Assembly: GCF_052324685.1 (NCBI RefSeq)
Contig: NW_027506876.1
Coordinates: forward strand, 1-64,000
Origin: Brachyhypopomus gauderio
Taxonomy: Eukaryota > Chordata > Actinopteri > Gymnotiformes > Hypopomidae
Length of the DNA: 64,000 bases
Direction: 5' to 3'
Part shown: in pieces, positions 1-64,000 of the stretch
Layout: each line of letters starts with the position of its first letter
How positions within the stretch are numbered: the first letter of the stretch is position 1
Notes under the pieces: model-generated
Told to the model about the DNA's origin: nothing
Database searches by the model: none
What the model saw: only the letters and a program-made list of their open reading frames with translations
Position numbers and translations under genes: made by a program

Positions 1-40
1 TACACGCGAAAGGTCCCTGGTTCGATACCAAGCAGAAACA
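1..40 (+). tRNA. tRNA-Val(TAC), 5' end outside window, A64
   Basis: Begins at anticodon base 34 and continues through position 73. A64 gives a C50-A64 mismatch in the T stem. Tail CTTCTTG. Confidence 0.85.
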
Positions 41-479
41 TGCTTCTTGATAGAATGGCAAACACACCACTGCTGTTTAGTGGTTTGTTGCCAGTGTAAA
101 GGCTATCAGGGAGCTCTTCCCTTTAGATCCTCAAAGTAAGCTGTCAGTCTCATGTGATAGATACAGGAATGTTCTAAATCGCCATGTACCTTGATAGCAG
201 TACTAATGCAGCCGGTTCAATCAAAATGAAACTCAGTGGAAACTTACCTGGTGCTTTGTCATGTTGTCTCCCAACGTAGAAAACTCATGCTACTCGGTTG
301 ATTTGTAGACATTTGTGTTATAAAGGGATCGAATGATGTCAACATTTGGGGTTTGGATGTGAATGTTTTGTCTTAAAGCAGAGTAGACCTACTGCTTAGC
401 CATTGTTGACATGATGACTTCCATGCTCTGATTGTATGAGGAAATGCCCACGAGAGATGTGCCCATTCAGACATGCAAG

Positions 480-552
480 GTTTCTGTAGTGTAGTGGTCA
501 TCACGTTCGCCTCACACGCGAAAGGTCCCTGGTTCGATACCAGGCAAAAACA
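480..552 (+). tRNA. tRNA-Val(CAC), A68 variant
   Basis: First full copy. Acceptor GTTTCTG pairs with CAAAAAC except C5-A68; D, anticodon (TTCGC/GCGAA) and T (CCTGG/CCAGG) stems pair; B box intact. TTTT at 557-560. Confidence 0.9.
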
Positions 553-991
553 TGCGTTTTGATAGAATGGCAAACACACCACTGCTGTTTAGTGGTTTGT
601 TGCCAGTGTAAAGGCTATCAGGGAGCTCTTCCCTTTAGATCCTCAAAGTAAGCTGTCAGTCTCATGTGATAGATACAGGAATGTTCTAAATCGCCATGTA
701 CCTTGATAGCAGTACTAATGCAGCCGGTTCAATCAAAATGAAAATCAGTGGAAACTTACCTGGTGCTTTGTCATGTTGTCTCCCAACGTAGAAAACTCAT
801 GCTACTCGGTTGATTTGTAGACGTTTGTGTTATAAAGGGATCGAATGATGTCAACATTTGGGGTTTGGATGTGAATGTTTTGTCTTAAAGCAGAGTAGAC
901 CTACTGCTTAGCCATTGTTGACATGATGACTTCCATGCTCTGATTGTATGAGGAAATGCCCACGAGAGATGTGCCCATTCAGACATGCAAG
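553..991. other. Representative inter-tRNA spacer (no gene seen)
   Basis: Typical of all spacers. In order after the tRNA: the tail that may hold a T run; a short stem-loop (571-599); a non-coding stretch with a TATAAA string; one TTTT (878-881) about 110 bp before the next tRNA; and a 5' flank ending CATGCAAG or CAAGCAAG at the tRNA start. Reading frames of about 60-80 codons on the minus strand overlap the tRNA and drift between copies, so they are not treated as genes. Confidence 0.85.
571..599 (+). other. Conserved stem-loop 3' of the tRNA (representative)
   Basis: CAAAC and CACT upstream pair with AGTGGTTTG downstream around a 7-nt loop GCTGTTT, with an ACAC bulge. It recurs about 18 nt after nearly every tRNA of the array; in 510-bp units the bulge is AC. 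There is no T tract after it, so it is not a simple terminator. Function unknown. Confidence 0.5.
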
Positions 992-1064
992 GTTTCTGTA
1001 GTGTAGTGGTCATCACGTTCGCCTCACACGCGAAAGGTCCCTGGTTCGATACCAGGCAAAAACA
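992..1064 (+). tRNA. tRNA-Val(CAC), A68 variant
   Basis: Same sequence as the copy at 480, including the C5-A68 mismatch and the TTTT tail GCGTTTTG found only in these two. Confidence 0.9.
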
Positions 1065-1503
1065 TGCGTTTTGATAGAATGGCAAACACACCACTGCTGT
1101 TTAGTGGTTTGTTGCCAGTGTAAAGGCCATCAGGGAGCTCTTCCCTTTAGATCCTCAAAGTAAGCTGTCAGTCTCATGTGATAGATACAGGAATGTTCTA
1201 AATCGCCATGTACCTTGATAGCAGTACTAATGCAGCCGGTTCAATCAAAATGAAACTCAGTGGAAACTTACCTGGTGCTTTGTCGTGTTGTCTCCCAACG
1301 TAGAAAACTCATGCTACTCGGTTGATTTGTAGACGTTTGTGTTATAAAGGGATCGAATGATGTCAACATTTGGGGTTTGGATGTGAATGTTTTGTCTTAA
1401 AGCAGAGTAGACCTACTGCTTAGCCATTGTTGACATGATGACTTCCATGCTCTGATTGTATGAGGAAATGCCCACGAGAGATGTGCCCATTCCGACATGC
1501 AAG

Positions 1504-1576
1504 GTTTCTGTAGTGTAGTGGTCATCACGTTCGCCTCACACGCGAAAGGTCCCTGGTTCGATACCAGGCAGAAACA
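1504..1576 (+). tRNA. tRNA-Val(CAC), intact
   Basis: Acceptor GTTTCTG/CAGAAAC and all other stems pair; U8, U33, C56 kept. Reference CAC sequence of the array. Tail CTTCTTG; following spacer lacks one CA (510-bp unit). Confidence 0.95.
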
Positions 1577-2013
1577 TGCTTCTTGATAGAATGACAAACA
1601 CCACTGCTGTTTAGTGGTTTGTTGCCAGTGTAAAGGCTATCAGGGAGCTCTTCCCTTTAGATCCTCAAAGTAAGCTGTCAGTCTCATGTGATCGATACAG
1701 GAATGTTCTAAATCGCCATGTACCTTGATAGCAGTACTAATGCAGCCGGTTCAATCAAAATGAAACTCAGTGGAAACTTGCCTGGTGCTTTGTCATGTTG
1801 TCTCCCAACGTAGAAAACTCATGCTACTCGGTTGATTTGTAGACGTTTGTGTTATAAAGGGATCGAATGATGTCAACATTTGGGGTTTGGATGTGAATGT
1901 TTTGTCTTAAAGCAGAGTAGACCTACTGCTTAGCCATTGTTGACATGATGACTTCCATGCTCTGATTGTATGAGGAAATGCCCACAAGAGATGTGCCCAT
2001 TCAGACATGCAAG

Positions 2014-2086
2014 GTTTCTGTAGTGTAGTGGTCATCACGTTCGCCTCACACGCGAAAGGTCCCTGGTTCGATACCAGGCAGAAACA
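2014..2086 (+). tRNA. tRNA-Val(CAC), intact
   Basis: Identical to the copy at 1504; 5' flank has the private marker CCACAAGAG shared with copies at 16342 and 18898. Tail CTTCTTG. Confidence 0.95.
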
Positions 2087-2523
2087 TGCTTCTTGATAGA
2101 ATGACAAACACCACTGCTGTTTAGTGGTTTGTTGCCAGTGTAAAGGCTATCAGGGAGCTCTTCCCTTTAGATCCTCAAAGTAAGCTGTCAGTATCATGTG
2201 ATCGATACAGGAATGTTCTAAATCGCCGCGTACCTTGATAGCAGTACTAATGCAGCCGGTTCAATCAAAATGAAACTCAGTGGAAACTTGCCTGGTGCTT
2301 TGTCATGTTGTCTCCCAACGTAGAAAACTCATGCTACTCGGTTGATTTGTAGACGTTTGTGTTATAAAGGGATCGAATGATGTCAACATTTGGGGTTTGG
2401 ATGTGAATGTTTTGTCTTAAAGCAGAGTAGACCTACTGCTTAGCCATTGTTGACATGATGACTTCCATGCTCTGATTGTATGAGGAAATGCCCACGAGAG
2501 ATGTGCCCATTCAGACAAGCAAG

Positions 2524-2596
2524 GTTTCTGTAGTGTAGTGGTCATCACTTTCGCCTTACACGCGAAAGGTCCCTGGTTCGATACCAAGCAGAAACA
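2524..2596 (+). tRNA. tRNA-Val(TAC), T26/A64 variant
   Basis: TAC on the same body; T at position 26 and C50-A64 mismatch in the T stem. Tail CTTCTTG. Confidence 0.87.
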
Positions 2597-3042
2597 TGCT
2601 TCTTGATAGAATGGCAAACACACCACTGCTGTTTAGTGGTTTGTTGCCAGTGTAAAGGCTATCAGGGAGCTCTTCCCTTTAGATCCTCAAAGTAAGCTGT
2701 CAGTCTCATGTGATAGATACAGGAATGTTCTAAATCGCCATGTACCTTGATAGCAGTACTAATGCAGCCGCTTCAATCAAAATGAAACTCAGTGGAAACT
2801 TACCTGGTGCTTTGTCATGTTGTCTCCCAACGTAGAAAACTCATGCTACTCGGTTGATTTGTAGACGTTTGTGTTATAAAGGGATCGAATGATGTCAACA
2901 TTTGGGGTTTGGATGTGAATGTTTTGTCTTAAAGCAGAGTAGACCTACTGCTTAGCCATTGTTGACATGATGACTTCCATGCTCTGATTGTATGAGGAAA
3001 TGCCCACGAGAGATGTGCCCATTCAGACAGGCAAGGTTTCTG

Positions 3043-3053
3043 TAGTGTAGTGG
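3043..3053 (+). promoter_or_regulatory. Pol III A box (representative, intact TAC copy)
   Basis: TAGTGTAGTGG at tRNA positions 8-19 fits the eukaryotic A-box pattern TRGYNNANNNGG. Present in nearly all copies; one class reads TAGTCTAGTGG. Confidence 0.85.
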
Positions 3054-3086
3054 TCATCACGTTCGCCTTACACGCGAAAGGTCCCT

Positions 3087-3097
3087 GGTTCGATACC
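3087..3097 (+). promoter_or_regulatory. Pol III B box (representative, intact TAC copy)
   Basis: GGTTCGATACC at tRNA positions 52-62 matches the TFIIIC-bound consensus GGTTCGANNCC. Variants in the array: GGTTTGATACC (T56), GTTTCGATACC (T53) and AGTTCGATACC (A52). Confidence 0.88.
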
Positions 3098-3547
3098 AGG
3101 CAGAAACATGCTTCTTGATAGAATGACAAACACACCACTGCTGTTTAGTGGTTTGTTGCCAGTGTAAAGGCTATCAGGGAGCTCTTCCCTTTAGATCCTC
3201 AAAGTAAGCTGTCAGTCTCATGTGATAGATACAGGAATGTTCTAAATCGCCATGTACCTTGATAGCAGTACTAATGCAGCCGGTTCAATCAAAATGAAAC
3301 TCAGTGGAAACTTACCTGGTGCTTTGTCATGTTGTCTCCCAACGTAGAAAACTCATGCTACTCGGTTGATTTGTAGACGTTTGTGTTATAAAGGTATCGA
3401 ATGATGTCAACATTTGGTGTATGGATGTGAATGTTTTGTCTTAAAGCAGAGTAGACCTACTGCTTAGCCATTGTTGACATGATGACTTCCATGCTCTGAT
3501 TGTATGAGAAAATGCCCACGAGAGATGTGCCCATTCAGTCAAGCAAG

Positions 3548-3620
3548 GTTTCTGTAGTCTAGTGGTCATCACGTTCGCCTTACATGCGAAAGGTCCCTGG
3601 TTTGATACCAGGCAGAAACA
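3548..3620 (+). tRNA. tRNA-Val(TAC), C12/T38/T56 variant
   Basis: C12 opposes C23 in the D stem; T56 replaces the invariant C of the T loop and B box and breaks the G19-C56 contact. Tail CTTCTTG. Likely impaired. Confidence 0.75.
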
Positions 3621-4059
3621 TGCTTCTTGATAGAATGACAAACACACCACTGCTGTTTAGTGGTTTGTTGCCAGTGTAAAGGCTATCAGGGAGCTCTTCC
3701 CTTTAGATCCTCAAAGTAAGCTGTCAGTCTCATGTGATAGATACAGGAATGTTCTAAATCGCCATGTACCTTGATAGCAGTACTAATGCAGCCGGTTCAA
3801 TCAAAATGAAACTCAGTGGAAACTTACCTGGTGCTTTGTCATGTTGTCTCCCAACGTAGAAAACTCATGCTACTCGGTTGATTTGTAGACGTTTGTGTTA
3901 TAAAGGTATCGAATGATGTCAACATTTGGTGTATGGATGTGAATGTTTTGTCTTAAAGCAGAGTAGACCTACTGCTTAGCCATTGTTGACATGATGACTT
4001 CCATGCTCTGATTGTATGAGAAAATGCCCACGAGAGATGTGCCCATTCAGTCAAGCAAG

Positions 4060-4132
4060 GTTTCTGTAGTCTAGTGGTCATCACGTTCGCCTTACATGCG
4101 AAAGGTCCCTGGTTTGATACCAGGCAAAAACA
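4060..4132 (+). tRNA. tRNA-Val(TAC), C12/T38/T56/A68 variant
   Basis: As the copy at 3548 plus the C5-A68 acceptor mismatch. T5 run at 4136-4140. Confidence 0.73.
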
Positions 4133-4135
4133 TGC

Positions 4136-4140
4136 TTTTT
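4136..4140 (+). terminator. Pol III T5 terminator (representative)
   Basis: TTTTT four bases after the tRNA 3' end. The same run follows 22 copies (stated in their entries); two further copies have TTTT. All others read CTTCTTG or a close variant here and have no T4 run until the TTTT about 325 bp downstream. Confidence 0.7.
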
Positions 4141-4571
4141 GATAGAATGGCAAACACACCACTGCTGTTTAGTGGTTTGTTGCCAGTGTAAAGGCTATCA
4201 GGGAGCTCTTCCCTTTAGATCCTCAAAGTAAGCTGTCAGTCTCATGTGATAGATACAGGAATGTTCTAAATCGCCATGTACCTTGATAGCAGTACTAATG
4301 CAGCCGGTTCAATCAAAATGAAACTCAGTGGAAACTTACCTGGTGCTTTGTCATGTTGTCTCCCAACGTAGAAAACTCATGCTACTCGGTTGATTTGTAG
4401 ACGTTTGTGTTATAAAGGTATCGAATGATGTCAACATTTGGTGTTTGGATGTGAATGTTTTGTCTTAAAGCAGAGTAGACCTACTGCTTAGCCATTGTCG
4501 ACATGATGACTTTCATGCTCTGATTGTATGAGGAAATGCCCACGAGAGATGTGCCCATTTAGACATGCAAG

Positions 4572-4644
4572 GTTTCTGTAGTGTAGTGGTCATCACGTTC
4601 GCCTTACACGCGACAGGTCCCTGGTTTGATACCATGCAGAAACA
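4572..4644 (+). tRNA. tRNA-Val(TAC), C43/T56/T64 variant
   Basis: Mismatches T27-C43 (anticodon stem) and C50-T64 (T stem), plus T56 in the B box. T5 run after the 3' end. Confidence 0.73.
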
Positions 4645-5083
4645 TGCTTTTTGATAGAATGGCAAACACACCACTGCTGTTTAGTGGTTTGTTGCCAGTG
4701 TAAAGGCTATCAGGGAGCTCTTCCCTTTAGGTCCTCAAAGTAAGCTGTCAGTCTCATGTGATAGATACAGGAATGTTCTAAATCGCCATGTACCTTGATA
4801 GCAGTACTAATGCAGCCGCTTCAATCAAAATGAAACTCAGTGGAAACTTACCTGGTGCTTTGTCATGTTGTCTCCCAACGTAGAAAACTCATGCTACTCG
4901 GTTGATTTGTAGACGTTTGTGTTATAAAGGGATCGAATGATGTCAACATTTGGGGTTTGGATGTGAATGTTTTGTCTTAAAGCAGAGTAGACCTACTGCT
5001 TAGCCATTGTTGACATGATGACTTCCATGCTCTGATTGTATGAGGAAATGCCCACGAGAGATGTGCCCATTCAGACAGGCAAG

Positions 5084-5156
5084 GTTTCTGTAGTGTAGTG
5101 GTCATCACGTTCGCCTTACACGCGAAAGGTCCCTGGTTCGATACCAGGCAGAAACA
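5084..5156 (+). tRNA. tRNA-Val(TAC), intact
   Basis: Matches the copy at 3036, with the same 5' flank GACAGGCAAG. Tail CTTCTTG. Confidence 0.95.
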
Positions 5157-5595
5157 TGCTTCTTGATAGAATGACAAACACACCACTGCTGTTTAGTGGT
5201 TTGTTGCCAGTGTAAAGGCTATCAGGGAGCTCTTCCCTTTAGATCCTCAAAGTAAGCTGTCAGTCTCATGTGATAGATACAGGAATGTTCTAAATCGCCA
5301 TGTACCTTGATAGCAGTACTAATGCAGCCGGTTCAATCAAAATGAAACTCAGTGGAAACTTACCTGGTGCTTTGTCATGTTGTCTCCCAACGTAGAAAAC
5401 TCATGCTACTCGGTTGATTTGTAGACGTTTGTGTTATAAAGGTATCGAATGATGTCAACATTTGGTGTATGGATGTGAATGTTTTGTCTTAAAGCAGAGT
5501 AGACCTACTGCTTAGCCATTGTTGACATGATGACTTCCATGCTCTGATTGTATGAGAAAATGCCCACGAGAGATGTGCCCATTCAGTCAAGCAAG

Positions 5596-5668
5596 GTTTC
5601 TGTAGTCTAGTGGTCATCACGTTCGCCTTACATGCGAAAGGTCCCTGGTTTGATACCAGGCAAAAACA
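5596..5668 (+). tRNA. tRNA-Val(TAC), C12/T38/T56/A68 variant
   Basis: D-stem, B-box and acceptor changes as at 4060; T5 tail. Twin at 12248 (offset 6652). Confidence 0.73.
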
Positions 5669-6107
5669 TGCTTTTTGATAGAATGGCAAACACACCACTG
5701 CTGTTTAGTGGTTTGTTGCCAGTGTAAAGGCTATCAGGGAGCTCTTCCCTTTAGATCCTCAAAGTAAGCTGTCAGTCTCATGTGATAGATACAGGAATGT
5801 TCTAAATCGCCATGTACCTTGATAGCAGTACTAATGCAGCCGGTTCAATCAAAATGAAACTCAGTGGAAACTTACCTGGTGCTTTGTCATGTTGTCTCCC
5901 AACGTAGAAAACTCATGCTACTCGGTTGATTTGTAGACGTTTGTGTTATAAAGGTATCGAATGATGTCAACATTTGGTGTTTGGATGTGAATGTTTTGTC
6001 TTAAAGCAGAGTAGACCTACTGCTTAGCCATTGTCGACATGATGACTTTCATGCTCTGATTGTATGAGGAAATGCCCACGAGAGATGTGCCCATTTAGAC
6101 ATGCAAG

Positions 6108-6180
6108 GTTTCTGTAGTGTAGTGGTCATCACGTTCGCCTTACACGCGACAGGTCCCTGGTTTGATACCATGCAGAAACA
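6108..6180 (+). tRNA. tRNA-Val(TAC), C43/T56/T64 variant
   Basis: Same variant as 4572, 1536 bp away; twin at 12760. T5 tail. Confidence 0.73.
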
Positions 6181-6619
6181 TGCTTTTTGATAGAATGGCA
6201 AACACACCACTGCTGTTTAGTGGTTTGTTGCCAGTGTAAAGGCTATCAGGGAGCTCTTCCCTTTAGGTCCTCAAAGTAAGCTGTCAGTCTCATGTGATAG
6301 ATACAGGAATGTTCTAAATCGCCATGTACCTTGATAGCAGTACTAATGCAGCCGCTTCAATCAAAATGAAACTCAGTGGAAACTTACCTGGTGCTTTGTC
6401 ATGTTGTCTCCCAACGTAGAAAACTCATGCTACTCGGTTGATTTGTAGACGTTTGTGTTATAAAGGGATCGAATGATGTCAACATTTGGGGTTTGGATGT
6501 GAATGTTTTGTCTTAAAGCAGAGTAGACCTACTGCTTAGCCATTGTTGACATGATGACTTCCATGCTCTGATTGTATGAGGAAATGCCCACGAGAGATGT
6601 GCCCATTCAGACAGGCAAG

Positions 6620-6692
6620 GTTTCTGTAGTGTAGTGGTCATCACGTTCGCCTTACACGCGAAAGGTCCCTGGTTCGATACCAGGCAGAAACA
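6620..6692 (+). tRNA. tRNA-Val(TAC), intact
   Basis: All stems pair; twin at 13272. Tail CTTCTTG. Confidence 0.95.
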
Positions 6693-7131
6693 TGCTTCTT
6701 GATAGAATGACAAACACACCACTGCTGTTTAGTGGTTTGTTGCCAGTGTAAAGGCTATCAGGGAGCTCTTCCCTTTAGATCCTCAAAGTAAGCTGTCAGT
6801 CTCATGTGATAGATACAGGAATGTTCTAAATCGCCATGTACCTTGATAGCAGTACTAATGCAGCCGGTTCAATCAAAATGAAACTCAGTGGAAACTTACC
6901 TGGTGCTTTGTCATGTTGTCTCCCAACGTAGAAAACTCATGCTACTCGGTTGATTTGTAGACGTTTGTGTTATAAAGGTATCGAATGATGTCAACATTTG
7001 GTGTATGGATGTGAATGTTTTGTCTTAAAGCAGAGTAGACCTACTGCTTAGCCATTGTTGACATGATGACTTCCATGCTCTGATTGTATGAGAAAATGCC
7101 CACGAGAGATGTGCCCATTCAGTCAAGCAAG

Positions 7132-7204
7132 GTTTCTGTAGTCTAGTGGTCATCACGTTCGCCTTACATGCGAAAGGTCCCTGGTTTGATACCAGGCAGA
7201 AACA
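7132..7204 (+). tRNA. tRNA-Val(TAC), C12/T38/T56 variant
   Basis: C12-C23 mismatch and T56; acceptor intact. Twin at 13784. Tail CTTCTTG. Confidence 0.75.
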
Positions 7205-7643
7205 TGCTTCTTGATAGAATGACAAACACACCACTGCTGTTTAGTGGTTTGTTGCCAGTGTAAAGGCTATCAGGGAGCTCTTCCCTTTAGATCCTCAAAG
7301 TAAGCTGTCAGTCTCATGTGATAGATACAGGAATGTTCTAAATCGCCATGTACCTTGATAGCAGTACTAATGCAGCCGGTTCAATCAAAATGAAACTCAG
7401 TGGAAACTTACCTGGTGCTTTGTCATGTTGTCTCCCAACGTAGAAAACTCATGCTACTCGGTTGATTTGTAGACGTTTGTGTTATAAAGGTATCGAATGA
7501 TGTCAACATTTGGTGTATGGATGTGAATGTTTTGTCTTAAAGCAGAGTAGACCTACTGCTTAGCCATTGTTGACATGATGACTTCCATGCTCTGATTGTA
7601 TGAGAAAATGCCCACGAGAGATGTGCCCATTCAGTCAAGCAAG

Positions 7644-7716
7644 GTTTCTGTAGTCTAGTGGTCATCACGTTCGCCTTACATGCGAAAGGTCCCTGGTTTG
7701 ATACCAGGCAAAAACA
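7644..7716 (+). tRNA. tRNA-Val(TAC), C12/T38/T56/A68 variant
   Basis: As 4060; twin at 14296. T5 tail. Confidence 0.73.
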
Positions 7717-8155
7717 TGCTTTTTGATAGAATGGCAAACACACCACTGCTGTTTAGTGGTTTGTTGCCAGTGTAAAGGCTATCAGGGAGCTCTTCCCTTT
7801 AGATCCTCAAAGTAAGCTGTCAGTCTCATGTGATAGATACAGGAATGTTCTAAATCGCCATGTACCTTGATAGCAGTACTAATGCAGCCGGTTCAATCAA
7901 AATGAAACTCAGTGGAAACTTACCTGGTGCTTTGTCATGTTGTCTCCCAACGTAGAAAACTCATGCTACTCGGTTGATTTGTAGACGTTTGTGTTATAAA
8001 GGTATCGAATGATGTCAACATTTGGTGTTTGGATGTGAATGTTTTGTCTTAAAGCAGAGTAGACCTACTGCTTAGCCATTGTCGACATGATGACTTCCAT
8101 GCTCTGATTGTATGAGGAAATGCCCACGAGAGATGTGCCCATTTAGACATGCAAG

Positions 8156-8228
8156 GTTTCTGTAGTGTAGTGGTCATCACGTTCGCCTTACACGCGACAG
8201 GTCCCTGGTTCGATACCATGCAGAAACA
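8156..8228 (+). tRNA. tRNA-Val(TAC), C43/T64 variant
   Basis: Like the copy at 6108 but with C56 and the B box intact; T27-C43 and C50-T64 mismatches remain. T5 tail. Twin at 14808. Confidence 0.82.
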
Positions 8229-8667
8229 TGCTTTTTGATAGAATGGCAAACACACCACTGCTGTTTAGTGGTTTGTTGCCAGTGTAAAGGCTATCAGGGA
8301 GCTCTTCCCTTTAGGTCCTCAAAGTAAGCTGTCAGTCTCATGTGATAGATACAGGAATGTTCTAAATCGCCATGTACCTTGATAGCAGTACTAATGCAGC
8401 CGGTTCAATCAAAATGAAACTCAGTGGAAACTTACCTTGTGCTTTGTCATGTTGTCTCCCAACGTAGAAAACTCATGCTACTCGGTTGATTTGTAGACGT
8501 TTGTGTTATAAAGGGATCGAATGATGTCAACATTTGGGGTTTGGATGTGAATGTTTTGTCTTAAAGCAGAGTAGACCTACTGCTTAGCCATTGTTGACAT
8601 GATGACTTCCATGCTCTGATTGTATGAGGACATGCCCACGAGAGATGTGCCCATTCAGACAAGCAAG

Positions 8668-8740
8668 GTTTCTGTAGTGTAGTGGTCATCACGTTCGCCT
8701 TACACGCGAAAGGTCCCTGGTTCGATACCAGGCAGAAACA
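8668..8740 (+). tRNA. tRNA-Val(TAC), intact
   Basis: All stems pair; 5' flank marker GAGGACATG. Twin at 15320. Tail CTTCTTG. Confidence 0.95.
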
Positions 8741-9179
8741 TGCTTCTTGATAGAATGACAAACACACCACTGCTGTTTAGTGGTTTGTTGCCAGTGTAAA
8801 GGCTATCAGGGAGCTCTTCCCTTTAGGTCCTCAAAGTAAGCTGTCAGTCTCATGTGATAGATACAGGAATGTTCTAAATCGCCATGTACCTTGATAGCAG
8901 TACTAATGCAGCCGGTTCAATCAAAATGAAACTCAGTGGAAACTTACCTGGTGCTTTGTCATGTTGTCTCCCAACGTAGAAAACTCATGCTACTCGGTTG
9001 ATTTGTAGACGTTTGTGTTATAAAGGGATCGAATGATGTCAACATTTGGGGTTTGGATGTGAATGTTTTGTCTTAAAGCAGAGTAGACCTACTGCTTAGC
9101 CATTGTTGACATGATGACTTCCATGCTCTGATTGTATGAGGACATGCCCACGAGAGATGTGCCCATTCAGACAAGCAAG

Positions 9180-9252
9180 GTTTCTGTAGTGTAGTGGTCA
9201 TCACGTTCGCCTTACACGCGAAAGGTCCCTGGTTCGATACCAGGCAGAAACA
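9180..9252 (+). tRNA. tRNA-Val(TAC), intact
   Basis: As 8668 with the same GAGGACATG flank; 510-bp unit. Twin at 15832. Confidence 0.95.
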
Positions 9253-9689
9253 TGCTTCTTGATAGAATGACAAACACCACTGCTGTTTAGTGGTTTGTTG
9301 CCAGTGTAAAGGCTATCAGGGAGCTCTTCCCTTTAGGTCCTCAAAGTAAGCTGTCAGTCTCATGTGATAGATACAGGAATGTTCTAAATCGCCATGTACC
9401 TTGATAGCAGTACTAATGCAGCCGCTTCAATCAAAATGAAACTCAGTGGAAACTTACCTGGTGCTTTGTCATGTTGTCTCCCAACGTAGAAAACTCATGC
9501 TACTCGGTTGATTTGTAGACGTTTGTGTTATAAAGGGATCGAATGATGTCAACATTTGGGGTTTGGATGTGAATGTTTTGTCTTAAAGCAGAGTAGACCT
9601 ACTGCTTAGCCATTGTTGACATGATGACTTCCATGCTCTGATTGTATGAGGAAATGCCCACGAGAGATGTGCCCATTCAGACAGGCAAG

Positions 9690-9762
9690 GTTTCTGTAGT
9701 GTAGTGGTCATCACGTTCGCCTTACACGCGAAAGGTCCCTGGTTCGATACCAGGCAGAAACA
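9690..9762 (+). tRNA. tRNA-Val(TAC), intact
   Basis: All stems pair; 5' flank GACAGGCAAG. Tail CTTCTTG. Confidence 0.95.
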
Positions 9763-10201
9763 TGCTTCTTGATAGAATGACAAACACACCACTGCTGTTT
9801 AGTGGTTTGTTGCCAGTGTAAAGGCTATCAGGGAGCTCTTCCCTTTAGATCCTCAAAGTAAGCTGTCAGTCTCATGTGATAGATACAGGAATGTTCTAAA
9901 TCGCCATGTACCTTGATAGCAGTACTAATGCAGCCGGTTCAATCAAAATGAAACTCAGTGGAAACTTACCTGGTGCTTTGTCATGTTGTCTCCCAACGTA
10001 GAAAACTCATGCTACTCGGTTGATTTGTAGACGTTTGTGTTATAAAGGTATCGAATGATGTCAACATTTGGTGTATGGATGTGAATGTTTTGTCTTAAAG
10101 CAGAGTAGACCTACTGCTTAGCCATTGTTGACATGATGACTTCCATGCTCTGATTGTATGAGAAAATGCCCACGAGAGATGTGCCCATTCAGTCAAGCAA
10201 G

Positions 10202-10274
10202 GTTTCTGTAGTCTAGTGGTCATCACGTTCGCCTTACATGCGAAAGGTCCCTGGTTTGATACCAGGCAGAAACA
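10202..10274 (+). tRNA. tRNA-Val(TAC), C12/T38/T56 variant
   Basis: D-stem C12-C23 mismatch and B-box T56. Tail CTTCTTG. Confidence 0.75.
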
Positions 10275-10713
10275 TGCTTCTTGATAGAATGACAAACACA
10301 CCACTGCTGTTTAGTGGTTTGTTGCCAGTGTAAAGGCTATCAGGGAGCTCTTCCCTTTAGATCCTCAAAGTAAGCTGTCAGTCTCATGTGATAGATACAG
10401 GAATGTTCTAAATCGCCATGTACCTTGATAGCAGTACTAATGCAGCCGGTTCAATCAAAATGAAACTCAGTGGAAACTTACCTGGTGCTTTGTCATGTTG
10501 TCTCCCAACGTAGAAAACTCATGCTACTCGGTTGATTTGTAGACGTTTGTGTTATAAAGGTATCGAATGATGTCAACATTTGGTGTATGGATGTGAATGT
10601 TTTGTCTTAAAGCAGAGTAGACCTACTGCTTAGCCATTGTTGACATGATGACTTCCATGCTCTGATTGTATGAGAAAATGCCCACGAGAGATGTGCCCAT
10701 TCAGTCAAGCAAG

Positions 10714-10786
10714 GTTTCTGTAGTCTAGTGGTCATCACGTTCGCCTTACATGCGAAAGGTCCCTGGTTTGATACCAGGCAAAAACA
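10714..10786 (+). tRNA. tRNA-Val(TAC), C12/T38/T56/A68 variant
   Basis: Adds the C5-A68 acceptor mismatch to the preceding variant; T5 tail. Confidence 0.73.
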
Positions 10787-11225
10787 TGCTTTTTGATAGA
10801 ATGGCAAACACACCACTGCTGTTTAGTGGTTTGTTGCCAGTGTAAAGGCTATCAGGGAGCTCTTCCCTTTAGATCCTCAAAGTAAGCTGTCAGTCTCATG
10901 TGATAGATACAGGAATGTTCTAAATCGCCATGTACCTTGATAGCAGTACTAATGCAGCCGGTTCAATCAAAATGAAACTCAGTGGAAACTTACCTGGTGC
11001 TTTGTCATGTTGTCTCCCAACGTAGAAAACTCATGCTACTCGGTTGATTTGTAGACGTTTGTGTTATAAAGGTATCGAATGATGTCAACATTTGGTGTTT
11101 GGATGTGAATGTTTTGTCTTAAAGCAGAGTAGACCTACTGCTTAGCCATTGTCGACATGATGACTTCCATGCTCTGATTGTATGAGGAAATGCCCACGAG
11201 AGATGTGCCCATTTAGACATGCAAG

Positions 11226-11298
11226 GTTTCTGTAGTGTAGTGGTCATCACGTTCGCCTTACACGCGACAGGTCCCTGGTTCGATACCAGGCAGAAACA
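11226..11298 (+). tRNA. tRNA-Val(TAC), C43 variant (chimeric)
   Basis: 5' part carries the C43 class marker (T27-C43 mismatch), but the 3' part is the intact type (G64, tail CTTCTTG, 510-bp spacer). Looks like a crossover or conversion inside the gene, between positions 43 and 64. Confidence 0.87.
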
Positions 11299-11735
11299 TG
11301 CTTCTTGATAGAATGACAAACACCACTGCTGTTTAGTGGTTTGTTGCCAGTGTAAAGGCTATCAGGGAGCTCTTCCCTTTAGATCCTCAAAGTAAGCTGT
11401 CAGTATCATGTGATCGATACAGGAATGTTCTAAATCGCCGCGTACCTTGATAGCAGTACTAATGCAGCCGGTTCAATCAAAATGAAACTCAGTGGAAACT
11501 TGCCTGGTGCTTTGTCATGTTGTCTCCCAACGTAGAAAACTCATGCTACTCGGTTGATTTGTAGATGTTTGTGTTATAAAGGGATCGAATGATGTCAACA
11601 TTTGGGGTTTGGATGTGAATGTTTTGTCTTAAAGCAGAGTAGACCTACTGCTTAGCCATTGTTGACATGATGACTTCCATGCTCTGATTGTATGAGGAAA
11701 TGCCCACGAGAGATGTGCCCATTCAGACAAGCAAG

Positions 11736-11808
11736 GTTTCTGTAGTGTAGTGGTCATCACTTTCGCCTTACACGCGAAAGGTCCCTGGTTCGATACCAAG
11801 CAGAAACA
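11736..11808 (+). tRNA. tRNA-Val(TAC), T26/A64 variant
   Basis: Same variant as 2524, again after a spacer with the marker AATCGCCGCG. Tail CTTCTTG. Confidence 0.87.
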
Positions 11809-12247
11809 TGCTTCTTGATAGAATGGCAAACACACCACTGCTGTTTAGTGGTTTGTTGCCAGTGTAAAGGCTATCAGGGAGCTCTTCCCTTTAGATCCTC
11901 AAAGTAAGCTGTCAGTCTCATGTGATAGATACAGGAATGTTCTAAATCGCCATGTACCTTGATAGCAGTACTAATGCAGCCGGTTCAATCAAAATGAAAC
12001 TCAGTGGAAACTTACCTGGTGCTTTGTCATGTTGTCTCCCAACGTAGAAAACTCATGCTACTCGGTTGATTTGTAGACGTTTGTGTTATAAAGGGATCGA
12101 ATGATGTCAACATTTGGTGTTTGGATGTGAATGTTTTGTCTTAAAGCAGAGTAGACCTACTGCTTAGCCATTGTTGACATGATGACTTCCATGCTCTGAT
12201 TGTATGAGAAAATGCCCACGAGAGATGTGCCCATTCAGTCAAGCAAG

Positions 12248-12320
12248 GTTTCTGTAGTCTAGTGGTCATCACGTTCGCCTTACATGCGAAAGGTCCCTGG
12301 TTTGATACCAGGCAAAAACA
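12248..12320 (+). tRNA. tRNA-Val(TAC), C12/T38/T56/A68 variant
   Basis: First gene of the second 6652-bp duplicate; T5 tail. Confidence 0.73.
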
Positions 12321-12759
12321 TGCTTTTTGATAGAATGGCAAACACACCACTGCTGTTTAGTGGTTTGTTGCCAGTGTAAAGGCTATCAGGGAGCTCTTCC
12401 CTTTAGATCCTCAAAGTAAGCTGTCAGTCTCATGTGATAGATACAGGAATGTTCTAAATCGCCATGTACCTTGATAGCAGTACTAATGCAGCCGGTTCAA
12501 TCAAAATGAAACTCAGTGGAAACTTACCTGGTGCTTTGTCATGTTGTCTCCCAACGTAGAAAACTCATGCTACTCGGTTGATTTGTAGACGTTTGTGTTA
12601 TAAAGGTATCGAATGATGTCAACATTTGGTGTTTGGATGTGAATGTTTTGTCTTAAAGCAGAGTAGACCTACTGCTTAGCCATTGTCGACATGATGACTT
12701 TCATGCTCTGATTGTATGAGGAAATGCCCACGAGAGATGTGCCCATTTAGACATGCAAG

Positions 12760-12832
12760 GTTTCTGTAGTGTAGTGGTCATCACGTTCGCCTTACACGCG
12801 ACAGGTCCCTGGTTTGATACCATGCAGAAACA
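12760..12832 (+). tRNA. tRNA-Val(TAC), C43/T56/T64 variant
   Basis: Anticodon-stem, B-box and T-stem changes as at 6108; T5 tail. Confidence 0.73.
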
Positions 12833-13271
12833 TGCTTTTTGATAGAATGGCAAACACACCACTGCTGTTTAGTGGTTTGTTGCCAGTGTAAAGGCTATCA
12901 GGGAGCTCTTCCCTTTAGGTCCTCAAAGTAAGCTGTCAGTCTCATGTGATAGATACAGGAATGTTCTAAATCGCCATGTACCTTGATAGCAGTACTAATG
13001 CAGCCGCTTCAATCAAAATGAAACTCAGTGGAAACTTACCTGGTGCTTTGTCATGTTGTCTCCCAACGTAGAAAACTCATGCTACTCGGTTGATTTGTAG
13101 ACGTTTGTGTTATAAAGGGATCGAATGATGTCAATATTTGGGGTTTGGATGTGAATGTTTTGTCTTAAAGCAGAGTAGACCTACTGCTTAGCCATTGTTG
13201 ACATGATGACTTCCATGCTCTGATTGTATGAGGAAATGCCCACGAGAGATGTGCCCATTCAGACAGGCAAG

Positions 13272-13344
13272 GTTTCTGTAGTGTAGTGGTCATCACGTTC
13301 GCCTTACACGCGAAAGGTCCCTGGTTCGATACCAGGCAGAAACA
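13272..13344 (+). tRNA. tRNA-Val(TAC), intact
   Basis: All stems pair. Tail CTTCTTG. Twin of 6620. Confidence 0.95.
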
Positions 13345-13783
13345 TGCTTCTTGATAGAATGACAAACACACCACTGCTGTTTAGTGGTTTGTTGCCAGTG
13401 TAAAGGCTATCAGGGAGCTCTTCCCTTTAGATCCTCAAAGTAAGCTGTCAGTCTCATGTGATAGATACAGGAATGTTCTAAATCGCCATGTACCTTGATA
13501 GCAGTACTAATGCAGCCGGTTCAATCAAAATGAAACTCAGTGGAAACTTACCTGGTGCTTTGTCATGTTGTCTCCCAACGTAGAAAACTCATGCTACTCG
13601 GTTGATTTGTAGACGTTTGTGTTATAAAGGTATCGAATGATGTCAACATTTGGTGTATGGATGTGAATGTTTTGTCTTAAAGCAGAGTAGACCTACTGCT
13701 TAGCCATTGTTGACATGATGACTTCCATGCTCTGATTGTATGAGAAAATGCCCACGAGAGATGTGCCCATTCAGTCAAGCAAG

Positions 13784-13856
13784 GTTTCTGTAGTCTAGTG
13801 GTCATCACGTTCGCCTTACATGCGAAAGGTCCCTGGTTTGATACCAGGCAGAAACA
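13784..13856 (+). tRNA. tRNA-Val(TAC), C12/T38/T56 variant
   Basis: Twin of 7132. Tail CTTCTTG. Confidence 0.75.
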
Positions 13857-14295
13857 TGCTTCTTGATAGAATGACAAACACACCACTGCTGTTTAGTGGT
13901 TTGTTGCCAGTGTAAAGGCTATCAGGGAGCTCTTCCCTTTAGATCCTCAAAGTAAGCTGTCAGTCTCATGTGATAGATACAGGAATGTTCTAAATCGCCA
14001 TGTACCTTGATAGCAGTACTAATGCAGCCGGTTCAATCAAAATGAAACTCAGTGGAAACTTACCTGGTGCTTTGTCATGTTGTCTCCCAACGTAGAAAAC
14101 TCATGCTACTCGGTTGATTTGTAGACGTTTGTGTTATAAAGGTATCGAATGATGTCAACATTTGGTGTATGGATGTGAATGTTTTGTCTTAAAGCAGAGT
14201 AGACCTACTGCTTAGCCATTGTTGACATGATGACTTCCATGCTCTGATTGTATGAGAAAATGCCCACGAGAGATGTGCCCATTCAGTCAAGCAAG

Positions 14296-14368
14296 GTTTC
14301 TGTAGTCTAGTGGTCATCACGTTCGCCTTACATGCGAAAGGTCCCTGGTTTGATACCAGGCAAAAACA
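14296..14368 (+). tRNA. tRNA-Val(TAC), C12/T38/T56/A68 variant
   Basis: Twin of 7644. T5 tail. Confidence 0.73.
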
Positions 14369-14807
14369 TGCTTTTTGATAGAATGGCAAACACACCACTG
14401 CTGTTTAGTGGTTTGTTGCCAGTGTAAAGGCTATCAGGGAGCTCTTCCCTTTAGATCCTCAAAGTAAGCTGTCAGTCTCATGTGATAGATACAGGAATGT
14501 TCTAAATCGCCATGTACCTTGATAGCAGTACTAATGCAGCCGGTTCAATCAAAATGAAACTCAGTGGAAACTTACCTGGTGCTTTGTCATGTTGTCTCCC
14601 AACGTAGAAAACTCATGCTACTCGGTTGATTTGTAGACGTTTGTGTTATAAAGGTATCGAATGATGTCAACATTTGGTGTTTGGATGTGAATGTTTTGTC
14701 TTAAAGCAGAGTAGACCTACTGCTTAGCCATTGTCGACATGATGACTTCCATGCTCTGATTGTATGAGGAAATGCCCACGAGAGATGTGCCCATTTAGAC
14801 ATGCAAG

Positions 14808-14880
14808 GTTTCTGTAGTGTAGTGGTCATCACGTTCGCCTTACACGCGACAGGTCCCTGGTTCGATACCATGCAGAAACA
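14808..14880 (+). tRNA. tRNA-Val(TAC), C43/T64 variant
   Basis: Twin of 8156; B box intact, two stem mismatches. T5 tail. Confidence 0.82.
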
Positions 14881-15319
14881 TGCTTTTTGATAGAATGGCA
14901 AACACACCACTGCTGTTTAGTGGTTTGTTGCCAGTGTAAAGGCTATCAGGGAGCTCTTCCCTTTAGGTCCTCAAAGTAAGCTGTCAGTCTCATGTGATAG
15001 ATACAGGAATGTTCTAAATCGCCATGTACCTTGATAGCAGTACTAATGCAGCCGGTTCAATCAAAATGAAACTCAGTGGAAACTTACCTGGTGCTTTGTC
15101 ATGTTGTCTCCCAACGTAGAAAACTCATGCTACTCGGTTGATTTGTAGACGTTTGTGTTATAAAGGGATCGAATGATGTCAACATTTGGGGTTTGGATGT
15201 GAATGTTTTGTCTTAAAGCAGAGTAGACCTACTGCTTAGCCATTGTTGACATGATGACTTCCATGCTCTGATTGTATGAGGACATGCCCACGAGAGATGT
15301 GCCCATTCAGACAAGCAAG

Positions 15320-15392
15320 GTTTCTGTAGTGTAGTGGTCATCACGTTCGCCTTACACGCGAAAGGTCCCTGGTTCGATACCAGGCAGAAACA
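15320..15392 (+). tRNA. tRNA-Val(TAC), intact
   Basis: Twin of 8668, with the GAGGACATG flank. Tail CTTCTTG. Confidence 0.95.
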
Positions 15393-15831
15393 TGCTTCTT
15401 GATAGAATGACAAACACACCACTGCTGTTTAGTGGTTTGTTGCCAGTGTAAAGGCTATCAGGGAGCTCTTCCCTTTAGGTCCTCAAAGTAAGCTGTCAGT
15501 CTCATGTGATAGATACAGGAATGTTCTAAATCGCCATGTACCTTGATAGCAGTACTAATGCAGCCGGTTCAATCAAAATGAAACTCAGTGGAAACTTACC
15601 TGGTGCTTTGTCATGTTGTCTCCCAACGTAGAAAACTCATGCTACTCGGTTGATTTGTAGACGTTTGTGTTATAAAGGGATCGAATGATGTCAACATTTG
15701 GGGTTTGGATGTGAATGTTTTGTCTTAAAGCAGAGTAGACCTACTGCTTAGCCATTGTTGACATGATGACTTCCATGCTCTGATTGTATGAGGACATGCC
15801 CACGAGAGATGTGCCCATTCAGACAAGCAAG

Positions 15832-15904
15832 GTTTCTGTAGTGTAGTGGTCATCACGTTCGCCTTACACGCGAAAGGTCCCTGGTTCGATACCAGGCAGA
15901 AACA
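15832..15904 (+). tRNA. tRNA-Val(TAC), intact
   Basis: Twin of 9180; last gene of the duplicated block. Its 3' spacer switches to the distal-subfamily type at about 15970. Confidence 0.95.
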
Positions 15905-16341
15905 TGCTTCTTGATAGAATGACAAACACCACTGCTGTTTAGTGGTTTGTTGCCAGTGTAAAGGCTATCGGGGAGCGCTTGCCTTTAGATCCTCAAAGTG
16001 AGCTGTCAGTCTCATGTGATCGATACAGGAATGTTCTAAATCGCCATGTACCTTGATAGCAGTACTAATGCAGCCGGTTCAATCAAAATGAAACTCAGTG
16101 GAAACTTACCTGGTGCTTTGTCATGTTGTCTCCCAACGTAGAAAACTCATGCTACTCGGTTGATTTGTAGACGTTTGTGTTATAAAGGTATCGAATGATG
16201 TCAACATTTGGTGTATGGATGTGAATGTTTTGTCTTAAAGCAGAGTAGACCTACTGCTTAGCCATTGTTGACATGATGACTTCCATGCTCTGATTGTATG
16301 AGGAAATGCCCACAAGAGATGTGCCCATTCAGACATGCAAG

Positions 16342-16414
16342 GTTTCTGTAGTGTAGTGGTCATCACGTTCGCCTCACACGCGAAAGGTCCCTGGTTCGAT
16401 ACCAGGCAGAAACA
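16342..16414 (+). tRNA. tRNA-Val(CAC), intact
   Basis: First CAC gene after the long TAC run; all stems pair; flank CCACAAGAG as at 2014. Tail CTTCTTG. Confidence 0.95.
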
Positions 16415-16851
16415 TGCTTCTTGATAGAATGACAAACACCACTGCTGTTTAGTGGTTTGTTGCCAGTGTAAAGGCTATCAGGGAGCTCTTCCCTTTAGAT
16501 CCTCAAAGTAAGCTGTCAGTATCATGTGATCGATACAGGAATGTTCTAAATCGCCGCGTACCTTGATAGCAGTACTAATGCAGCCGGTTCAATCAAAATG
16601 AAACTCAGTGGAAACTTGCCTGGTGCTTTGTCATGTTGTCTCCCAACGTAGAAAACTCATGCTACTCGGTTGATTTGTAGACGTTTGTGTTATAAAGGGA
16701 TCGAATGATGTCAACATTTGGGGTTTGGATGTGAATGTTTTGTCTTAAAGCAGAGTAGACCTACTGCTTAGCCATTGTTGACATGATGACTTCCATGCTC
16801 TGATTGTATGAGGAAATGCCCACGAGAGATGTGCCCATTCAGACAAGCAAG

Positions 16852-16924
16852 GTTTCTGTAGTGTAGTGGTCATCACTTTCGCCTTACACGCGAAAGGTCC
16901 CTGGTTCGATACCAAGCAGAAACA
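16852..16924 (+). tRNA. tRNA-Val(TAC), T26/A64 variant
   Basis: T26 and C50-A64 mismatch; follows a CCGCG-marked spacer as at 2524. Confidence 0.87.
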
Positions 16925-17363
16925 TGCTTCTTGATAGAATGGCAAACACACCACTGCTGTTTAGTGGTTTGTTGCCAGTGTAAAGGCTATCAGGGAGCTC
17001 TTCCCTTTAGATCCTCAAAGTAAGCTGTCAGTCTCATGTGATAGATACAGGAATGTTCTAAATCGCCATGTACCTTGATAGCAGTACTAATGCAGCCGGT
17101 TCAATCAAAATGAAACTCAGTGGAAACTTACCTGGTGCTTTGTCATGTTGTCTCCCAACGTAGAAAACTCATGCTACTCGGTTGATTTGTAGACGTTTGT
17201 GTTATAAAGGGATCGAATGATGTCAACATTTGGGGTTTGGATGTGAATGTTTTGTCTTAAAGCAGAGTAGACCTACTGCTTAGCCATTGTTGACATGATG
17301 ACTTCCATGCTCTGATTGTATGAGGAAATGCCCACGAGAGATGTGCCCATTCAGACATGCAAG

Positions 17364-17436
17364 GTTTCTGTAGTGTAGTGGTCATCACGTTCGCCTCACA
17401 CGCGAAAGGTCCCTGGTTCGATACCAGGCAAAAACA
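17364..17436 (+). tRNA. tRNA-Val(CAC), A68 variant
   Basis: C5-A68 acceptor mismatch; T5 tail (GCTTTTTG rather than the GCGTTTTG of 480 and 992). Confidence 0.9.
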
Positions 17437-17875
17437 TGCTTTTTGATAGAATGGCAAACACACCACTGCTGTTTAGTGGTTTGTTGCCAGTGTAAAGGCC
17501 ATCAGGGAGCTCTTCCCTTTAGATCCTCAAAGTAAGCTGTCAGTCTCATGTGATAGATACAGGAATGTTCTAAATCGCCATGTACCTTGATAGCAGTACT
17601 AATGCAGCCGGTTCAATCAAAATGAAACTCAGTGGAAACTTACCTGGTGCTTTGTCGTGTGGTCTCCCAACGTAGAAAACTCATGCTACTCGGTTGATTT
17701 GTAGACGTTTGTGTTATAAAGGGATCGAATGATGTCAACATTTGGGGTTTGGATGTGAATGTTTTGTCTTAAAGCAGAGTAGACCTACTGCTTAGCCATT
17801 GTTGACATGATGACTTCCATGCTCTGATTGTATGAGGAAATGCCCACGAGAGATGTGCCCATTCCGACATGCAAG

Positions 17876-17948
17876 GTTTCTGTAGTGTAGTGGTCATCAC
17901 GTTCGCCTCACAAGCGAAAGGTCCCTGGTTCGATACCAGGCAGAAACA
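17876..17948 (+). tRNA. tRNA-Val(CAC), A38 variant
   Basis: Only an anticodon-loop change, C38 to A; stems intact. Tail CTTCTTG. Confidence 0.92.
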
Positions 17949-18385
17949 TGCTTCTTGATAGAATGACAAACACCACTGCTGTTTAGTGGTTTGTTGCCAG
18001 TGTAAAGGCTATCAGGGAGCTCTTCCCTTTAGATCCTCAAAGTAAGCTGTCAGTCTCATGTGATCGATACAGGAATGTTCTAAATCGCCATGTACCTTGA
18101 TAGCAGTACTAATGCAGCCGGTTCAATCAAAATGAAACTCAGTGGAAACTTGCCTGGTGCTTTGTCATGTTGTCTCCCAACGTAGAAAACTCATGCTACA
18201 CGGTTGATTTGTAGACGTTTGTGTTATAAAGGGATCGAATGATGTCAACATTTGGTGTTTGGATGTGAATGTTTTGTCTTAAAGCAGAGTAGACCTACTG
18301 CTTAGCCATTGTTGACATGATGACTTCCATGCTCTGATTGTATGAGGAAATGCCCACGAGAGATGTGCCCATTCAGACAAGCAAG

Positions 18386-18458
18386 GTTTCTGTAGTGTAG
18401 TGGTCATCACTTTCGCCTTACACGCGAAAGGTCCCTGGTTCGATACCAAGCAGAAACA
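18386..18458 (+). tRNA. tRNA-Val(TAC), T26/A64 variant
   Basis: As 2524. Tail CTTCTTG. Confidence 0.87.
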
Positions 18459-18897
18459 TGCTTCTTGATAGAATGGCAAACACACCACTGCTGTTTAGTG
18501 GTTTGTTGCCAGTGTAAAGGCTATCAGGGAGCTCTTCCCTTTAGATCCTCAAAGTAAGCTGTCAGTCTCATGTGATAGATACAGGAATGTTCTAAATCGC
18601 CATGTACCTTGATAGCAGTACTAATGCAGCCGGTTCAATCAAAATGAAACTCAGTGGAAACTTACCTGGTGCTTTGTCATGTTGTCTCCCAACGTAGAAA
18701 ACTCATGCTACTCGGTTGATTTGTAGACGTTTGTGTTATAAAGGGATCGAATGATGTCAACATTTGGGGTTTGGATGTGAATGTTTTGTCTTAAAGCAGA
18801 GTAGACCTACTGCTTAGCCATTGTTGACATGATGACTTCCATGCTCTGATTGTATGAGGAAATGCCCACAAGAGATGTGCCCATTCAGACATGCAAG

Positions 18898-18970
18898 GTT
18901 TCTGTAGTGTAGTGGTCATCACGTTCGCCTCACACGCGAAAGGTCCCTGGTTCGATACCAGGCAGAAACA
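18898..18970 (+). tRNA. tRNA-Val(CAC), intact
   Basis: All stems pair; CCACAAGAG flank. Tail CTTCTTG. Confidence 0.95.
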
Positions 18971-19407
18971 TGCTTCTTGATAGAATGACAAACACCACTG
19001 CTGTTTAGTGGTTTGTTGCCAGTGTAAAGGCTATCAGGGAGCTCTTCCCTTTAGATCCTCAAAGTAAGCTGTCAGTATCATGTGATCGATACAGGAATGT
19101 TCTAAATCGCCGCGTACCTTGATAGCAGTACTAATGCAGCCGGTTCAATCAAAATGAAACTCAGTGGAAACTTGCCTGGTGCTTTGTCATGTTGTCTCCC
19201 AACGTAGAAAACTCATGCTACTCGGTTGATTTGTAGACGTTTGTGTTATAAAGGGATCGAATGATGTCAACATTTGGGGTTTGGATGTGAATGTTTTGTC
19301 TTAAAGCAGAGTAGACCTACTGCTTAGCCATTGTTGACATGATGACTTCCATGCTCTGATTGTATGAGGAAATGCCCACGAGAGATGTGCCCATTCAGAC
19401 AAGCAAG

Positions 19408-19480
19408 GTTTCTGTAGTGTAGTGGTCATCACTTTCGCCTTACACGCGAAAGGTCCCTGGTTCGATACCAAGCAGAAACA
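19408..19480 (+). tRNA. tRNA-Val(TAC), T26/A64 variant
   Basis: Third occurrence of the pair intact CAC plus T26/A64 TAC (also 2014/2524 and 16342/16852). Confidence 0.87.
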
Positions 19481-19919
19481 TGCTTCTTGATAGAATGGCA
19501 AACACACCACTGCTGTTTAGTGGTTTGTTGCCAGTGTAAAGGCTATCAGGGAGCTCTTCCCTTTAGATCCTCAAAGTAAGCTGTCAGTCTCATGTGATAG
19601 ATACAGGAATGTTCTAAATCGCCATGTACCTTGATAGCAGTACTAATGCAGCCGGTTCAATCAAAATGAAACTCAGTGGAAACTTACCTGGTGCTTTGTC
19701 ATGTTGTCTCCCAACGTAGAAAACTCATGCTACTCGGTTGATTTGTAGACGTTTGTGTTATAAAGGGATCGAATGATGTCAACATTTGGGGTTTGGATGT
19801 GAATGTTTTGTCTTAAAGCAGAGTAGACCTACTGCTTAGCCATTGTTGACATGATGACTTCCATGCTCTGATTGTATGAGGAAATGCCCACGAGAGATGT
19901 GCCCATTCAGACAAGCAAG

Positions 19920-19992
19920 GTTTCTGTAGTGTAGTGGTCATCACGTTCGCCTTACACGCGAAAGGTCCCTGGTTCGACACCAGGCAGAAACA
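19920..19992 (+). tRNA. tRNA-Val(TAC), C59 variant
   Basis: Single T-loop change T59 to C (B box GGTTCGACACC still fits consensus). Tail CTTCTTG. Confidence 0.93.
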
Positions 19993-20431
19993 TGCTTCTT
20001 GATAGAATGGCAAACACACCACTGCTGTTTAGTGGTTTGTTGCCAGTGTAAAGGCTATCAGGGAGCTCTTCCCTTTAGATCCTCAAAGTAAGCTGTCAGT
20101 CTCATGTGATAGATACAGGAATGTTCTAAATCGCCATGCACCTTGATAGCAGTACTAATGCAGCCGGTTCAATCAAAATGAAACTCAGTGGAAACTTACC
20201 TGGTGCTTTGTCATGTTGTCTCCCAACGTAGAAAACTCATGCTACTCGGTAGATTTGTAGACGTTTGTGTTATAAAGGTATCGAATGATGTCAACATTTG
20301 GTGTTTGGATGTGAATGTTTTGTCTTAAAGCAGAGTAGACCTACTGCTTAGCCATTGTCGACATGATGACTTCCATGCTCTGATTGTATGAGGAAATGCC
20401 CACGAGAGATGTGCCCATTTAGACATGCAAG

Positions 20432-20504
20432 GTTTCTGTAGTGTAGTGGTCATCACGTTCGCCTTACACGCGACAGGTCCCTGGTTCGATACCATGCAGA
20501 AACA
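20432..20504 (+). tRNA. tRNA-Val(TAC), C43/T64 variant
   Basis: T27-C43 and C50-T64 mismatches; T5 tail. Confidence 0.82.
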
Positions 20505-20943
20505 TGCTTTTTGATAGAATGGCAAACACACCACTGCTGTTTAGTGGTTTGTTGCCAGTGTAAAGGCTATCAGGGAGCTCTTCCCTTTAGATCCTCAAAG
20601 TAAGCTGTCAGTCTCATGTGATAGATACAGGAATGTTCTAAATCGCCATGTACCTTGATAGCAGTACTAATGCAGCCGGTTCAATCAAAATGAAACTCAG
20701 TGGAAACTTACCTGGTGCTTTGTCATGTTGTCTCCCAACGTAGAAAACTCATGCTACTCGGTTGATTTGTAGACGTTTGTGTTATAAAGGGATCGAATGA
20801 TGTCAACATTTGGGGTTTGGATGTGAATGTTTTGTCTTAAAGCAGAGTAGACCTACTGCTTAGCCATTGTTGACATGATGACTTCCATGCTCTGATTGTA
20901 TGAGGAAATGCCCACGAGAGATGTGCCCATTCAGACAAGCAAG

Positions 20944-21016
20944 GTTTCTGTAGTGTAGTGGTCATCACGTTCGCCTTACACGCGAAAGGTCCCTGGTTCG
21001 ATACCAGGCAGAAACA
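20944..21016 (+). tRNA. tRNA-Val(TAC), intact
   Basis: All stems pair. Tail CTTCTTG. Confidence 0.95.
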
Positions 21017-21455
21017 TGCTTCTTGATAGAATGACAAACACACCACTGCTGTTTAGTGGTTTGTTGCCAGTGTAAAGGCTATCAGGGAGCTCTTCCCTTT
21101 AGATCCTCAAAGTAAGCTGTCAGTCTCATGTGATAGATACAGGAATGTTCTAAATCGCCATGTACCTTGATAGCAGTACTAATGCAGCCAGTTCAATCAA
21201 AATGAAACTCAGTGGAAACTTACCTGGTGCTTTGTCATGTTGTCTCCCAACGTAGAAAACTCATGCTACTCGGTTGATTTGTAGACGTTTGTGTTATAAA
21301 GGGATTGAATGATGTCAACATTTGGGGTTTGGATGTGAATGTTTTGTCTTAAAGCAGAGTAGACCTACTGCTTAGCCATTGTTGACATGATGACTTCCAT
21401 GCTCTGATTCTATGAGGAAATGCCCACGAGAGATGTGCCCATTCAGACAAGCAAG

Positions 21456-21528
21456 GTTTCTGTAGTGTAGTGGTCATCACGTTCGCCTTACACGCGAAAG
21501 GTCCCTGGTTCGATACCAGGCAGAAACA
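21456..21528 (+). tRNA. tRNA-Val(TAC), intact
   Basis: All stems pair; 5' flank marker GATTCTATG shared with 23502, 26060 and 28106. Confidence 0.95.
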
Positions 21529-21967
21529 TGCTTCTTGATAGAATGGCAAACACACCACTGCTGTTTAGTGGTTTGTTGCCAGTGTAAAGGCTATCAGGGA
21601 GCTCTTCCCTTTAGATCCTCAAAGTAAGCTGTCAGTCTCATGTGATAGATACAGGAATGTTCTAAATCGCCATGTACCTTGATAGCAGTACTAATGCAGC
21701 CGGTTCAATCAAAATGAAACTCAGTGGAAACTTACCTGGTGCTTTGTCATGTTGTCTCCCAACGTAGAAAACTCATGCTACTCGGTTGATTTGTAGACGT
21801 TTGTGTTATAAAGGGATCGAATGATGTCAACATTTGGGGTTTGGATGTGAATGTTTTGTCTTAAAGCAGAGTAGACCTACTGCTTAGCCATTGTTGACAT
21901 GATGACTTCCATGCTCTGATTGTATGAGGAAATGCCCACGAGAGATGTGCCCATTCAGACAAGCAAG

Positions 21968-22040
21968 GTTTCTGTAGTGTAGTGGTCATCACGTTCGCCT
22001 TACACGCGAAAGGTCCCTGGTTCGATACCAAGCAGAAACA
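21968..22040 (+). tRNA. tRNA-Val(TAC), A64 variant
   Basis: C50-A64 mismatch, G26 kept. Tail CTTCTTG. Confidence 0.9.
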
Positions 22041-22479
22041 TGCTTCTTGATAGAATGGCAAACACACCACTGCTGTTTAGTGGTTTGTTGCCAGTGTAAA
22101 GGCTATCAGGGAGCTCTTCCCTTTAGATCCTCAAAGTAAGCTGTCAGTCTCATGTGATAGATACAGGAATGTTCTAAATCGCCATGTACCTTGATAGCAG
22201 TACTAATGCAGCCGGTTCAATCAAAATGAAACTCAGTGGAAACTTACCTGGTGCTTTGTCATGTTGTCTCCCAACGTAGAAAACTCATGCTACTCGGTTG
22301 ATTTGTAGACGTTTGTGTTATAAAGGGATCGAATGATGTCAACATTTGGGGTTTGGATGTGAATGTTTTGTCTTAAAGCAGAGTAGACCTACTGCTTAGC
22401 CATTGTTGACATGATGACTTCCATGCTCTGATTGTATGAGGAAATGCCCACGAGAGATGTGCCCATTCCGACATGCAAG

Positions 22480-22552
22480 GTTTCTGTAGTGTAGTGGTCA
22501 TCACGTTCGCCTCACACGCGAAAGGTCCCTGGTTCGATACCAGGCAGAAACA
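22480..22552 (+). tRNA. tRNA-Val(CAC), intact
   Basis: All stems pair; flank CATTCCGACATG. Opens a four-unit repeat of 2046 bp recurring at 24526. Confidence 0.95.
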
Positions 22553-22989
22553 TGCTTCTTGATAGAATGACAAACACCACTGCTGTTTAGTGGTTTGTTG
22601 CCAGTGTAAAGGCTATCAGGGAGCTCTTCCCTTTAGATCCTCAAAGTAAGCTGTCAGTCTCATGTGATCGATACAGGAATGTTCTAAATCGCCATGTACC
22701 TTGATAGCAGTACTAATGCAGCCGGTTCAATCAAAATGAAACTCAGTGGAAACTTGCCTGGTGCTTTGTCATGTTGTCTCCCAACGTAGAAAACTCATGC
22801 TACTCGGTTGATTTGTAGACGTTTGTGTTATAAAGGGATCGAATGATGTCAACATTTGGGGTTTGGATGTGAATGTTTTGTCTTAAAGCAGAGTAGACCT
22901 ACTGCTTAGCCATTGTTGACATGATGACTTCCATGCTGTGATTGTATGAGGAAATGCCCACGAGAGATGTGCCCATTCAGACAAGCAAG

Positions 22990-23062
22990 GTTTCTGTAGT
23001 GTAGTGGTCATCACTTTCGCCTTACACGCGAAAGGTCCCTGGTTCGATACCAAGCAGAAGCA
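22990..23062 (+). tRNA. tRNA-Val(TAC), T26/A64/G71 variant
   Basis: Adds T2-G71 wobble in the acceptor to T26 and C50-A64. Tail CTTCTTG. Confidence 0.86.
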
Positions 23063-23501
23063 TGCTTCTTGATAGAATGGCAAACACACCACTGCTGTTT
23101 AGTGGTTTGTTGCCAGTGTAAAGGCTATCAGGGAGCTCTTCCCTTTAGATCCTCAAAGTAAGCTGTCAGTCTCATGTGATAGATACAGGAATGTTCTAAA
23201 TCGCCATGTACCTTGATAGCAGTACTAATGCAGCCAGTTCAATCAAAATGAAACTCAGTGGAAACTTACCTGGTGCTTTGTCATGTTGTCTCCCAACGTA
23301 GAAAACTCATGCTACTCGGTTGATTTGTAGACGTTTGTGTTATAAAGGGATCGAATGATGTCAACATTTGGGGTTTGGATGTGAATGTTTTGTCTTAAAG
23401 CAGAGTAGACCTACTGCTTAGCCATTGTTGACATGATGACTTCCATGCTCTGATTCTATGAGGAAATGCCCACGAGAGATGTGCCCATTCAGACAAGCAA
23501 G

Positions 23502-23574
23502 GTTTCTGTAGTGTAGTGGTCATCACGTTCGCCTTACACGCGAAAGGTCCCTGGTTCGATACCAGGCAGAAACA
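23502..23574 (+). tRNA. tRNA-Val(TAC), intact
   Basis: All stems pair; GATTCTATG flank. Confidence 0.95.
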
Positions 23575-24013
23575 TGCTTCTTGATAGAATGGCAAACACA
23601 CCACTGCTGTTTAGTGGTTTGTTGCCAGTGTAAAGGCTATCAGGGAGCTCTTCCCTTTAGATCCTCAAAGTAAGCTGTCAGTCTCATGTGATAGATACAG
23701 GAATGTTCTAAATCGCCATGTACCTTGATAGCAGTACTAATGCAGCCGGTTCAATCAAAATGAAACTCAGTGGAAACTTACCTGGTGCTTTGTCATGTTG
23801 TCTCCCAACGTAGAAAACTCATGCTACTCGGTTGATTTGTAGACGTTTGTGTTATAAAGGGATCGAATGATGTCAACATTTGGGGTTTGGATGTGAATGT
23901 TTTGTCTTAAAGCAGAGTAGACCTACTGCTTAGCCATTGTTGACATGATGACTTCCATGCTCTGATTGTATGAGGAAATGCCCACGAGAGATGTGCCCAT
24001 TCAGACAAGCAAG

Positions 24014-24086
24014 GTTTCTGTAGTGTAGTGGTCATCACGTTCGCCTTACACGCGAAAGGTCCCTGGTTCGATACCAAGCAGAAACA
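24014..24086 (+). tRNA. tRNA-Val(TAC), A64 variant
   Basis: C50-A64 mismatch; twin of 21968. Confidence 0.9.
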
Positions 24087-24525
24087 TGCTTCTTGATAGA
24101 ATGGCAAACACACCACTGCTGTTTAGTGGTTTGTTGCCAGTGTAAAGGCTATCAGGGAGCTCTTCCCTTTAGATCCTCAAAGTAAGCTGTCAGTCTCATG
24201 TGATAGATACAGGAATGTTCTAAATCGCCATGTACCTTGATAGCAGTACTAATGCAGCCGGTTCAATCAAAATGAAACTCAGTGGAAACTTACCTGGTGC
24301 TTTGTCATGTTGTCTCCCAACGTAGAAAACTCATGCTACTCGGTTGATTTGTAGACGTTTGTGTTATAAAGGGATCGAATGATGTCAACATTTGGGGTTT
24401 GGATGTGAATGTTTTGTCTTAAAGCAGAGTAGACCTACTGCTTAGCCATTGTTGACATGATGACTTCCATGCTCTGATTGTATGAGGAAATGCCCACGAG
24501 AGATGTGCCCATTCCGACATGCAAG

Positions 24526-24598
24526 GTTTCTGTAGTGTAGTGGTCATCACGTTCGCCTCACACGCGAAAGGTCCCTGGTTCGATACCAGGCAGAAACA
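24526..24598 (+). tRNA. tRNA-Val(CAC), intact
   Basis: All stems pair; 2046 bp from its twin at 22480. Confidence 0.95.
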
Positions 24599-25035
24599 TG
24601 CTTCTTGATAGAATGACAAACACCACTGCTGTTTAGTGGTTTGTTGCCAGTGTAAAGGCTATCAGGGAGCTCTTCCCTTTAGATCCTCAAAGTAAGCTGT
24701 CAGTCTCATGTGATCGATACAGGAATGTTCTAAATCGCCATGTACCTTGATAGCAGTACTAATGCAGCCGGTTCAATCAAAATGAAACTCAGTGGAAACT
24801 TGCCTGGTGCTTTGTCATGTTGTCTCCCAACGTAGAAAACTCATGCTACTCGGTTGATTTGTAGACGTTTGTGTTATAAAGGGATCGAATGATGTCAACA
24901 TTTGGGGTTTGGATGTGAATGTTTTGTCTTAAAGCAGAGTAGACCTACTGCTTAGCCATTGTTGACATGATGACTTCCATGCTGTGATTGTATGAGGAAA
25001 TGCCCATGAGAGATGTGCCCATTCAGACAAGCAAG

Positions 25036-25108
25036 GTTTCTGTAGTGTAGTGGTCATCACTTTCGCCTTACACGCGAAAGGTCCCTGGTTCGATACCAAG
25101 CAGAAGCA
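25036..25108 (+). tRNA. tRNA-Val(TAC), T26/A64/G71 variant
   Basis: As 22990, with the flank marker CCCATGAGAG shared only with 30152 (offset 5116). Confidence 0.86.
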
Positions 25109-25547
25109 TGCTTCTTGATAGAATGGCAAACACACCACTGCTGTTTAGTGGTTTGTTGCCAGTGTAAAGGCTATCAGGGAGCTCTTCCCTTTAGATCCTC
25201 AAAGTAAGCTGTCAGTCTCATGTGATAGATACAGGAATGTTCTAAATCGCCATGTACCTTGATAGCAGTACTAATGCAGCCGGTTCAATCAAAATGAAAC
25301 TCAGTGGAAACTTACCTGGTGCTTTGTCATGTTGTCTCCCAACGTAGAAAACTCATGCTACTCGGTTGATTTGTAGACGTTTGTGTTATAAAGGGATCGA
25401 ATGATGTCAACATTTGGGGTTTGGATGTGAATGTTTTGTCTTAAAGCAGAGTAGACCTACTGCTTAGCCATTGTTGACATGATGACTTCCATGCTCTGTT
25501 TGTATGAGGAAATGCCCACGAGAGATGTGCCCATTCAGACATGCAAG

Positions 25548-25620
25548 GTTTCTGTAGTGTAGTGGTCATCACGTTCGCCTCACACGCGAAAGGTCCCTGG
25601 TTCGATACCAGGCAAAAACA
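25548..25620 (+). tRNA. tRNA-Val(CAC), A68 variant
   Basis: C5-A68 mismatch; T5 tail; flank marker CTGTTTGTATG shared only with 30664. Confidence 0.9.
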
Positions 25621-26059
25621 TGCTTTTTGATAGAATGGCAAACACACCACTGCTGTTTAGTGGTTTGTTGCCAGTGTAAAGGCCATCAGGGAGCTCTTCC
25701 CTTTAGATCCTCAAAGTAAGCTGTCAGTCTCATGTGATAGATACAGGAATGTTCTAAATCGCCATGTACCTTGATAGCAGTACTAATGCAGCCGGTTCAA
25801 TCAAAATGAAACTCAGTGGAAACTTACCTGGTGCTTTGTCGTGTTGTCTCCCAACGTAGAAAACTCATGCTACTCGGTTGATTTGTAGACGTTTGTGTTA
25901 TAAAGGGATCGAATGATGTCAACATTTGGGGTTTGGATGTGAATGTTTTGTCTTAAAGCAGAGTAGACCTACTGCTTAGCCATTGTTGACATGATGACTT
26001 CCATGCTCTGATTCTATGAGGAAATGCCCACGAGAGATGTGCCCATTCAGACAAGCAAG

Positions 26060-26132
26060 GTTTCTGTAGTGTAGTGGTCATCACGTTCGCCTTACACGCG
26101 AAAGGTCCCTGGTTCGATACCAGGCAGAAACA
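26060..26132 (+). tRNA. tRNA-Val(TAC), intact
   Basis: All stems pair; GATTCTATG flank. Confidence 0.95.
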
Positions 26133-26571
26133 TGCTTCTTGATAGAATGGCAAACACACCACTGCTGTTTAGTGGTTTGTTGCCAGTGTAAAGGCTATCA
26201 GGGAGCTCTTCCCTTTAGATCCTCAAAGTAAGCTGTCAGTCTCATGTGATAGATACAGGAATGTTCTAAATCGCCATGTACCTTGATAGCAGTACTAATG
26301 CAGCCGGTTCAATCAAAATGAAACTCAGTGGAAACTTACCTGGTGCTTTGTCATGTTGTCTCCCAACGTAGAAAACTCATGCTACTCGGTTGATTTGTAG
26401 ACGTTTGTGTTATAAAGGGATCGAATGATGTCAACATTTGGGGTTTGGATGTGAATGTTTTGTCTTAAAGCAGAGTAGACCTACTGCTTAGCCATTGTTG
26501 ACATGATGACTTCCATGCTCTGATTGTATGAGGAAATGCCCACGAGAGATGTGCCCATTCAGACAAGCAAG

Positions 26572-26644
26572 GTTTCTGTAGTGTAGTGGTCATCACGTTC
26601 GCCTTACACGCGAAAGGTCCCTGGTTCGATACCAAGCAGAAACA
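26572..26644 (+). tRNA. tRNA-Val(TAC), A64 variant
   Basis: C50-A64 mismatch. Tail CTTCTTG. Confidence 0.9.
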
Positions 26645-27083
26645 TGCTTCTTGATAGAATGGCAAACACACCACTGCTGTTTAGTGGTTTGTTGCCAGTG
26701 TAAAGGCTATCAGGGAGCTCTTCCCTTTAGATCCTCAAAGTAAGCTGTCAGTCTCATGTGATAGATACAGGAATGTTCTAAATCGCCATGTACCTTGATA
26801 GCAGTACTAATGCAGCCGGTTCAATCAAAATGAAACTCAGTGGAAACTTACCTGGTGCTTTGTCATGTTGTCTCCCAACGTAGAAAACTCATGCTACTCG
26901 GTTGATTTGTAGACGTTTGTGTTATAAAGGGATCGAATGATGTCAACATTTGGGGTTTGGATGTGAATGTTTTGTCTTAAAGCAGAGTAGACCTACTGCT
27001 TAGCCATTGTTGACATGATGACTTCCATGCTCTGATTGTATGAGGAAATGCCCACGAGAGATGTGCCCATTCCGACATGCAAG

Positions 27084-27156
27084 GTTTCTGTAGTGTAGTG
27101 GTCATCACGTTCGCCTCACACGCGAAAGGTCCCTGGTTCGATACCAGGCAGAAACA
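27084..27156 (+). tRNA. tRNA-Val(CAC), intact
   Basis: All stems pair; CATTCCGACATG flank. Confidence 0.95.
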
Positions 27157-27593
27157 TGCTTCTTGATAGAATGACAAACACCACTGCTGTTTAGTGGTTT
27201 GTTGCCAGTGTAAAGGCTATCAGGGAGCTCTTCCCTTTAGATCCTCAAAGTAAGCTGTCAGTCTCATGTGATCGATACAGGAATGTTCTAAATCGCCATG
27301 TACCTTGATAGCAGTACTAATGCAGCCGGTTCAATCAAAATGAAACTCAGTGGAAACTTGCCTGGTGCTTTGTCATGTTGTCTCCCAACGTAGAAAACTC
27401 ATGCTACTCGGTTGATTTGTAGACGTTTGTGTTATAAAGGGATCGAATGATGTCAACATTTGGGGTTTGGATGTGAATGTTTTGTCTTAAAGCAGAGTAG
27501 ACCTACTGCTTAGCCATTGTTGACATGATGACTTCCATGCTGTGATTGTATGAGGAAATGCCCACGAGAGATGTGCCCATTCAGACAAGCAAG

Positions 27594-27666
27594 GTTTCTG
27601 TAGTGTAGTGGTCATCACTTTCGCCTTACACGCGAAAGGTCCCTGGTTCGATACCAAGCAGAAGCA
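27594..27666 (+). tRNA. tRNA-Val(TAC), T26/A64/G71 variant
   Basis: As 22990. Tail CTTCTTG. Confidence 0.86.
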
Positions 27667-28105
27667 TGCTTCTTGATAGAATGGCAAACACACCACTGCT
27701 GTTTAGTGGTTTGTTGCCAGTGTAAAGGCTATCAGGGAGCTCTTCCCTTTAGATCCTCAAAGTAAGCTGTCAGTCTCATGTGATAGATACAGGAATGTTC
27801 TAAATCGCCATGTACCTTGATAGCAGTACTAATGCAGCCAGTTCAATCAAAATGAAACTCAGTGGAAACTTACCTGGTGCTTTGTCATGTTGTCTCCCAA
27901 CGTAGAAAACTCATGCTACTCGGTTGATTTGTAGACGTTTGTGTTATAAAGGGATCGAATGATGTCAACATTTGGGGTTTGGATGTGAATGTTTTGTCTT
28001 AAAGCAGAGTAGACCTACTGCTTAGCCATTGTTGACATGATGACTTCCATGCTCTGATTCTATGAGGAAATGCCCACGAGAGATGTGCCCATTCAGACAA
28101 GCAAG

Positions 28106-28178
28106 GTTTCTGTAGTGTAGTGGTCATCACGTTCGCCTTACACGCGAAAGGTCCCTGGTTCGATACCAGGCAGAAACA
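28106..28178 (+). tRNA. tRNA-Val(TAC), intact
   Basis: All stems pair; GATTCTATG flank. Confidence 0.95.
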
Positions 28179-28617
28179 TGCTTCTTGATAGAATGGCAAA
28201 CACACCACTGCTGTTTAGTGGTTTGTTGCCAGTGTAAAGGCTATCAGGGAGCTCTTCCCTTTAGATCCTCAAAGTAAGCTGTCAGTCTCATGTGATAGAT
28301 ACAGGAATGTTCTAAATCGCCATGTACCTTGATAGCAGTACTAATGCAGCCAGTTCAATCAAAATGAAACTCAGTGGAAACTTACCTGGTGCTTTGTCAT
28401 GTTGTCTCCCAACGTAGAAAACTCATGCTACTCGGTTGATTTGTAGACGTTTGTGTTATAAAGGGATCGAATGATGTCAACATTTGGGGTTTGGATGTGA
28501 ATGTTTTGTCTTAAAGCAGAGTAGACCTACTGCTTAGCCATTGTTGACATGATGACTTCCATGCTCTGATTGTATGAGGAAATGCCCACGAGAGATGTGC
28601 CCATTCAGACAAGCAAG

Positions 28618-28690
28618 GTTTCTGTAGTGTAGTGGTCATCACGTTCGCCTTACACGCGAAAGGTCCCTGGTTCGATACCAAGCAGAAACA
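28618..28690 (+). tRNA. tRNA-Val(TAC), A64 variant
   Basis: C50-A64 mismatch. Confidence 0.9.
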
Positions 28691-29129
28691 TGCTTCTTGA
28701 TAGAATGGCAAACACACCACTGCTGTTTAGTGGTTTGTTGCCAGTGTAAAGGCTATCAGGGAGCTCTTCCCTTTAGATCCTCAAAGTAAGCTGTCAGTCT
28801 CATGTGATAGATACAGGAATGTTCTAAATCGCCATGTACCTTGATAGCAGTACTAATGCAGCCGGTTCAATCAAAATGAAACTCAGTGGAAACTTACCTG
28901 GTGCTTTGTCATGTTGTCTCCCAACGTAGAAAACTCATGCTACTCGGTTGATTTGTAGACGTTTGTGTTATAAAGGGATCGAATGATGTCAACATTTGGG
29001 GTTTGGATGTGAATGTTTTGTCTTAAAGCAGAGTAGACCTACTGCTTAGCCATTGTTGACATGATGACTTCCATGCTCTGATTGTATGAGGAAATGCCCA
29101 CGAGAGATGTGCCCATTCAGACAAGCAAG

Positions 29130-29202
29130 GTTTCTGCAGTGTAGTGGTCATCACGTTCGCCTTACACGCGAAAGGTCCCTGGTTCGATACCAGGCAGAAA
29201 CA
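29130..29202 (+). tRNA. tRNA-Val(TAC), C8 variant
   Basis: Invariant U8 replaced by C (GTTTCTGCAG start), which weakens the U8-A14 contact and the A-box start; stems intact. Twin at 33224. Confidence 0.88.
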
Positions 29203-29641
29203 TGCTTCTTGATAGAATGGCAAACACACCACTGCTGTTTAGTGGTTTGTTGCCAGTGTAAAGGCTATCAGGGAGCTCTTCCCTTTAGATCCTCAAAGTA
29301 AGCTGTCAGTCTCATGTGATAGATACAGGAATGTTCTAAATCGCCATGTACCTTGATAGCAGTACTAATGCAGCCGGTTCAATCAAAATGAAACTCAGTG
29401 GAAACTTACCTGGTGCTTTGTCATGTTGTCTCCCAACGTAGAAAACTCATGCTACTCGGTTGATTTGTAGACGTTTGTGTTATAAAGGGATCGAATGATG
29501 TCAACATTTGGGGTTTGGATGTGAATGTTTTGTCTTAAAGCAGAGTAGACCTACTGCTTAGCCATTGTTGACATGATGACTTCCATGCTCTGATTGTATG
29601 AGGAAATGCCCACGAGAGATGTGCCCATTCCGACATGCAAG

Positions 29642-29714
29642 GTTTCTGTAGTGTAGTGGTCATCACGTTCGCCTCACACGCGAAAGGTCCCTGGTTCGAT
29701 ACCAGGCAGAAACA
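29642..29714 (+). tRNA. tRNA-Val(CAC), intact
   Basis: All stems pair; twin at 33736 (offset 4094). Confidence 0.95.
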
Positions 29715-30151
29715 TGCTTCTTGATAGAATGACAAACACCACTGCTGTTTAGTGGTTTGTTGCCAGTGTAAAGGCTATCAGGGAGCTCTTCCCTTTAGAT
29801 CCTCAAAGTAAGCTGTCAGTCTCATGTGATCGATACAGGAATGTTCTAAATCGCCATGTACCTTGATAGCAGTACTAATGCAGCCGGTTCAATCAAAATG
29901 AAACTCAGTGGAAACTTGCCTGGTGCTTTGTCATGTTGTCTCCCAACGTAGAAAACTCATGCTACTCGGTTGATTTGTAGACGTTTGTGTTATAAAGGGA
30001 TCGAATGATGTCAACATTTGGGGTTTGGATGTGAATGTTTTGTCTTAAAGCAGAGTAGACCTACTGCTTAGCCATTGTTGACATGATGACTTCCATGCTG
30101 TGATTGTATGAGGAAATGCCCATGAGAGATGTGCCCATTCAGACAAGCAAG

Positions 30152-30224
30152 GTTTCTGTAGTGTAGTGGTCATCACTTTCGCCTTACACGCGAAAGGTCC
30201 CTGGTTCGATACCAAGCAGAAGCA
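30152..30224 (+). tRNA. tRNA-Val(TAC), T26/A64/G71 variant
   Basis: Twin of 25036 by the CCCATGAGAG marker. Confidence 0.86.
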
Positions 30225-30663
30225 TGCTTCTTGATAGAATGGCAAACACACCACTGCTGTTTAGTGGTTTGTTGCCAGTGTAAAGGCTATCAGGGAGCTC
30301 TTCCCTTTAGATCCTCAAAGTAAGCTGTCAGTCTCATGTGATAGATACAGGAATGTTCTAAATCGCCATGTACCTTGATAGCAGTACTAATGCAGCCGGT
30401 TCAATCAAAATGAAACTCAGTGGAAACTTACCTGGTGCTTTGTCATGTTGTCTCCCAACGTAGAAAACTCATGCTACTCGGTTGATTTGTAGACGTTTGT
30501 GTTATAAAGGGATCGAATGATGTCAACATTTGGGGTTTGGATGTGAATGTTTTGTCTTAAAGCAGAGTAGACCTACTGCTTAGCCATTGTTGACATGATG
30601 ACTTCCATGCTCTGTTTGTATGAGGAAATGCCCACGAGAGATGTGCCCATTCAGACATGCAAG

Positions 30664-30736
30664 GTTTCTGTAGTGTAGTGGTCATCACGTTCGCCTCACA
30701 CGCGAAAGGTCCCTGGTTCGATACCAGGCAAAAACA
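30664..30736 (+). tRNA. tRNA-Val(CAC), A68 variant
   Basis: Twin of 25548; C5-A68 mismatch; T5 tail. Confidence 0.9.
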
Positions 30737-31175
30737 TGCTTTTTGATAGAATGGCAAACACACCACTGCTGTTTAGTGGTTTGTTGCCAGTGTAAAGGCC
30801 ATCAGGGAGCTCTTCCCTTTAGATCCTCAAAGTAAGCTGTCAGTCTCATGTGATAGATACAGGAATGTTCTAAATCGCCATGTACCTTGATAGCAGTACT
30901 AATGCAGCCGGTTCAATCAAAATGAAACTCAGTGGAAACTTACCTGGTGCTTTGTCGTGTTGTCTCCCAACGTAGAAAACTCATGCTACTCGGTTGATTT
31001 GTAGACGTTTGTGTTATAAAGGGATCGAATGATGTCAACATTTGGGGTTTGGATGTGAATGTTTTGTCTTAAAGCAGAGTAGACCTACTGCTTAGCCATT
31101 GTTGACATGATGACTTCCATGCTCTGATTGTATGAGGAAATGCCCACGAGAGATGTGCCCATTCAGACATGCAAG

Positions 31176-31248
31176 GTTTCTGTAGTGTAGTGGTCATCAC
31201 GTTCGCCTCACACGCGAATGGTCCCTGGTTCGATATCAGGCAAAAACA
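31176..31248 (+). tRNA. tRNA-Val(CAC), T44/T61/A68 variant
   Basis: G53-T61 wobble closes the T stem, C5-A68 mismatch, A44 to T. T5 tail. B box reads GGTTCGATATC. Confidence 0.83.
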
Positions 31249-31687
31249 TGCTTTTTGATAGAATGGCAAACACACCACTGCTGTTTAGTGGTTTGTTGCC
31301 AGTGTAAAGGCCATCAGGGAGCTCTTCCCTTTAGATCCTCAAAGTAAGCTGTCAGTCTCATGTGATAGATACAGGAATGTTCTAAATCGCCATGTACCTT
31401 GATAGCAGTACTAATGCAGCCGGTTCAATCAAAATGAAACTCAGTGGAAACTTACCTGGTGCTTTGTCGTGTTGTCTCCCAACGTAGAAAACTCATGCTA
31501 CTCGGTTGATTTGTAGACGTTTGTGTTATAAAGGGATCGAATGATGTCAACATTTGGGGTTTGGATGTGAATGTTTTGTCTTAAAGCAGAGTAGACCTAC
31601 TGCTTAGCCATTGTTGACATGATGACTTCCATGCTCTGATTGTATGAGGAAATGCCCACGAGAGATGTGCCCATTCAGACAAGCAAG

Positions 31688-31760
31688 GTTTCTGTAGTGT
31701 AGTGGTCATCACGTTCGCCTTACACGCGAAAGGTCCCTGGTTCGATACCAGGCAGAAACA
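31688..31760 (+). tRNA. tRNA-Val(TAC), intact
   Basis: All stems pair; first of three intact TAC genes in a row. Tail CTTCTTG. Confidence 0.95.
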
Positions 31761-32199
31761 TGCTTCTTGATAGAATGACAAACACACCACTGCTGTTTAG
31801 TGGTTTGTTGCCAGTGTAAAGGCTATCAGGGAGCTCTTCCCTTTAGATCCTCAAAGTAAGCTGTCAGTCTCATGTGATAGATACAGGAATGTTCTAAATC
31901 GCCATGTACCTTGATAGCAGTACTAATGCAGCCGGTTCAATCAAAATGAAACTCAGTGGAAACTTACCTGGTGCTTTGTCATGTTGTCTCCCAACGTAGA
32001 AAACTCATGCTACTCGGTTGATTTGTAGACGTTTGTGTTATAAAGGGATCGAATGATGTCAACATTTGGGGTTTGGATGTGAATGTTTTGTCTTAAAGCA
32101 GAGTAGACCTACTGCTTAGCCATTGTTGACATGATGACTTCCATGCTCTGATTGTATGAGGAAATGCCCACGAGAGATGTGCCCATTCAGACAAGCAAG

Positions 32200-32272
32200 G
32201 TTTCTGTAGTGTAGTGGTCATCACGTTCGCCTTACACGCGAAAGGTCCCTGGTTCGATACCAGGCAGAAACA
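32200..32272 (+). tRNA. tRNA-Val(TAC), intact
   Basis: Identical to the preceding copy. Confidence 0.95.
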
Positions 32273-32711
32273 TGCTTCTTGATAGAATGACAAACACACC
32301 ACTGCTGTTTAGTGGTTTGTTGCCAGTGTAAAGGCTATCAGGGAGCTCTTCCCTTTAGATCCTCAAAGTAAGCTGTCAGTCTCATGTGATAGATACAGGA
32401 ATGTTCTAAATCGCCATGTACCTTGATAGCAGTACTAATGCAGCCGGTTCAATCAAAATGAAACTCAGTGGAAACTTACCTGGTGCTTTGTCATGTTGTC
32501 TCCCAACGTAGAAAACTCATGCTACTCGGTTGATTTGTAGACGTTTGTGTTATAAAGGGATCGAATGATGTCAACATTTGGGGTTTGGGTGTGAATGTTT
32601 TGTCTTAAAGCAGAGTAGACCTACTGCTTAGCCATTGTTGACATGATGACTTCCATGCTCTGATTGTATGAGGAAATGCCCACGAGAGATGTGCCCATTC
32701 AGACAAGCAAG

Positions 32712-32784
32712 GTTTCTGTAGTGTAGTGGTCATCACGTTCGCCTTACACGCGAAAGGTCCCTGGTTCGATACCAGGCAGAAACA
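32712..32784 (+). tRNA. tRNA-Val(TAC), intact
   Basis: All stems pair. Tail CTTCTTG. Confidence 0.95.
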
Positions 32785-33223
32785 TGCTTCTTGATAGAAT
32801 GGCAAACACACCACTGCTGTTTAGTGGTTTGTTGCCAGTGTAAAGGCTATCAGGGAGCTCTTCCCTTTAGATCCTCAAAGTAAGCTGTCAGTCTCATGTG
32901 ATAGATACAGGAATGTTCTAAATCGCCATGTACCTTGATAGCAGTACTAATGCAGCCGGTTCAATCAAAATGAAACTCAGTGGAAACTTACCTGGTGCTT
33001 TGTCATGTTGTCTCCCAACGTAGAAAACTCATGCTACTCGGTTGATTTGTAGACGTTTGTGTTATAAAGGGATCGAATGATGTCAACATTTGGGGTTTGG
33101 ATGTGAATGTTTTGTCTTAAAGCAGAGTAGACCTACTGCTTAGCCATTGTTGACATGATGACTTCCATGCTCTGATTGTATGAGGAAATGCCCACGAGAG
33201 ATGTGCCCATTCAGACAAGCAAG

Positions 33224-33296
33224 GTTTCTGCAGTGTAGTGGTCATCACGTTCGCCTTACACGCGAAAGGTCCCTGGTTCGATACCAGGCAGAAACA
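33224..33296 (+). tRNA. tRNA-Val(TAC), C8 variant
   Basis: Same U8-to-C change as 29130, 4094 bp (8 units) away. Confidence 0.88.
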
Positions 33297-33735
33297 TGCT
33301 TCTTGATAGAATGGCAAACACACCACTGCTGTTTAGTGGTTTGTTGCCAGTGTAAAGGCTATCAGGGAGCTCTTCCCTTTAGATCCTCAAAGTAAGCTGT
33401 CAGTCTCATGTGATAGATACAGGAATGTTCTAAATCGCCATGTACCTTGATAGCAGTACTAATGCAGCCGGTTCAATCAAAATGAAACTCAGTGGAAACT
33501 TACCTGGTGCTTTGTCATGTTGTCTCCCAACGTAGAAAACTCATGCTACTCGGTTGATTTGTAGACGTTTGTGTTATAAAGGGATCGAATGATGTCAACA
33601 TTTGGGGTTTGGATGTGAATGTTTTGTCTTAAAGCAGAGTAGACCTACTGCTTAGCCATTGTTGACATGATGACTTCCATGCTCTGATTGTATGAGGAAA
33701 TGCCCACGAGAGATGTGCCCATTCCGACATGCAAG

Positions 33736-33808
33736 GTTTCTGTAGTGTAGTGGTCATCACGTTCGCCTCACACGCGAAAGGTCCCTGGTTCGATACCAGG
33801 CAGAAACA
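33736..33808 (+). tRNA. tRNA-Val(CAC), intact
   Basis: Last uninterrupted gene before the hAT insertion; all stems pair. Confidence 0.95.
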
Positions 33809-34245
33809 TGCTTCTTGATAGAATGACAAACACCACTGCTGTTTAGTGGTTTGTTGCCAGTGTAAAGGCTATCAGGGAGCTCTTCCCTTTAGATCCTCAA
33901 AGTAAGCTGTCAGTCTCATGTGATCGATACAGGAATGTTCTAAATCGCCATGTACCTTGATAGCAGTACTAATGCAGCCGGTTCAATCAAAATGAAACTC
34001 AGTGGAAACTTACCTGGTGCTTTGTCATGTTGTCTCCCAACGTAGAAAACTCATGCTACTCGGTTGATTTGTAGACGTTTGTGTTATAAAGGGATCGAAT
34101 GATGTCAACATTTGGGGTTTGGATGTGAATGTTTTGTCTTAAAGCAGAGTAGACCTACTGCTTAGCCATTGTTGACATGATGACTTCCATGCTCTGATTG
34201 TATGAGGAAATGCCCACGAGAGATGTGCCCATTGAGACATGCAAG

Positions 34246-34283
34246 GTTTCTGTAGTGTAGTGGTCATCACGTTCGCCTCACAC
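34246..34283 (+). pseudogene. tRNA-Val(CAC), 5' part split by hAT
   Basis: Positions 1-38 of a CAC gene, ending inside the 3' side of the anticodon loop, where the hAT element starts. A box present; anticodon CAC included. Confidence 0.93.
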
Positions 34284-34721
34284 TAGTGTTGTCACGATAC
34301 TAAGAATTACAACTTCGATACGATACTTTAAAAAGTATTGAAATTCGATACGATTTTCGATACCAAAGTCAGATACTGTGCTCATTTCCGTTTTAAAGGC
34401 TTTTTATTTATTTTTTATAAACAAACAAATGAATATTGTATTTTGTTTCACAAATGTCAAATAAATAAAAGGTGTAGTCCCTACCACATTAAAACAGAAA
34501 AATAAATAATTGCACATTAATATAAATTAACATAAATAATAGTAGTGCACTCTGGAATTCACATTTAGAAGTTAAAAAAGGCTAGTGCAAAAAGTGTATT
34601 TTAAGTATACTTTAAACAACTTTAACTCTTTAAGTAACTAAAACTTCAGTATTCATAGATGATTGATCCATTGTAGTACGATCACTCTTTTTTTCTCCCT
34701 GTATGCTGTCGCACTTACGGC
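34284..34721 (-). other. hAT 3' non-coding segment
   Basis: AT-rich sequence between the left terminal repeat and the nested hAT MITE. Read on the minus strand it looks like 3' untranslated sequence ending in AATAAA. A 72-codon + strand frame starting at 34663 runs into the nested element and resembles nothing known. Confidence 0.5.
34403..34408 (-). promoter_or_regulatory. Polyadenylation signal AATAAA of the hAT element
   Basis: TTTATT on the + strand reads AATAAA in the transposase sense, about 120 bp from the element's 3' terminus. Confidence 0.45.
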
Positions 34722-34729
34722 TCTTAAAC

Positions 34730-35504
34730 CAGTGGTTCCCAAACTTTTTCTGCCATGCCCCCCTTTAGTAGATGAGAATATTTTTGCGCGCCCCCCCCCA
34801 TTACTGACTAGGGATGTGTTGAAAACTTACAAAAACAATAGGTTCACAACTTTGGTTAAACATGAAAAAAATAAACTGTAAGAAACCTTTTAAATGGTTC
34901 AAGAATTCTAAATATAATTTAAAATAAATAAGGAGATGAAATAAGAGAAACAGCAATACATATGCGGCTAGTTTGCAAGCGCAGACATCACGCAGAGCAC
35001 AAAGCATGTAACGGCCAGAAATATGTGTAGGCTACTGTCTCTTTAAGGGAGCGAGTGGAGCGCGCGTATGGAATATTGTTTTTTTTAGCTTTCTGCCGTA
35101 GACCGAGTCAGACCACTGCTCTTTATTTTATTTCTGTAAGTAACGCATTAAATGAGCTTTGGACAACTCACCAGTTCATGTATGAACAGTGAAGTATTGC
35201 TGGAGCCCAGGTTTATTTTGGTCAACCAGCAAATAAGTGGAATACCACCAGCGCGAGTATTAAGGTTGAACTAACTCCGAAAGGCAAGCAATACAAGCAT
35301 AGAATTTGACTGAATAGATCTGTTTTTATGGATCGGTCACATTGTCCCCGATACCCGATCTAGAATTTTTTCAGATATTAATATCGGAATCGGTGCATCC
35401 CTAATATTGACACATGTGCACGTTTTACTTTCAAGCTCCGCGCCCCCCCTGCAATAGCTCCGCGCCCCACCTAGGGGGCGCGCCCCCCACTTTGGGAACC
35501 ACTG
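34730..35504. mobile_element. Nested hAT (Charlie-like) non-autonomous element
   Basis: 775-bp insertion in the outer hAT, with a perfect 8-bp target-site duplication TCTTAAAC (34722-34729 and 35505-35512). Termini are CAGTGGTTCCCAAACTTTTT on the left and, read inward from the right, CAGTGGTTCCCAAAGTGG. These CAGTGGTTCCCAAA ends with C-rich subterminal tracts match widespread vertebrate hAT-Charlie MITEs. No transposase frame was seen. It is itself interrupted by another hAT-like element. Confidence 0.9.
34809..35403. mobile_element. Third-level hAT-like insertion
   Basis: The right end, read inward, is TAGGGATGCACCGATTCCGA, a common hAT terminus. The left end shares only TAGGGATG and then diverges. 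Flanks TTACTGAC (34801-34808) and ATATTGAC (35404-35411) agree at 6 of 8 positions, consistent with a decayed 8-bp target-site duplication. About 595 bp with no recognisable transposase; a short frame on the minus strand (34801-35007) looks random. The mismatched left terminus could mean internal rearrangement. Confidence 0.55.
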
Positions 35505-35512
35505 TCTTAAAC

Positions 35513-35655
35513 CAAGAATATGACATTTGCTAGGATACCATAATCGGACACATAATTTTGTATGCTATAATACTAGAAATGGGAATAATCACCAACCTCT
35601 TGGAATGTTTTGTACAAATATGCGTGCCTTCAGGTGTTTGGCCAGATTTGTTGTG
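35513..35655 (-). pseudogene. hAT transposase BED finger, C-terminal half
   Basis: On the minus strand from about 35657, residues NTTNLAKHLKARI match the end of a BED zinc finger (usual pattern NTSNLxxHLxxxH), with the first histidine present and the second replaced. The frame ends shortly after at a stop near 35592. The rest of this stretch up to the nested MITE has no homology I recognise, so the catalytic domain is deleted or was never present in this copy. Confidence 0.7.
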
Positions 35656-35658
35656 TTA

Positions 35659-36137
35659 AGCTAGGTTTAAACTTTCGCGAGTGACCGTAGCGCGCGAGTC
35701 CGCACACCTTGTCCGCGTGCTTGAAAATGCTTGAAACAAATAGCTGTCTGACTGAACCATTCTCTTGTATTACGTTAACAAATACGAGCCTCTTGTAATT
35801 CCAGGACGAAACATGAGAGAACGTGAAGACGTTAAAATTGAGCGTTTTGAAAATAAACAACCATTAAATAATGTGATAAAAAAGCGAATAATTTCGAGTA
35901 TATGTATAAATATTTAACTAAAGTTTAACGTGCTGGGAAATATTGAAATGGACCTTGAAAGTGACGTACAAGTGCTTTAATTCCTGACTGTTCATTGCGC
36001 TGCGGCGCGCGCTAAGTTACAAAATTCTAGAGGTGCACGACCTCGCGAATTGACAGCGTGCGAGGCTACCGCGATTACATCATTTTCACCGCGCGGACCC
36101 TCGCGCTGCTCGCGGCGCGTCAAGTATAAACCAGACT
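35659..36137. mobile_element. PIF/Harbinger-like MITE inside the hAT BED finger
   Basis: 479-bp insertion flanked by the 3-bp duplication TTA (35656-35658 and 36138-36140), the TWA target typical of PIF/Harbinger. Termini AGCTAGGTTTAAACTTTCGC and, from the right, AGTCTGGTTTATACTTGACG are imperfect inverted repeats that continue into CpG-rich subterminal sequence. Dropping one TTA restores a continuous BED-finger reading frame across the site, which fixes the boundaries. No transposase coding capacity. Confidence 0.82.
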
Positions 36138-36294
36138 TTAGCGCCCTTCGTTGAAATGTTCCGAAAGCACCGCCTGCAAACTGGCTTGTTCATGTCCTTC
36201 GGTTTTCCATCTGTATCTGCTTCGGATCCAAAGTATTTCCACACAGCACTTCTGCTGCGAGCTGCGAACACACTGTGTTTGCTTTAGCTGCCAT
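36138..36294 (-). pseudogene. hAT transposase BED zinc finger, N-terminal half
   Basis: The minus-strand frame from 36271 reads SAVWKYFG, then VCRRC and STKGA. These are the aromatic WKYFG start, the Cys-x2-Cys pair and the KGA turn of a BED-type zinc finger, the DNA-binding domain at the N terminus of many hAT transposases. A possible earlier start at 36294 (MAAKANTV) lies in another frame, suggesting a small frameshift. The finger is cut after KGA by the Harbinger-like MITE and continues beyond it. Confidence 0.78.
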
Positions 36295-36765
36295 TTCAGC
36301 ATTACCAACTGTTCTGTGCATTACGGCACCTTGGGTGGGTCAAACGAAAGCGCATTTTATGTAAAAAGAATCGATTGGCTCCTTTGGTTGGTACAGCTTT
36401 AAAGCACCGTTTGCAGACCGGTTTTGATGTGTCCACGGGGTTGCCATGACTGTCTGAAATGTATGCAAATAATTCCATATTTCGCTTAGTGCGTGTAGTT
36501 TTTCAACAAGCTGAGGACGGTCCGCAATATTGCTTGTATTATCAGCCATCGTACACCGGTTCTTCTTATTCTGCAGAGAGGAGGCAAGCGCTGCACTGCT
36601 GTACGCGCACACTGCCCCCGTGTGGCACTCTTTGGAAATACTGCTCTTTAAAAAAAAAACGCACTTAGTCCTATAGCACCGATACTAAGCAAACTGGGTA
36701 TAGTACCGTTTTTAATGATGAAGTATCGCGATACTACTCTAGTATCGGTATACCGTGCAACACTA
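36295..36765 (-). other. hAT 5' non-coding segment
   Basis: Sequence between the BED-finger start and the right terminal repeat; it should hold the promoter and 5' leader of the transposase. Frames of 69-90 codons on both strands show no recognisable domain. Subterminal GATAC/GTATC motifs crowd the last 110 bp. Confidence 0.5.
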
Positions 36766-36808
36766 CCTCACACGCGAAAGGTCCCTGTTTCGATACCAGG
36801 CAGAAACA
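36766..36808 (+). pseudogene. tRNA-Val(CAC), 3' part split by hAT
   Basis: Positions 31-73 of the interrupted gene; the first 8 bases repeat positions 31-38 as target-site duplication. T53 (T53-C61 mismatch) weakens the B box. Tail CTTCTTG. Confidence 0.93.
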
Positions 36809-37245
36809 TGCTTCTTGATAGAATGACAAACACCACTGCTGTTTAGTGGTTTGTTGCCAGTGTAAAGGCTATCAGGGAGCTCTTCCCTTTAGATCCTCAA
36901 AGTAAGCTGTCAGTCTCATGTAATAGATACAGGAATGTTCTAAATCGCCATGTACCTTGATAGCAGTACTAATGCAGCCGGTTCAATCAAAATGAAACTC
37001 AGTGAAAACTTACCTGGTGCTTTGTCATGTTGTCTCCCAACGTAGAAAACTCATGCTACTCGGTAGATTTGTAGACGTTTGTGTTATAAAGGTATCGAAT
37101 GATGTCAACATTTGGTGTTTGGATGTGAATGTTTTGTCTTAAAGCAGAGTAGACCTACTGCTTAGCCATTGTCGACATGATGACTTCCATGTTCTGATTG
37201 TATGAGGAAATGCCCACGAGAGATGTGCCCATTTAGACATGCAAG

Positions 37246-37318
37246 GTTTCTGTAGTGTAGTGGTCATCACGTTCGCCTTACACGCGACAGGTCCCTGGTT
37301 CGATACCATGCAGAAACA
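37246..37318 (+). tRNA. tRNA-Val(TAC), C43/T64 variant
   Basis: T27-C43 and C50-T64 mismatches; T5 tail. Confidence 0.82.
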
Positions 37319-37757
37319 TGCTTTTTGATAGAATGGCAAACACACCACTGCTGTTTAGTGGTTTGTTGCCAGTGTAAAGGCTATCAGGGAGCTCTTCCCT
37401 TTAGGTCCTCAAAGTAAGCTGTCAGTCTCATGTGATAGATACAGGAATGTTCTAAATCGCCATGTACCTTGATAGCAGTACTAATGCAGCCGGTTCAATC
37501 AAAATGAAACTCAGTGGAAACTTACCTGGTGCTTTGTCATGTTGTCTCCCAACGTAGAAAACTCATGCTACTCGGTTGATTTGTAGACGTTTGTGTTATA
37601 AAGGGATCGAATTATGTCAACATTTGGGGTTTGGATGTGAATGTTTTGTCTTAAAGCAGAGTAGACCTACTGCTTAGCCATTGTTGACATGATGACTTCC
37701 ATGCTCTGATGGTATGAGGAAATGCCCACGAGAGATGTGCCCATTCAGACATGCAAG

Positions 37758-37814
37758 GTTTCTGTAGTGTAGTGGTCATCACGTTCGCCTCACACGCGAT
37801 ACCAGGCAGAAACA
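37758..37814 (+). pseudogene. tRNA-Val(CAC) with 16-bp internal deletion
   Basis: Only 57 bp: acceptor, D arm and anticodon loop remain, but 16 bases from the end of the anticodon stem to the T loop are gone, between two CGA triplets. B box destroyed, so no normal transcription is expected. Confidence 0.92.
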
Positions 37815-38251
37815 TGCTTCTTGATAGAATGACAAACACCACTGCTGTTTAGTGGTTTGTTGCCAGTGTAAAGGCTATCAGGGAGCTCTTCCCTTTAGAT
37901 CCTCAAAGTAAGCTGTCAGTCTCATGTGATAGATACAGGAATGTTCTAAATCGCCATGTACCTTGATAGCAGTACTAATGCAGCCGGTTCAATCAAAATG
38001 AAACTCAGTGGAAACTTACCTGGTGCTTTGTCATGTTGTCTCCCAACGTAGAAAACTCATGCTACTCGGTAGATTTGTAGACGTTTGTGTTATAAAGGGA
38101 TCGAATTATGTCAACATTTGGGGTTTGGATGTGAATGTTTTGTCTTAAAGCAGAGTAGACCTACTGCTTAGCCATTGTTGACATGATGACTTCCATGCTC
38201 TGATGGTATGAGGAAATGCCCACGAGAGATGTGCCCATTTAGACATGCAAG

Positions 38252-38324
38252 GTTTCTGTAGTGTAGTGGTCATCACGTTCGCCTTACACGCGACAGGTCC
38301 CTGGTTCGATACCATGCAGAAACA
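38252..38324 (+). tRNA. tRNA-Val(TAC), C43/T64 variant
   Basis: As 37246, 1006 bp downstream; T5 tail. Confidence 0.82.
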
Positions 38325-38763
38325 TGCTTTTTGATAGAATGGCAAACACACCACTGCTGTTTAGTGGTTTGTTGCCAGTGTAAAGGCTATCAGGGAGCTC
38401 TTCCCTTTAGGTCCTCAAAGTAAGCTGTCAGTCTCATGTGATAGATACAGGAATGTTCTAAATCGCCATGTACCTTGATAGCAGTACTAATGCAGCCGGT
38501 TCAATCAAAATGAAACTCAGTGGAAACTTACCTGGTGCTTTGTCATGTTGTCTCCCAACGTAGAAAACTCATGCTACTCGGTTGATTTGTAGACGTTTGT
38601 GTTATAAAGGGATCGAATTATGTCAACATTTGGTGTTTGGATGTGAATGTTTTGTCTTAAAGCAGAGTAGACCTACTGCTTAGCCATTGTTGACATGATG
38701 ACTTCCATGCTCTGATGGTATGAGGAAATGCCCACGAGAGATGTGCCCATTCAGACATGCAAG

Positions 38764-38820
38764 GTTTCTGTAGTGTAGTGGTCATCACGTTCGCCTCACA
38801 CGCGATACCAGGCAGAAACA
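38764..38820 (+). pseudogene. tRNA-Val(CAC) with 16-bp internal deletion
   Basis: Identical deletion to 37758, so both descend from one event by tandem duplication. Confidence 0.92.
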
Positions 38821-39257
38821 TGCTTCTTGATAGAATGACAAACACCACTGCTGTTTAGTGGTTTGTTGCCAGTGTAAAGGCTATCAGGGAGCTCTTCCCT
38901 TTAGATCCTCAAAGTAAGCTGTCAGTCTCATGTGATAGATACAGGAATGTTCTAAATCGCCATGTACCTTGATAGCAGTACTAATGCAGCCGGTTCAATC
39001 AAAATGAAACTCAGTGGAAACTTACCTGGTGCTTTGTCATGTTGTCTCCCAACGTAGAAAACTCATGCTACTCGGTAGATTTGTAGACGTTTGTGTTATA
39101 AAGGTATCGAATGATGTCAACATTTGGTGTTTGGATGTGAATGTTTTGTCTTAAAGCAGAGTAGACCTACTGCTTAGCCATTGTCGACATGATGACTTCC
39201 ATGCTCTGATTGTATGAGGAAATGCCCACGAGAGATGTGCCCATTCAATCAAGCAAG

Positions 39258-39330
39258 GTTTCTGTAGTCTAGTGGTCATCACGTTCGCCTTACATGCGAA
39301 AGGTCCCTGGTTTGATACCAGGCAAAAACA
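39258..39330 (+). tRNA. tRNA-Val(TAC), C12/T38/T56/A68 variant
   Basis: D-stem and acceptor mismatches, B-box T56; T5 tail; flank CATTCAATCAAGC. Confidence 0.73.
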
Positions 39331-39769
39331 TGCTTTTTGATAGAATGGCAAACACACCACTGCTGTTTAGTGGTTTGTTGCCAGTGTAAAGGCCATCAGG
39401 GAGCTCTTCCCTTTAGATCCTCAAAGTAAGCTGTCAGTCTCATGTGATAGATACAGGAATGTTCTAAATCGCCATGTACCTTGATAGCAGTACTAATGCA
39501 GCCGGTTCAATCAAAATGAAACTCAGTGGAAACTTACCTGGTGCTTTGTCATGTTGTCTCCCAACGTAGAAAACTCATGCTACTCGGTTGATTTGTAGAC
39601 GTTTGTGTTATAAAGGGATCGAATGATGTCAACATTTGGGGTTTGGATGTGAATGTTTTGTCTTAAAGCAGAGTAGACCTACTGCTTAGCCATTGTTGAC
39701 ATGATGACTTCCATGCTCTGATTGTATGAGGAAATGCCCACGAGAGATGTGCCCATTCAGACAAGCAAG

Positions 39770-39842
39770 GTTTCTGTAGTGTAGTGGTCATCACGTTCGC
39801 CTTACACGCGAAAGGTCCCTGGTTCGATACCAGGCAGAAACA
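39770..39842 (+). tRNA. tRNA-Val(TAC), intact
   Basis: All stems pair. Tail CTTCTTG. Confidence 0.95.
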
Positions 39843-40281
39843 TGCTTCTTGATAGAATGGCAAACACACCACTGCTGTTTAGTGGTTTGTTGCCAGTGTA
39901 AAGGCTATCAGGGAGCTCTTCCCTTTAGATCCTCAAAGTAAGCTGTCAGTCTCATGTGATAGATACAGGAATGTTCTAAATCGCCATGTACCTTGATAGC
40001 AGTACTAATGCAGCCGGTTCAATCAAAATGAAACTCAGTGGAAACTTACCTGGTGCTTTGTCATGTTGTCTCCCAACGTAGAAAACTCATGCTACTCGGT
40101 TGATTTGTAGACGTTTGTGTTATAAAGGGATCGAATGATGTCAACATTTGGGGTTTGGATGTGAATGTTTTGTCTTAAAGCAGAGTAGACCTACTGCTTA
40201 GCCATTGTTGACATGATGACTTCCATGCTCTGATTGTATGAGGAAATGCCCACGAGAGATGTGCCCATTCAGACATGCAAG

Positions 40282-40354
40282 GTTTCTGTAGTGTAGTGGT
40301 CATCACGTTCACCTCACACGCGAAAGGTCCCTGTTTCGATACCAGGCAGAAACA
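40282..40354 (+). tRNA. tRNA-Val(CAC), A30/T53 variant
   Basis: A30-C40 mismatch in the anticodon stem and T53-C61 in the T stem; B box GTTTCGATACC. Twin at 41816. Confidence 0.8.
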
Positions 40355-40791
40355 TGCTTCTTGATAGAATGACAAACACCACTGCTGTTTAGTGGTTTGT
40401 TGCCAGTGTAAAGGCAATCAGGGAGCTCTTCCCTTTAGATCCTCAAAGTAAGCTGTCAGTCTCATGTGATAGATACAGGAATGTTCTAAATCGCCATGTA
40501 CCTTGATAGCAGTACTAATGCAGCCGGTTCAATCAAAATGAAACTCAGTGGAAACTTACCTGGTGCTTTGTCATGTTGTCTCCCAACGTAGAAAACTCAT
40601 GCTACTCGGTTGATTTGTAGACGTTTGTGTTATAAAGGGATCGAATGATGTCAACATTTGGTGTTTGGATGTGAATGTTTTGTCTTAAAGCAGAGTAGAC
40701 CTACTGCTTAGCCATTGTCGACATGATGACTTCCATGCTCTGATTGTATGAGGAAATGCCCACGAGAGATGTGCCCATTCAGACAAGCAAG

Positions 40792-40864
40792 GTTTCTGTA
40801 GTGTAGTGGTCATCACGTTCGCCTCACACGCGAAAGGTCCCTGGTTCGATACCAGGCAGAAACA
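40792..40864 (+). tRNA. tRNA-Val(CAC), intact
   Basis: All stems pair, but the 5' flank GACAAGCAAG is the one usual for TAC genes in this block, suggesting recombination near the anticodon. Twin at 42326. Confidence 0.95.
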
Positions 40865-41303
40865 TGCTTCTTGATAGAATGGCAAACACACCACTGCTGT
40901 TTAGTGGTTTGTTGCCAGTGTAAAGGCCATCAGGGAGCTCTTCCCTTTAGATCCTCAAAGTAAGCTGTCAGTCTCATGTGATAGATACAGGAATGTTCTA
41001 AATCGCCATGTACCTTGATAGCAGTACTAATGCAGCCGGTTCAATCAAAATGAAACTCAGTGGAAACTTACCTGGTGCTTTGTCATGTTGTCTCCCAACG
41101 TAGAAAACTCATGCTACTCGGTTGATTTGTAGACGTTTGTGTTATAAAGGGATCGAATGATGTCAACATTTGGGGTTTGGATGTGAATGTTTTGTCTTAA
41201 AGCAGAGTAGACCTACTGCTTAGCCATTGTTGACATGATGACTTCCATGCTCTGATTGTATGAGGAAATGCCCACGAGAGATGTGCCCATTCAGACAAGC
41301 AAG

Positions 41304-41376
41304 GTTTCTGTAGTGTAGTGGTCATCACGTTCGCCTTACACGCGAAAGGTCCCTGGTTCGATACCAGGCAGAAACA
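41304..41376 (+). tRNA. tRNA-Val(TAC), intact
   Basis: All stems pair; tail CTTCTCG, shared only with 42838. Confidence 0.95.
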
Positions 41377-41815
41377 TGCTTCTCGATAGAATGGCAAACA
41401 CACCACTGCTGTTTAGTGGTTTGTTGCCAGTGTAAAGGCTATCAGGGAGCTCTTCCCTTTAGATCCTCAAAGTAAGCTGTCAGTCTCATGTGATAGATAC
41501 AGGAATGTTCTAAATCGCCATGTACCTTGATAGCAGTACTAATGCAGCCGGTTCAATCAAAATGAAACTCAGTGGAAACTTACCTGGTGCTTTGTCATGT
41601 TGTCTCCCAACGTAGAAAACTCATGCTACTCGGTTGATTTGTAGACGTTTGTGTTATAAAGGGATCGAATGATGTCAACATTTGGGGTTTGGATGTGAAT
41701 GTTTTGTCTTAAAGCAGAGTAGACCTACTGCTTAGCCATTGTTGACATGATGACTTCCATGCTCTGATTGTATGAGGAAATGCCCACGAGAGATGTGCCC
41801 ATTCAGACATGCAAG

Positions 41816-41888
41816 GTTTCTGTAGTGTAGTGGTCATCACGTTCACCTCACACGCGAAAGGTCCCTGTTTCGATACCAGGCAGAAACA
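41816..41888 (+). tRNA. tRNA-Val(CAC), A30/T53 variant
   Basis: Second trimer copy of 40282. Confidence 0.8.
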
Positions 41889-42325
41889 TGCTTCTTGATA
41901 GAATGACAAACACCACTGCTGTTTAGTGGTTTGTTGCCAGTGTAAAGGCAATCAGGGAGCTCTTCCCTTTAGATCCTCAAAGTAAGCTGTCAGTCTCATG
42001 TGATAGATACAGGAATGTTCTAAATCGCCATGTACCTTGATAGCAGTACTAATGCAGCCGGTTCAATCAAAATGAAACTCAGTGGAAACTTACCTGGTGC
42101 TTTGTCATGTTGTCTCCCAACGTAGAAAACTCATGCTACTCGGTTGATTTGTAGACGTTTGTGTTATAAAGGGATCGAATGATGTCAACATTTGGTGTTT
42201 GGATGTGAATGTTTTGTCTTAAAGCAGAGTAGACCTACTGCTTAGCCATTGTCGACATGATGACTTCCATGCTCTGATTGTATGAGGAAATGCCCACGAG
42301 AGATGTGCCCATTCAGACAAGCAAG

Positions 42326-42398
42326 GTTTCTGTAGTGTAGTGGTCATCACGTTCGCCTCACACGCGAAAGGTCCCTGGTTCGATACCAGGCAGAAACA
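42326..42398 (+). tRNA. tRNA-Val(CAC), intact
   Basis: Second trimer copy of 40792, with the same GACAAGC flank. Confidence 0.95.
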
Positions 42399-42837
42399 TG
42401 CTTCTTGATAGAATGGCAAACACACCACTGCTGTTTAGTGGTTTGTTGCCAGTGTAAAGGCCATCAGGGAGCTCTTCCCTTTAGATCCTCAAAGTAAGCT
42501 GTCAGTCTCATGTGATAGATACAGGAATGTTCTAAATCGCCATGTACCTTGATAGCAGTACTAATGCAGCCGGTTCAATCAAAATGAAACTCAGTGGAAA
42601 CTTACCTGGTGCTTTGTCATGTTGTCTCCCAACGTAGAAAACTCATGCTACTCGGTTGATTTGTAGACGTTTGTGTTATAAAGGGATCGAATGATGTCAA
42701 CATTTGGGGTTTGGATGTGAATGTTTTGTCTTAAAGCAGAGTAGACCTACTGCTTAGCCATTGTTGACATGATGACTTCCATGCTCTGATTGTATGAGGA
42801 AATGCCCACGAGAGATGTGCCCATTCAGACAAGCAAG

Positions 42838-42910
42838 GTTTCTGTAGTGTAGTGGTCATCACGTTCGCCTTACACGCGAAAGGTCCCTGGTTCGATACCA
42901 GGCAGAAACA
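42838..42910 (+). tRNA. tRNA-Val(TAC), intact
   Basis: Second trimer copy of 41304; tail CTTCTCG. Confidence 0.95.
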
Positions 42911-43349
42911 TGCTTCTCGATAGAATGGCAAACACACCACTGCTGTTTAGTGGTTTGTTGCCAGTGTAAAGGCTATCAGGGAGCTCTTCCCTTTAGATCC
43001 TCAAAGTAAGCTGTCAGTCTCATGTGATAGATACAGGAATGTTCTAAATCGCCATGTACCTTGATAGCAGTACTAATGCAGCCGGTTCAATCAAAATGAA
43101 ACTCAGTGGAAACTTACCTGGTGCTTTGTCATATTGTCTCCCAACGTAGAAAACTCATGCTACTCGGTTGATTTGTAGACGTTTGTGTTATAAAGGGATC
43201 GAATGATGTCAACATTTGGGGTTTGGATGTGAATGTTTTGTCTTAAAGCAGAGTAGACCTACTGCTTAGCCATTGTTGACATGATGACTTCCATGCTCTG
43301 ATTGTATGAGGAAATGCCCACGAGAGATGTGCCCATTCAGACATGCAAG

Positions 43350-43422
43350 GTTTCTGTAGTGTAGTGGTCATCACGTTCGCCTCACACGCGAAAGGTCCCT
43401 GTTTCGATACCAGGCAGAAACA
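43350..43422 (+). tRNA. tRNA-Val(CAC), T53 variant
   Basis: T53-C61 mismatch at the top of the T stem and altered B box; otherwise intact. Confidence 0.84.
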
Positions 43423-43859
43423 TGCTTCTTGATAGAATGACAAACACCACTGCTGTTTAGTGGTTTGTTGCCAGTGTAAAGGCTATCAGGGAGCTCTTCC
43501 CTTTAGATCCTCAAAGTAAGCTGTCAGTCTCATGTGATAGATACAGGAATGTTCTAAATCGCCATGTACCTTGATAGCAGTACTAATGCAGCCGGTTCAA
43601 TCAAAATGAAACTCAGTGGAAACTTACCTGGTGCTTTGTCATGTTGTCTCCCAACGTAGAAAACTCATGCTACTCGGTTGATTTGTAGACGTTTGTGTTA
43701 TAAAGGGATCGAATGATGTCAACATTTGGTGTTTGGATGTGAATGTTTTGTCTTAAAGCAGAGTAGACCTACTGCTTAGCCATTGTCGACATGATGACTT
43801 CCATGCTCTGATTGTATGAGGAAATGCCCACGAGAGATGTGCCCATTCAGACAAGCAAG

Positions 43860-43932
43860 GTTTCTGTAGTGTAGTGGTCATCACGTTCGCCTTACACGCG
43901 AAAGGTCCCTGGTTCGATACCAGGCAGAAACA
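43860..43932 (+). tRNA. tRNA-Val(TAC), intact
   Basis: All stems pair. Tail CTTCTTG. Confidence 0.95.
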
Positions 43933-44371
43933 TGCTTCTTGATAGAATGGCAAACACACCACTGCTGTTTAGTGGTTTGTTGCCAGTGTAAAGGCTATCA
44001 GGGAGCTCTTCCCTTTAGATCCTCAAAGTAAGCTGTCAGTCTCATGTGATAGATACAGGAATGTTCTAAATCGCCATGTACCTTGATAGCAGTACTAATG
44101 CAGCCGGTTCAATCAAAATGAAACTCAGTGGAAACTTACCTGGTGCTTTGTCATGTTGTCTCCCAACGTAGAAAACTCATGTTACTCGGTTGATTTGTAG
44201 ACGTTTGTGTTATAAAGGGATCGAATGATGTCAACATTTGGGGTTTGGATGTGAATGTTTTGTCTTAAAGCAGAGTAGACCTACTGCTTAGCCATTGTTG
44301 ACATGATGACTTCCATGCTCTGATTGTATGAGGAAATGCCCACGAGAGATGTGCCAATTCAGACCTGCAAG

Positions 44372-44444
44372 GTTTCTGTAGTGTAGTGGTCATCACGTTC
44401 GCCTCACACGCGAAAGGTCCCTGTTTCGATACCAGGCAGAAACA
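44372..44444 (+). tRNA. tRNA-Val(CAC), T53 variant
   Basis: T53-C61 mismatch; private flank GCCAATTCAGACCTG. Confidence 0.84.
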
Positions 44445-44883
44445 TGCTTCTTGATAGAATGGCAAACACACCACTGCTGTTTAGTGGTTTGTTGCCAGTG
44501 TAAAGGCCATCAGGGAGCTCTTCCCTTTAGATCCTCAAAGTAAGCTGTCAGTCTCATGTGATAGATACAGGAATGTTCTAAATCGCCATGTACCTTGATA
44601 GCAGTACTAATGCAGCCGGTTCAATCAAAATGAAACTCAGTGGAAACTTACCTGGTGCTTTGTCATGTTGTCTCCCAACGTAGAAAACTCATGCTACTCG
44701 GTTGATTTGTAGACGTTTGTGTTATAAAGGGATCGAATGATGTCAACATTTGGGGTTTGGATGTGAATGTTTTGTCTTAAAGCAGAGTAGACCTACTGCT
44801 TAGCCATTGTTGACATGATGACTTCCATGCTCTGATTGTATGAGGAAATGCCCACGAGAGATGTGCCCATTCAGACATGCAAG

Positions 44884-44956
44884 GTTTCTGTAGTGTAGTG
44901 GTCATCACGTTCGCCTCACACGCGAAAGGTCCCTGTTTCGATACCAGGCAGAAACA
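44884..44956 (+). tRNA. tRNA-Val(CAC), T53 variant
   Basis: T53-C61 mismatch. Tail CTTCTTG. Confidence 0.84.
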
Positions 44957-45395
44957 TGCTTCTTGATAGAATGGCAAACACACCACTGCTGTTTAGTGGT
45001 TTGTTGCCAGTGTAAAGGCTATCAGGGAGCTCTTCCCTTTAGATCCTCAAAGTAAGCTGTCAGTCTCATGTGATAGATACAGGAATGTTCTAAATCGCCA
45101 TGTACCTTGATAGCAGTACTAATGCAGCCGGTTCAATCAAAATGAAACTCAGTGGAAACTTAACTGGTGCTTTGTCATGTTGTCTCCCAACGTAGAAAAC
45201 TCATGCTACTCGGTTGATTTGTAGACGTTTGTGTTATAAAGGGATCGAATGATGTCAACATTTGGTGTTTGGATGTGAATGTTTTGTCTTAAAGCAGAGT
45301 AGACCTACTGCTTAGCCATTGTTGACATGATGACTTCCATGCTCTGATTGTATGAGGAAATGCCCACGAGAGATGTGCCCATTCAGACATGCAAG

Positions 45396-45468
45396 GTTTC
45401 TGTAGTGTAGTGGTCATCACGTTCGCCTCACACGCGAAAGGTCCCTGTTTCGATACCAGGCAGAAACA
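45396..45468 (+). tRNA. tRNA-Val(CAC), T53 variant
   Basis: Third consecutive T53 copy. Confidence 0.84.
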
Positions 45469-45907
45469 TGCTTCTTGATAGAATGGCAAACACACCACTG
45501 CTGTTTAGTGGTTTGTTGCCAGTGTAAAGGCTATCAGGGAGCTCTTCCCTTTAGATCCTCAAAGTAAGCTGTCAGTCTCATGTGATAGATACAGGAATGT
45601 TCTAAATCGCCATGTACCTTGATAGCAGTACTAATGCAGCCGGTTCAATCAAAATGAAACTCAGTGGAAACTTACCTGGTGCTTTGTCATGTTGTCTCCC
45701 AACGTAGAAAACTCATGCTACTCGGTTGATTTGTAGACGTTTGTGTTATAAAGGGATCGAATGATGTCAACATTTGGTGTTTGGATGTGAATGTTTTGTC
45801 TTAAAGCAGAGTAGACCTACTGCTTAGCCATTGTCGACATGATGACTTCCATGCTCTGATTGTATGAGGAAATGCCCACGAGAGATGTGCCCATTCAGAC
45901 AAGCAAG

Positions 45908-45980
45908 GTTTCTGTAGTGTAGTGGTCATCACGTTCGCCTTACATGCGAAAGGTCCCTGGTTCGATACCAGGCAGAAACA
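45908..45980 (+). tRNA. tRNA-Val(TAC), T38 variant
   Basis: Only C38 to T in the anticodon loop; stems and B box intact. Carries one marker of the C12/T38/T56 class without the others. Confidence 0.93.
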
Positions 45981-46419
45981 TGCTTCTTGATAGAATGGCA
46001 AACACACCACTGCTGTTTAGTGGTTTGTTGCCAGTGTAAAGGCTATCAGGGAGCTCTTCCCTTTAGATCCTCAAAGTAAGCTGTCAGTCTCATGTGATAG
46101 ATACAGGAATGTTCTAAATCGCCATGTACCTTGATAGCAGTACTAATGCAGCCGGTTCAATCAAAATGAAACTCAGTGGAAACTTACCTGGTGCTTTGTC
46201 ATGTTGTCTCCCAACGTAGAAAACTCATGCTACTCGGTAGATTTGTAGACGTTTGTGTTATAAAGGTATCGAATGATGTCAACATTTGGTGTTTGGATGT
46301 GAATGTTTTGTCTTAAAGCAGAGTAGACCTACTGCTTAGCCATTGTCGACATGATGACTTCCATGCTCTGATTGTATGAGGAAATGCCCACGAGAGATGT
46401 GCCCATTCAGTCAAGCAAG

Positions 46420-46492
46420 GTTTCTGTAGTCTAGTGGTCATCACGTTCGCCTTACATGCGAAAGGTCCCTGGTTTGATACCAGGCAAAAACA
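46420..46492 (+). tRNA. tRNA-Val(TAC), C12/T38/T56/A68 variant
   Basis: D-stem, B-box and acceptor changes; T5 tail. Confidence 0.73.
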
Positions 46493-46931
46493 TGCTTTTT
46501 GATAGAATGGCAAACACACCACTGCTGTTTAGTGGTTTGTTGCCAGTGTAAAGGCCATCAGGGAGCTCTTCCCTTTAGATCCTCAAAGTAAGCTGTCAGT
46601 CTCATGTGATAGATACAGGAATGTTCTAAATCGCCATGTACCTTGATAGCAGTACTAATGCAGCCGGTTCAATCAAAATGAAACTCAGTGGAAACTTACC
46701 TGGTGCTTTGTCATGTTGTCTCCCAACGTAGAAAACTCATGCTACTCGGTTGATTTGTAGACGTTTGTGTTATAAAGGGATCGAATGATGTCAACATTTG
46801 GTGTTTGGATGTGAATGTTTTGTCTTAAAGCAGAGTAGACCTACTGCTTAGCCATTGTCGACATGATGACTTCCATGCTCTGATTGTATGAGGAAATGCC
46901 CACGAGAGATGTGCCCATTCAGACAAGCAAG

Positions 46932-47004
46932 GTTTCTGTAGTGTAGTGGTCATCACGTTCGCCTTACACGCGAAAGGTCCCTGGTTCGATACCAGGCAGA
47001 AACA
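46932..47004 (+). tRNA. tRNA-Val(TAC), intact
   Basis: All stems pair. Tail CTTCTTG. Confidence 0.95.
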
Positions 47005-47443
47005 TGCTTCTTGATAGAATGGCAAACACACCACTGCTGTTTAGTGGTTTGTTGCCAGTGTAAAGGCTATCAGGGAGCTCTTCCCTTTAGATCCTCAAAG
47101 TAAGCTGTCAGTCTCATGTGATAGATACAGGAATGTTCTAAATCGCCATGTACCTTGATAGCAGTACTAATGCAGCCGGTTCAATCAAAATGAAACTCAG
47201 TGGAAACTTACCTGGTGCTTTGTCATGTTGTCTCCCAACGTAGAAAACTCATGCTACTCGGTTGATTTGTAGACGTTTGTGTTATAAAGGGATCGAATGA
47301 TGTCAACATTTGGGGTTTGGATGTGAATGTTTTGTCTTAAAGCAGAGTAGACCTACTGCTTAGCCATTGTTGACATGATGACTTCCATGCTCTGATTGTA
47401 TGAGGAAATGCCCACGAGAGATGTGCCCATTCAGACATGCAAG

Positions 47444-47516
47444 GTTTCTGTAGTGTAGTGGTCATCACGTTCGCCTCACACGCGAAAGGTCCCTGTTTCG
47501 ATACCAGGCAGAAACA
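47444..47516 (+). tRNA. tRNA-Val(CAC), T53 variant
   Basis: T53-C61 mismatch; last T53 copy in the window. Confidence 0.84.
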
Positions 47517-47953
47517 TGCTTCTTGATAGAATGACAAACACCACTGCTGTTTAGTGGTTTGTTGCCAGTGTAAAGGCTATCAGGGAGCTCTTCCCTTTAG
47601 ATCCTCAAAGTAAGCTGTCAGTCTCATGTGATAGATACAGGAATGTTCTAAATCGCCATGTACCTTGATAGCAGTACTAATGCAGCCGGTTCAATCAAAA
47701 TGAAACTCAGTGGAAACTTACCTGGTGCTTTGTCATGTTGTCTCCCAACGTAGAAAACTCATGCTACTCGGTAGATTTGTAGACGTTTGTGTTATAAAGG
47801 TATCGAATGATGTCAACATTTGGTGTTTGGATGTGAATGTTTTGTCTTAAAGCAGAGTAGACCTACTGCTTAGCCATTGTCGACATGATGACTTCCATGC
47901 TCTGATTGTATGAGGAAATGCCCACGAGAGATGTGCCCATTTAGACATGCAAG

Positions 47954-48026
47954 GTTTCTGTAGTGTAGTGGTCATCACGTTCGCCTTACACGCGACAGGT
48001 CCCTGGTTCGATACCATGCAGAAACA
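47954..48026 (+). tRNA. tRNA-Val(TAC), C43/T64 variant
   Basis: T27-C43 and C50-T64 mismatches; T5 tail. Recurs 1536 bp on. Confidence 0.82.
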
Positions 48027-48465
48027 TGCTTTTTGATAGAATGGCAAACACACCACTGCTGTTTAGTGGTTTGTTGCCAGTGTAAAGGCTATCAGGGAGC
48101 TCTTCCCTTTAGGTCCTCAAAGTAAGCTGTCAGTCTCATGTGATAGATACAGGAATGTTCTAAATCGCCATGTACCTTGATAGCAGTACTAATGCAGCCG
48201 GTTCAATCAAAATGAAACTCAGTGGAAACTTACCTGGTGCTTTGTCATGTTGTCTCCCAACGTAGAAAACTCATGCTACTCGGTTGATTTGTAGACGTTT
48301 GTGTTATAAAGGGATCGAATGATGTCAACATTTGGGGTTTGGATGTGAATGTTTTGTCTTAAAGCAGAGTAGACCTACTGCTTAGCCATTGTTGACATGA
48401 TGACTTCCATGCTCTGATTGTATGAGGACATGCCCACGAGAGATGTGCCCATTCAGACAAGCAAG

Positions 48466-48538
48466 GTTTCTGTAGTGTAGTGGTCATCACGTTCGCCTTA
48501 CACGCGAAAGGTCCCTGGTTCGATACCAGGCAGAAACA
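48466..48538 (+). tRNA. tRNA-Val(TAC), intact
   Basis: All stems pair; GAGGACATG flank as at 8668. Confidence 0.95.
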
Positions 48539-48977
48539 TGCTTCTTGATAGAATGACAAACACACCACTGCTGTTTAGTGGTTTGTTGCCAGTGTAAAGG
48601 CTATCAGGGAGCTCTTCCCTTTAGATCCTCAAAGTAAGCTGTCAGTCTCATGTGATAGATACAGGAATGTTCTAAATCGCCATGTACCTTGATAGCAGTA
48701 CTAATGCAGCCGCTTCAATCAAAATGAAACTCAGTGGAAACTTACCTGGTGCTTTGTCATGTTGTCTCCCAACGTAGAAAACTCATGCTACTCGGTTGAT
48801 TTGTAGACGTTTGTGTTATAAAGGGATCGAATGATGTCAACATTTGGGGTTTGGATGTGAATGTTTTGTCTTAAAGCAGAGTAGACCTACTGCTTAGCCA
48901 TTGTTGACATGATGACTTCCATGCTCTGATTGTATGAGGAAATGCCCACGAGAGATGTGCCCATTCAGACAAGCAAG

Positions 48978-49050
48978 GTTTCTGTAGTGTAGTGGTCATC
49001 ACGTTCGCCTTACACGCGAAAGGTCCCTGGTTCGATACCAGGCAGAAACA
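48978..49050 (+). tRNA. tRNA-Val(TAC), intact
   Basis: All stems pair. Tail CTTCTTG. Confidence 0.95.
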
Positions 49051-49489
49051 TGCTTCTTGATAGAATGACAAACACACCACTGCTGTTTAGTGGTTTGTTG
49101 CCAGTGTAAAGGCTATCAGGGAGCTCTTCCCTTTAGATCCTCAAAGTAAGCTGTCAGTCTCATGTGATAGATACAGGAATGTTCTAAATCGCCATGTACC
49201 TTGATAGCAGTACTAATGCAGCCGGTTCAATCAAAATGAAACTCAGTGGAAACTTACCTGGTGCTTTGTCATGTTGTCTCCCAACGTAGAAAACTCATGC
49301 TACTCGGTTGATTTGTAGACGTTTGTGTTATAAAGGTATCGAATGATGTCAACATTTGGTGTTTGGATGTGAATGTTTTGTCTTAAAGCAGAGTAGACCT
49401 ACTGCTTAGCCATTGTCGACATGATGACTTCCATGCTCTGATTGTATGAGGAAATGCCCACGAGAGATGTGCCCATTTAGACATTAAAG

Positions 49490-49562
49490 GTTTCTGTAGT
49501 GTAGTGGTCATCACGTTCGCCTTACACGCGACAGGTCCCTGGTTCGATACCATGCAGAAACA
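49490..49562 (+). tRNA. tRNA-Val(TAC), C43/T64 variant
   Basis: As 47954; the base triplet before the gene reads AAAG after ACATT, a private flank change. T5 tail. Confidence 0.82.
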
Positions 49563-50001
49563 TGCTTTTTGATAGAATGGCAAACACACCACTGCTGTTT
49601 AGTGGTTTGTTGCCAGTGTAAAGGCTATCAGGGAGCTCTTCCCTTTAGGTCCTCAAAGTAAGCTGTCAGTCTCATGTGATAGATACAGGAATGTTCTAAA
49701 TCGCCATGTACCTTGATAGCAGTACTAATGCAGCCGGTTCAATCAAAATGAAACTCAGTGGAAACTTACCTGGTGCTTTGTCATGTTGTCTCCCAACGTA
49801 GAAAACTCATGCTACTCGGTTGATTTGTAGACGTTTGTGTTATAAAGGGATCGAATGATGTCAACATTTGGGGTTTGGATGTGAATGTTTTGTCTTAAAG
49901 CAGAGTAGACCTACTGCTTAGCCATTGTTGACATGATGACTTCCATGCTCTGATTGTATGAGGACATGCCCACGAGAGATGTGCCCATTCAGACAAGCAA
50001 G

Positions 50002-50074
50002 GTTTCTGTAGTGTAGTGGTCATCACGTTCGCCTTACACGCGAAAGGTCCCTGGTTCGATACCAGGCAGAAACA
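50002..50074 (+). tRNA. tRNA-Val(TAC), intact
   Basis: All stems pair; GAGGACATG flank. Confidence 0.95.
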
Positions 50075-50513
50075 TGCTTCTTGATAGAATGACAAACACA
50101 CCACTGCTGTTTAGTGGTTTGTTGCCAGTGTAAAGGCTATCAGGGAGCTCTTCCCTTTAGATCCTCAAAGTAAGCTGTCAGTCTCATGTGATAGATACAG
50201 GAATGTTCTAAATCGCCATGTACCTTGATAGCAGTACTAATGCAGCCGGTTCAATCAAAATGAAACTCAGTGGAAACTTACCTGGTGCTTTGTCATGTTG
50301 TCTCCCAACGTAGAAAACTCATGCTACTCGGTTGATTTGTAGACGTTTGTGTTATAAAGGTATCGAATGATGTCAACATTTGGTGTATGGATGTGAATGT
50401 TTTGTCTTAAAGCAGAGTAGACCTACTGCTTAGCCATTGTTGACATGATGACTTCCATGCTCTGATTGTATGAGAAAATGCCCACGAGAGATGTGCCCAT
50501 TCAGTCAAGCAAG

Positions 50514-50586
50514 GTTTCTGTAGTCTAGTGGTCATCACGTTCGCCTTACATGCGAAAGGTCCCTGGTTCGATACCAGGCAGAAACA
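50514..50586 (+). tRNA. tRNA-Val(TAC), C12/T38 variant
   Basis: C12-C23 mismatch but C56 and the B box are intact, unlike the other C12 copies. Confidence 0.84.
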
Positions 50587-51025
50587 TGCTTCTTGATAGA
50601 ATGACAAACACACCACTGCTGTTTAGTGGTTTGTTGCCAGTGTAAAGGCTATCAGGGAGCTCTTCCCTTTAGATCCTCAAAGTAAGCTGTCAGTCTCATG
50701 TGATAGATACAGGAATGTTCTAAATCGCCATGTACCTTGATAGCAGTACTAATGCAGCCGGTTCAATCAAAATGAAACTCAGTGGAAACTTACCTGGTGC
50801 TTTGTCATGTTGTCTCCCAACGTAGAAAACTCATGCTACTCGGTTGATTTGTAGACGTTTGTGTTATAAAGGTATCGAATGATGTCAACATTTGGTGTTT
50901 GGATGTGAATGTTTTGTCTTAAAGCAGAGTAGACCTACTGCTTAGCCATTGTTGACATGATGACTTCCATGCTCTGATTGTATGAGGAAATGCCCACGAG
51001 AGATGTGACCATTCAGACATGCAAG

Positions 51026-51098
51026 GTTTCTGTAGTGTAGTGGTCATCACGTTTGCCTCACACGCGAATGGTCCCTGGTTCGATACCAGGCAGAAACA
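51026..51098 (+). tRNA. tRNA-Val(CAC), T29/T44 variant
   Basis: T29-G41 wobble in the anticodon stem and A44 to T. Last gene before the distal-subfamily spacer begins. Confidence 0.88.
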
Positions 51099-51536
51099 TG
51101 CTTCTTGATAGAATGACAAACACACCACTGCTGTTTAGTGGTTTGTTGCCAGTGTAAAGGCTATCAGGGAGCTCTTCCCTTTAGATCCTCAAAGTAAGCT
51201 GTCAGTCTCATGTGATAGATACAGGAATGTTCTAAATCGCCATGTACCTTGATAGCAGTACTAATGCAGCCGCTTCAATCAAAATGAAACTCCGTGGAAA
51301 CTTACCTAGTGCTTTGTCATGTTGTCTCCCAACATAGAAAACTCATGCTACTCGGTTGATTTGTAGACGTTTGTGTTATAAAGGGATCGAATGATGTCAA
51401 CATTTGGGGTTTGGATGTGAATGTTTTGTCTTAAACAGAGTAGACCTACTGCTTAGCCATTGTTGACATGATGACTTCCATGCTCTGATTGTATGAGGAA
51501 ATGCCCACGAGAGATGTGCCCATTCAGACTGGCAAG

Positions 51537-51609
51537 GTTTCTGTAGTGTAGTGTTCATCACGTTCGCCTAACACGCGAAAGGTCCCTGGTTCGATACCAG
51601 GCAGAAACA
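51537..51609 (+). tRNA. tRNA-Val(AAC), T19 variant
   Basis: The only AAC copy (usually read as IAC after deamination). D-loop G19 is T, which removes the G19-C56 contact; all stems pair. The 5' spacer has a 2-bp deletion (TTAAACAGAG). Tail CTTCTTG. Confidence 0.87.
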
Positions 51610-52046
51610 TGCTTCTTGATAGAATGACAAACACCACTGCTGTTTAGTGGTTTGTTGCCAGTGTAAAGGCTATCGGGGAGCGCTTGCCTTTAGATCCTCA
51701 AAGTGAGCTGTCAGTCTCATGTGATCGATACAGGAATGTTCTAAATCGCCATGTACCTTGATAGCAGTACTAATGCAGCCGGTTCAATCAAAATTACACT
51801 CCGTGGAAACTTACCTAGTGCTTTGTCATGTTGTCTCCCAACATAGAAAACTCATGCTACTCGGTTGATTTGTAGACGTTTGTGTTATAAAGGTATCGAA
51901 TGATGTCAACATTTGGTGTTTCGATGTGAATGTTTTGTCTTAAAGCAGAGTAGACCTACTGCTTAGCCATTGTTGACATGATGACTTCCATGCTCTGATA
52001 GAATGAGGAAACGCCCACGAGAGATGTGCCCATTCAGACAAGCAAG

Positions 52047-52119
52047 GTTTCTGTAGTGTAGTGGTCATCATGTTCGCCTCACACGCGAAAGGTCCCTGGT
52101 TCGATACCAGGCAAAAACA
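52047..52119 (+). tRNA. tRNA-Val(CAC), T25/A68 variant
   Basis: G10-T25 wobble and C5-A68 mismatch; A68 here lacks the usual T5 tail (CTTCTTG). Confidence 0.82.
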
Positions 52120-52558
52120 TGCTTCTTGATAGAATGACATACACACCACTGCTGTTTAGTGGTTTGTTGCCTGTGTAAAGGCTATCGGCGAGCTCTTCCC
52201 TTTAGATCCTCAAAGTGAGCTGTCAGTCTCATGTGATCGATACAGGAATGTTCTAAATCGCCATGTACCTTGATAGCAGTACTAATGCAGCCAGTTCAAT
52301 CAAAATGAAACTCAGTGGAAACTTACCTAGTGCTTTGTCATGTTGTCTCCCAACATAGAAAACTCATGCTACTCGGTTGATTTGTAGACGTTTGTGTTAT
52401 AAAGGTATCGAATGATGTCAACATTTGGTGTTTGGATGTGAATGTTTTGTCTTAAAGCAGAGTAGACCTACTGCTTAGCCATTGTTGACATGATGACTTC
52501 CATGCTCTGATTGTATGAGGAAACGCCCACGAGAGATGTGCCCATTCAGACATGCAAG

Positions 52559-52631
52559 GTTTCTGTAGTGTAGTGGTCATCACGTTCGCCTCACACGCGA
52601 AAGGTCCCTAGTTCGATACCAGGCAGAAACA
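52559..52631 (+). tRNA. tRNA-Val(CAC), A52 variant
   Basis: A52-C62 mismatch in T stem and B box (AGTTCGATACC). Tail GCGTCTTG. Confidence 0.8.
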
Positions 52632-53068
52632 TGCGTCTTGATAGAATGACAAACACCACTGCTGTTTAGTGGTTTGTTGCCAGTGTAAAGGCTATCGGGG
52701 AGCTCTTCCCTTTAGATCCTCAAAGTGAGCTGTCAGTCTCATGTGATCGATACAGCAATGTTCTAATTCGCCATGTACCTTGATAGCAGTACTAATGCAG
52801 CCAGTTCAATCAAAATGAAACTCAGTGGAAACTTACCTAGTGCTTTGTCATGTTGTCTCCCAACATAGAAAACTCATGCTACTCGGTTGATTGGTAGACG
52901 TTTGTGTTATAAAGGTATCGAATGATATCAACATTTGGTGTTTGGATGTGAATGTTTTGTCTTAAAGCAGAGTAGACTTACTGCTTAGCCATTGTTGACA
53001 TGATGACTTCCATGCTCTGATAGAATGAGGAAACGCCCACGAGAGATGTGACCGTTCAGACAAGCAAG

Positions 53069-53141
53069 GTTTCTGTAGTGTAGTGGTCATCACGTTTGCC
53101 TCACATCCGAAAGGTCCCTGGTTCGATACCAGGCAGAAACA
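53069..53141 (+). tRNA. tRNA-Val(CAC), T29/T38/C39 variant
   Basis: C31-C39 mismatch closes the anticodon loop, T29-G41 wobble. Twin at 59198. Confidence 0.78.
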
Positions 53142-53578
53142 TGCTTCTTGATAGAATGACAAACACCACTGCTGTTTAGTGGTTTGTTGCCAGTGTAAAG
53201 GCTATCGGGGAGCTCTTCCCTTTAGATCCTCAAAGTGAGCTGTCAGTCTCATGTGATCGATACAGGAATGTTCTAAATCGCCATGTACCTTGATAGCAGT
53301 ACTAATGCAGCCGGTTCAATCAAAATTACACTCCGTGGAAACTTACCTAGTGCTTTGTCATGTTGTCTCCCAACATAGAAAACTCATGCTACTCGGTTGA
53401 TTTGTAGACGTTTGTCTTATAAAGGTATCGAATGATGTCAACATTTGGTGTTTCGATGTGAATGTTTTGTCTTAAAGCAGAGTAGACCTACTGCTTAGCC
53501 ATTGTTGACATGATGACTTCCATGCTCTGATAGAATGAGGAAACGCCCACGAGAGATGTGCCCGTTCAGACAAGCAAG

Positions 53579-53651
53579 GTTTCTGTAGTGTAGTGGTCAT
53601 CACGTTCGCCTCACACGCAAAAGGTCCCTGGTTCGATACCAGGCAGAAACA
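53579..53651 (+). tRNA. tRNA-Val(CAC), A41 variant
   Basis: C29-A41 mismatch in the middle of the anticodon stem. Next spacer has a 1-bp deletion. Twin at 59708. Confidence 0.83.
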
Positions 53652-54087
53652 TGCTTCTTGATAGAATGACAAACACCACTGCTGTTTAGTGGTTGTTGCC
53701 AGTGTTAAGGCTATCGGCGAGCTCTTCCCTTTAGATCCTCAAAGTGAGCTGTCAGTCTCATGTGATCGATACAGGAATGTTCTAAATCGCCATGTACCTT
53801 GATAGCAGTACTAATGCAGCCAGTTCAATCAAAATGAAACTCAGTGGAAACGTACCTAGTGCTTTGTCATGTTGTCTCCCAACATAGAAAACTCATGCTA
53901 CTCGGTTGATTTGTAGACGTTTGTGTTATAAAGGTATCGAATGATGTCAACATTTGGTGTTTGGATGTGAATGTTTTGTCTTAAAGCAGAGTAGACCTAC
54001 TGCTTAGCCATTGTTGACATGATGACTTCCATGCTCTGATTGTATGAGGAAACGCCCACGAGAGATGTGCCCATTCAGACATGCAAG

Positions 54088-54160
54088 GTTTCTGTAGTGT
54101 AGTGGTCATCACGTTCGCCTCACACGCAAAAGGTCCCTGGTTCGATACCAGGCAGAAACA
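54088..54160 (+). tRNA. tRNA-Val(CAC), A41 variant
   Basis: C29-A41 mismatch; 5' flank GACATGC instead of GACAAGC. Twin at 60217. Confidence 0.83.
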
Positions 54161-54597
54161 TGCTTCTTGATAGAATGACAAACACCACTGCTGTTTAGTG
54201 ATTTGTTGCCAGTGTAAAGGCTATCGGGGAGCGCTTGCCTTTAGATCCTCAAAGTGAGCTGTCAGTCTCATGTGATCGATACAGGAATGTTCTAAATCGC
54301 CATGTATCTTGATAGCAGTACTAATGCAGCCAGTTCAATCAAAATGAAACTCAGTGGAAACTTACCTAGTGCTTTGTCATGTTGTCTCCCAACATAGAAA
54401 ACTCATGCTACTCGGTTGATTTGTAGACGTTTGTGTTATAAAGGTATCGAATGATGTCAACATTTGGTGTTTGGATGTGAATGTTTTGTCTTAAAGCAGA
54501 GTAGACCTACTGCTTAGCCATTGTTGACATGATGACTTCCATGCTCTGATTGTATGAGGAAACGCCCACGAGAGATGTGCCCATTCAGACATGCAAG

Positions 54598-54670
54598 GTT
54601 TCTGTAGTGTAGTGGTCATCACGTTCGCCTCACACGCGAAAGGTCCATAGTTCGATACCAGGCAGAAACA
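54598..54670 (+). tRNA. tRNA-Val(CAC), A50/A52 variant
   Basis: Two of five T-stem pairs lost (A50-G64, A52-C62). Twin at 60727. Confidence 0.74.
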
Positions 54671-55109
54671 TGCTTCTTGATAGAATGACATACACACCAC
54701 TGCTGTTTAGTTGTTTGTTGCCAGTGTAAAGGCTATCGGCGAACTCTTCCCTTTAGATCCTCAAAGTGAGCTGTCAGTCTCATGTGATTGATACAGGAAT
54801 GTTCTAAATCGCCATGTACCTTGATAGCAGTACTAATGCAGCCAGTTCAATCAAAATGAAACTCAGTGGAAACTTACCTAGTGCTTTGTCATGTTGTCTC
54901 CCAACATAGAAAACTCATGCTACTCGGTTGATTTGTAGACGTTTGTGTTATAAAGGGATCGAATGATGTCAACATTTGGTGTTTGGATGTGAATGTTTTG
55001 TCTTAAAGCAGAGTAGACCTACTGCTTAGCCATTGTTGACATGATGACTTCCATGCTATGATAGAATGAGGAAACGCCCACGAGAGATGTGCCCGTTCAG
55101 ACAAGCAAG

Positions 55110-55182
55110 GTTTCTGTAGTGTAGTGGTCATCACGTTCGCCTCACACGCAAAAGGTCCCTGGTTCGATACCAGGCAGAAACA
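55110..55182 (+). tRNA. tRNA-Val(CAC), A41 variant
   Basis: C29-A41 mismatch; flank CTATGATAGAATG. Twin at 61239. Confidence 0.83.
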
Positions 55183-55619
55183 TGCTTCTTGATAGAATGA
55201 CAAACACCACTGCTGTTTAGTGATTTGTTGCCAGTGTAAAGGCTATCGGGGAGCGCTTGCCTTTAGATCCTCAAAGTGAGCTGTCAGTCTCATGTGATCG
55301 ATACAGGAATGTTCTAAATCGCCATGTACCTTGATAGCAGTACTAATGCAGCCGGTTCAATCAAAATTACACTCCGTGGAAACTTACCTAGTGCTTTGTC
55401 ATGTTGTCTCCCAACGTAGAAAACTCATGCTACTCGGTTGATTTGTAGACGTTTGTGTTATAAAGGGATCGAATGATGTCAACATTTGGTGTTTGGATGT
55501 GAATGTTTTGTCTTAAAGCAGAGTAGACCTACTGCTTAGCCATTGTTGACATGATGACTTCCATGCTCTGATTGTATGAGGAAACGCCCACGAGAGATGT
55601 GCCCATTCAGACATGCAAG

Positions 55620-55692
55620 GTTTCTGTAGTGTAGTGGTCATCACGTTCGCCTCACACGCGAAAGGTCCCTAGTTCGATACCAGGCAGAAACA
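55620..55692 (+). tRNA. tRNA-Val(CAC), A52 variant
   Basis: A52-C62 mismatch; preceded by the AATTACACTCC spacer. Twin at 61749. Confidence 0.8.
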
Positions 55693-56131
55693 TGCTTCTT
55701 GATAGAATGACATACACACCACTGCTGTTTAGTGGTTTGTTGCCAGTGTAAAGGCTATCGGCGAGCTCTTCCCTTTAGATCCTCAAAGTGAGCTGTCAGT
55801 CTCATGTGATCGATACAGGAATGTTCTAAATCGCCATGTACCTTGATAGCAGTACTAATGCAGCCAGTTCAATCAAAATGAAACTCAGTGGAAACTTACC
55901 TAGTGCTTTGTCATGTTGTCTCCCAACATAGAAAACTCATGCTACTCGGTTGATTTGTAGACGTTTGTGTTATAAAGGTATCGAATGATGTCAACATTTG
56001 GTGTTTGGATGTGAATGTTTTGTCTTAAAGCAGAGTAGACCTACTGCTTAGCCATTGTTGACATGATGACTTCCATGCTCTGATTGTATGAGGAAACGCC
56101 CACGAGAGATGTGCCCATTCAGACATGCAAG

Positions 56132-56204
56132 GTTTCTGTAGTGTAGTGGTCATCACGTTCGCCTCACACGTGAAAGGTCCCTAGTTCGATACCAGGCAGA
56201 AACA
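56132..56204 (+). tRNA. tRNA-Val(CAC), T40/A52 variant
   Basis: G30-T40 wobble plus A52-C62 mismatch. First half of the 1022-bp dimer. Twin at 62261. Confidence 0.79.
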
Positions 56205-56643
56205 TGCTTCTTGATAGAATGACATACACACCACTGCTGTTTAGTGGTTTGTTGCCAGTGTAAAGGCTATCGGCGAACTCTTCCCTTTAGATCCTCAAAG
56301 TGAGCTGTCAGTCTCATGTGATCGATACAGGAATGTTCTAAATCGCCATGTACCTTGATAGCAGTACTAATGCAGCCAGTTCAATCAAAATGAAACTCAG
56401 TGGAAACTTACCTAGTGCTTTGTCATGTTGTCTCCCAACATAGAAAACTCATGCTACTCGGTTGATTTGTAGACGTTTGTGTTATAAAGGGATCGAATGA
56501 TGTCAACATTTGGTGTTTGGATGTGAATGTTTTGTCTTAAAGCAGAGTAGACCTACTGCTTAGCCATTGTTGACATGATGACTTCCATGCTCTGATTGTA
56601 TGAGGAAACGCCTACGAGAGATGTGCCCATTCAGACATGCAAG

Positions 56644-56716
56644 GTTTCTGTAGTGTAGTGGTCATCACGTTCGCCACACACGCGAAAGGTTCCTGGTTCG
56701 ATACCAGGCAGAAACA
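56644..56716 (+). tRNA. tRNA-Val(CAC), A33/T48 variant
   Basis: Invariant U33 before the anticodon is A, and C48 is T (Levitt-pair position). Stems and B box intact. Second half of the dimer. Twin at 62773. Confidence 0.78.
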
Positions 56717-57153
56717 TGCTTCTTGATAGAATGACAAACACCACTGCTGTTTAGTGGTTTGTTGCCAGTGTAAAGGCTATCGGGGAGCTCTTCCCTTTAG
56801 ATCCTCAAAGTGAGCTGTCAGTCTCATGTGATCGATACAGCAATGTTCTAATTCGCCATGTACCTTGATAGCAGTACTAATGCAGCCAGTTCAATCAAAA
56901 TGAAACTCAGTGGAAACTTACCTAGTGCTTTGTCATGTTGTCTCCCAACGTAGAAAACTCATGCTACTTGGTTGATTTGTAGACGTTTGTGTTATAAAGG
57001 GATCGAATGATGTCAACATTTGGTGTTTGGATGTGAATGTTTTGTCTTAAAGCAGAGTAGACCTACTGCTTAGCCATTGTTGACATGATGACTTCCATGC
57101 TCTGATTGTATGAGGAAACGCCCACGAGAGATGTGCCCATTCAGACATGCAAG

Positions 57154-57226
57154 GTTTCTGTAGTGTAGTGGTCATCACGTTCGCCTCACACGTGAAAGGT
57201 CCCTAGTTCGATACCAGGCAGAAACA
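57154..57226 (+). tRNA. tRNA-Val(CAC), T40/A52 variant
   Basis: Second dimer, first half. Twin at 63283. Confidence 0.79.
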
Positions 57227-57665
57227 TGCTTCTTGATAGAATGACATACACACCACTGCTGTTTAGTGGTTTGTTGCCAGTGTAAAGGCTATCGGCGAAC
57301 TCTTCCCTTTAGATCCTCAAAGTGAGCTGTCAGTCTCATGTGATCAATACAGGAATGTTCTAAATCGCCATGTACCTTGATAGCAGTACTAATGCAGCCA
57401 GTTCAATCAAAATGAAACTCAGTGGAAACTTACCTAGTGCTTTGTCATGTTGTCTCCCAACATAGAAAACTCATGCTACTCGGTTGATTTGTAGACGTTT
57501 GTGTTATAAAGGGATCGAATGATGTCAACATTTGGTGTTTGGATGTGAATGTTTTGTCTTAAAGCAGAGTAGACCTACTGCTTAGCCATTGTTGACATGA
57601 TGACTTCCATGCTCTGATTGTATGAGGAAACGCCTACGAGAGATGTGCCCATGCAGACATGCAAG

Positions 57666-57738
57666 GTTTCTGTAGTGTAGTGGTCATCACGTTCGCCACA
57701 CACGCGAAAGGTTCCTGGTTCGATACCAGGCAGAAACA
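57666..57738 (+). tRNA. tRNA-Val(CAC), A33/T48 variant
   Basis: Second dimer, second half; flank CCCATGCAGAC is private. Twin at 63795. Confidence 0.78.
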
Positions 57739-58175
57739 TGCTTCTTGATAGAATGACAAACACCACTGCTGTTTAGTGGTTTGTTGCCAGTGTAAAGGCT
57801 ATCGGGGAGCTCTTCCCTTTAGATCCTCAAAGTGAGCTGTCAGTCTCATGTGATCGATACAGCAATGTTCTAATTCGCCATGTACCTTGATAGCAGTACT
57901 AATGCAGCCAGTTCAATCAAAATGAAACTCAGTGGAAACTTACCTAGTGCTTTGTCATGTTGTCTCCCAACGTAGAAAACTCATGCTACTTGGTTGATTT
58001 GTAGACGTTTGTGTTATAAAGGGATCGAATGATGTCAACATTTGGTGTTTGGATGTGAATGTTTTGTCTTAAAGCAGAGTAGACCTACTGCTTAGCCATT
58101 GTTGACATGATGACTTCCATGCTCTGATTGTATGAGGAAACGCCCACGAGAGATGTGCCCATTCAGACATGCAAG

Positions 58176-58248
58176 GTTTCTGTAGTGTAGTGGTCATCAC
58201 GTTCGCCTCACACGTGAAAGGTCCCTAGTTCGATACCAGGCAGAAACA
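58176..58248 (+). tRNA. tRNA-Val(CAC), T40/A52 variant
   Basis: Third dimer, first half. Confidence 0.79.
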
Positions 58249-58687
58249 TGCTTCTTGATAGAATGACATACACACCACTGCTGTTTAGTGGTTTGTTGCC
58301 AGTGTAAAGGCTATCGGCGAACTCTTCCCTTTAGATCCTCAAAGTGAGCTGTCAGTCTCATGTGATCGATACAGGAATGTTCTAAATCGCCATGTACCTT
58401 GATAGCAGTACTAATGCAGCCAGTTCAATCAAAATGAAACTCAGTGGAAACTTACCTAGTGCTTTGTCATGTTGTCTCCCAACATAGAAAACTCATGCTA
58501 CTCGGTTGATTTGTAGACGTTTGTGTTATAAAGGGATCGAATGATGTCAACATTTGGTGTTTGGATGTGAATGTTTTGTCTTAAAGCAGAGTAGACCTAC
58601 TGCTTAGCCATTGTTGACATGATGACTTCCATGCTCTGATTGTATGAGGAAATGCCTACGAGAGATGTGCCCATTCAGACATGCAAG

Positions 58688-58760
58688 GTTTCTGTAGTGT
58701 AGTGGTCATCACGTTCGCCACACACGCGAAAGGTTCCTGGTTCGATACCAGGCAGAAACA
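58688..58760 (+). tRNA. tRNA-Val(CAC), A33/T48 variant
   Basis: Third dimer, second half; flank GAAATGCC rather than GAAACGCC. Confidence 0.78.
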
Positions 58761-59197
58761 TGCTTCTTGATAGAATGACAAACACCACTGCTGTTTAGTG
58801 GTTTGTTGCCAGTGTAAAGGCTATCGGGGAGCTCTTCCCTTTAGATCCTCAAAGTGAGCTGTCAGTCTCATGTGATCGATACAGCAATGTTCTAATTCGC
58901 CATGTACCTTGATAGCAGTACTAATGCAGCCAGTTCAATCAAAATGAAACTCAGTGGAAACTTACCTAGTGCTTTGTCATGTTGTCTCCCAACGTAGAAA
59001 ACTCATGCTACTTGGTTGATTTGTAGACGTTTGTGTTATAAAGGGATCGAATGATGTCAACATTTGGTGTTTGGATGTGAATGTTTTGTCTTAAAGCAGA
59101 GTAGACTTACTGCTTAGCCATTGTTGACATGATGACTTCCATGCTCTGATAGAATGAGGAAACGCCCACGAGAGATGTGACCGTTCAGACAAGCAAG

Positions 59198-59270
59198 GTT
59201 TCTGTAGTGTAGTGGTCATCACGTTTGCCTCACATCCGAAAGGTCCCTGGTTCGATACCAGGCAGAAACA
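59198..59270 (+). tRNA. tRNA-Val(CAC), T29/T38/C39 variant
   Basis: Twin of 53069; first gene of the second 6129-bp duplicate. Confidence 0.78.
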
Positions 59271-59707
59271 TGCTTCTTGATAGAATGACAAACACCACTG
59301 CTGTTTAGTGGTTTGTTGCCAGTGTAAAGGCTATCGGGGAGCTCTTCCCTTTAGATCCTCAAAGTGAGCTGTCAGTCTCATGTGATCGATACAGGAATGT
59401 TCTAAATCGCCATGTACCTTGATAGCAGTACTAATGCAGCCGGTTCAATCAAAATTACACTCCGTGGAAACTTACCTAGTGCTTTGTCATGTTGTCTCCC
59501 AACATAGAAAACTCATGCTACTCGGTTGATTTGTAGACGTTTGTCTTATAAAGGTATCGAATGATGTCAACATTTGGTGTTTCGATGTGAATGTTTTGTC
59601 TTAAAGCAGAGTAGACCTACTGCTTAGCCATTGTTGTAATGATGACTTCCATGCTCTGATAGAATGAGGAAACGCCCACGAGAGATGTGCCCGTTCAGAC
59701 AAGCAAG

Positions 59708-59780
59708 GTTTCTGTAGTGTAGTGGTCATCACGTTCGCCTCACACGCAAAAGGTCCCTGGTTCGATACCAGGCAGAAACA
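59708..59780 (+). tRNA. tRNA-Val(CAC), A41 variant
   Basis: Twin of 53579; C29-A41 mismatch. Confidence 0.83.
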
Positions 59781-60216
59781 TGCTTCTTGATAGAATGACA
59801 AACACCACTGCTGTTTAGTGGTTGTTGCCAGTGTTAAGGCTATCGGCGAGCTCTTCCCTTTAGATCCTCAAAGTGAGCTGTCAGTCTCATGTGATCGATA
59901 CAGGAATGTTCTAAATCGCCATGTACCTTGATAGCAGTACTAATGCAGCCAGTTCAATCAAAATGAAACTCAGTGGAAACGTACCTAGTGCTTTGTCATG
60001 TTGTCTCCCAACATAGAAAACTCATGCTACTCGGTTGATTTGTAGACGTTTGTGTTATAAAGGTATCGAATGATGTCAACATTTGGTGTTTGGATGTGAA
60101 TGTTTTGTCTTAAAGCAGAGTAGACCTACTGCTTAGCCATTGTTGACATGATGACTTCCATGCTCTGATTGTATGAGGAAACGCCCACGAGAGATGTGCC
60201 CATTCAGACATGCAAG

Positions 60217-60289
60217 GTTTCTGTAGTGTAGTGGTCATCACGTTCGCCTCACACGCAAAAGGTCCCTGGTTCGATACCAGGCAGAAACA
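60217..60289 (+). tRNA. tRNA-Val(CAC), A41 variant
   Basis: Twin of 54088; 509 bp from the previous gene. Confidence 0.83.
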
Positions 60290-60726
60290 TGCTTCTTGAT
60301 AGAATGACAAACACCACTGCTGTTTAGTGATTTGTTGCCAGTGTAAAGGCTATCGGGGAGCGCTTGCCTTTAGATCCTCAAAGTGAGCTGTCAGTCTCAT
60401 GTGATCGATACAGGAATGTTCTAAATCGCCATGTATCTTGATAGCAGTACTAATGCAGCCAGTTCAATCAAAATGAAACTCAGTGGAAACTTACCTAGTG
60501 CTTTGTCATGTTGTCTCCCAACATAGAAAACTCATGCTACTCGGTTGATTTGTAGACGTTTGTGTTATAAAGGTATCGAATGATGTCAACATTTGGTGTT
60601 TGGATGTGAATGTTTTGTCTTAAAGCAGAGTAGACCTACTGCTTAGCCATTGTTGACATGATGACTTCCATGCTCTGATTGTATGAGGAAACGCCCACGA
60701 GAGATGTGCCCATTCAGACATGCAAG

Positions 60727-60799
60727 GTTTCTGTAGTGTAGTGGTCATCACGTTCGCCTCACACGCGAAAGGTCCATAGTTCGATACCAGGCAGAAACA
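60727..60799 (+). tRNA. tRNA-Val(CAC), A50/A52 variant
   Basis: Twin of 54598; two T-stem mismatches. Confidence 0.74.
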
Positions 60800-61238
60800 T
60801 GCTTCTTGATAGAATGACATACACACCACTGCTGTTTAGTTGTTTGTTGCCAGTGTAAAGGCTATCGGCGAACTCTTCCCTTTAGATCCTCAAAGTGAGC
60901 TGTCAGTCTCATGTGATTGATACAGGAATGTTCTAAATCGCCATGTACCTTGATAGCAGTACTAATGCAGCCAGTTCAATCAAAATGAAACTCAGTGGAA
61001 ACTTACCTAGTGCTTTGTCATGTTGTCTCCCAACATAGAAAACTCATGCTACTCGGTTGATTTGTAGACGTTTGTGTTATAAAGGGATCGAATGATGTCA
61101 ACATTTGGTGTTTGGATGTGAATGTTTTGTCTTAAAGCAGAGTAGACCTACTGCTTAGCCATTGTTGACATGATGACTTCCATGCTATGATAGAATGAGG
61201 AAACGCCCACGAGAGATGTGCCCGTTCAGACAAGCAAG

Positions 61239-61311
61239 GTTTCTGTAGTGTAGTGGTCATCACGTTCGCCTCACACGCAAAAGGTCCCTGGTTCGATACC
61301 AGGCAGAAACA
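61239..61311 (+). tRNA. tRNA-Val(CAC), A41 variant
   Basis: Twin of 55110. Confidence 0.83.
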
Positions 61312-61748
61312 TGCTTCTTGATAGAATGACAAACACCACTGCTGTTTAGTGATTTGTTGCCAGTGTAAAGGCTATCGGGGAGCGCTTGCCTTTAGATCCT
61401 CAAAGTGAGCTGTCAGTCTCATGTGATCGATACAGGAATGTTCTAAATCGCCATGTACCTTGATAGCAGTACTAATGCAGCCGGTTCAATCAAAATTACA
61501 CTCCGTGGAAACTTACCTAGTGCTTTGTCATGTTGTCTCCCAACGTAGAAAACTCATGCTACTCGGTTGATTTGTAGACGTTTGTGTTATAAAGGGATCG
61601 AATGATGTCAACATTTGGTGTTTGGATGTGAATGTTTTGTCTTAAAGCAGAGTAGACCTACTGCTTAGCCATTGTTGACATGATGACTTCCATGCTCTGA
61701 TTGTATGAGGAAACGCCCACGAGAGATGTGCCCATTCAGACATGCAAG

Positions 61749-61821
61749 GTTTCTGTAGTGTAGTGGTCATCACGTTCGCCTCACACGCGAAAGGTCCCTA
61801 GTTCGATACCAGGCAGAAACA
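61749..61821 (+). tRNA. tRNA-Val(CAC), A52 variant
   Basis: Twin of 55620. Confidence 0.8.
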
Positions 61822-62260
61822 TGCTTCTTGATAGAATGACATACACACCACTGCTGTTTAGTGGTTTGTTGCCAGTGTAAAGGCTATCGGCGAGCTCTTC
61901 CCTTTAGATCCTCAAAGTGAGCTGTCAGTCTCATGTGATCGATACAGGAATGTTCTAAATCGCCATGTACCTTGATAGCAGTACTAATGCAGCCAGTTCA
62001 ATCAAAATGAAACTCAGTGGAAACTTACCTAGTGCTTTGTCATGTTGTCTCCCAACATAGAAAACTCATGCTACTCGGTTGATTTGTAGACGTTTGTGTT
62101 ATAAAGGTATCGAATGATGTCAACATTTGGTGTTTGGATGTGAATGTTTTGTCTTAAAGCAGAGTAGACCTACTGCTTAGCCATTGTTGACATGATGACT
62201 TCCATGCTCTGATTGTATGAGGAAACGCCCACGAGAGATGTGCCCATTCAGACATGCAAG

Positions 62261-62333
62261 GTTTCTGTAGTGTAGTGGTCATCACGTTCGCCTCACACGT
62301 GAAAGGTCCCTAGTTCGATACCAGGCAGAAACA
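62261..62333 (+). tRNA. tRNA-Val(CAC), T40/A52 variant
   Basis: Twin of 56132; dimer first half. Confidence 0.79.
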
Positions 62334-62772
62334 TGCTTCTTGATAGAATGACATACACACCACTGCTGTTTAGTGGTTTGTTGCCAGTGTAAAGGCTATC
62401 GGCGAACTCTTCCCTTTAGATCCTCAAAGTGAGCTGTCAGTCTCATGTGATCGATACAGGAATGTTCTAAATCGCCATGTACCTTGATAGCAGTACTAAT
62501 GCAGCCAGTTCAATCAAAATGAAACTCAGTGGAAACTTACCTAGTGCTTTGTCATGTTGTCTCCCAACATAGAAAACTCATGCTACTCGGTTGATTTGTA
62601 GACGTTTGTGTTATAAAGGGATCGAATGATGTCAACATTTGGTGTTTGGATGTGAATGTTTTGTCTTAAAGCAGAGTAGACCTACTGCTTAGCCATTGTT
62701 GACATGATGACTTCCATGCTCTGATTGTATGAGGAAACGCCTACGAGAGATGTGCCCATTCAGACATGCAAG

Positions 62773-62845
62773 GTTTCTGTAGTGTAGTGGTCATCACGTT
62801 CGCCACACACGCGAAAGGTTCCTGGTTCGATACCAGGCAGAAACA
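62773..62845 (+). tRNA. tRNA-Val(CAC), A33/T48 variant
   Basis: Twin of 56644; U33 replaced. Confidence 0.78.
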
Positions 62846-63282
62846 TGCTTCTTGATAGAATGACAAACACCACTGCTGTTTAGTGGTTTGTTGCCAGTGT
62901 AAAGGCTATCGGGGAGCTCTTCCCTTTAGATCCTCAAAGTGAGCTGTCAGTCTCATGTGATCGATACAGCAATGTTCTAATTCGCCATGTACCTTGATAG
63001 CAGTACTAATGCAGCCAGTTCAATCAAAATGAAACTCAGTGGAAACTTACCTAGTGCTTTGTCATGTTGTCTCCCAACGTAGAAAACTCATGCTACTTGG
63101 TTGATTTGTAGACGTTTGTGTTATAAAGGGATCGAATGATGTCAACATTTGGTGTTTGGATGTGAATGTTTTGTCTTAAAGCAGAGTAGACCTACTGCTT
63201 AGCCATTGTTGACATGATGACTTCCATGCTCTGATTGTATGAGGAAACGCCCACGAGAGATGTGCCCATTCAGACATGCAAG

Positions 63283-63355
63283 GTTTCTGTAGTGTAGTGG
63301 TCATCACGTTCGCCTCACACGTGAAAGGTCCCTAGTTCGATACCAGGCAGAAACA
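63283..63355 (+). tRNA. tRNA-Val(CAC), T40/A52 variant
   Basis: Twin of 57154. Confidence 0.79.
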
Positions 63356-63794
63356 TGCTTCTTGATAGAATGACATACACACCACTGCTGTTTAGTGGTT
63401 TGTTGCCAGTGTAAAGGCTATCGGCGAACTCTTCCCTTTAGATCCTCAAAGTGAGCTGTCAGTCTCATGTGATCGATACAGGAATGTTCTAAATCGCCAT
63501 GTACCTTGATAGCAGTACTAATGCAGCCAGTTCAATCAAAATGAAACTCAGTGGAAACTTACCTAGTGCTTTGTCATGTTGTCTCCCAACATAGAAAACT
63601 CATGCTACTCGGTTGATTTGTAGACGTTTGTGTTATAAAGGGATCGAATGATGTCAACATTTGGTGTTTGGATGTGAATGTTTTGTCTTAAAGCAGAGTA
63701 GACCTACTGCTTAGCCATTGTTGACATGATGACTTCCATGCTCTGATTGTATGAGGAAACGCCTACGAGAGATGTGCCCATTCAGACATGCAAG

Positions 63795-63867
63795 GTTTCT
63801 GTAGTGTAGTGGTCATCATGTTCGCCACACACGCGAAAGGTTCCTGGTTCGATACCAGGCAGAAACA
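63795..63867 (+). tRNA. tRNA-Val(CAC), T25/A33/T48 variant
   Basis: Twin of 57666 with an added G10-T25 wobble. Last gene; the window ends 133 bp into the next spacer. Confidence 0.77.
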
Positions 63868-64000
63868 TGCTTCTTGATAGAATGACAAACACCACTGCTG
63901 TTTAGTGGTTTGTTGCCAGTGTAAAGGCTACCGGGGAGCTCTTCCCTTTAGATCCTCAAAGTGAGCTGTCAGTCTCATGTGATCGATACAGCAATGTTCT

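What the first reader, a model, noticed from the sequence alone, without database searches (positions are those of the whole stretch)
1..64000. A 61.5-kb satellite made of about 121 tRNA-Val genes
One isoacceptor family is amplified head-to-tail at one gene per 509-512 bp, far beyond a usual tRNA cluster. Known precedents are tandem tDNA repeats such as the Xenopus 3.18-kb tDNA unit and large tRNA expansions in some fish. Here the unit is short and single-gene, so the array is at once a satellite and a potential pol III gene bank; it could also act as heterochromatin, an insulator or a silenced reservoir.
Basis: partly seen in the sequence, partly recalled or inferred. Interest (0 to 1): 0.85.

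Follow-up and report, generated by a model that had tools for sequence, protein, structure and literature searches.

The report
Near-megabase valine tRNA gene array
A fish chromosome carries roughly 1,600 head-to-tail copies of a valine tRNA gene; they spread like junk satellite DNA, but comparison with an older sister array suggests the tRNA itself was kept working, possibly as a supply for eggs.

Summary
Confirmed and larger than reported. The window is wall-to-wall 510/512-bp units, each with one tRNA-Val: 117 ARAGORN genes plus four damaged or partial copies. The host is a fish. The window starts contig C32; sampling shows the array reaching C32:526.8 kb and continuing, in register, on C96 to at least 402 kb: about 1,650 copies by extrapolation. 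All three valine anticodons occur, in zones.

It behaves both as a satellite and as a tRNA family. Satellite side: recent block duplications; only 150 of 356 full-length copies sampled on C32 keep an intact cloverleaf; none of those has a T4 terminator, whereas 5 of 5 dispersed Val genes do. tRNA side: against an older sister array on C36 the consensus differs at 0 of 73 tRNA sites but 70 of 435 spacer sites.

Best reading (inferred, no expression data): a separate, germline or oocyte-type tRNA-Val family, silent in soma, amplified by unequal exchange and carrying many dead copies. This fits zebrafish, where egg tRNAs come from repetitive regions (PMC11417395). Main rival: an inert pseudogene satellite.

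The parts
1..64000 (+). Tandem array of 510/512-bp units, one tRNA-Val per unit; part of an array that reaches C32:526.8 kb in samples and continues on contig C96
1..40 (+). 3' part (bases 34-73) of a tRNA-Val-TAC cut by the contig start; contig C96 (reverse strand) stops at base 33 of such a tRNA
1..50500 (+). Mixed TAC/CAC zone: 94 tRNA hits, TAC 65, CAC 25, 4 partial; 39 with intact fold, 24 with T4+ downstream, 0 with both
50501..64000 (+). Mostly CAC zone: 27 tRNA hits, CAC 25, TAC 1, AAC 1; 1 intact, 0 with T4+
1504..1576 (+). Representative intact tRNA-Val-CAC copy
1577..1589 (+). Representative 3' flank TGCTTCTTGATAG (interrupted T run, no T4)
1900..1903 (+). First TTTT downstream of that tRNA, about 325 nt on; candidate read-through terminator
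34246..36808 (+). tRNA-Val-CAC copy split in its anticodon loop by a transposon
34284..36765 (.). 2,482-bp hAT-type insertion, 8-bp target duplication CCTCACAC, imperfect terminal repeats TAGTGTTG..., weak BED-finger remnant on the - strand
34730..35504 (.). 775-bp hAT-type element nested in the first, 8-bp target duplication TCTTAAAC
37758..37814 (+). tRNA copy with a 16-bp internal deletion
38764..38820 (+). tRNA copy with the same 16-bp deletion, two units on
53069..57665 (+). Nine-unit block duplicated at 59198-63794 (4 differences in all)
59198..63794 (+). Second copy of the nine-unit block

Best explanation
The window lies inside one array of about 0.93 Mb of a tRNA-Val family that differs in sequence from the few dispersed Val genes of the same fish. 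Units multiply and homogenise in blocks, as expected from unequal exchange, so the DNA evolves as a satellite (shown). The tRNA body was nevertheless held constant while spacers diverged, so the family was under tRNA-level selection at least until recently (shown for one sister array). I infer that it works as an oocyte or early-embryo tRNA-Val bank: closed and methylated in soma and sperm, opened in the oocyte, with a large excess of tolerated dead copies. The missing T4 terminator implies that transcripts of intact copies would rely on a weak TTCTT stop or read on to a TTTT about 325 nt downstream and need 3' trimming (inferred).
For: Consensus of 259 main-array units (all C32) against 10 units of the older C36 array: 0 of 73 tRNA differences against 70 of 435 in spacer, p=1.2e-5; dxy 0.047 against 0.193; diversity inside C36 0.044 in tRNA against 0.149 in spacer; fixed/polymorphic sites 0/44 against 19/169, p=0.028. 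The whole cloverleaf, not only A and B boxes, is unchanged. Array tRNA against the dispersed C4 Val-CAC gene: 6 differences, 4 of which form two compensated stem pairs, 6:67 and 51:63. Variable non-CpG sites are denser at the tRNA and its flanks (83 of 174) than in far spacer (86 of 286), p=2e-4; the 5' flank has also diverged fastest between arrays (21 of 52 against 39 of 312, p=5.7e-6). That resembles the transcription-associated mutation described around active tRNA genes (passage of PMC8113476). In the C96 sample 18 of 25 copies are intact. Precedent: zebrafish isodecoders of eggs and early embryos lie in highly repetitive regions, late ones in isolated genes (PMC11417395, section 20 read); Xenopus has oocyte and somatic tRNA gene sets (passage of PMC3565088). 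Only 5 dispersed AAC/CAC Val genes match exactly over the 5' 33 bases.
Against: No expression, chromatin or methylation data. 206 of 356 full-length C32 copies fail the fold or invariant-base test. 0 of 150 intact C32 copies and 0 of 18 intact C96 copies have T4 within 25 nt; 5 of 5 dispersed genes do. Within the main array the tRNA is not more conserved than the spacer (pi 0.045 against 0.033). The mutation peak is modest: tRNA against whole spacer p=0.0098 overall, but 0.043 in the window, 0.057 at 64-160 kb and 0.49 beyond 160 kb; the 3' flank has not diverged faster between arrays (10 of 71, p=0.70). The constraint result rests on one sister array of 10 complete units, found through one exactly matching copy. 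Zebrafish tRNA clusters on chromosomes 4, 8 and 3 are nearly fully methylated in embryos and tRNA level does not follow gene number there (PMC11574265, passages).
Confidence: 0.45

Rival explanations
1. Inert pseudogene satellite: a once functional tRNA-Val gene was caught in a tandem expansion, the array is now heterochromatic and never makes tRNA; its persistence is due to unequal exchange alone.
For: 206 of 356 full-length C32 copies broken and no sampled intact C32 copy with T4; tRNA part more variable than spacer within the main array; CpG hypermutability 14 of 24 against 21 of 198 sites, p=3e-7; hAT-type elements and a reverse transcriptase frame inside the array region; zebrafish clusters largely methylated.
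Against: No consensus change in 73 tRNA sites while 70 of 435 spacer sites changed between arrays; compensated stem changes against the dispersed gene; 18 of 25 intact copies in the C96 sample.
Confidence: 0.38
2. A chromatin structure: dense TFIIIC sites act as insulator, boundary or heterochromatin seed, with tRNA output irrelevant.
For: 267 of 356 full-length C32 copies keep both A- and B-box consensus, more than the 150 that keep the fold; a human tRNA tandem repeat binds the insulator protein CTCF (start of abstract of PMC4041453 in the listing).
Against: Acceptor and anticodon stems are unchanged between array consensuses as well as the boxes, which a promoter-only role does not need.
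Confidence: 0.08
3. A tandem form of a Helenus-type short LTR element (TRIM) with a tRNA-Val sequence in its LTR, as reported for LTR-11_DR in zebrafish.
For: Fish Helenus LTRs are aligned with tRNA-Val-CAC, and LTR-11_DR has 5,575 LTR copies and forms tandem arrays (PMC10886601, sections and passages).
Against: On contigs C1-C31 the exact tRNA core has 5 hits, all dispersed Val genes, and the spacer motif has none. Helenus tRNA parts are said not to support tRNA function; here 150 of 356 keep the fold.
Confidence: 0.07
4. Assembly artefact: a short array expanded by the assembler.
For: The assembly is cut inside the array.
Against: 78 distinct units of 118, ordered anticodon zones, private variants, transposon insertions, in-register meeting of C96 and C32. 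Read depth could not be checked.
Confidence: 0.02

Closest known systems
Zebrafish repetitive tRNA clusters (chromosome 4 and others), linked to maternal isodecoders (PMC11417395, PMC11574265)
   Same: Fish; thousands of tRNA genes in repetitive regions, large clusters nearly fully methylated in embryos; array isodecoder differs from the isolated genes
   Different: Here one Val family, one 512-bp unit, head-to-tail over about 0.93 Mb; maternal expression not tested
Amphibian oocyte-type pol III gene families (Xenopus oocyte 5S and tRNA, newt tRNA clusters; passages of PMC3565088)
   Same: Large clustered family beside a small one
   Different: Expression of this array is unknown; different tRNA
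Entamoeba tRNA gene arrays (named in passages of PMC2888827)
   Same: Tandem tRNA units
   Different: Recalled, not checked: Entamoeba units hold one to several tRNAs and are the cell's working genes; no relation by descent
Human 1q23.3 tRNA VNTR (PMC4041453, start of abstract in the listing only)
   Same: Tandem tRNA repeat, variable in copy number
   Different: 7.3-kb unit, 9-43 copies per allele
Arabidopsis SYY tRNA cluster (PMC12308677, abstract)
   Same: Tandem tRNAs, silent in most tissues, active in one tissue despite high DNA methylation
   Different: Plant, Ser/Tyr tRNAs
Helenus TRIM LTR-11_DR (PMC10886601, sections and passages)
   Same: tRNA-Val-like sequence, tandem arrays in fish
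   Different: LTR element with many copies and a tRNA part said not to be functional

Membership tests
Functional eukaryotic tRNA gene | Intact cloverleaf and invariant bases | tested here: met
   Met by a part of the copies: 40 of 119 in the window, 150 of 356 full-length on C32, 18 of 25 on C96, 5 of 10 on C36
Functional eukaryotic tRNA gene | A and B boxes | tested here: met
   267 of 356 full-length C32 copies keep both
Functional eukaryotic tRNA gene | Oligo-T terminator (T4+) shortly downstream | tested here: not met
   24 of 372 hits on C32, none of them intact; 0 of 25 on C96; 1 of 10 on C36, and that copy is intact. Dispersed genes 5 of 5 (read)
Functional eukaryotic tRNA gene | Transcribed and charged | not testable with these tools
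   No RNA data
Satellite DNA | Long head-to-tail array of near-identical units homogenised by exchange | tested here: met
   sampled extent about 0.93 Mb over two contigs
Maternal-type repetitive tRNA cluster | Array isodecoder distinct from dispersed genes | tested here: met
   6 differences from the C4 gene, 9 from the AAC genes; the C4-gene allele at the six sites occurs in 0 of 279 units except 1 at site 59 (uncorrected unit set)
Maternal-type repetitive tRNA cluster | Present in eggs, replaced later | not testable with these tools
   No expression data for this species
Helenus TRIM | Dispersed copies with target duplications | tested here: not met
   No array-type core or spacer motif on contigs C1-C31 at exact match; places after the first 100 listed were not seen, and diverged copies would be missed
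Helenus TRIM | Two LTRs, primer-binding site and polypurine tract | not tested
   Only looked at by eye; no clear match noticed

The most novel reading that the evidence does not exclude
A whole egg-specific valine supply: one tRNA body amplified about 1,650 times, its wobble base diversified in zones into all three Val anticodons (AAC, CAC, TAC), transcribed in oocytes from otherwise methylated chromatin through a deliberately weak TTCTT stop, and kept functional as a family although most copies may die.
Probability: 0.25. Interest if true: 0.8.

Novelty: new variant of a known kind. Interest (0 to 1): 0.6.

Why it matters
It gives a clean test case for a dual tRNA system in fish: one array family with six diagnostic bases against the five dispersed AAC/CAC genes found, so egg and somatic origin could be told apart read by read. 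It also shows how a gene family can turn into a satellite while selection still sees the gene, and how anticodons shift inside an array.

Tried and rejected
Rejected: 'tRNA simply not conserved'. Within the window the tRNA is more variable than the spacer, which first looked like a dead satellite; the C36 comparison reversed this for the longer term.

Withdrawn numbers: searches used 20 units (of 279) with a partial tRNA hit, one of them running into the hAT insert, which inflated tRNA variation (1.15 against 0.45 alleles per site). With these dropped it is 0.74 against 0.41 (259 units). Searches compared C36 with a mixed set that was not filtered for this; one search repeats it on the 259 units. 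The fixed/polymorphic test weakened from p=0.0025 to 0.028. One search counted defects with a wrong invariant position (19); one search replaces it. One search found only 103 starts and 89 usable units with a strict pattern; one search replaces it.

Rejected: a Dada transposon as the insert. Dada-tV elements insert in the anticodon arm of tRNA-Val and other tRNAs, and Dada makes 6-7-bp duplications (PMC8869645, passages); here the duplication is 8 bp, which I recall as typical of hAT, though the arm is the same. Pfam support is weak (zf-BED 15.3 bits, cut-off 20.6; one of seven frames).

Rejected: gene conversion from dispersed Val genes as source of tRNA variants. No clear strand asymmetry of changes was seen (uncorrected set).

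Led nowhere: Rfam found nothing but tRNA above its cut-offs (one 1.3-kb stretch). Eight paper searches listed no report of a single-family Val array of this kind that I recognised; listings are capped and the library lacks most subscription papers.

Not answered: genome searches for an intact 3' half with T5 and for a conventional Val-TAC gene with up to 3 mismatches. The exact version of the latter gave 0 hits.
Full report
WHAT IS THERE. The window is a head-to-tail array of 510/512-bp units on the + strand, each with one tRNA-Val. Units differ by 2.4% on average (89 of the units) and 78 of 118 are distinct. Rfam scores the three copies given to it at 55.7-67.7 bits.

HOST AND EXTENT. The genome held for the window has 796.5 Mb in 840 contigs. 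It is a fish: 150 scored matches to FISNA, a domain that I recall as fish-specific, with none in the 14 control genomes. The window is the first 64 kb of contig C32 (2.84 Mb). I sampled 20 further 10-kb pieces of C32; the stretches between them were not read. Units, all on the + strand, occur in 16 of the 17 pieces that start between 64 and 522 kb (some of these 16 only in part); the piece at 294-304 kb has none and carries a 500-aa frame with a reverse transcriptase domain (123 bits). The array proper ends at C32:526.8 kb with decayed units; three short matches lie near 536-538 kb, and the pieces at 564 and 594 kb have none. On C96 (621 kb) the array lies on the - strand in all 9 sampled pieces from 1 to 402 kb and in none of 5 from 430 kb on. 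The reverse strand of C96 stops at tRNA base 33 and C32 starts at base 34. By chance two ends would meet in register about once in 512, so I take them as one array of about 0.93 Mb (inference). Extrapolated copies: about 857 on C32 (372 hits in 228.8 kb sampled) and 790-840 on C96 (length divided by 511).

ANTICODON ZONES. Of the C32 hits, the first 50.5 kb hold TAC 65 and CAC 25 of 94; 50.5-160 kb hold CAC 80 and AAC 20 of 103; beyond 160 kb AAC are 157 of 175. Genome-wide, exact 35-base cores number 361 forward and 498 reverse, dispersed genes included; AAC 252/17, TAC 41/139, leaving about 65/340 for CAC. Only the first 100 places of each search are listed, so the share of contigs after C96 is unknown. 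The commonest TAC, AAC and intact CAC copies differ only at the wobble base, so I infer that the anticodon changed inside the family.

SATELLITE BEHAVIOUR. Blocks of units are duplicated: 9 units at distance 12 with 4 differences, 7 units at distance 13 with 2. From about 144 kb on, spacings of 710 and 908 bp appear, which fit one or two extra copies of a 198-bp spacer segment. hAT-type elements with 8-bp target duplications, one nested in the other, split a tRNA at 34284-36765.

STATE OF THE tRNAs. I scored stem pairs and invariant bases. Window: 40 of 119 intact, 24 with T4+ within 25 nt, none with both. All C32 samples: 372 hits, 356 full-length, 150 intact, 24 with T4+, none with both. C96: 18 of 25 intact, 0 with T4. 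Older C36 array: 5 of 10 intact, one of these with TTTTT. By contrast the five dispersed Val genes found (C1, C4, two on C16, C19) have an intact fold (two distinct sequences) and T4+ within 25 nt (read; search). The usual 3' flank in the array is TGCTTCTTGATAG, with the next TTTT about 325 nt on. Four T residues suffice for human pol III, and read-through is common in human cells (passages of PMC5356446).

CONSTRAINT. On C36 an older array of the same family was found through one exact TAC match; 9 kb around it was fetched, with 10 complete units and a broken end unit. Against 259 clean C32 units the consensus differs at 0 of 73 tRNA sites and 70 of 435 spacer sites, p=1.2e-5; the tRNA is the 4th most conserved of 512 circular 73-base windows. 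Inside C36 the tRNA also varies less than the spacer (0.044 against 0.149). Fixed against polymorphic sites: 0/44 in tRNA, 19/169 in spacer, p=0.028. Against the dispersed C4 Val-CAC gene the array tRNA has six changes; four of them make two compensated pairs, all four at CpG sites of the C4 gene. So the founder and the family were held to a working cloverleaf, while single copies in the young array are free to decay (pi 0.045 in tRNA against 0.033 in spacer).

MUTATION PATTERN. In the 259 units, non-CpG sites vary at 32 of 61 in the tRNA, 51 of 113 in flanks and 86 of 286 in far spacer. The 5' flank has also diverged most between arrays (21 of 52 against 39 of 312 consensus sites); the 3' flank has not (10 of 71, p=0.70). 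This looks like mutation focused on a transcribed tRNA, but it is modest, differs between zones, counts related copies and could have other causes. In the window CpG sites change more often (14 of 24 against 21 of 198), which suggests germline methylation.

INTERPRETATION. The two faces fit one model: a distinct tRNA-Val family amplified as a satellite, with selection acting on the family rather than on each copy. In zebrafish, egg and early-embryo isodecoders come from highly repetitive regions and later ones from isolated genes (PMC11417395 section 20), while large clusters, chromosome 4 above all, are methylated in embryos (PMC11574265 passages). Amphibians have oocyte-type 5S and tRNA gene sets (passages of PMC3565088). 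I therefore favour an oocyte-type Val bank, at 0.45, over an inert satellite, at 0.38. No expression data exist here, so the choice is open.

NOVELTY. Large fish tRNA clusters and tandem tRNA arrays are known. A near-megabase array of one Val body, with all three Val anticodons in zones and no standard terminators, I did not find in print in the searches, whose listings are capped and cover only open-licence papers.

CHECK. On the second look I corrected the broken fraction (206 of 356, 58%), the rank of the tRNA window, the zone counts, the split-tRNA end and the telling of repeated searches, and confirmed the reverse transcriptase frame.

Noticed in passing
L012-L025 (C32:144-527 kb): 710- and 908-bp spacings fit one or two extra copies of a 198-bp spacer segment.
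   Followed up: partly
L017 (C32:294001-304000), 8364-9866 -: A 500-aa open frame with a reverse transcriptase domain (RVT_1, 123 bits) in a 10-kb piece without array units.
   Followed up: partly
L021 5510-5582 and L025 4400-4472: Two copies have anticodon AAA (phenylalanine) on the Val body.
   Followed up: no
window 34809-35403, within the nested hAT: A third, older element seems nested inside (ends TAGGGATG and CATCCCTA); target duplication not clear.
   Followed up: no
unit positions 289-304, e.g. about window 1790-1805: A 16-bp stretch of the spacer (around TGTCATGTTGTCTC) hardly differs between the main and C36 arrays (uncorrected set); with many bins this may be chance.
   Followed up: partly
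G000 contigs C18, C67, C1, C53 and others: 150 scored FISNA matches, many clustered, so this fish seems to have a large NLR expansion.
   Followed up: no
G000 whole genome: Only five dispersed AAC/CAC Val genes by exact 5' match and no exact hit to a recalled human-type Val-TAC core; whether a conventional Val-TAC gene exists was not settled.
   Followed up: partly
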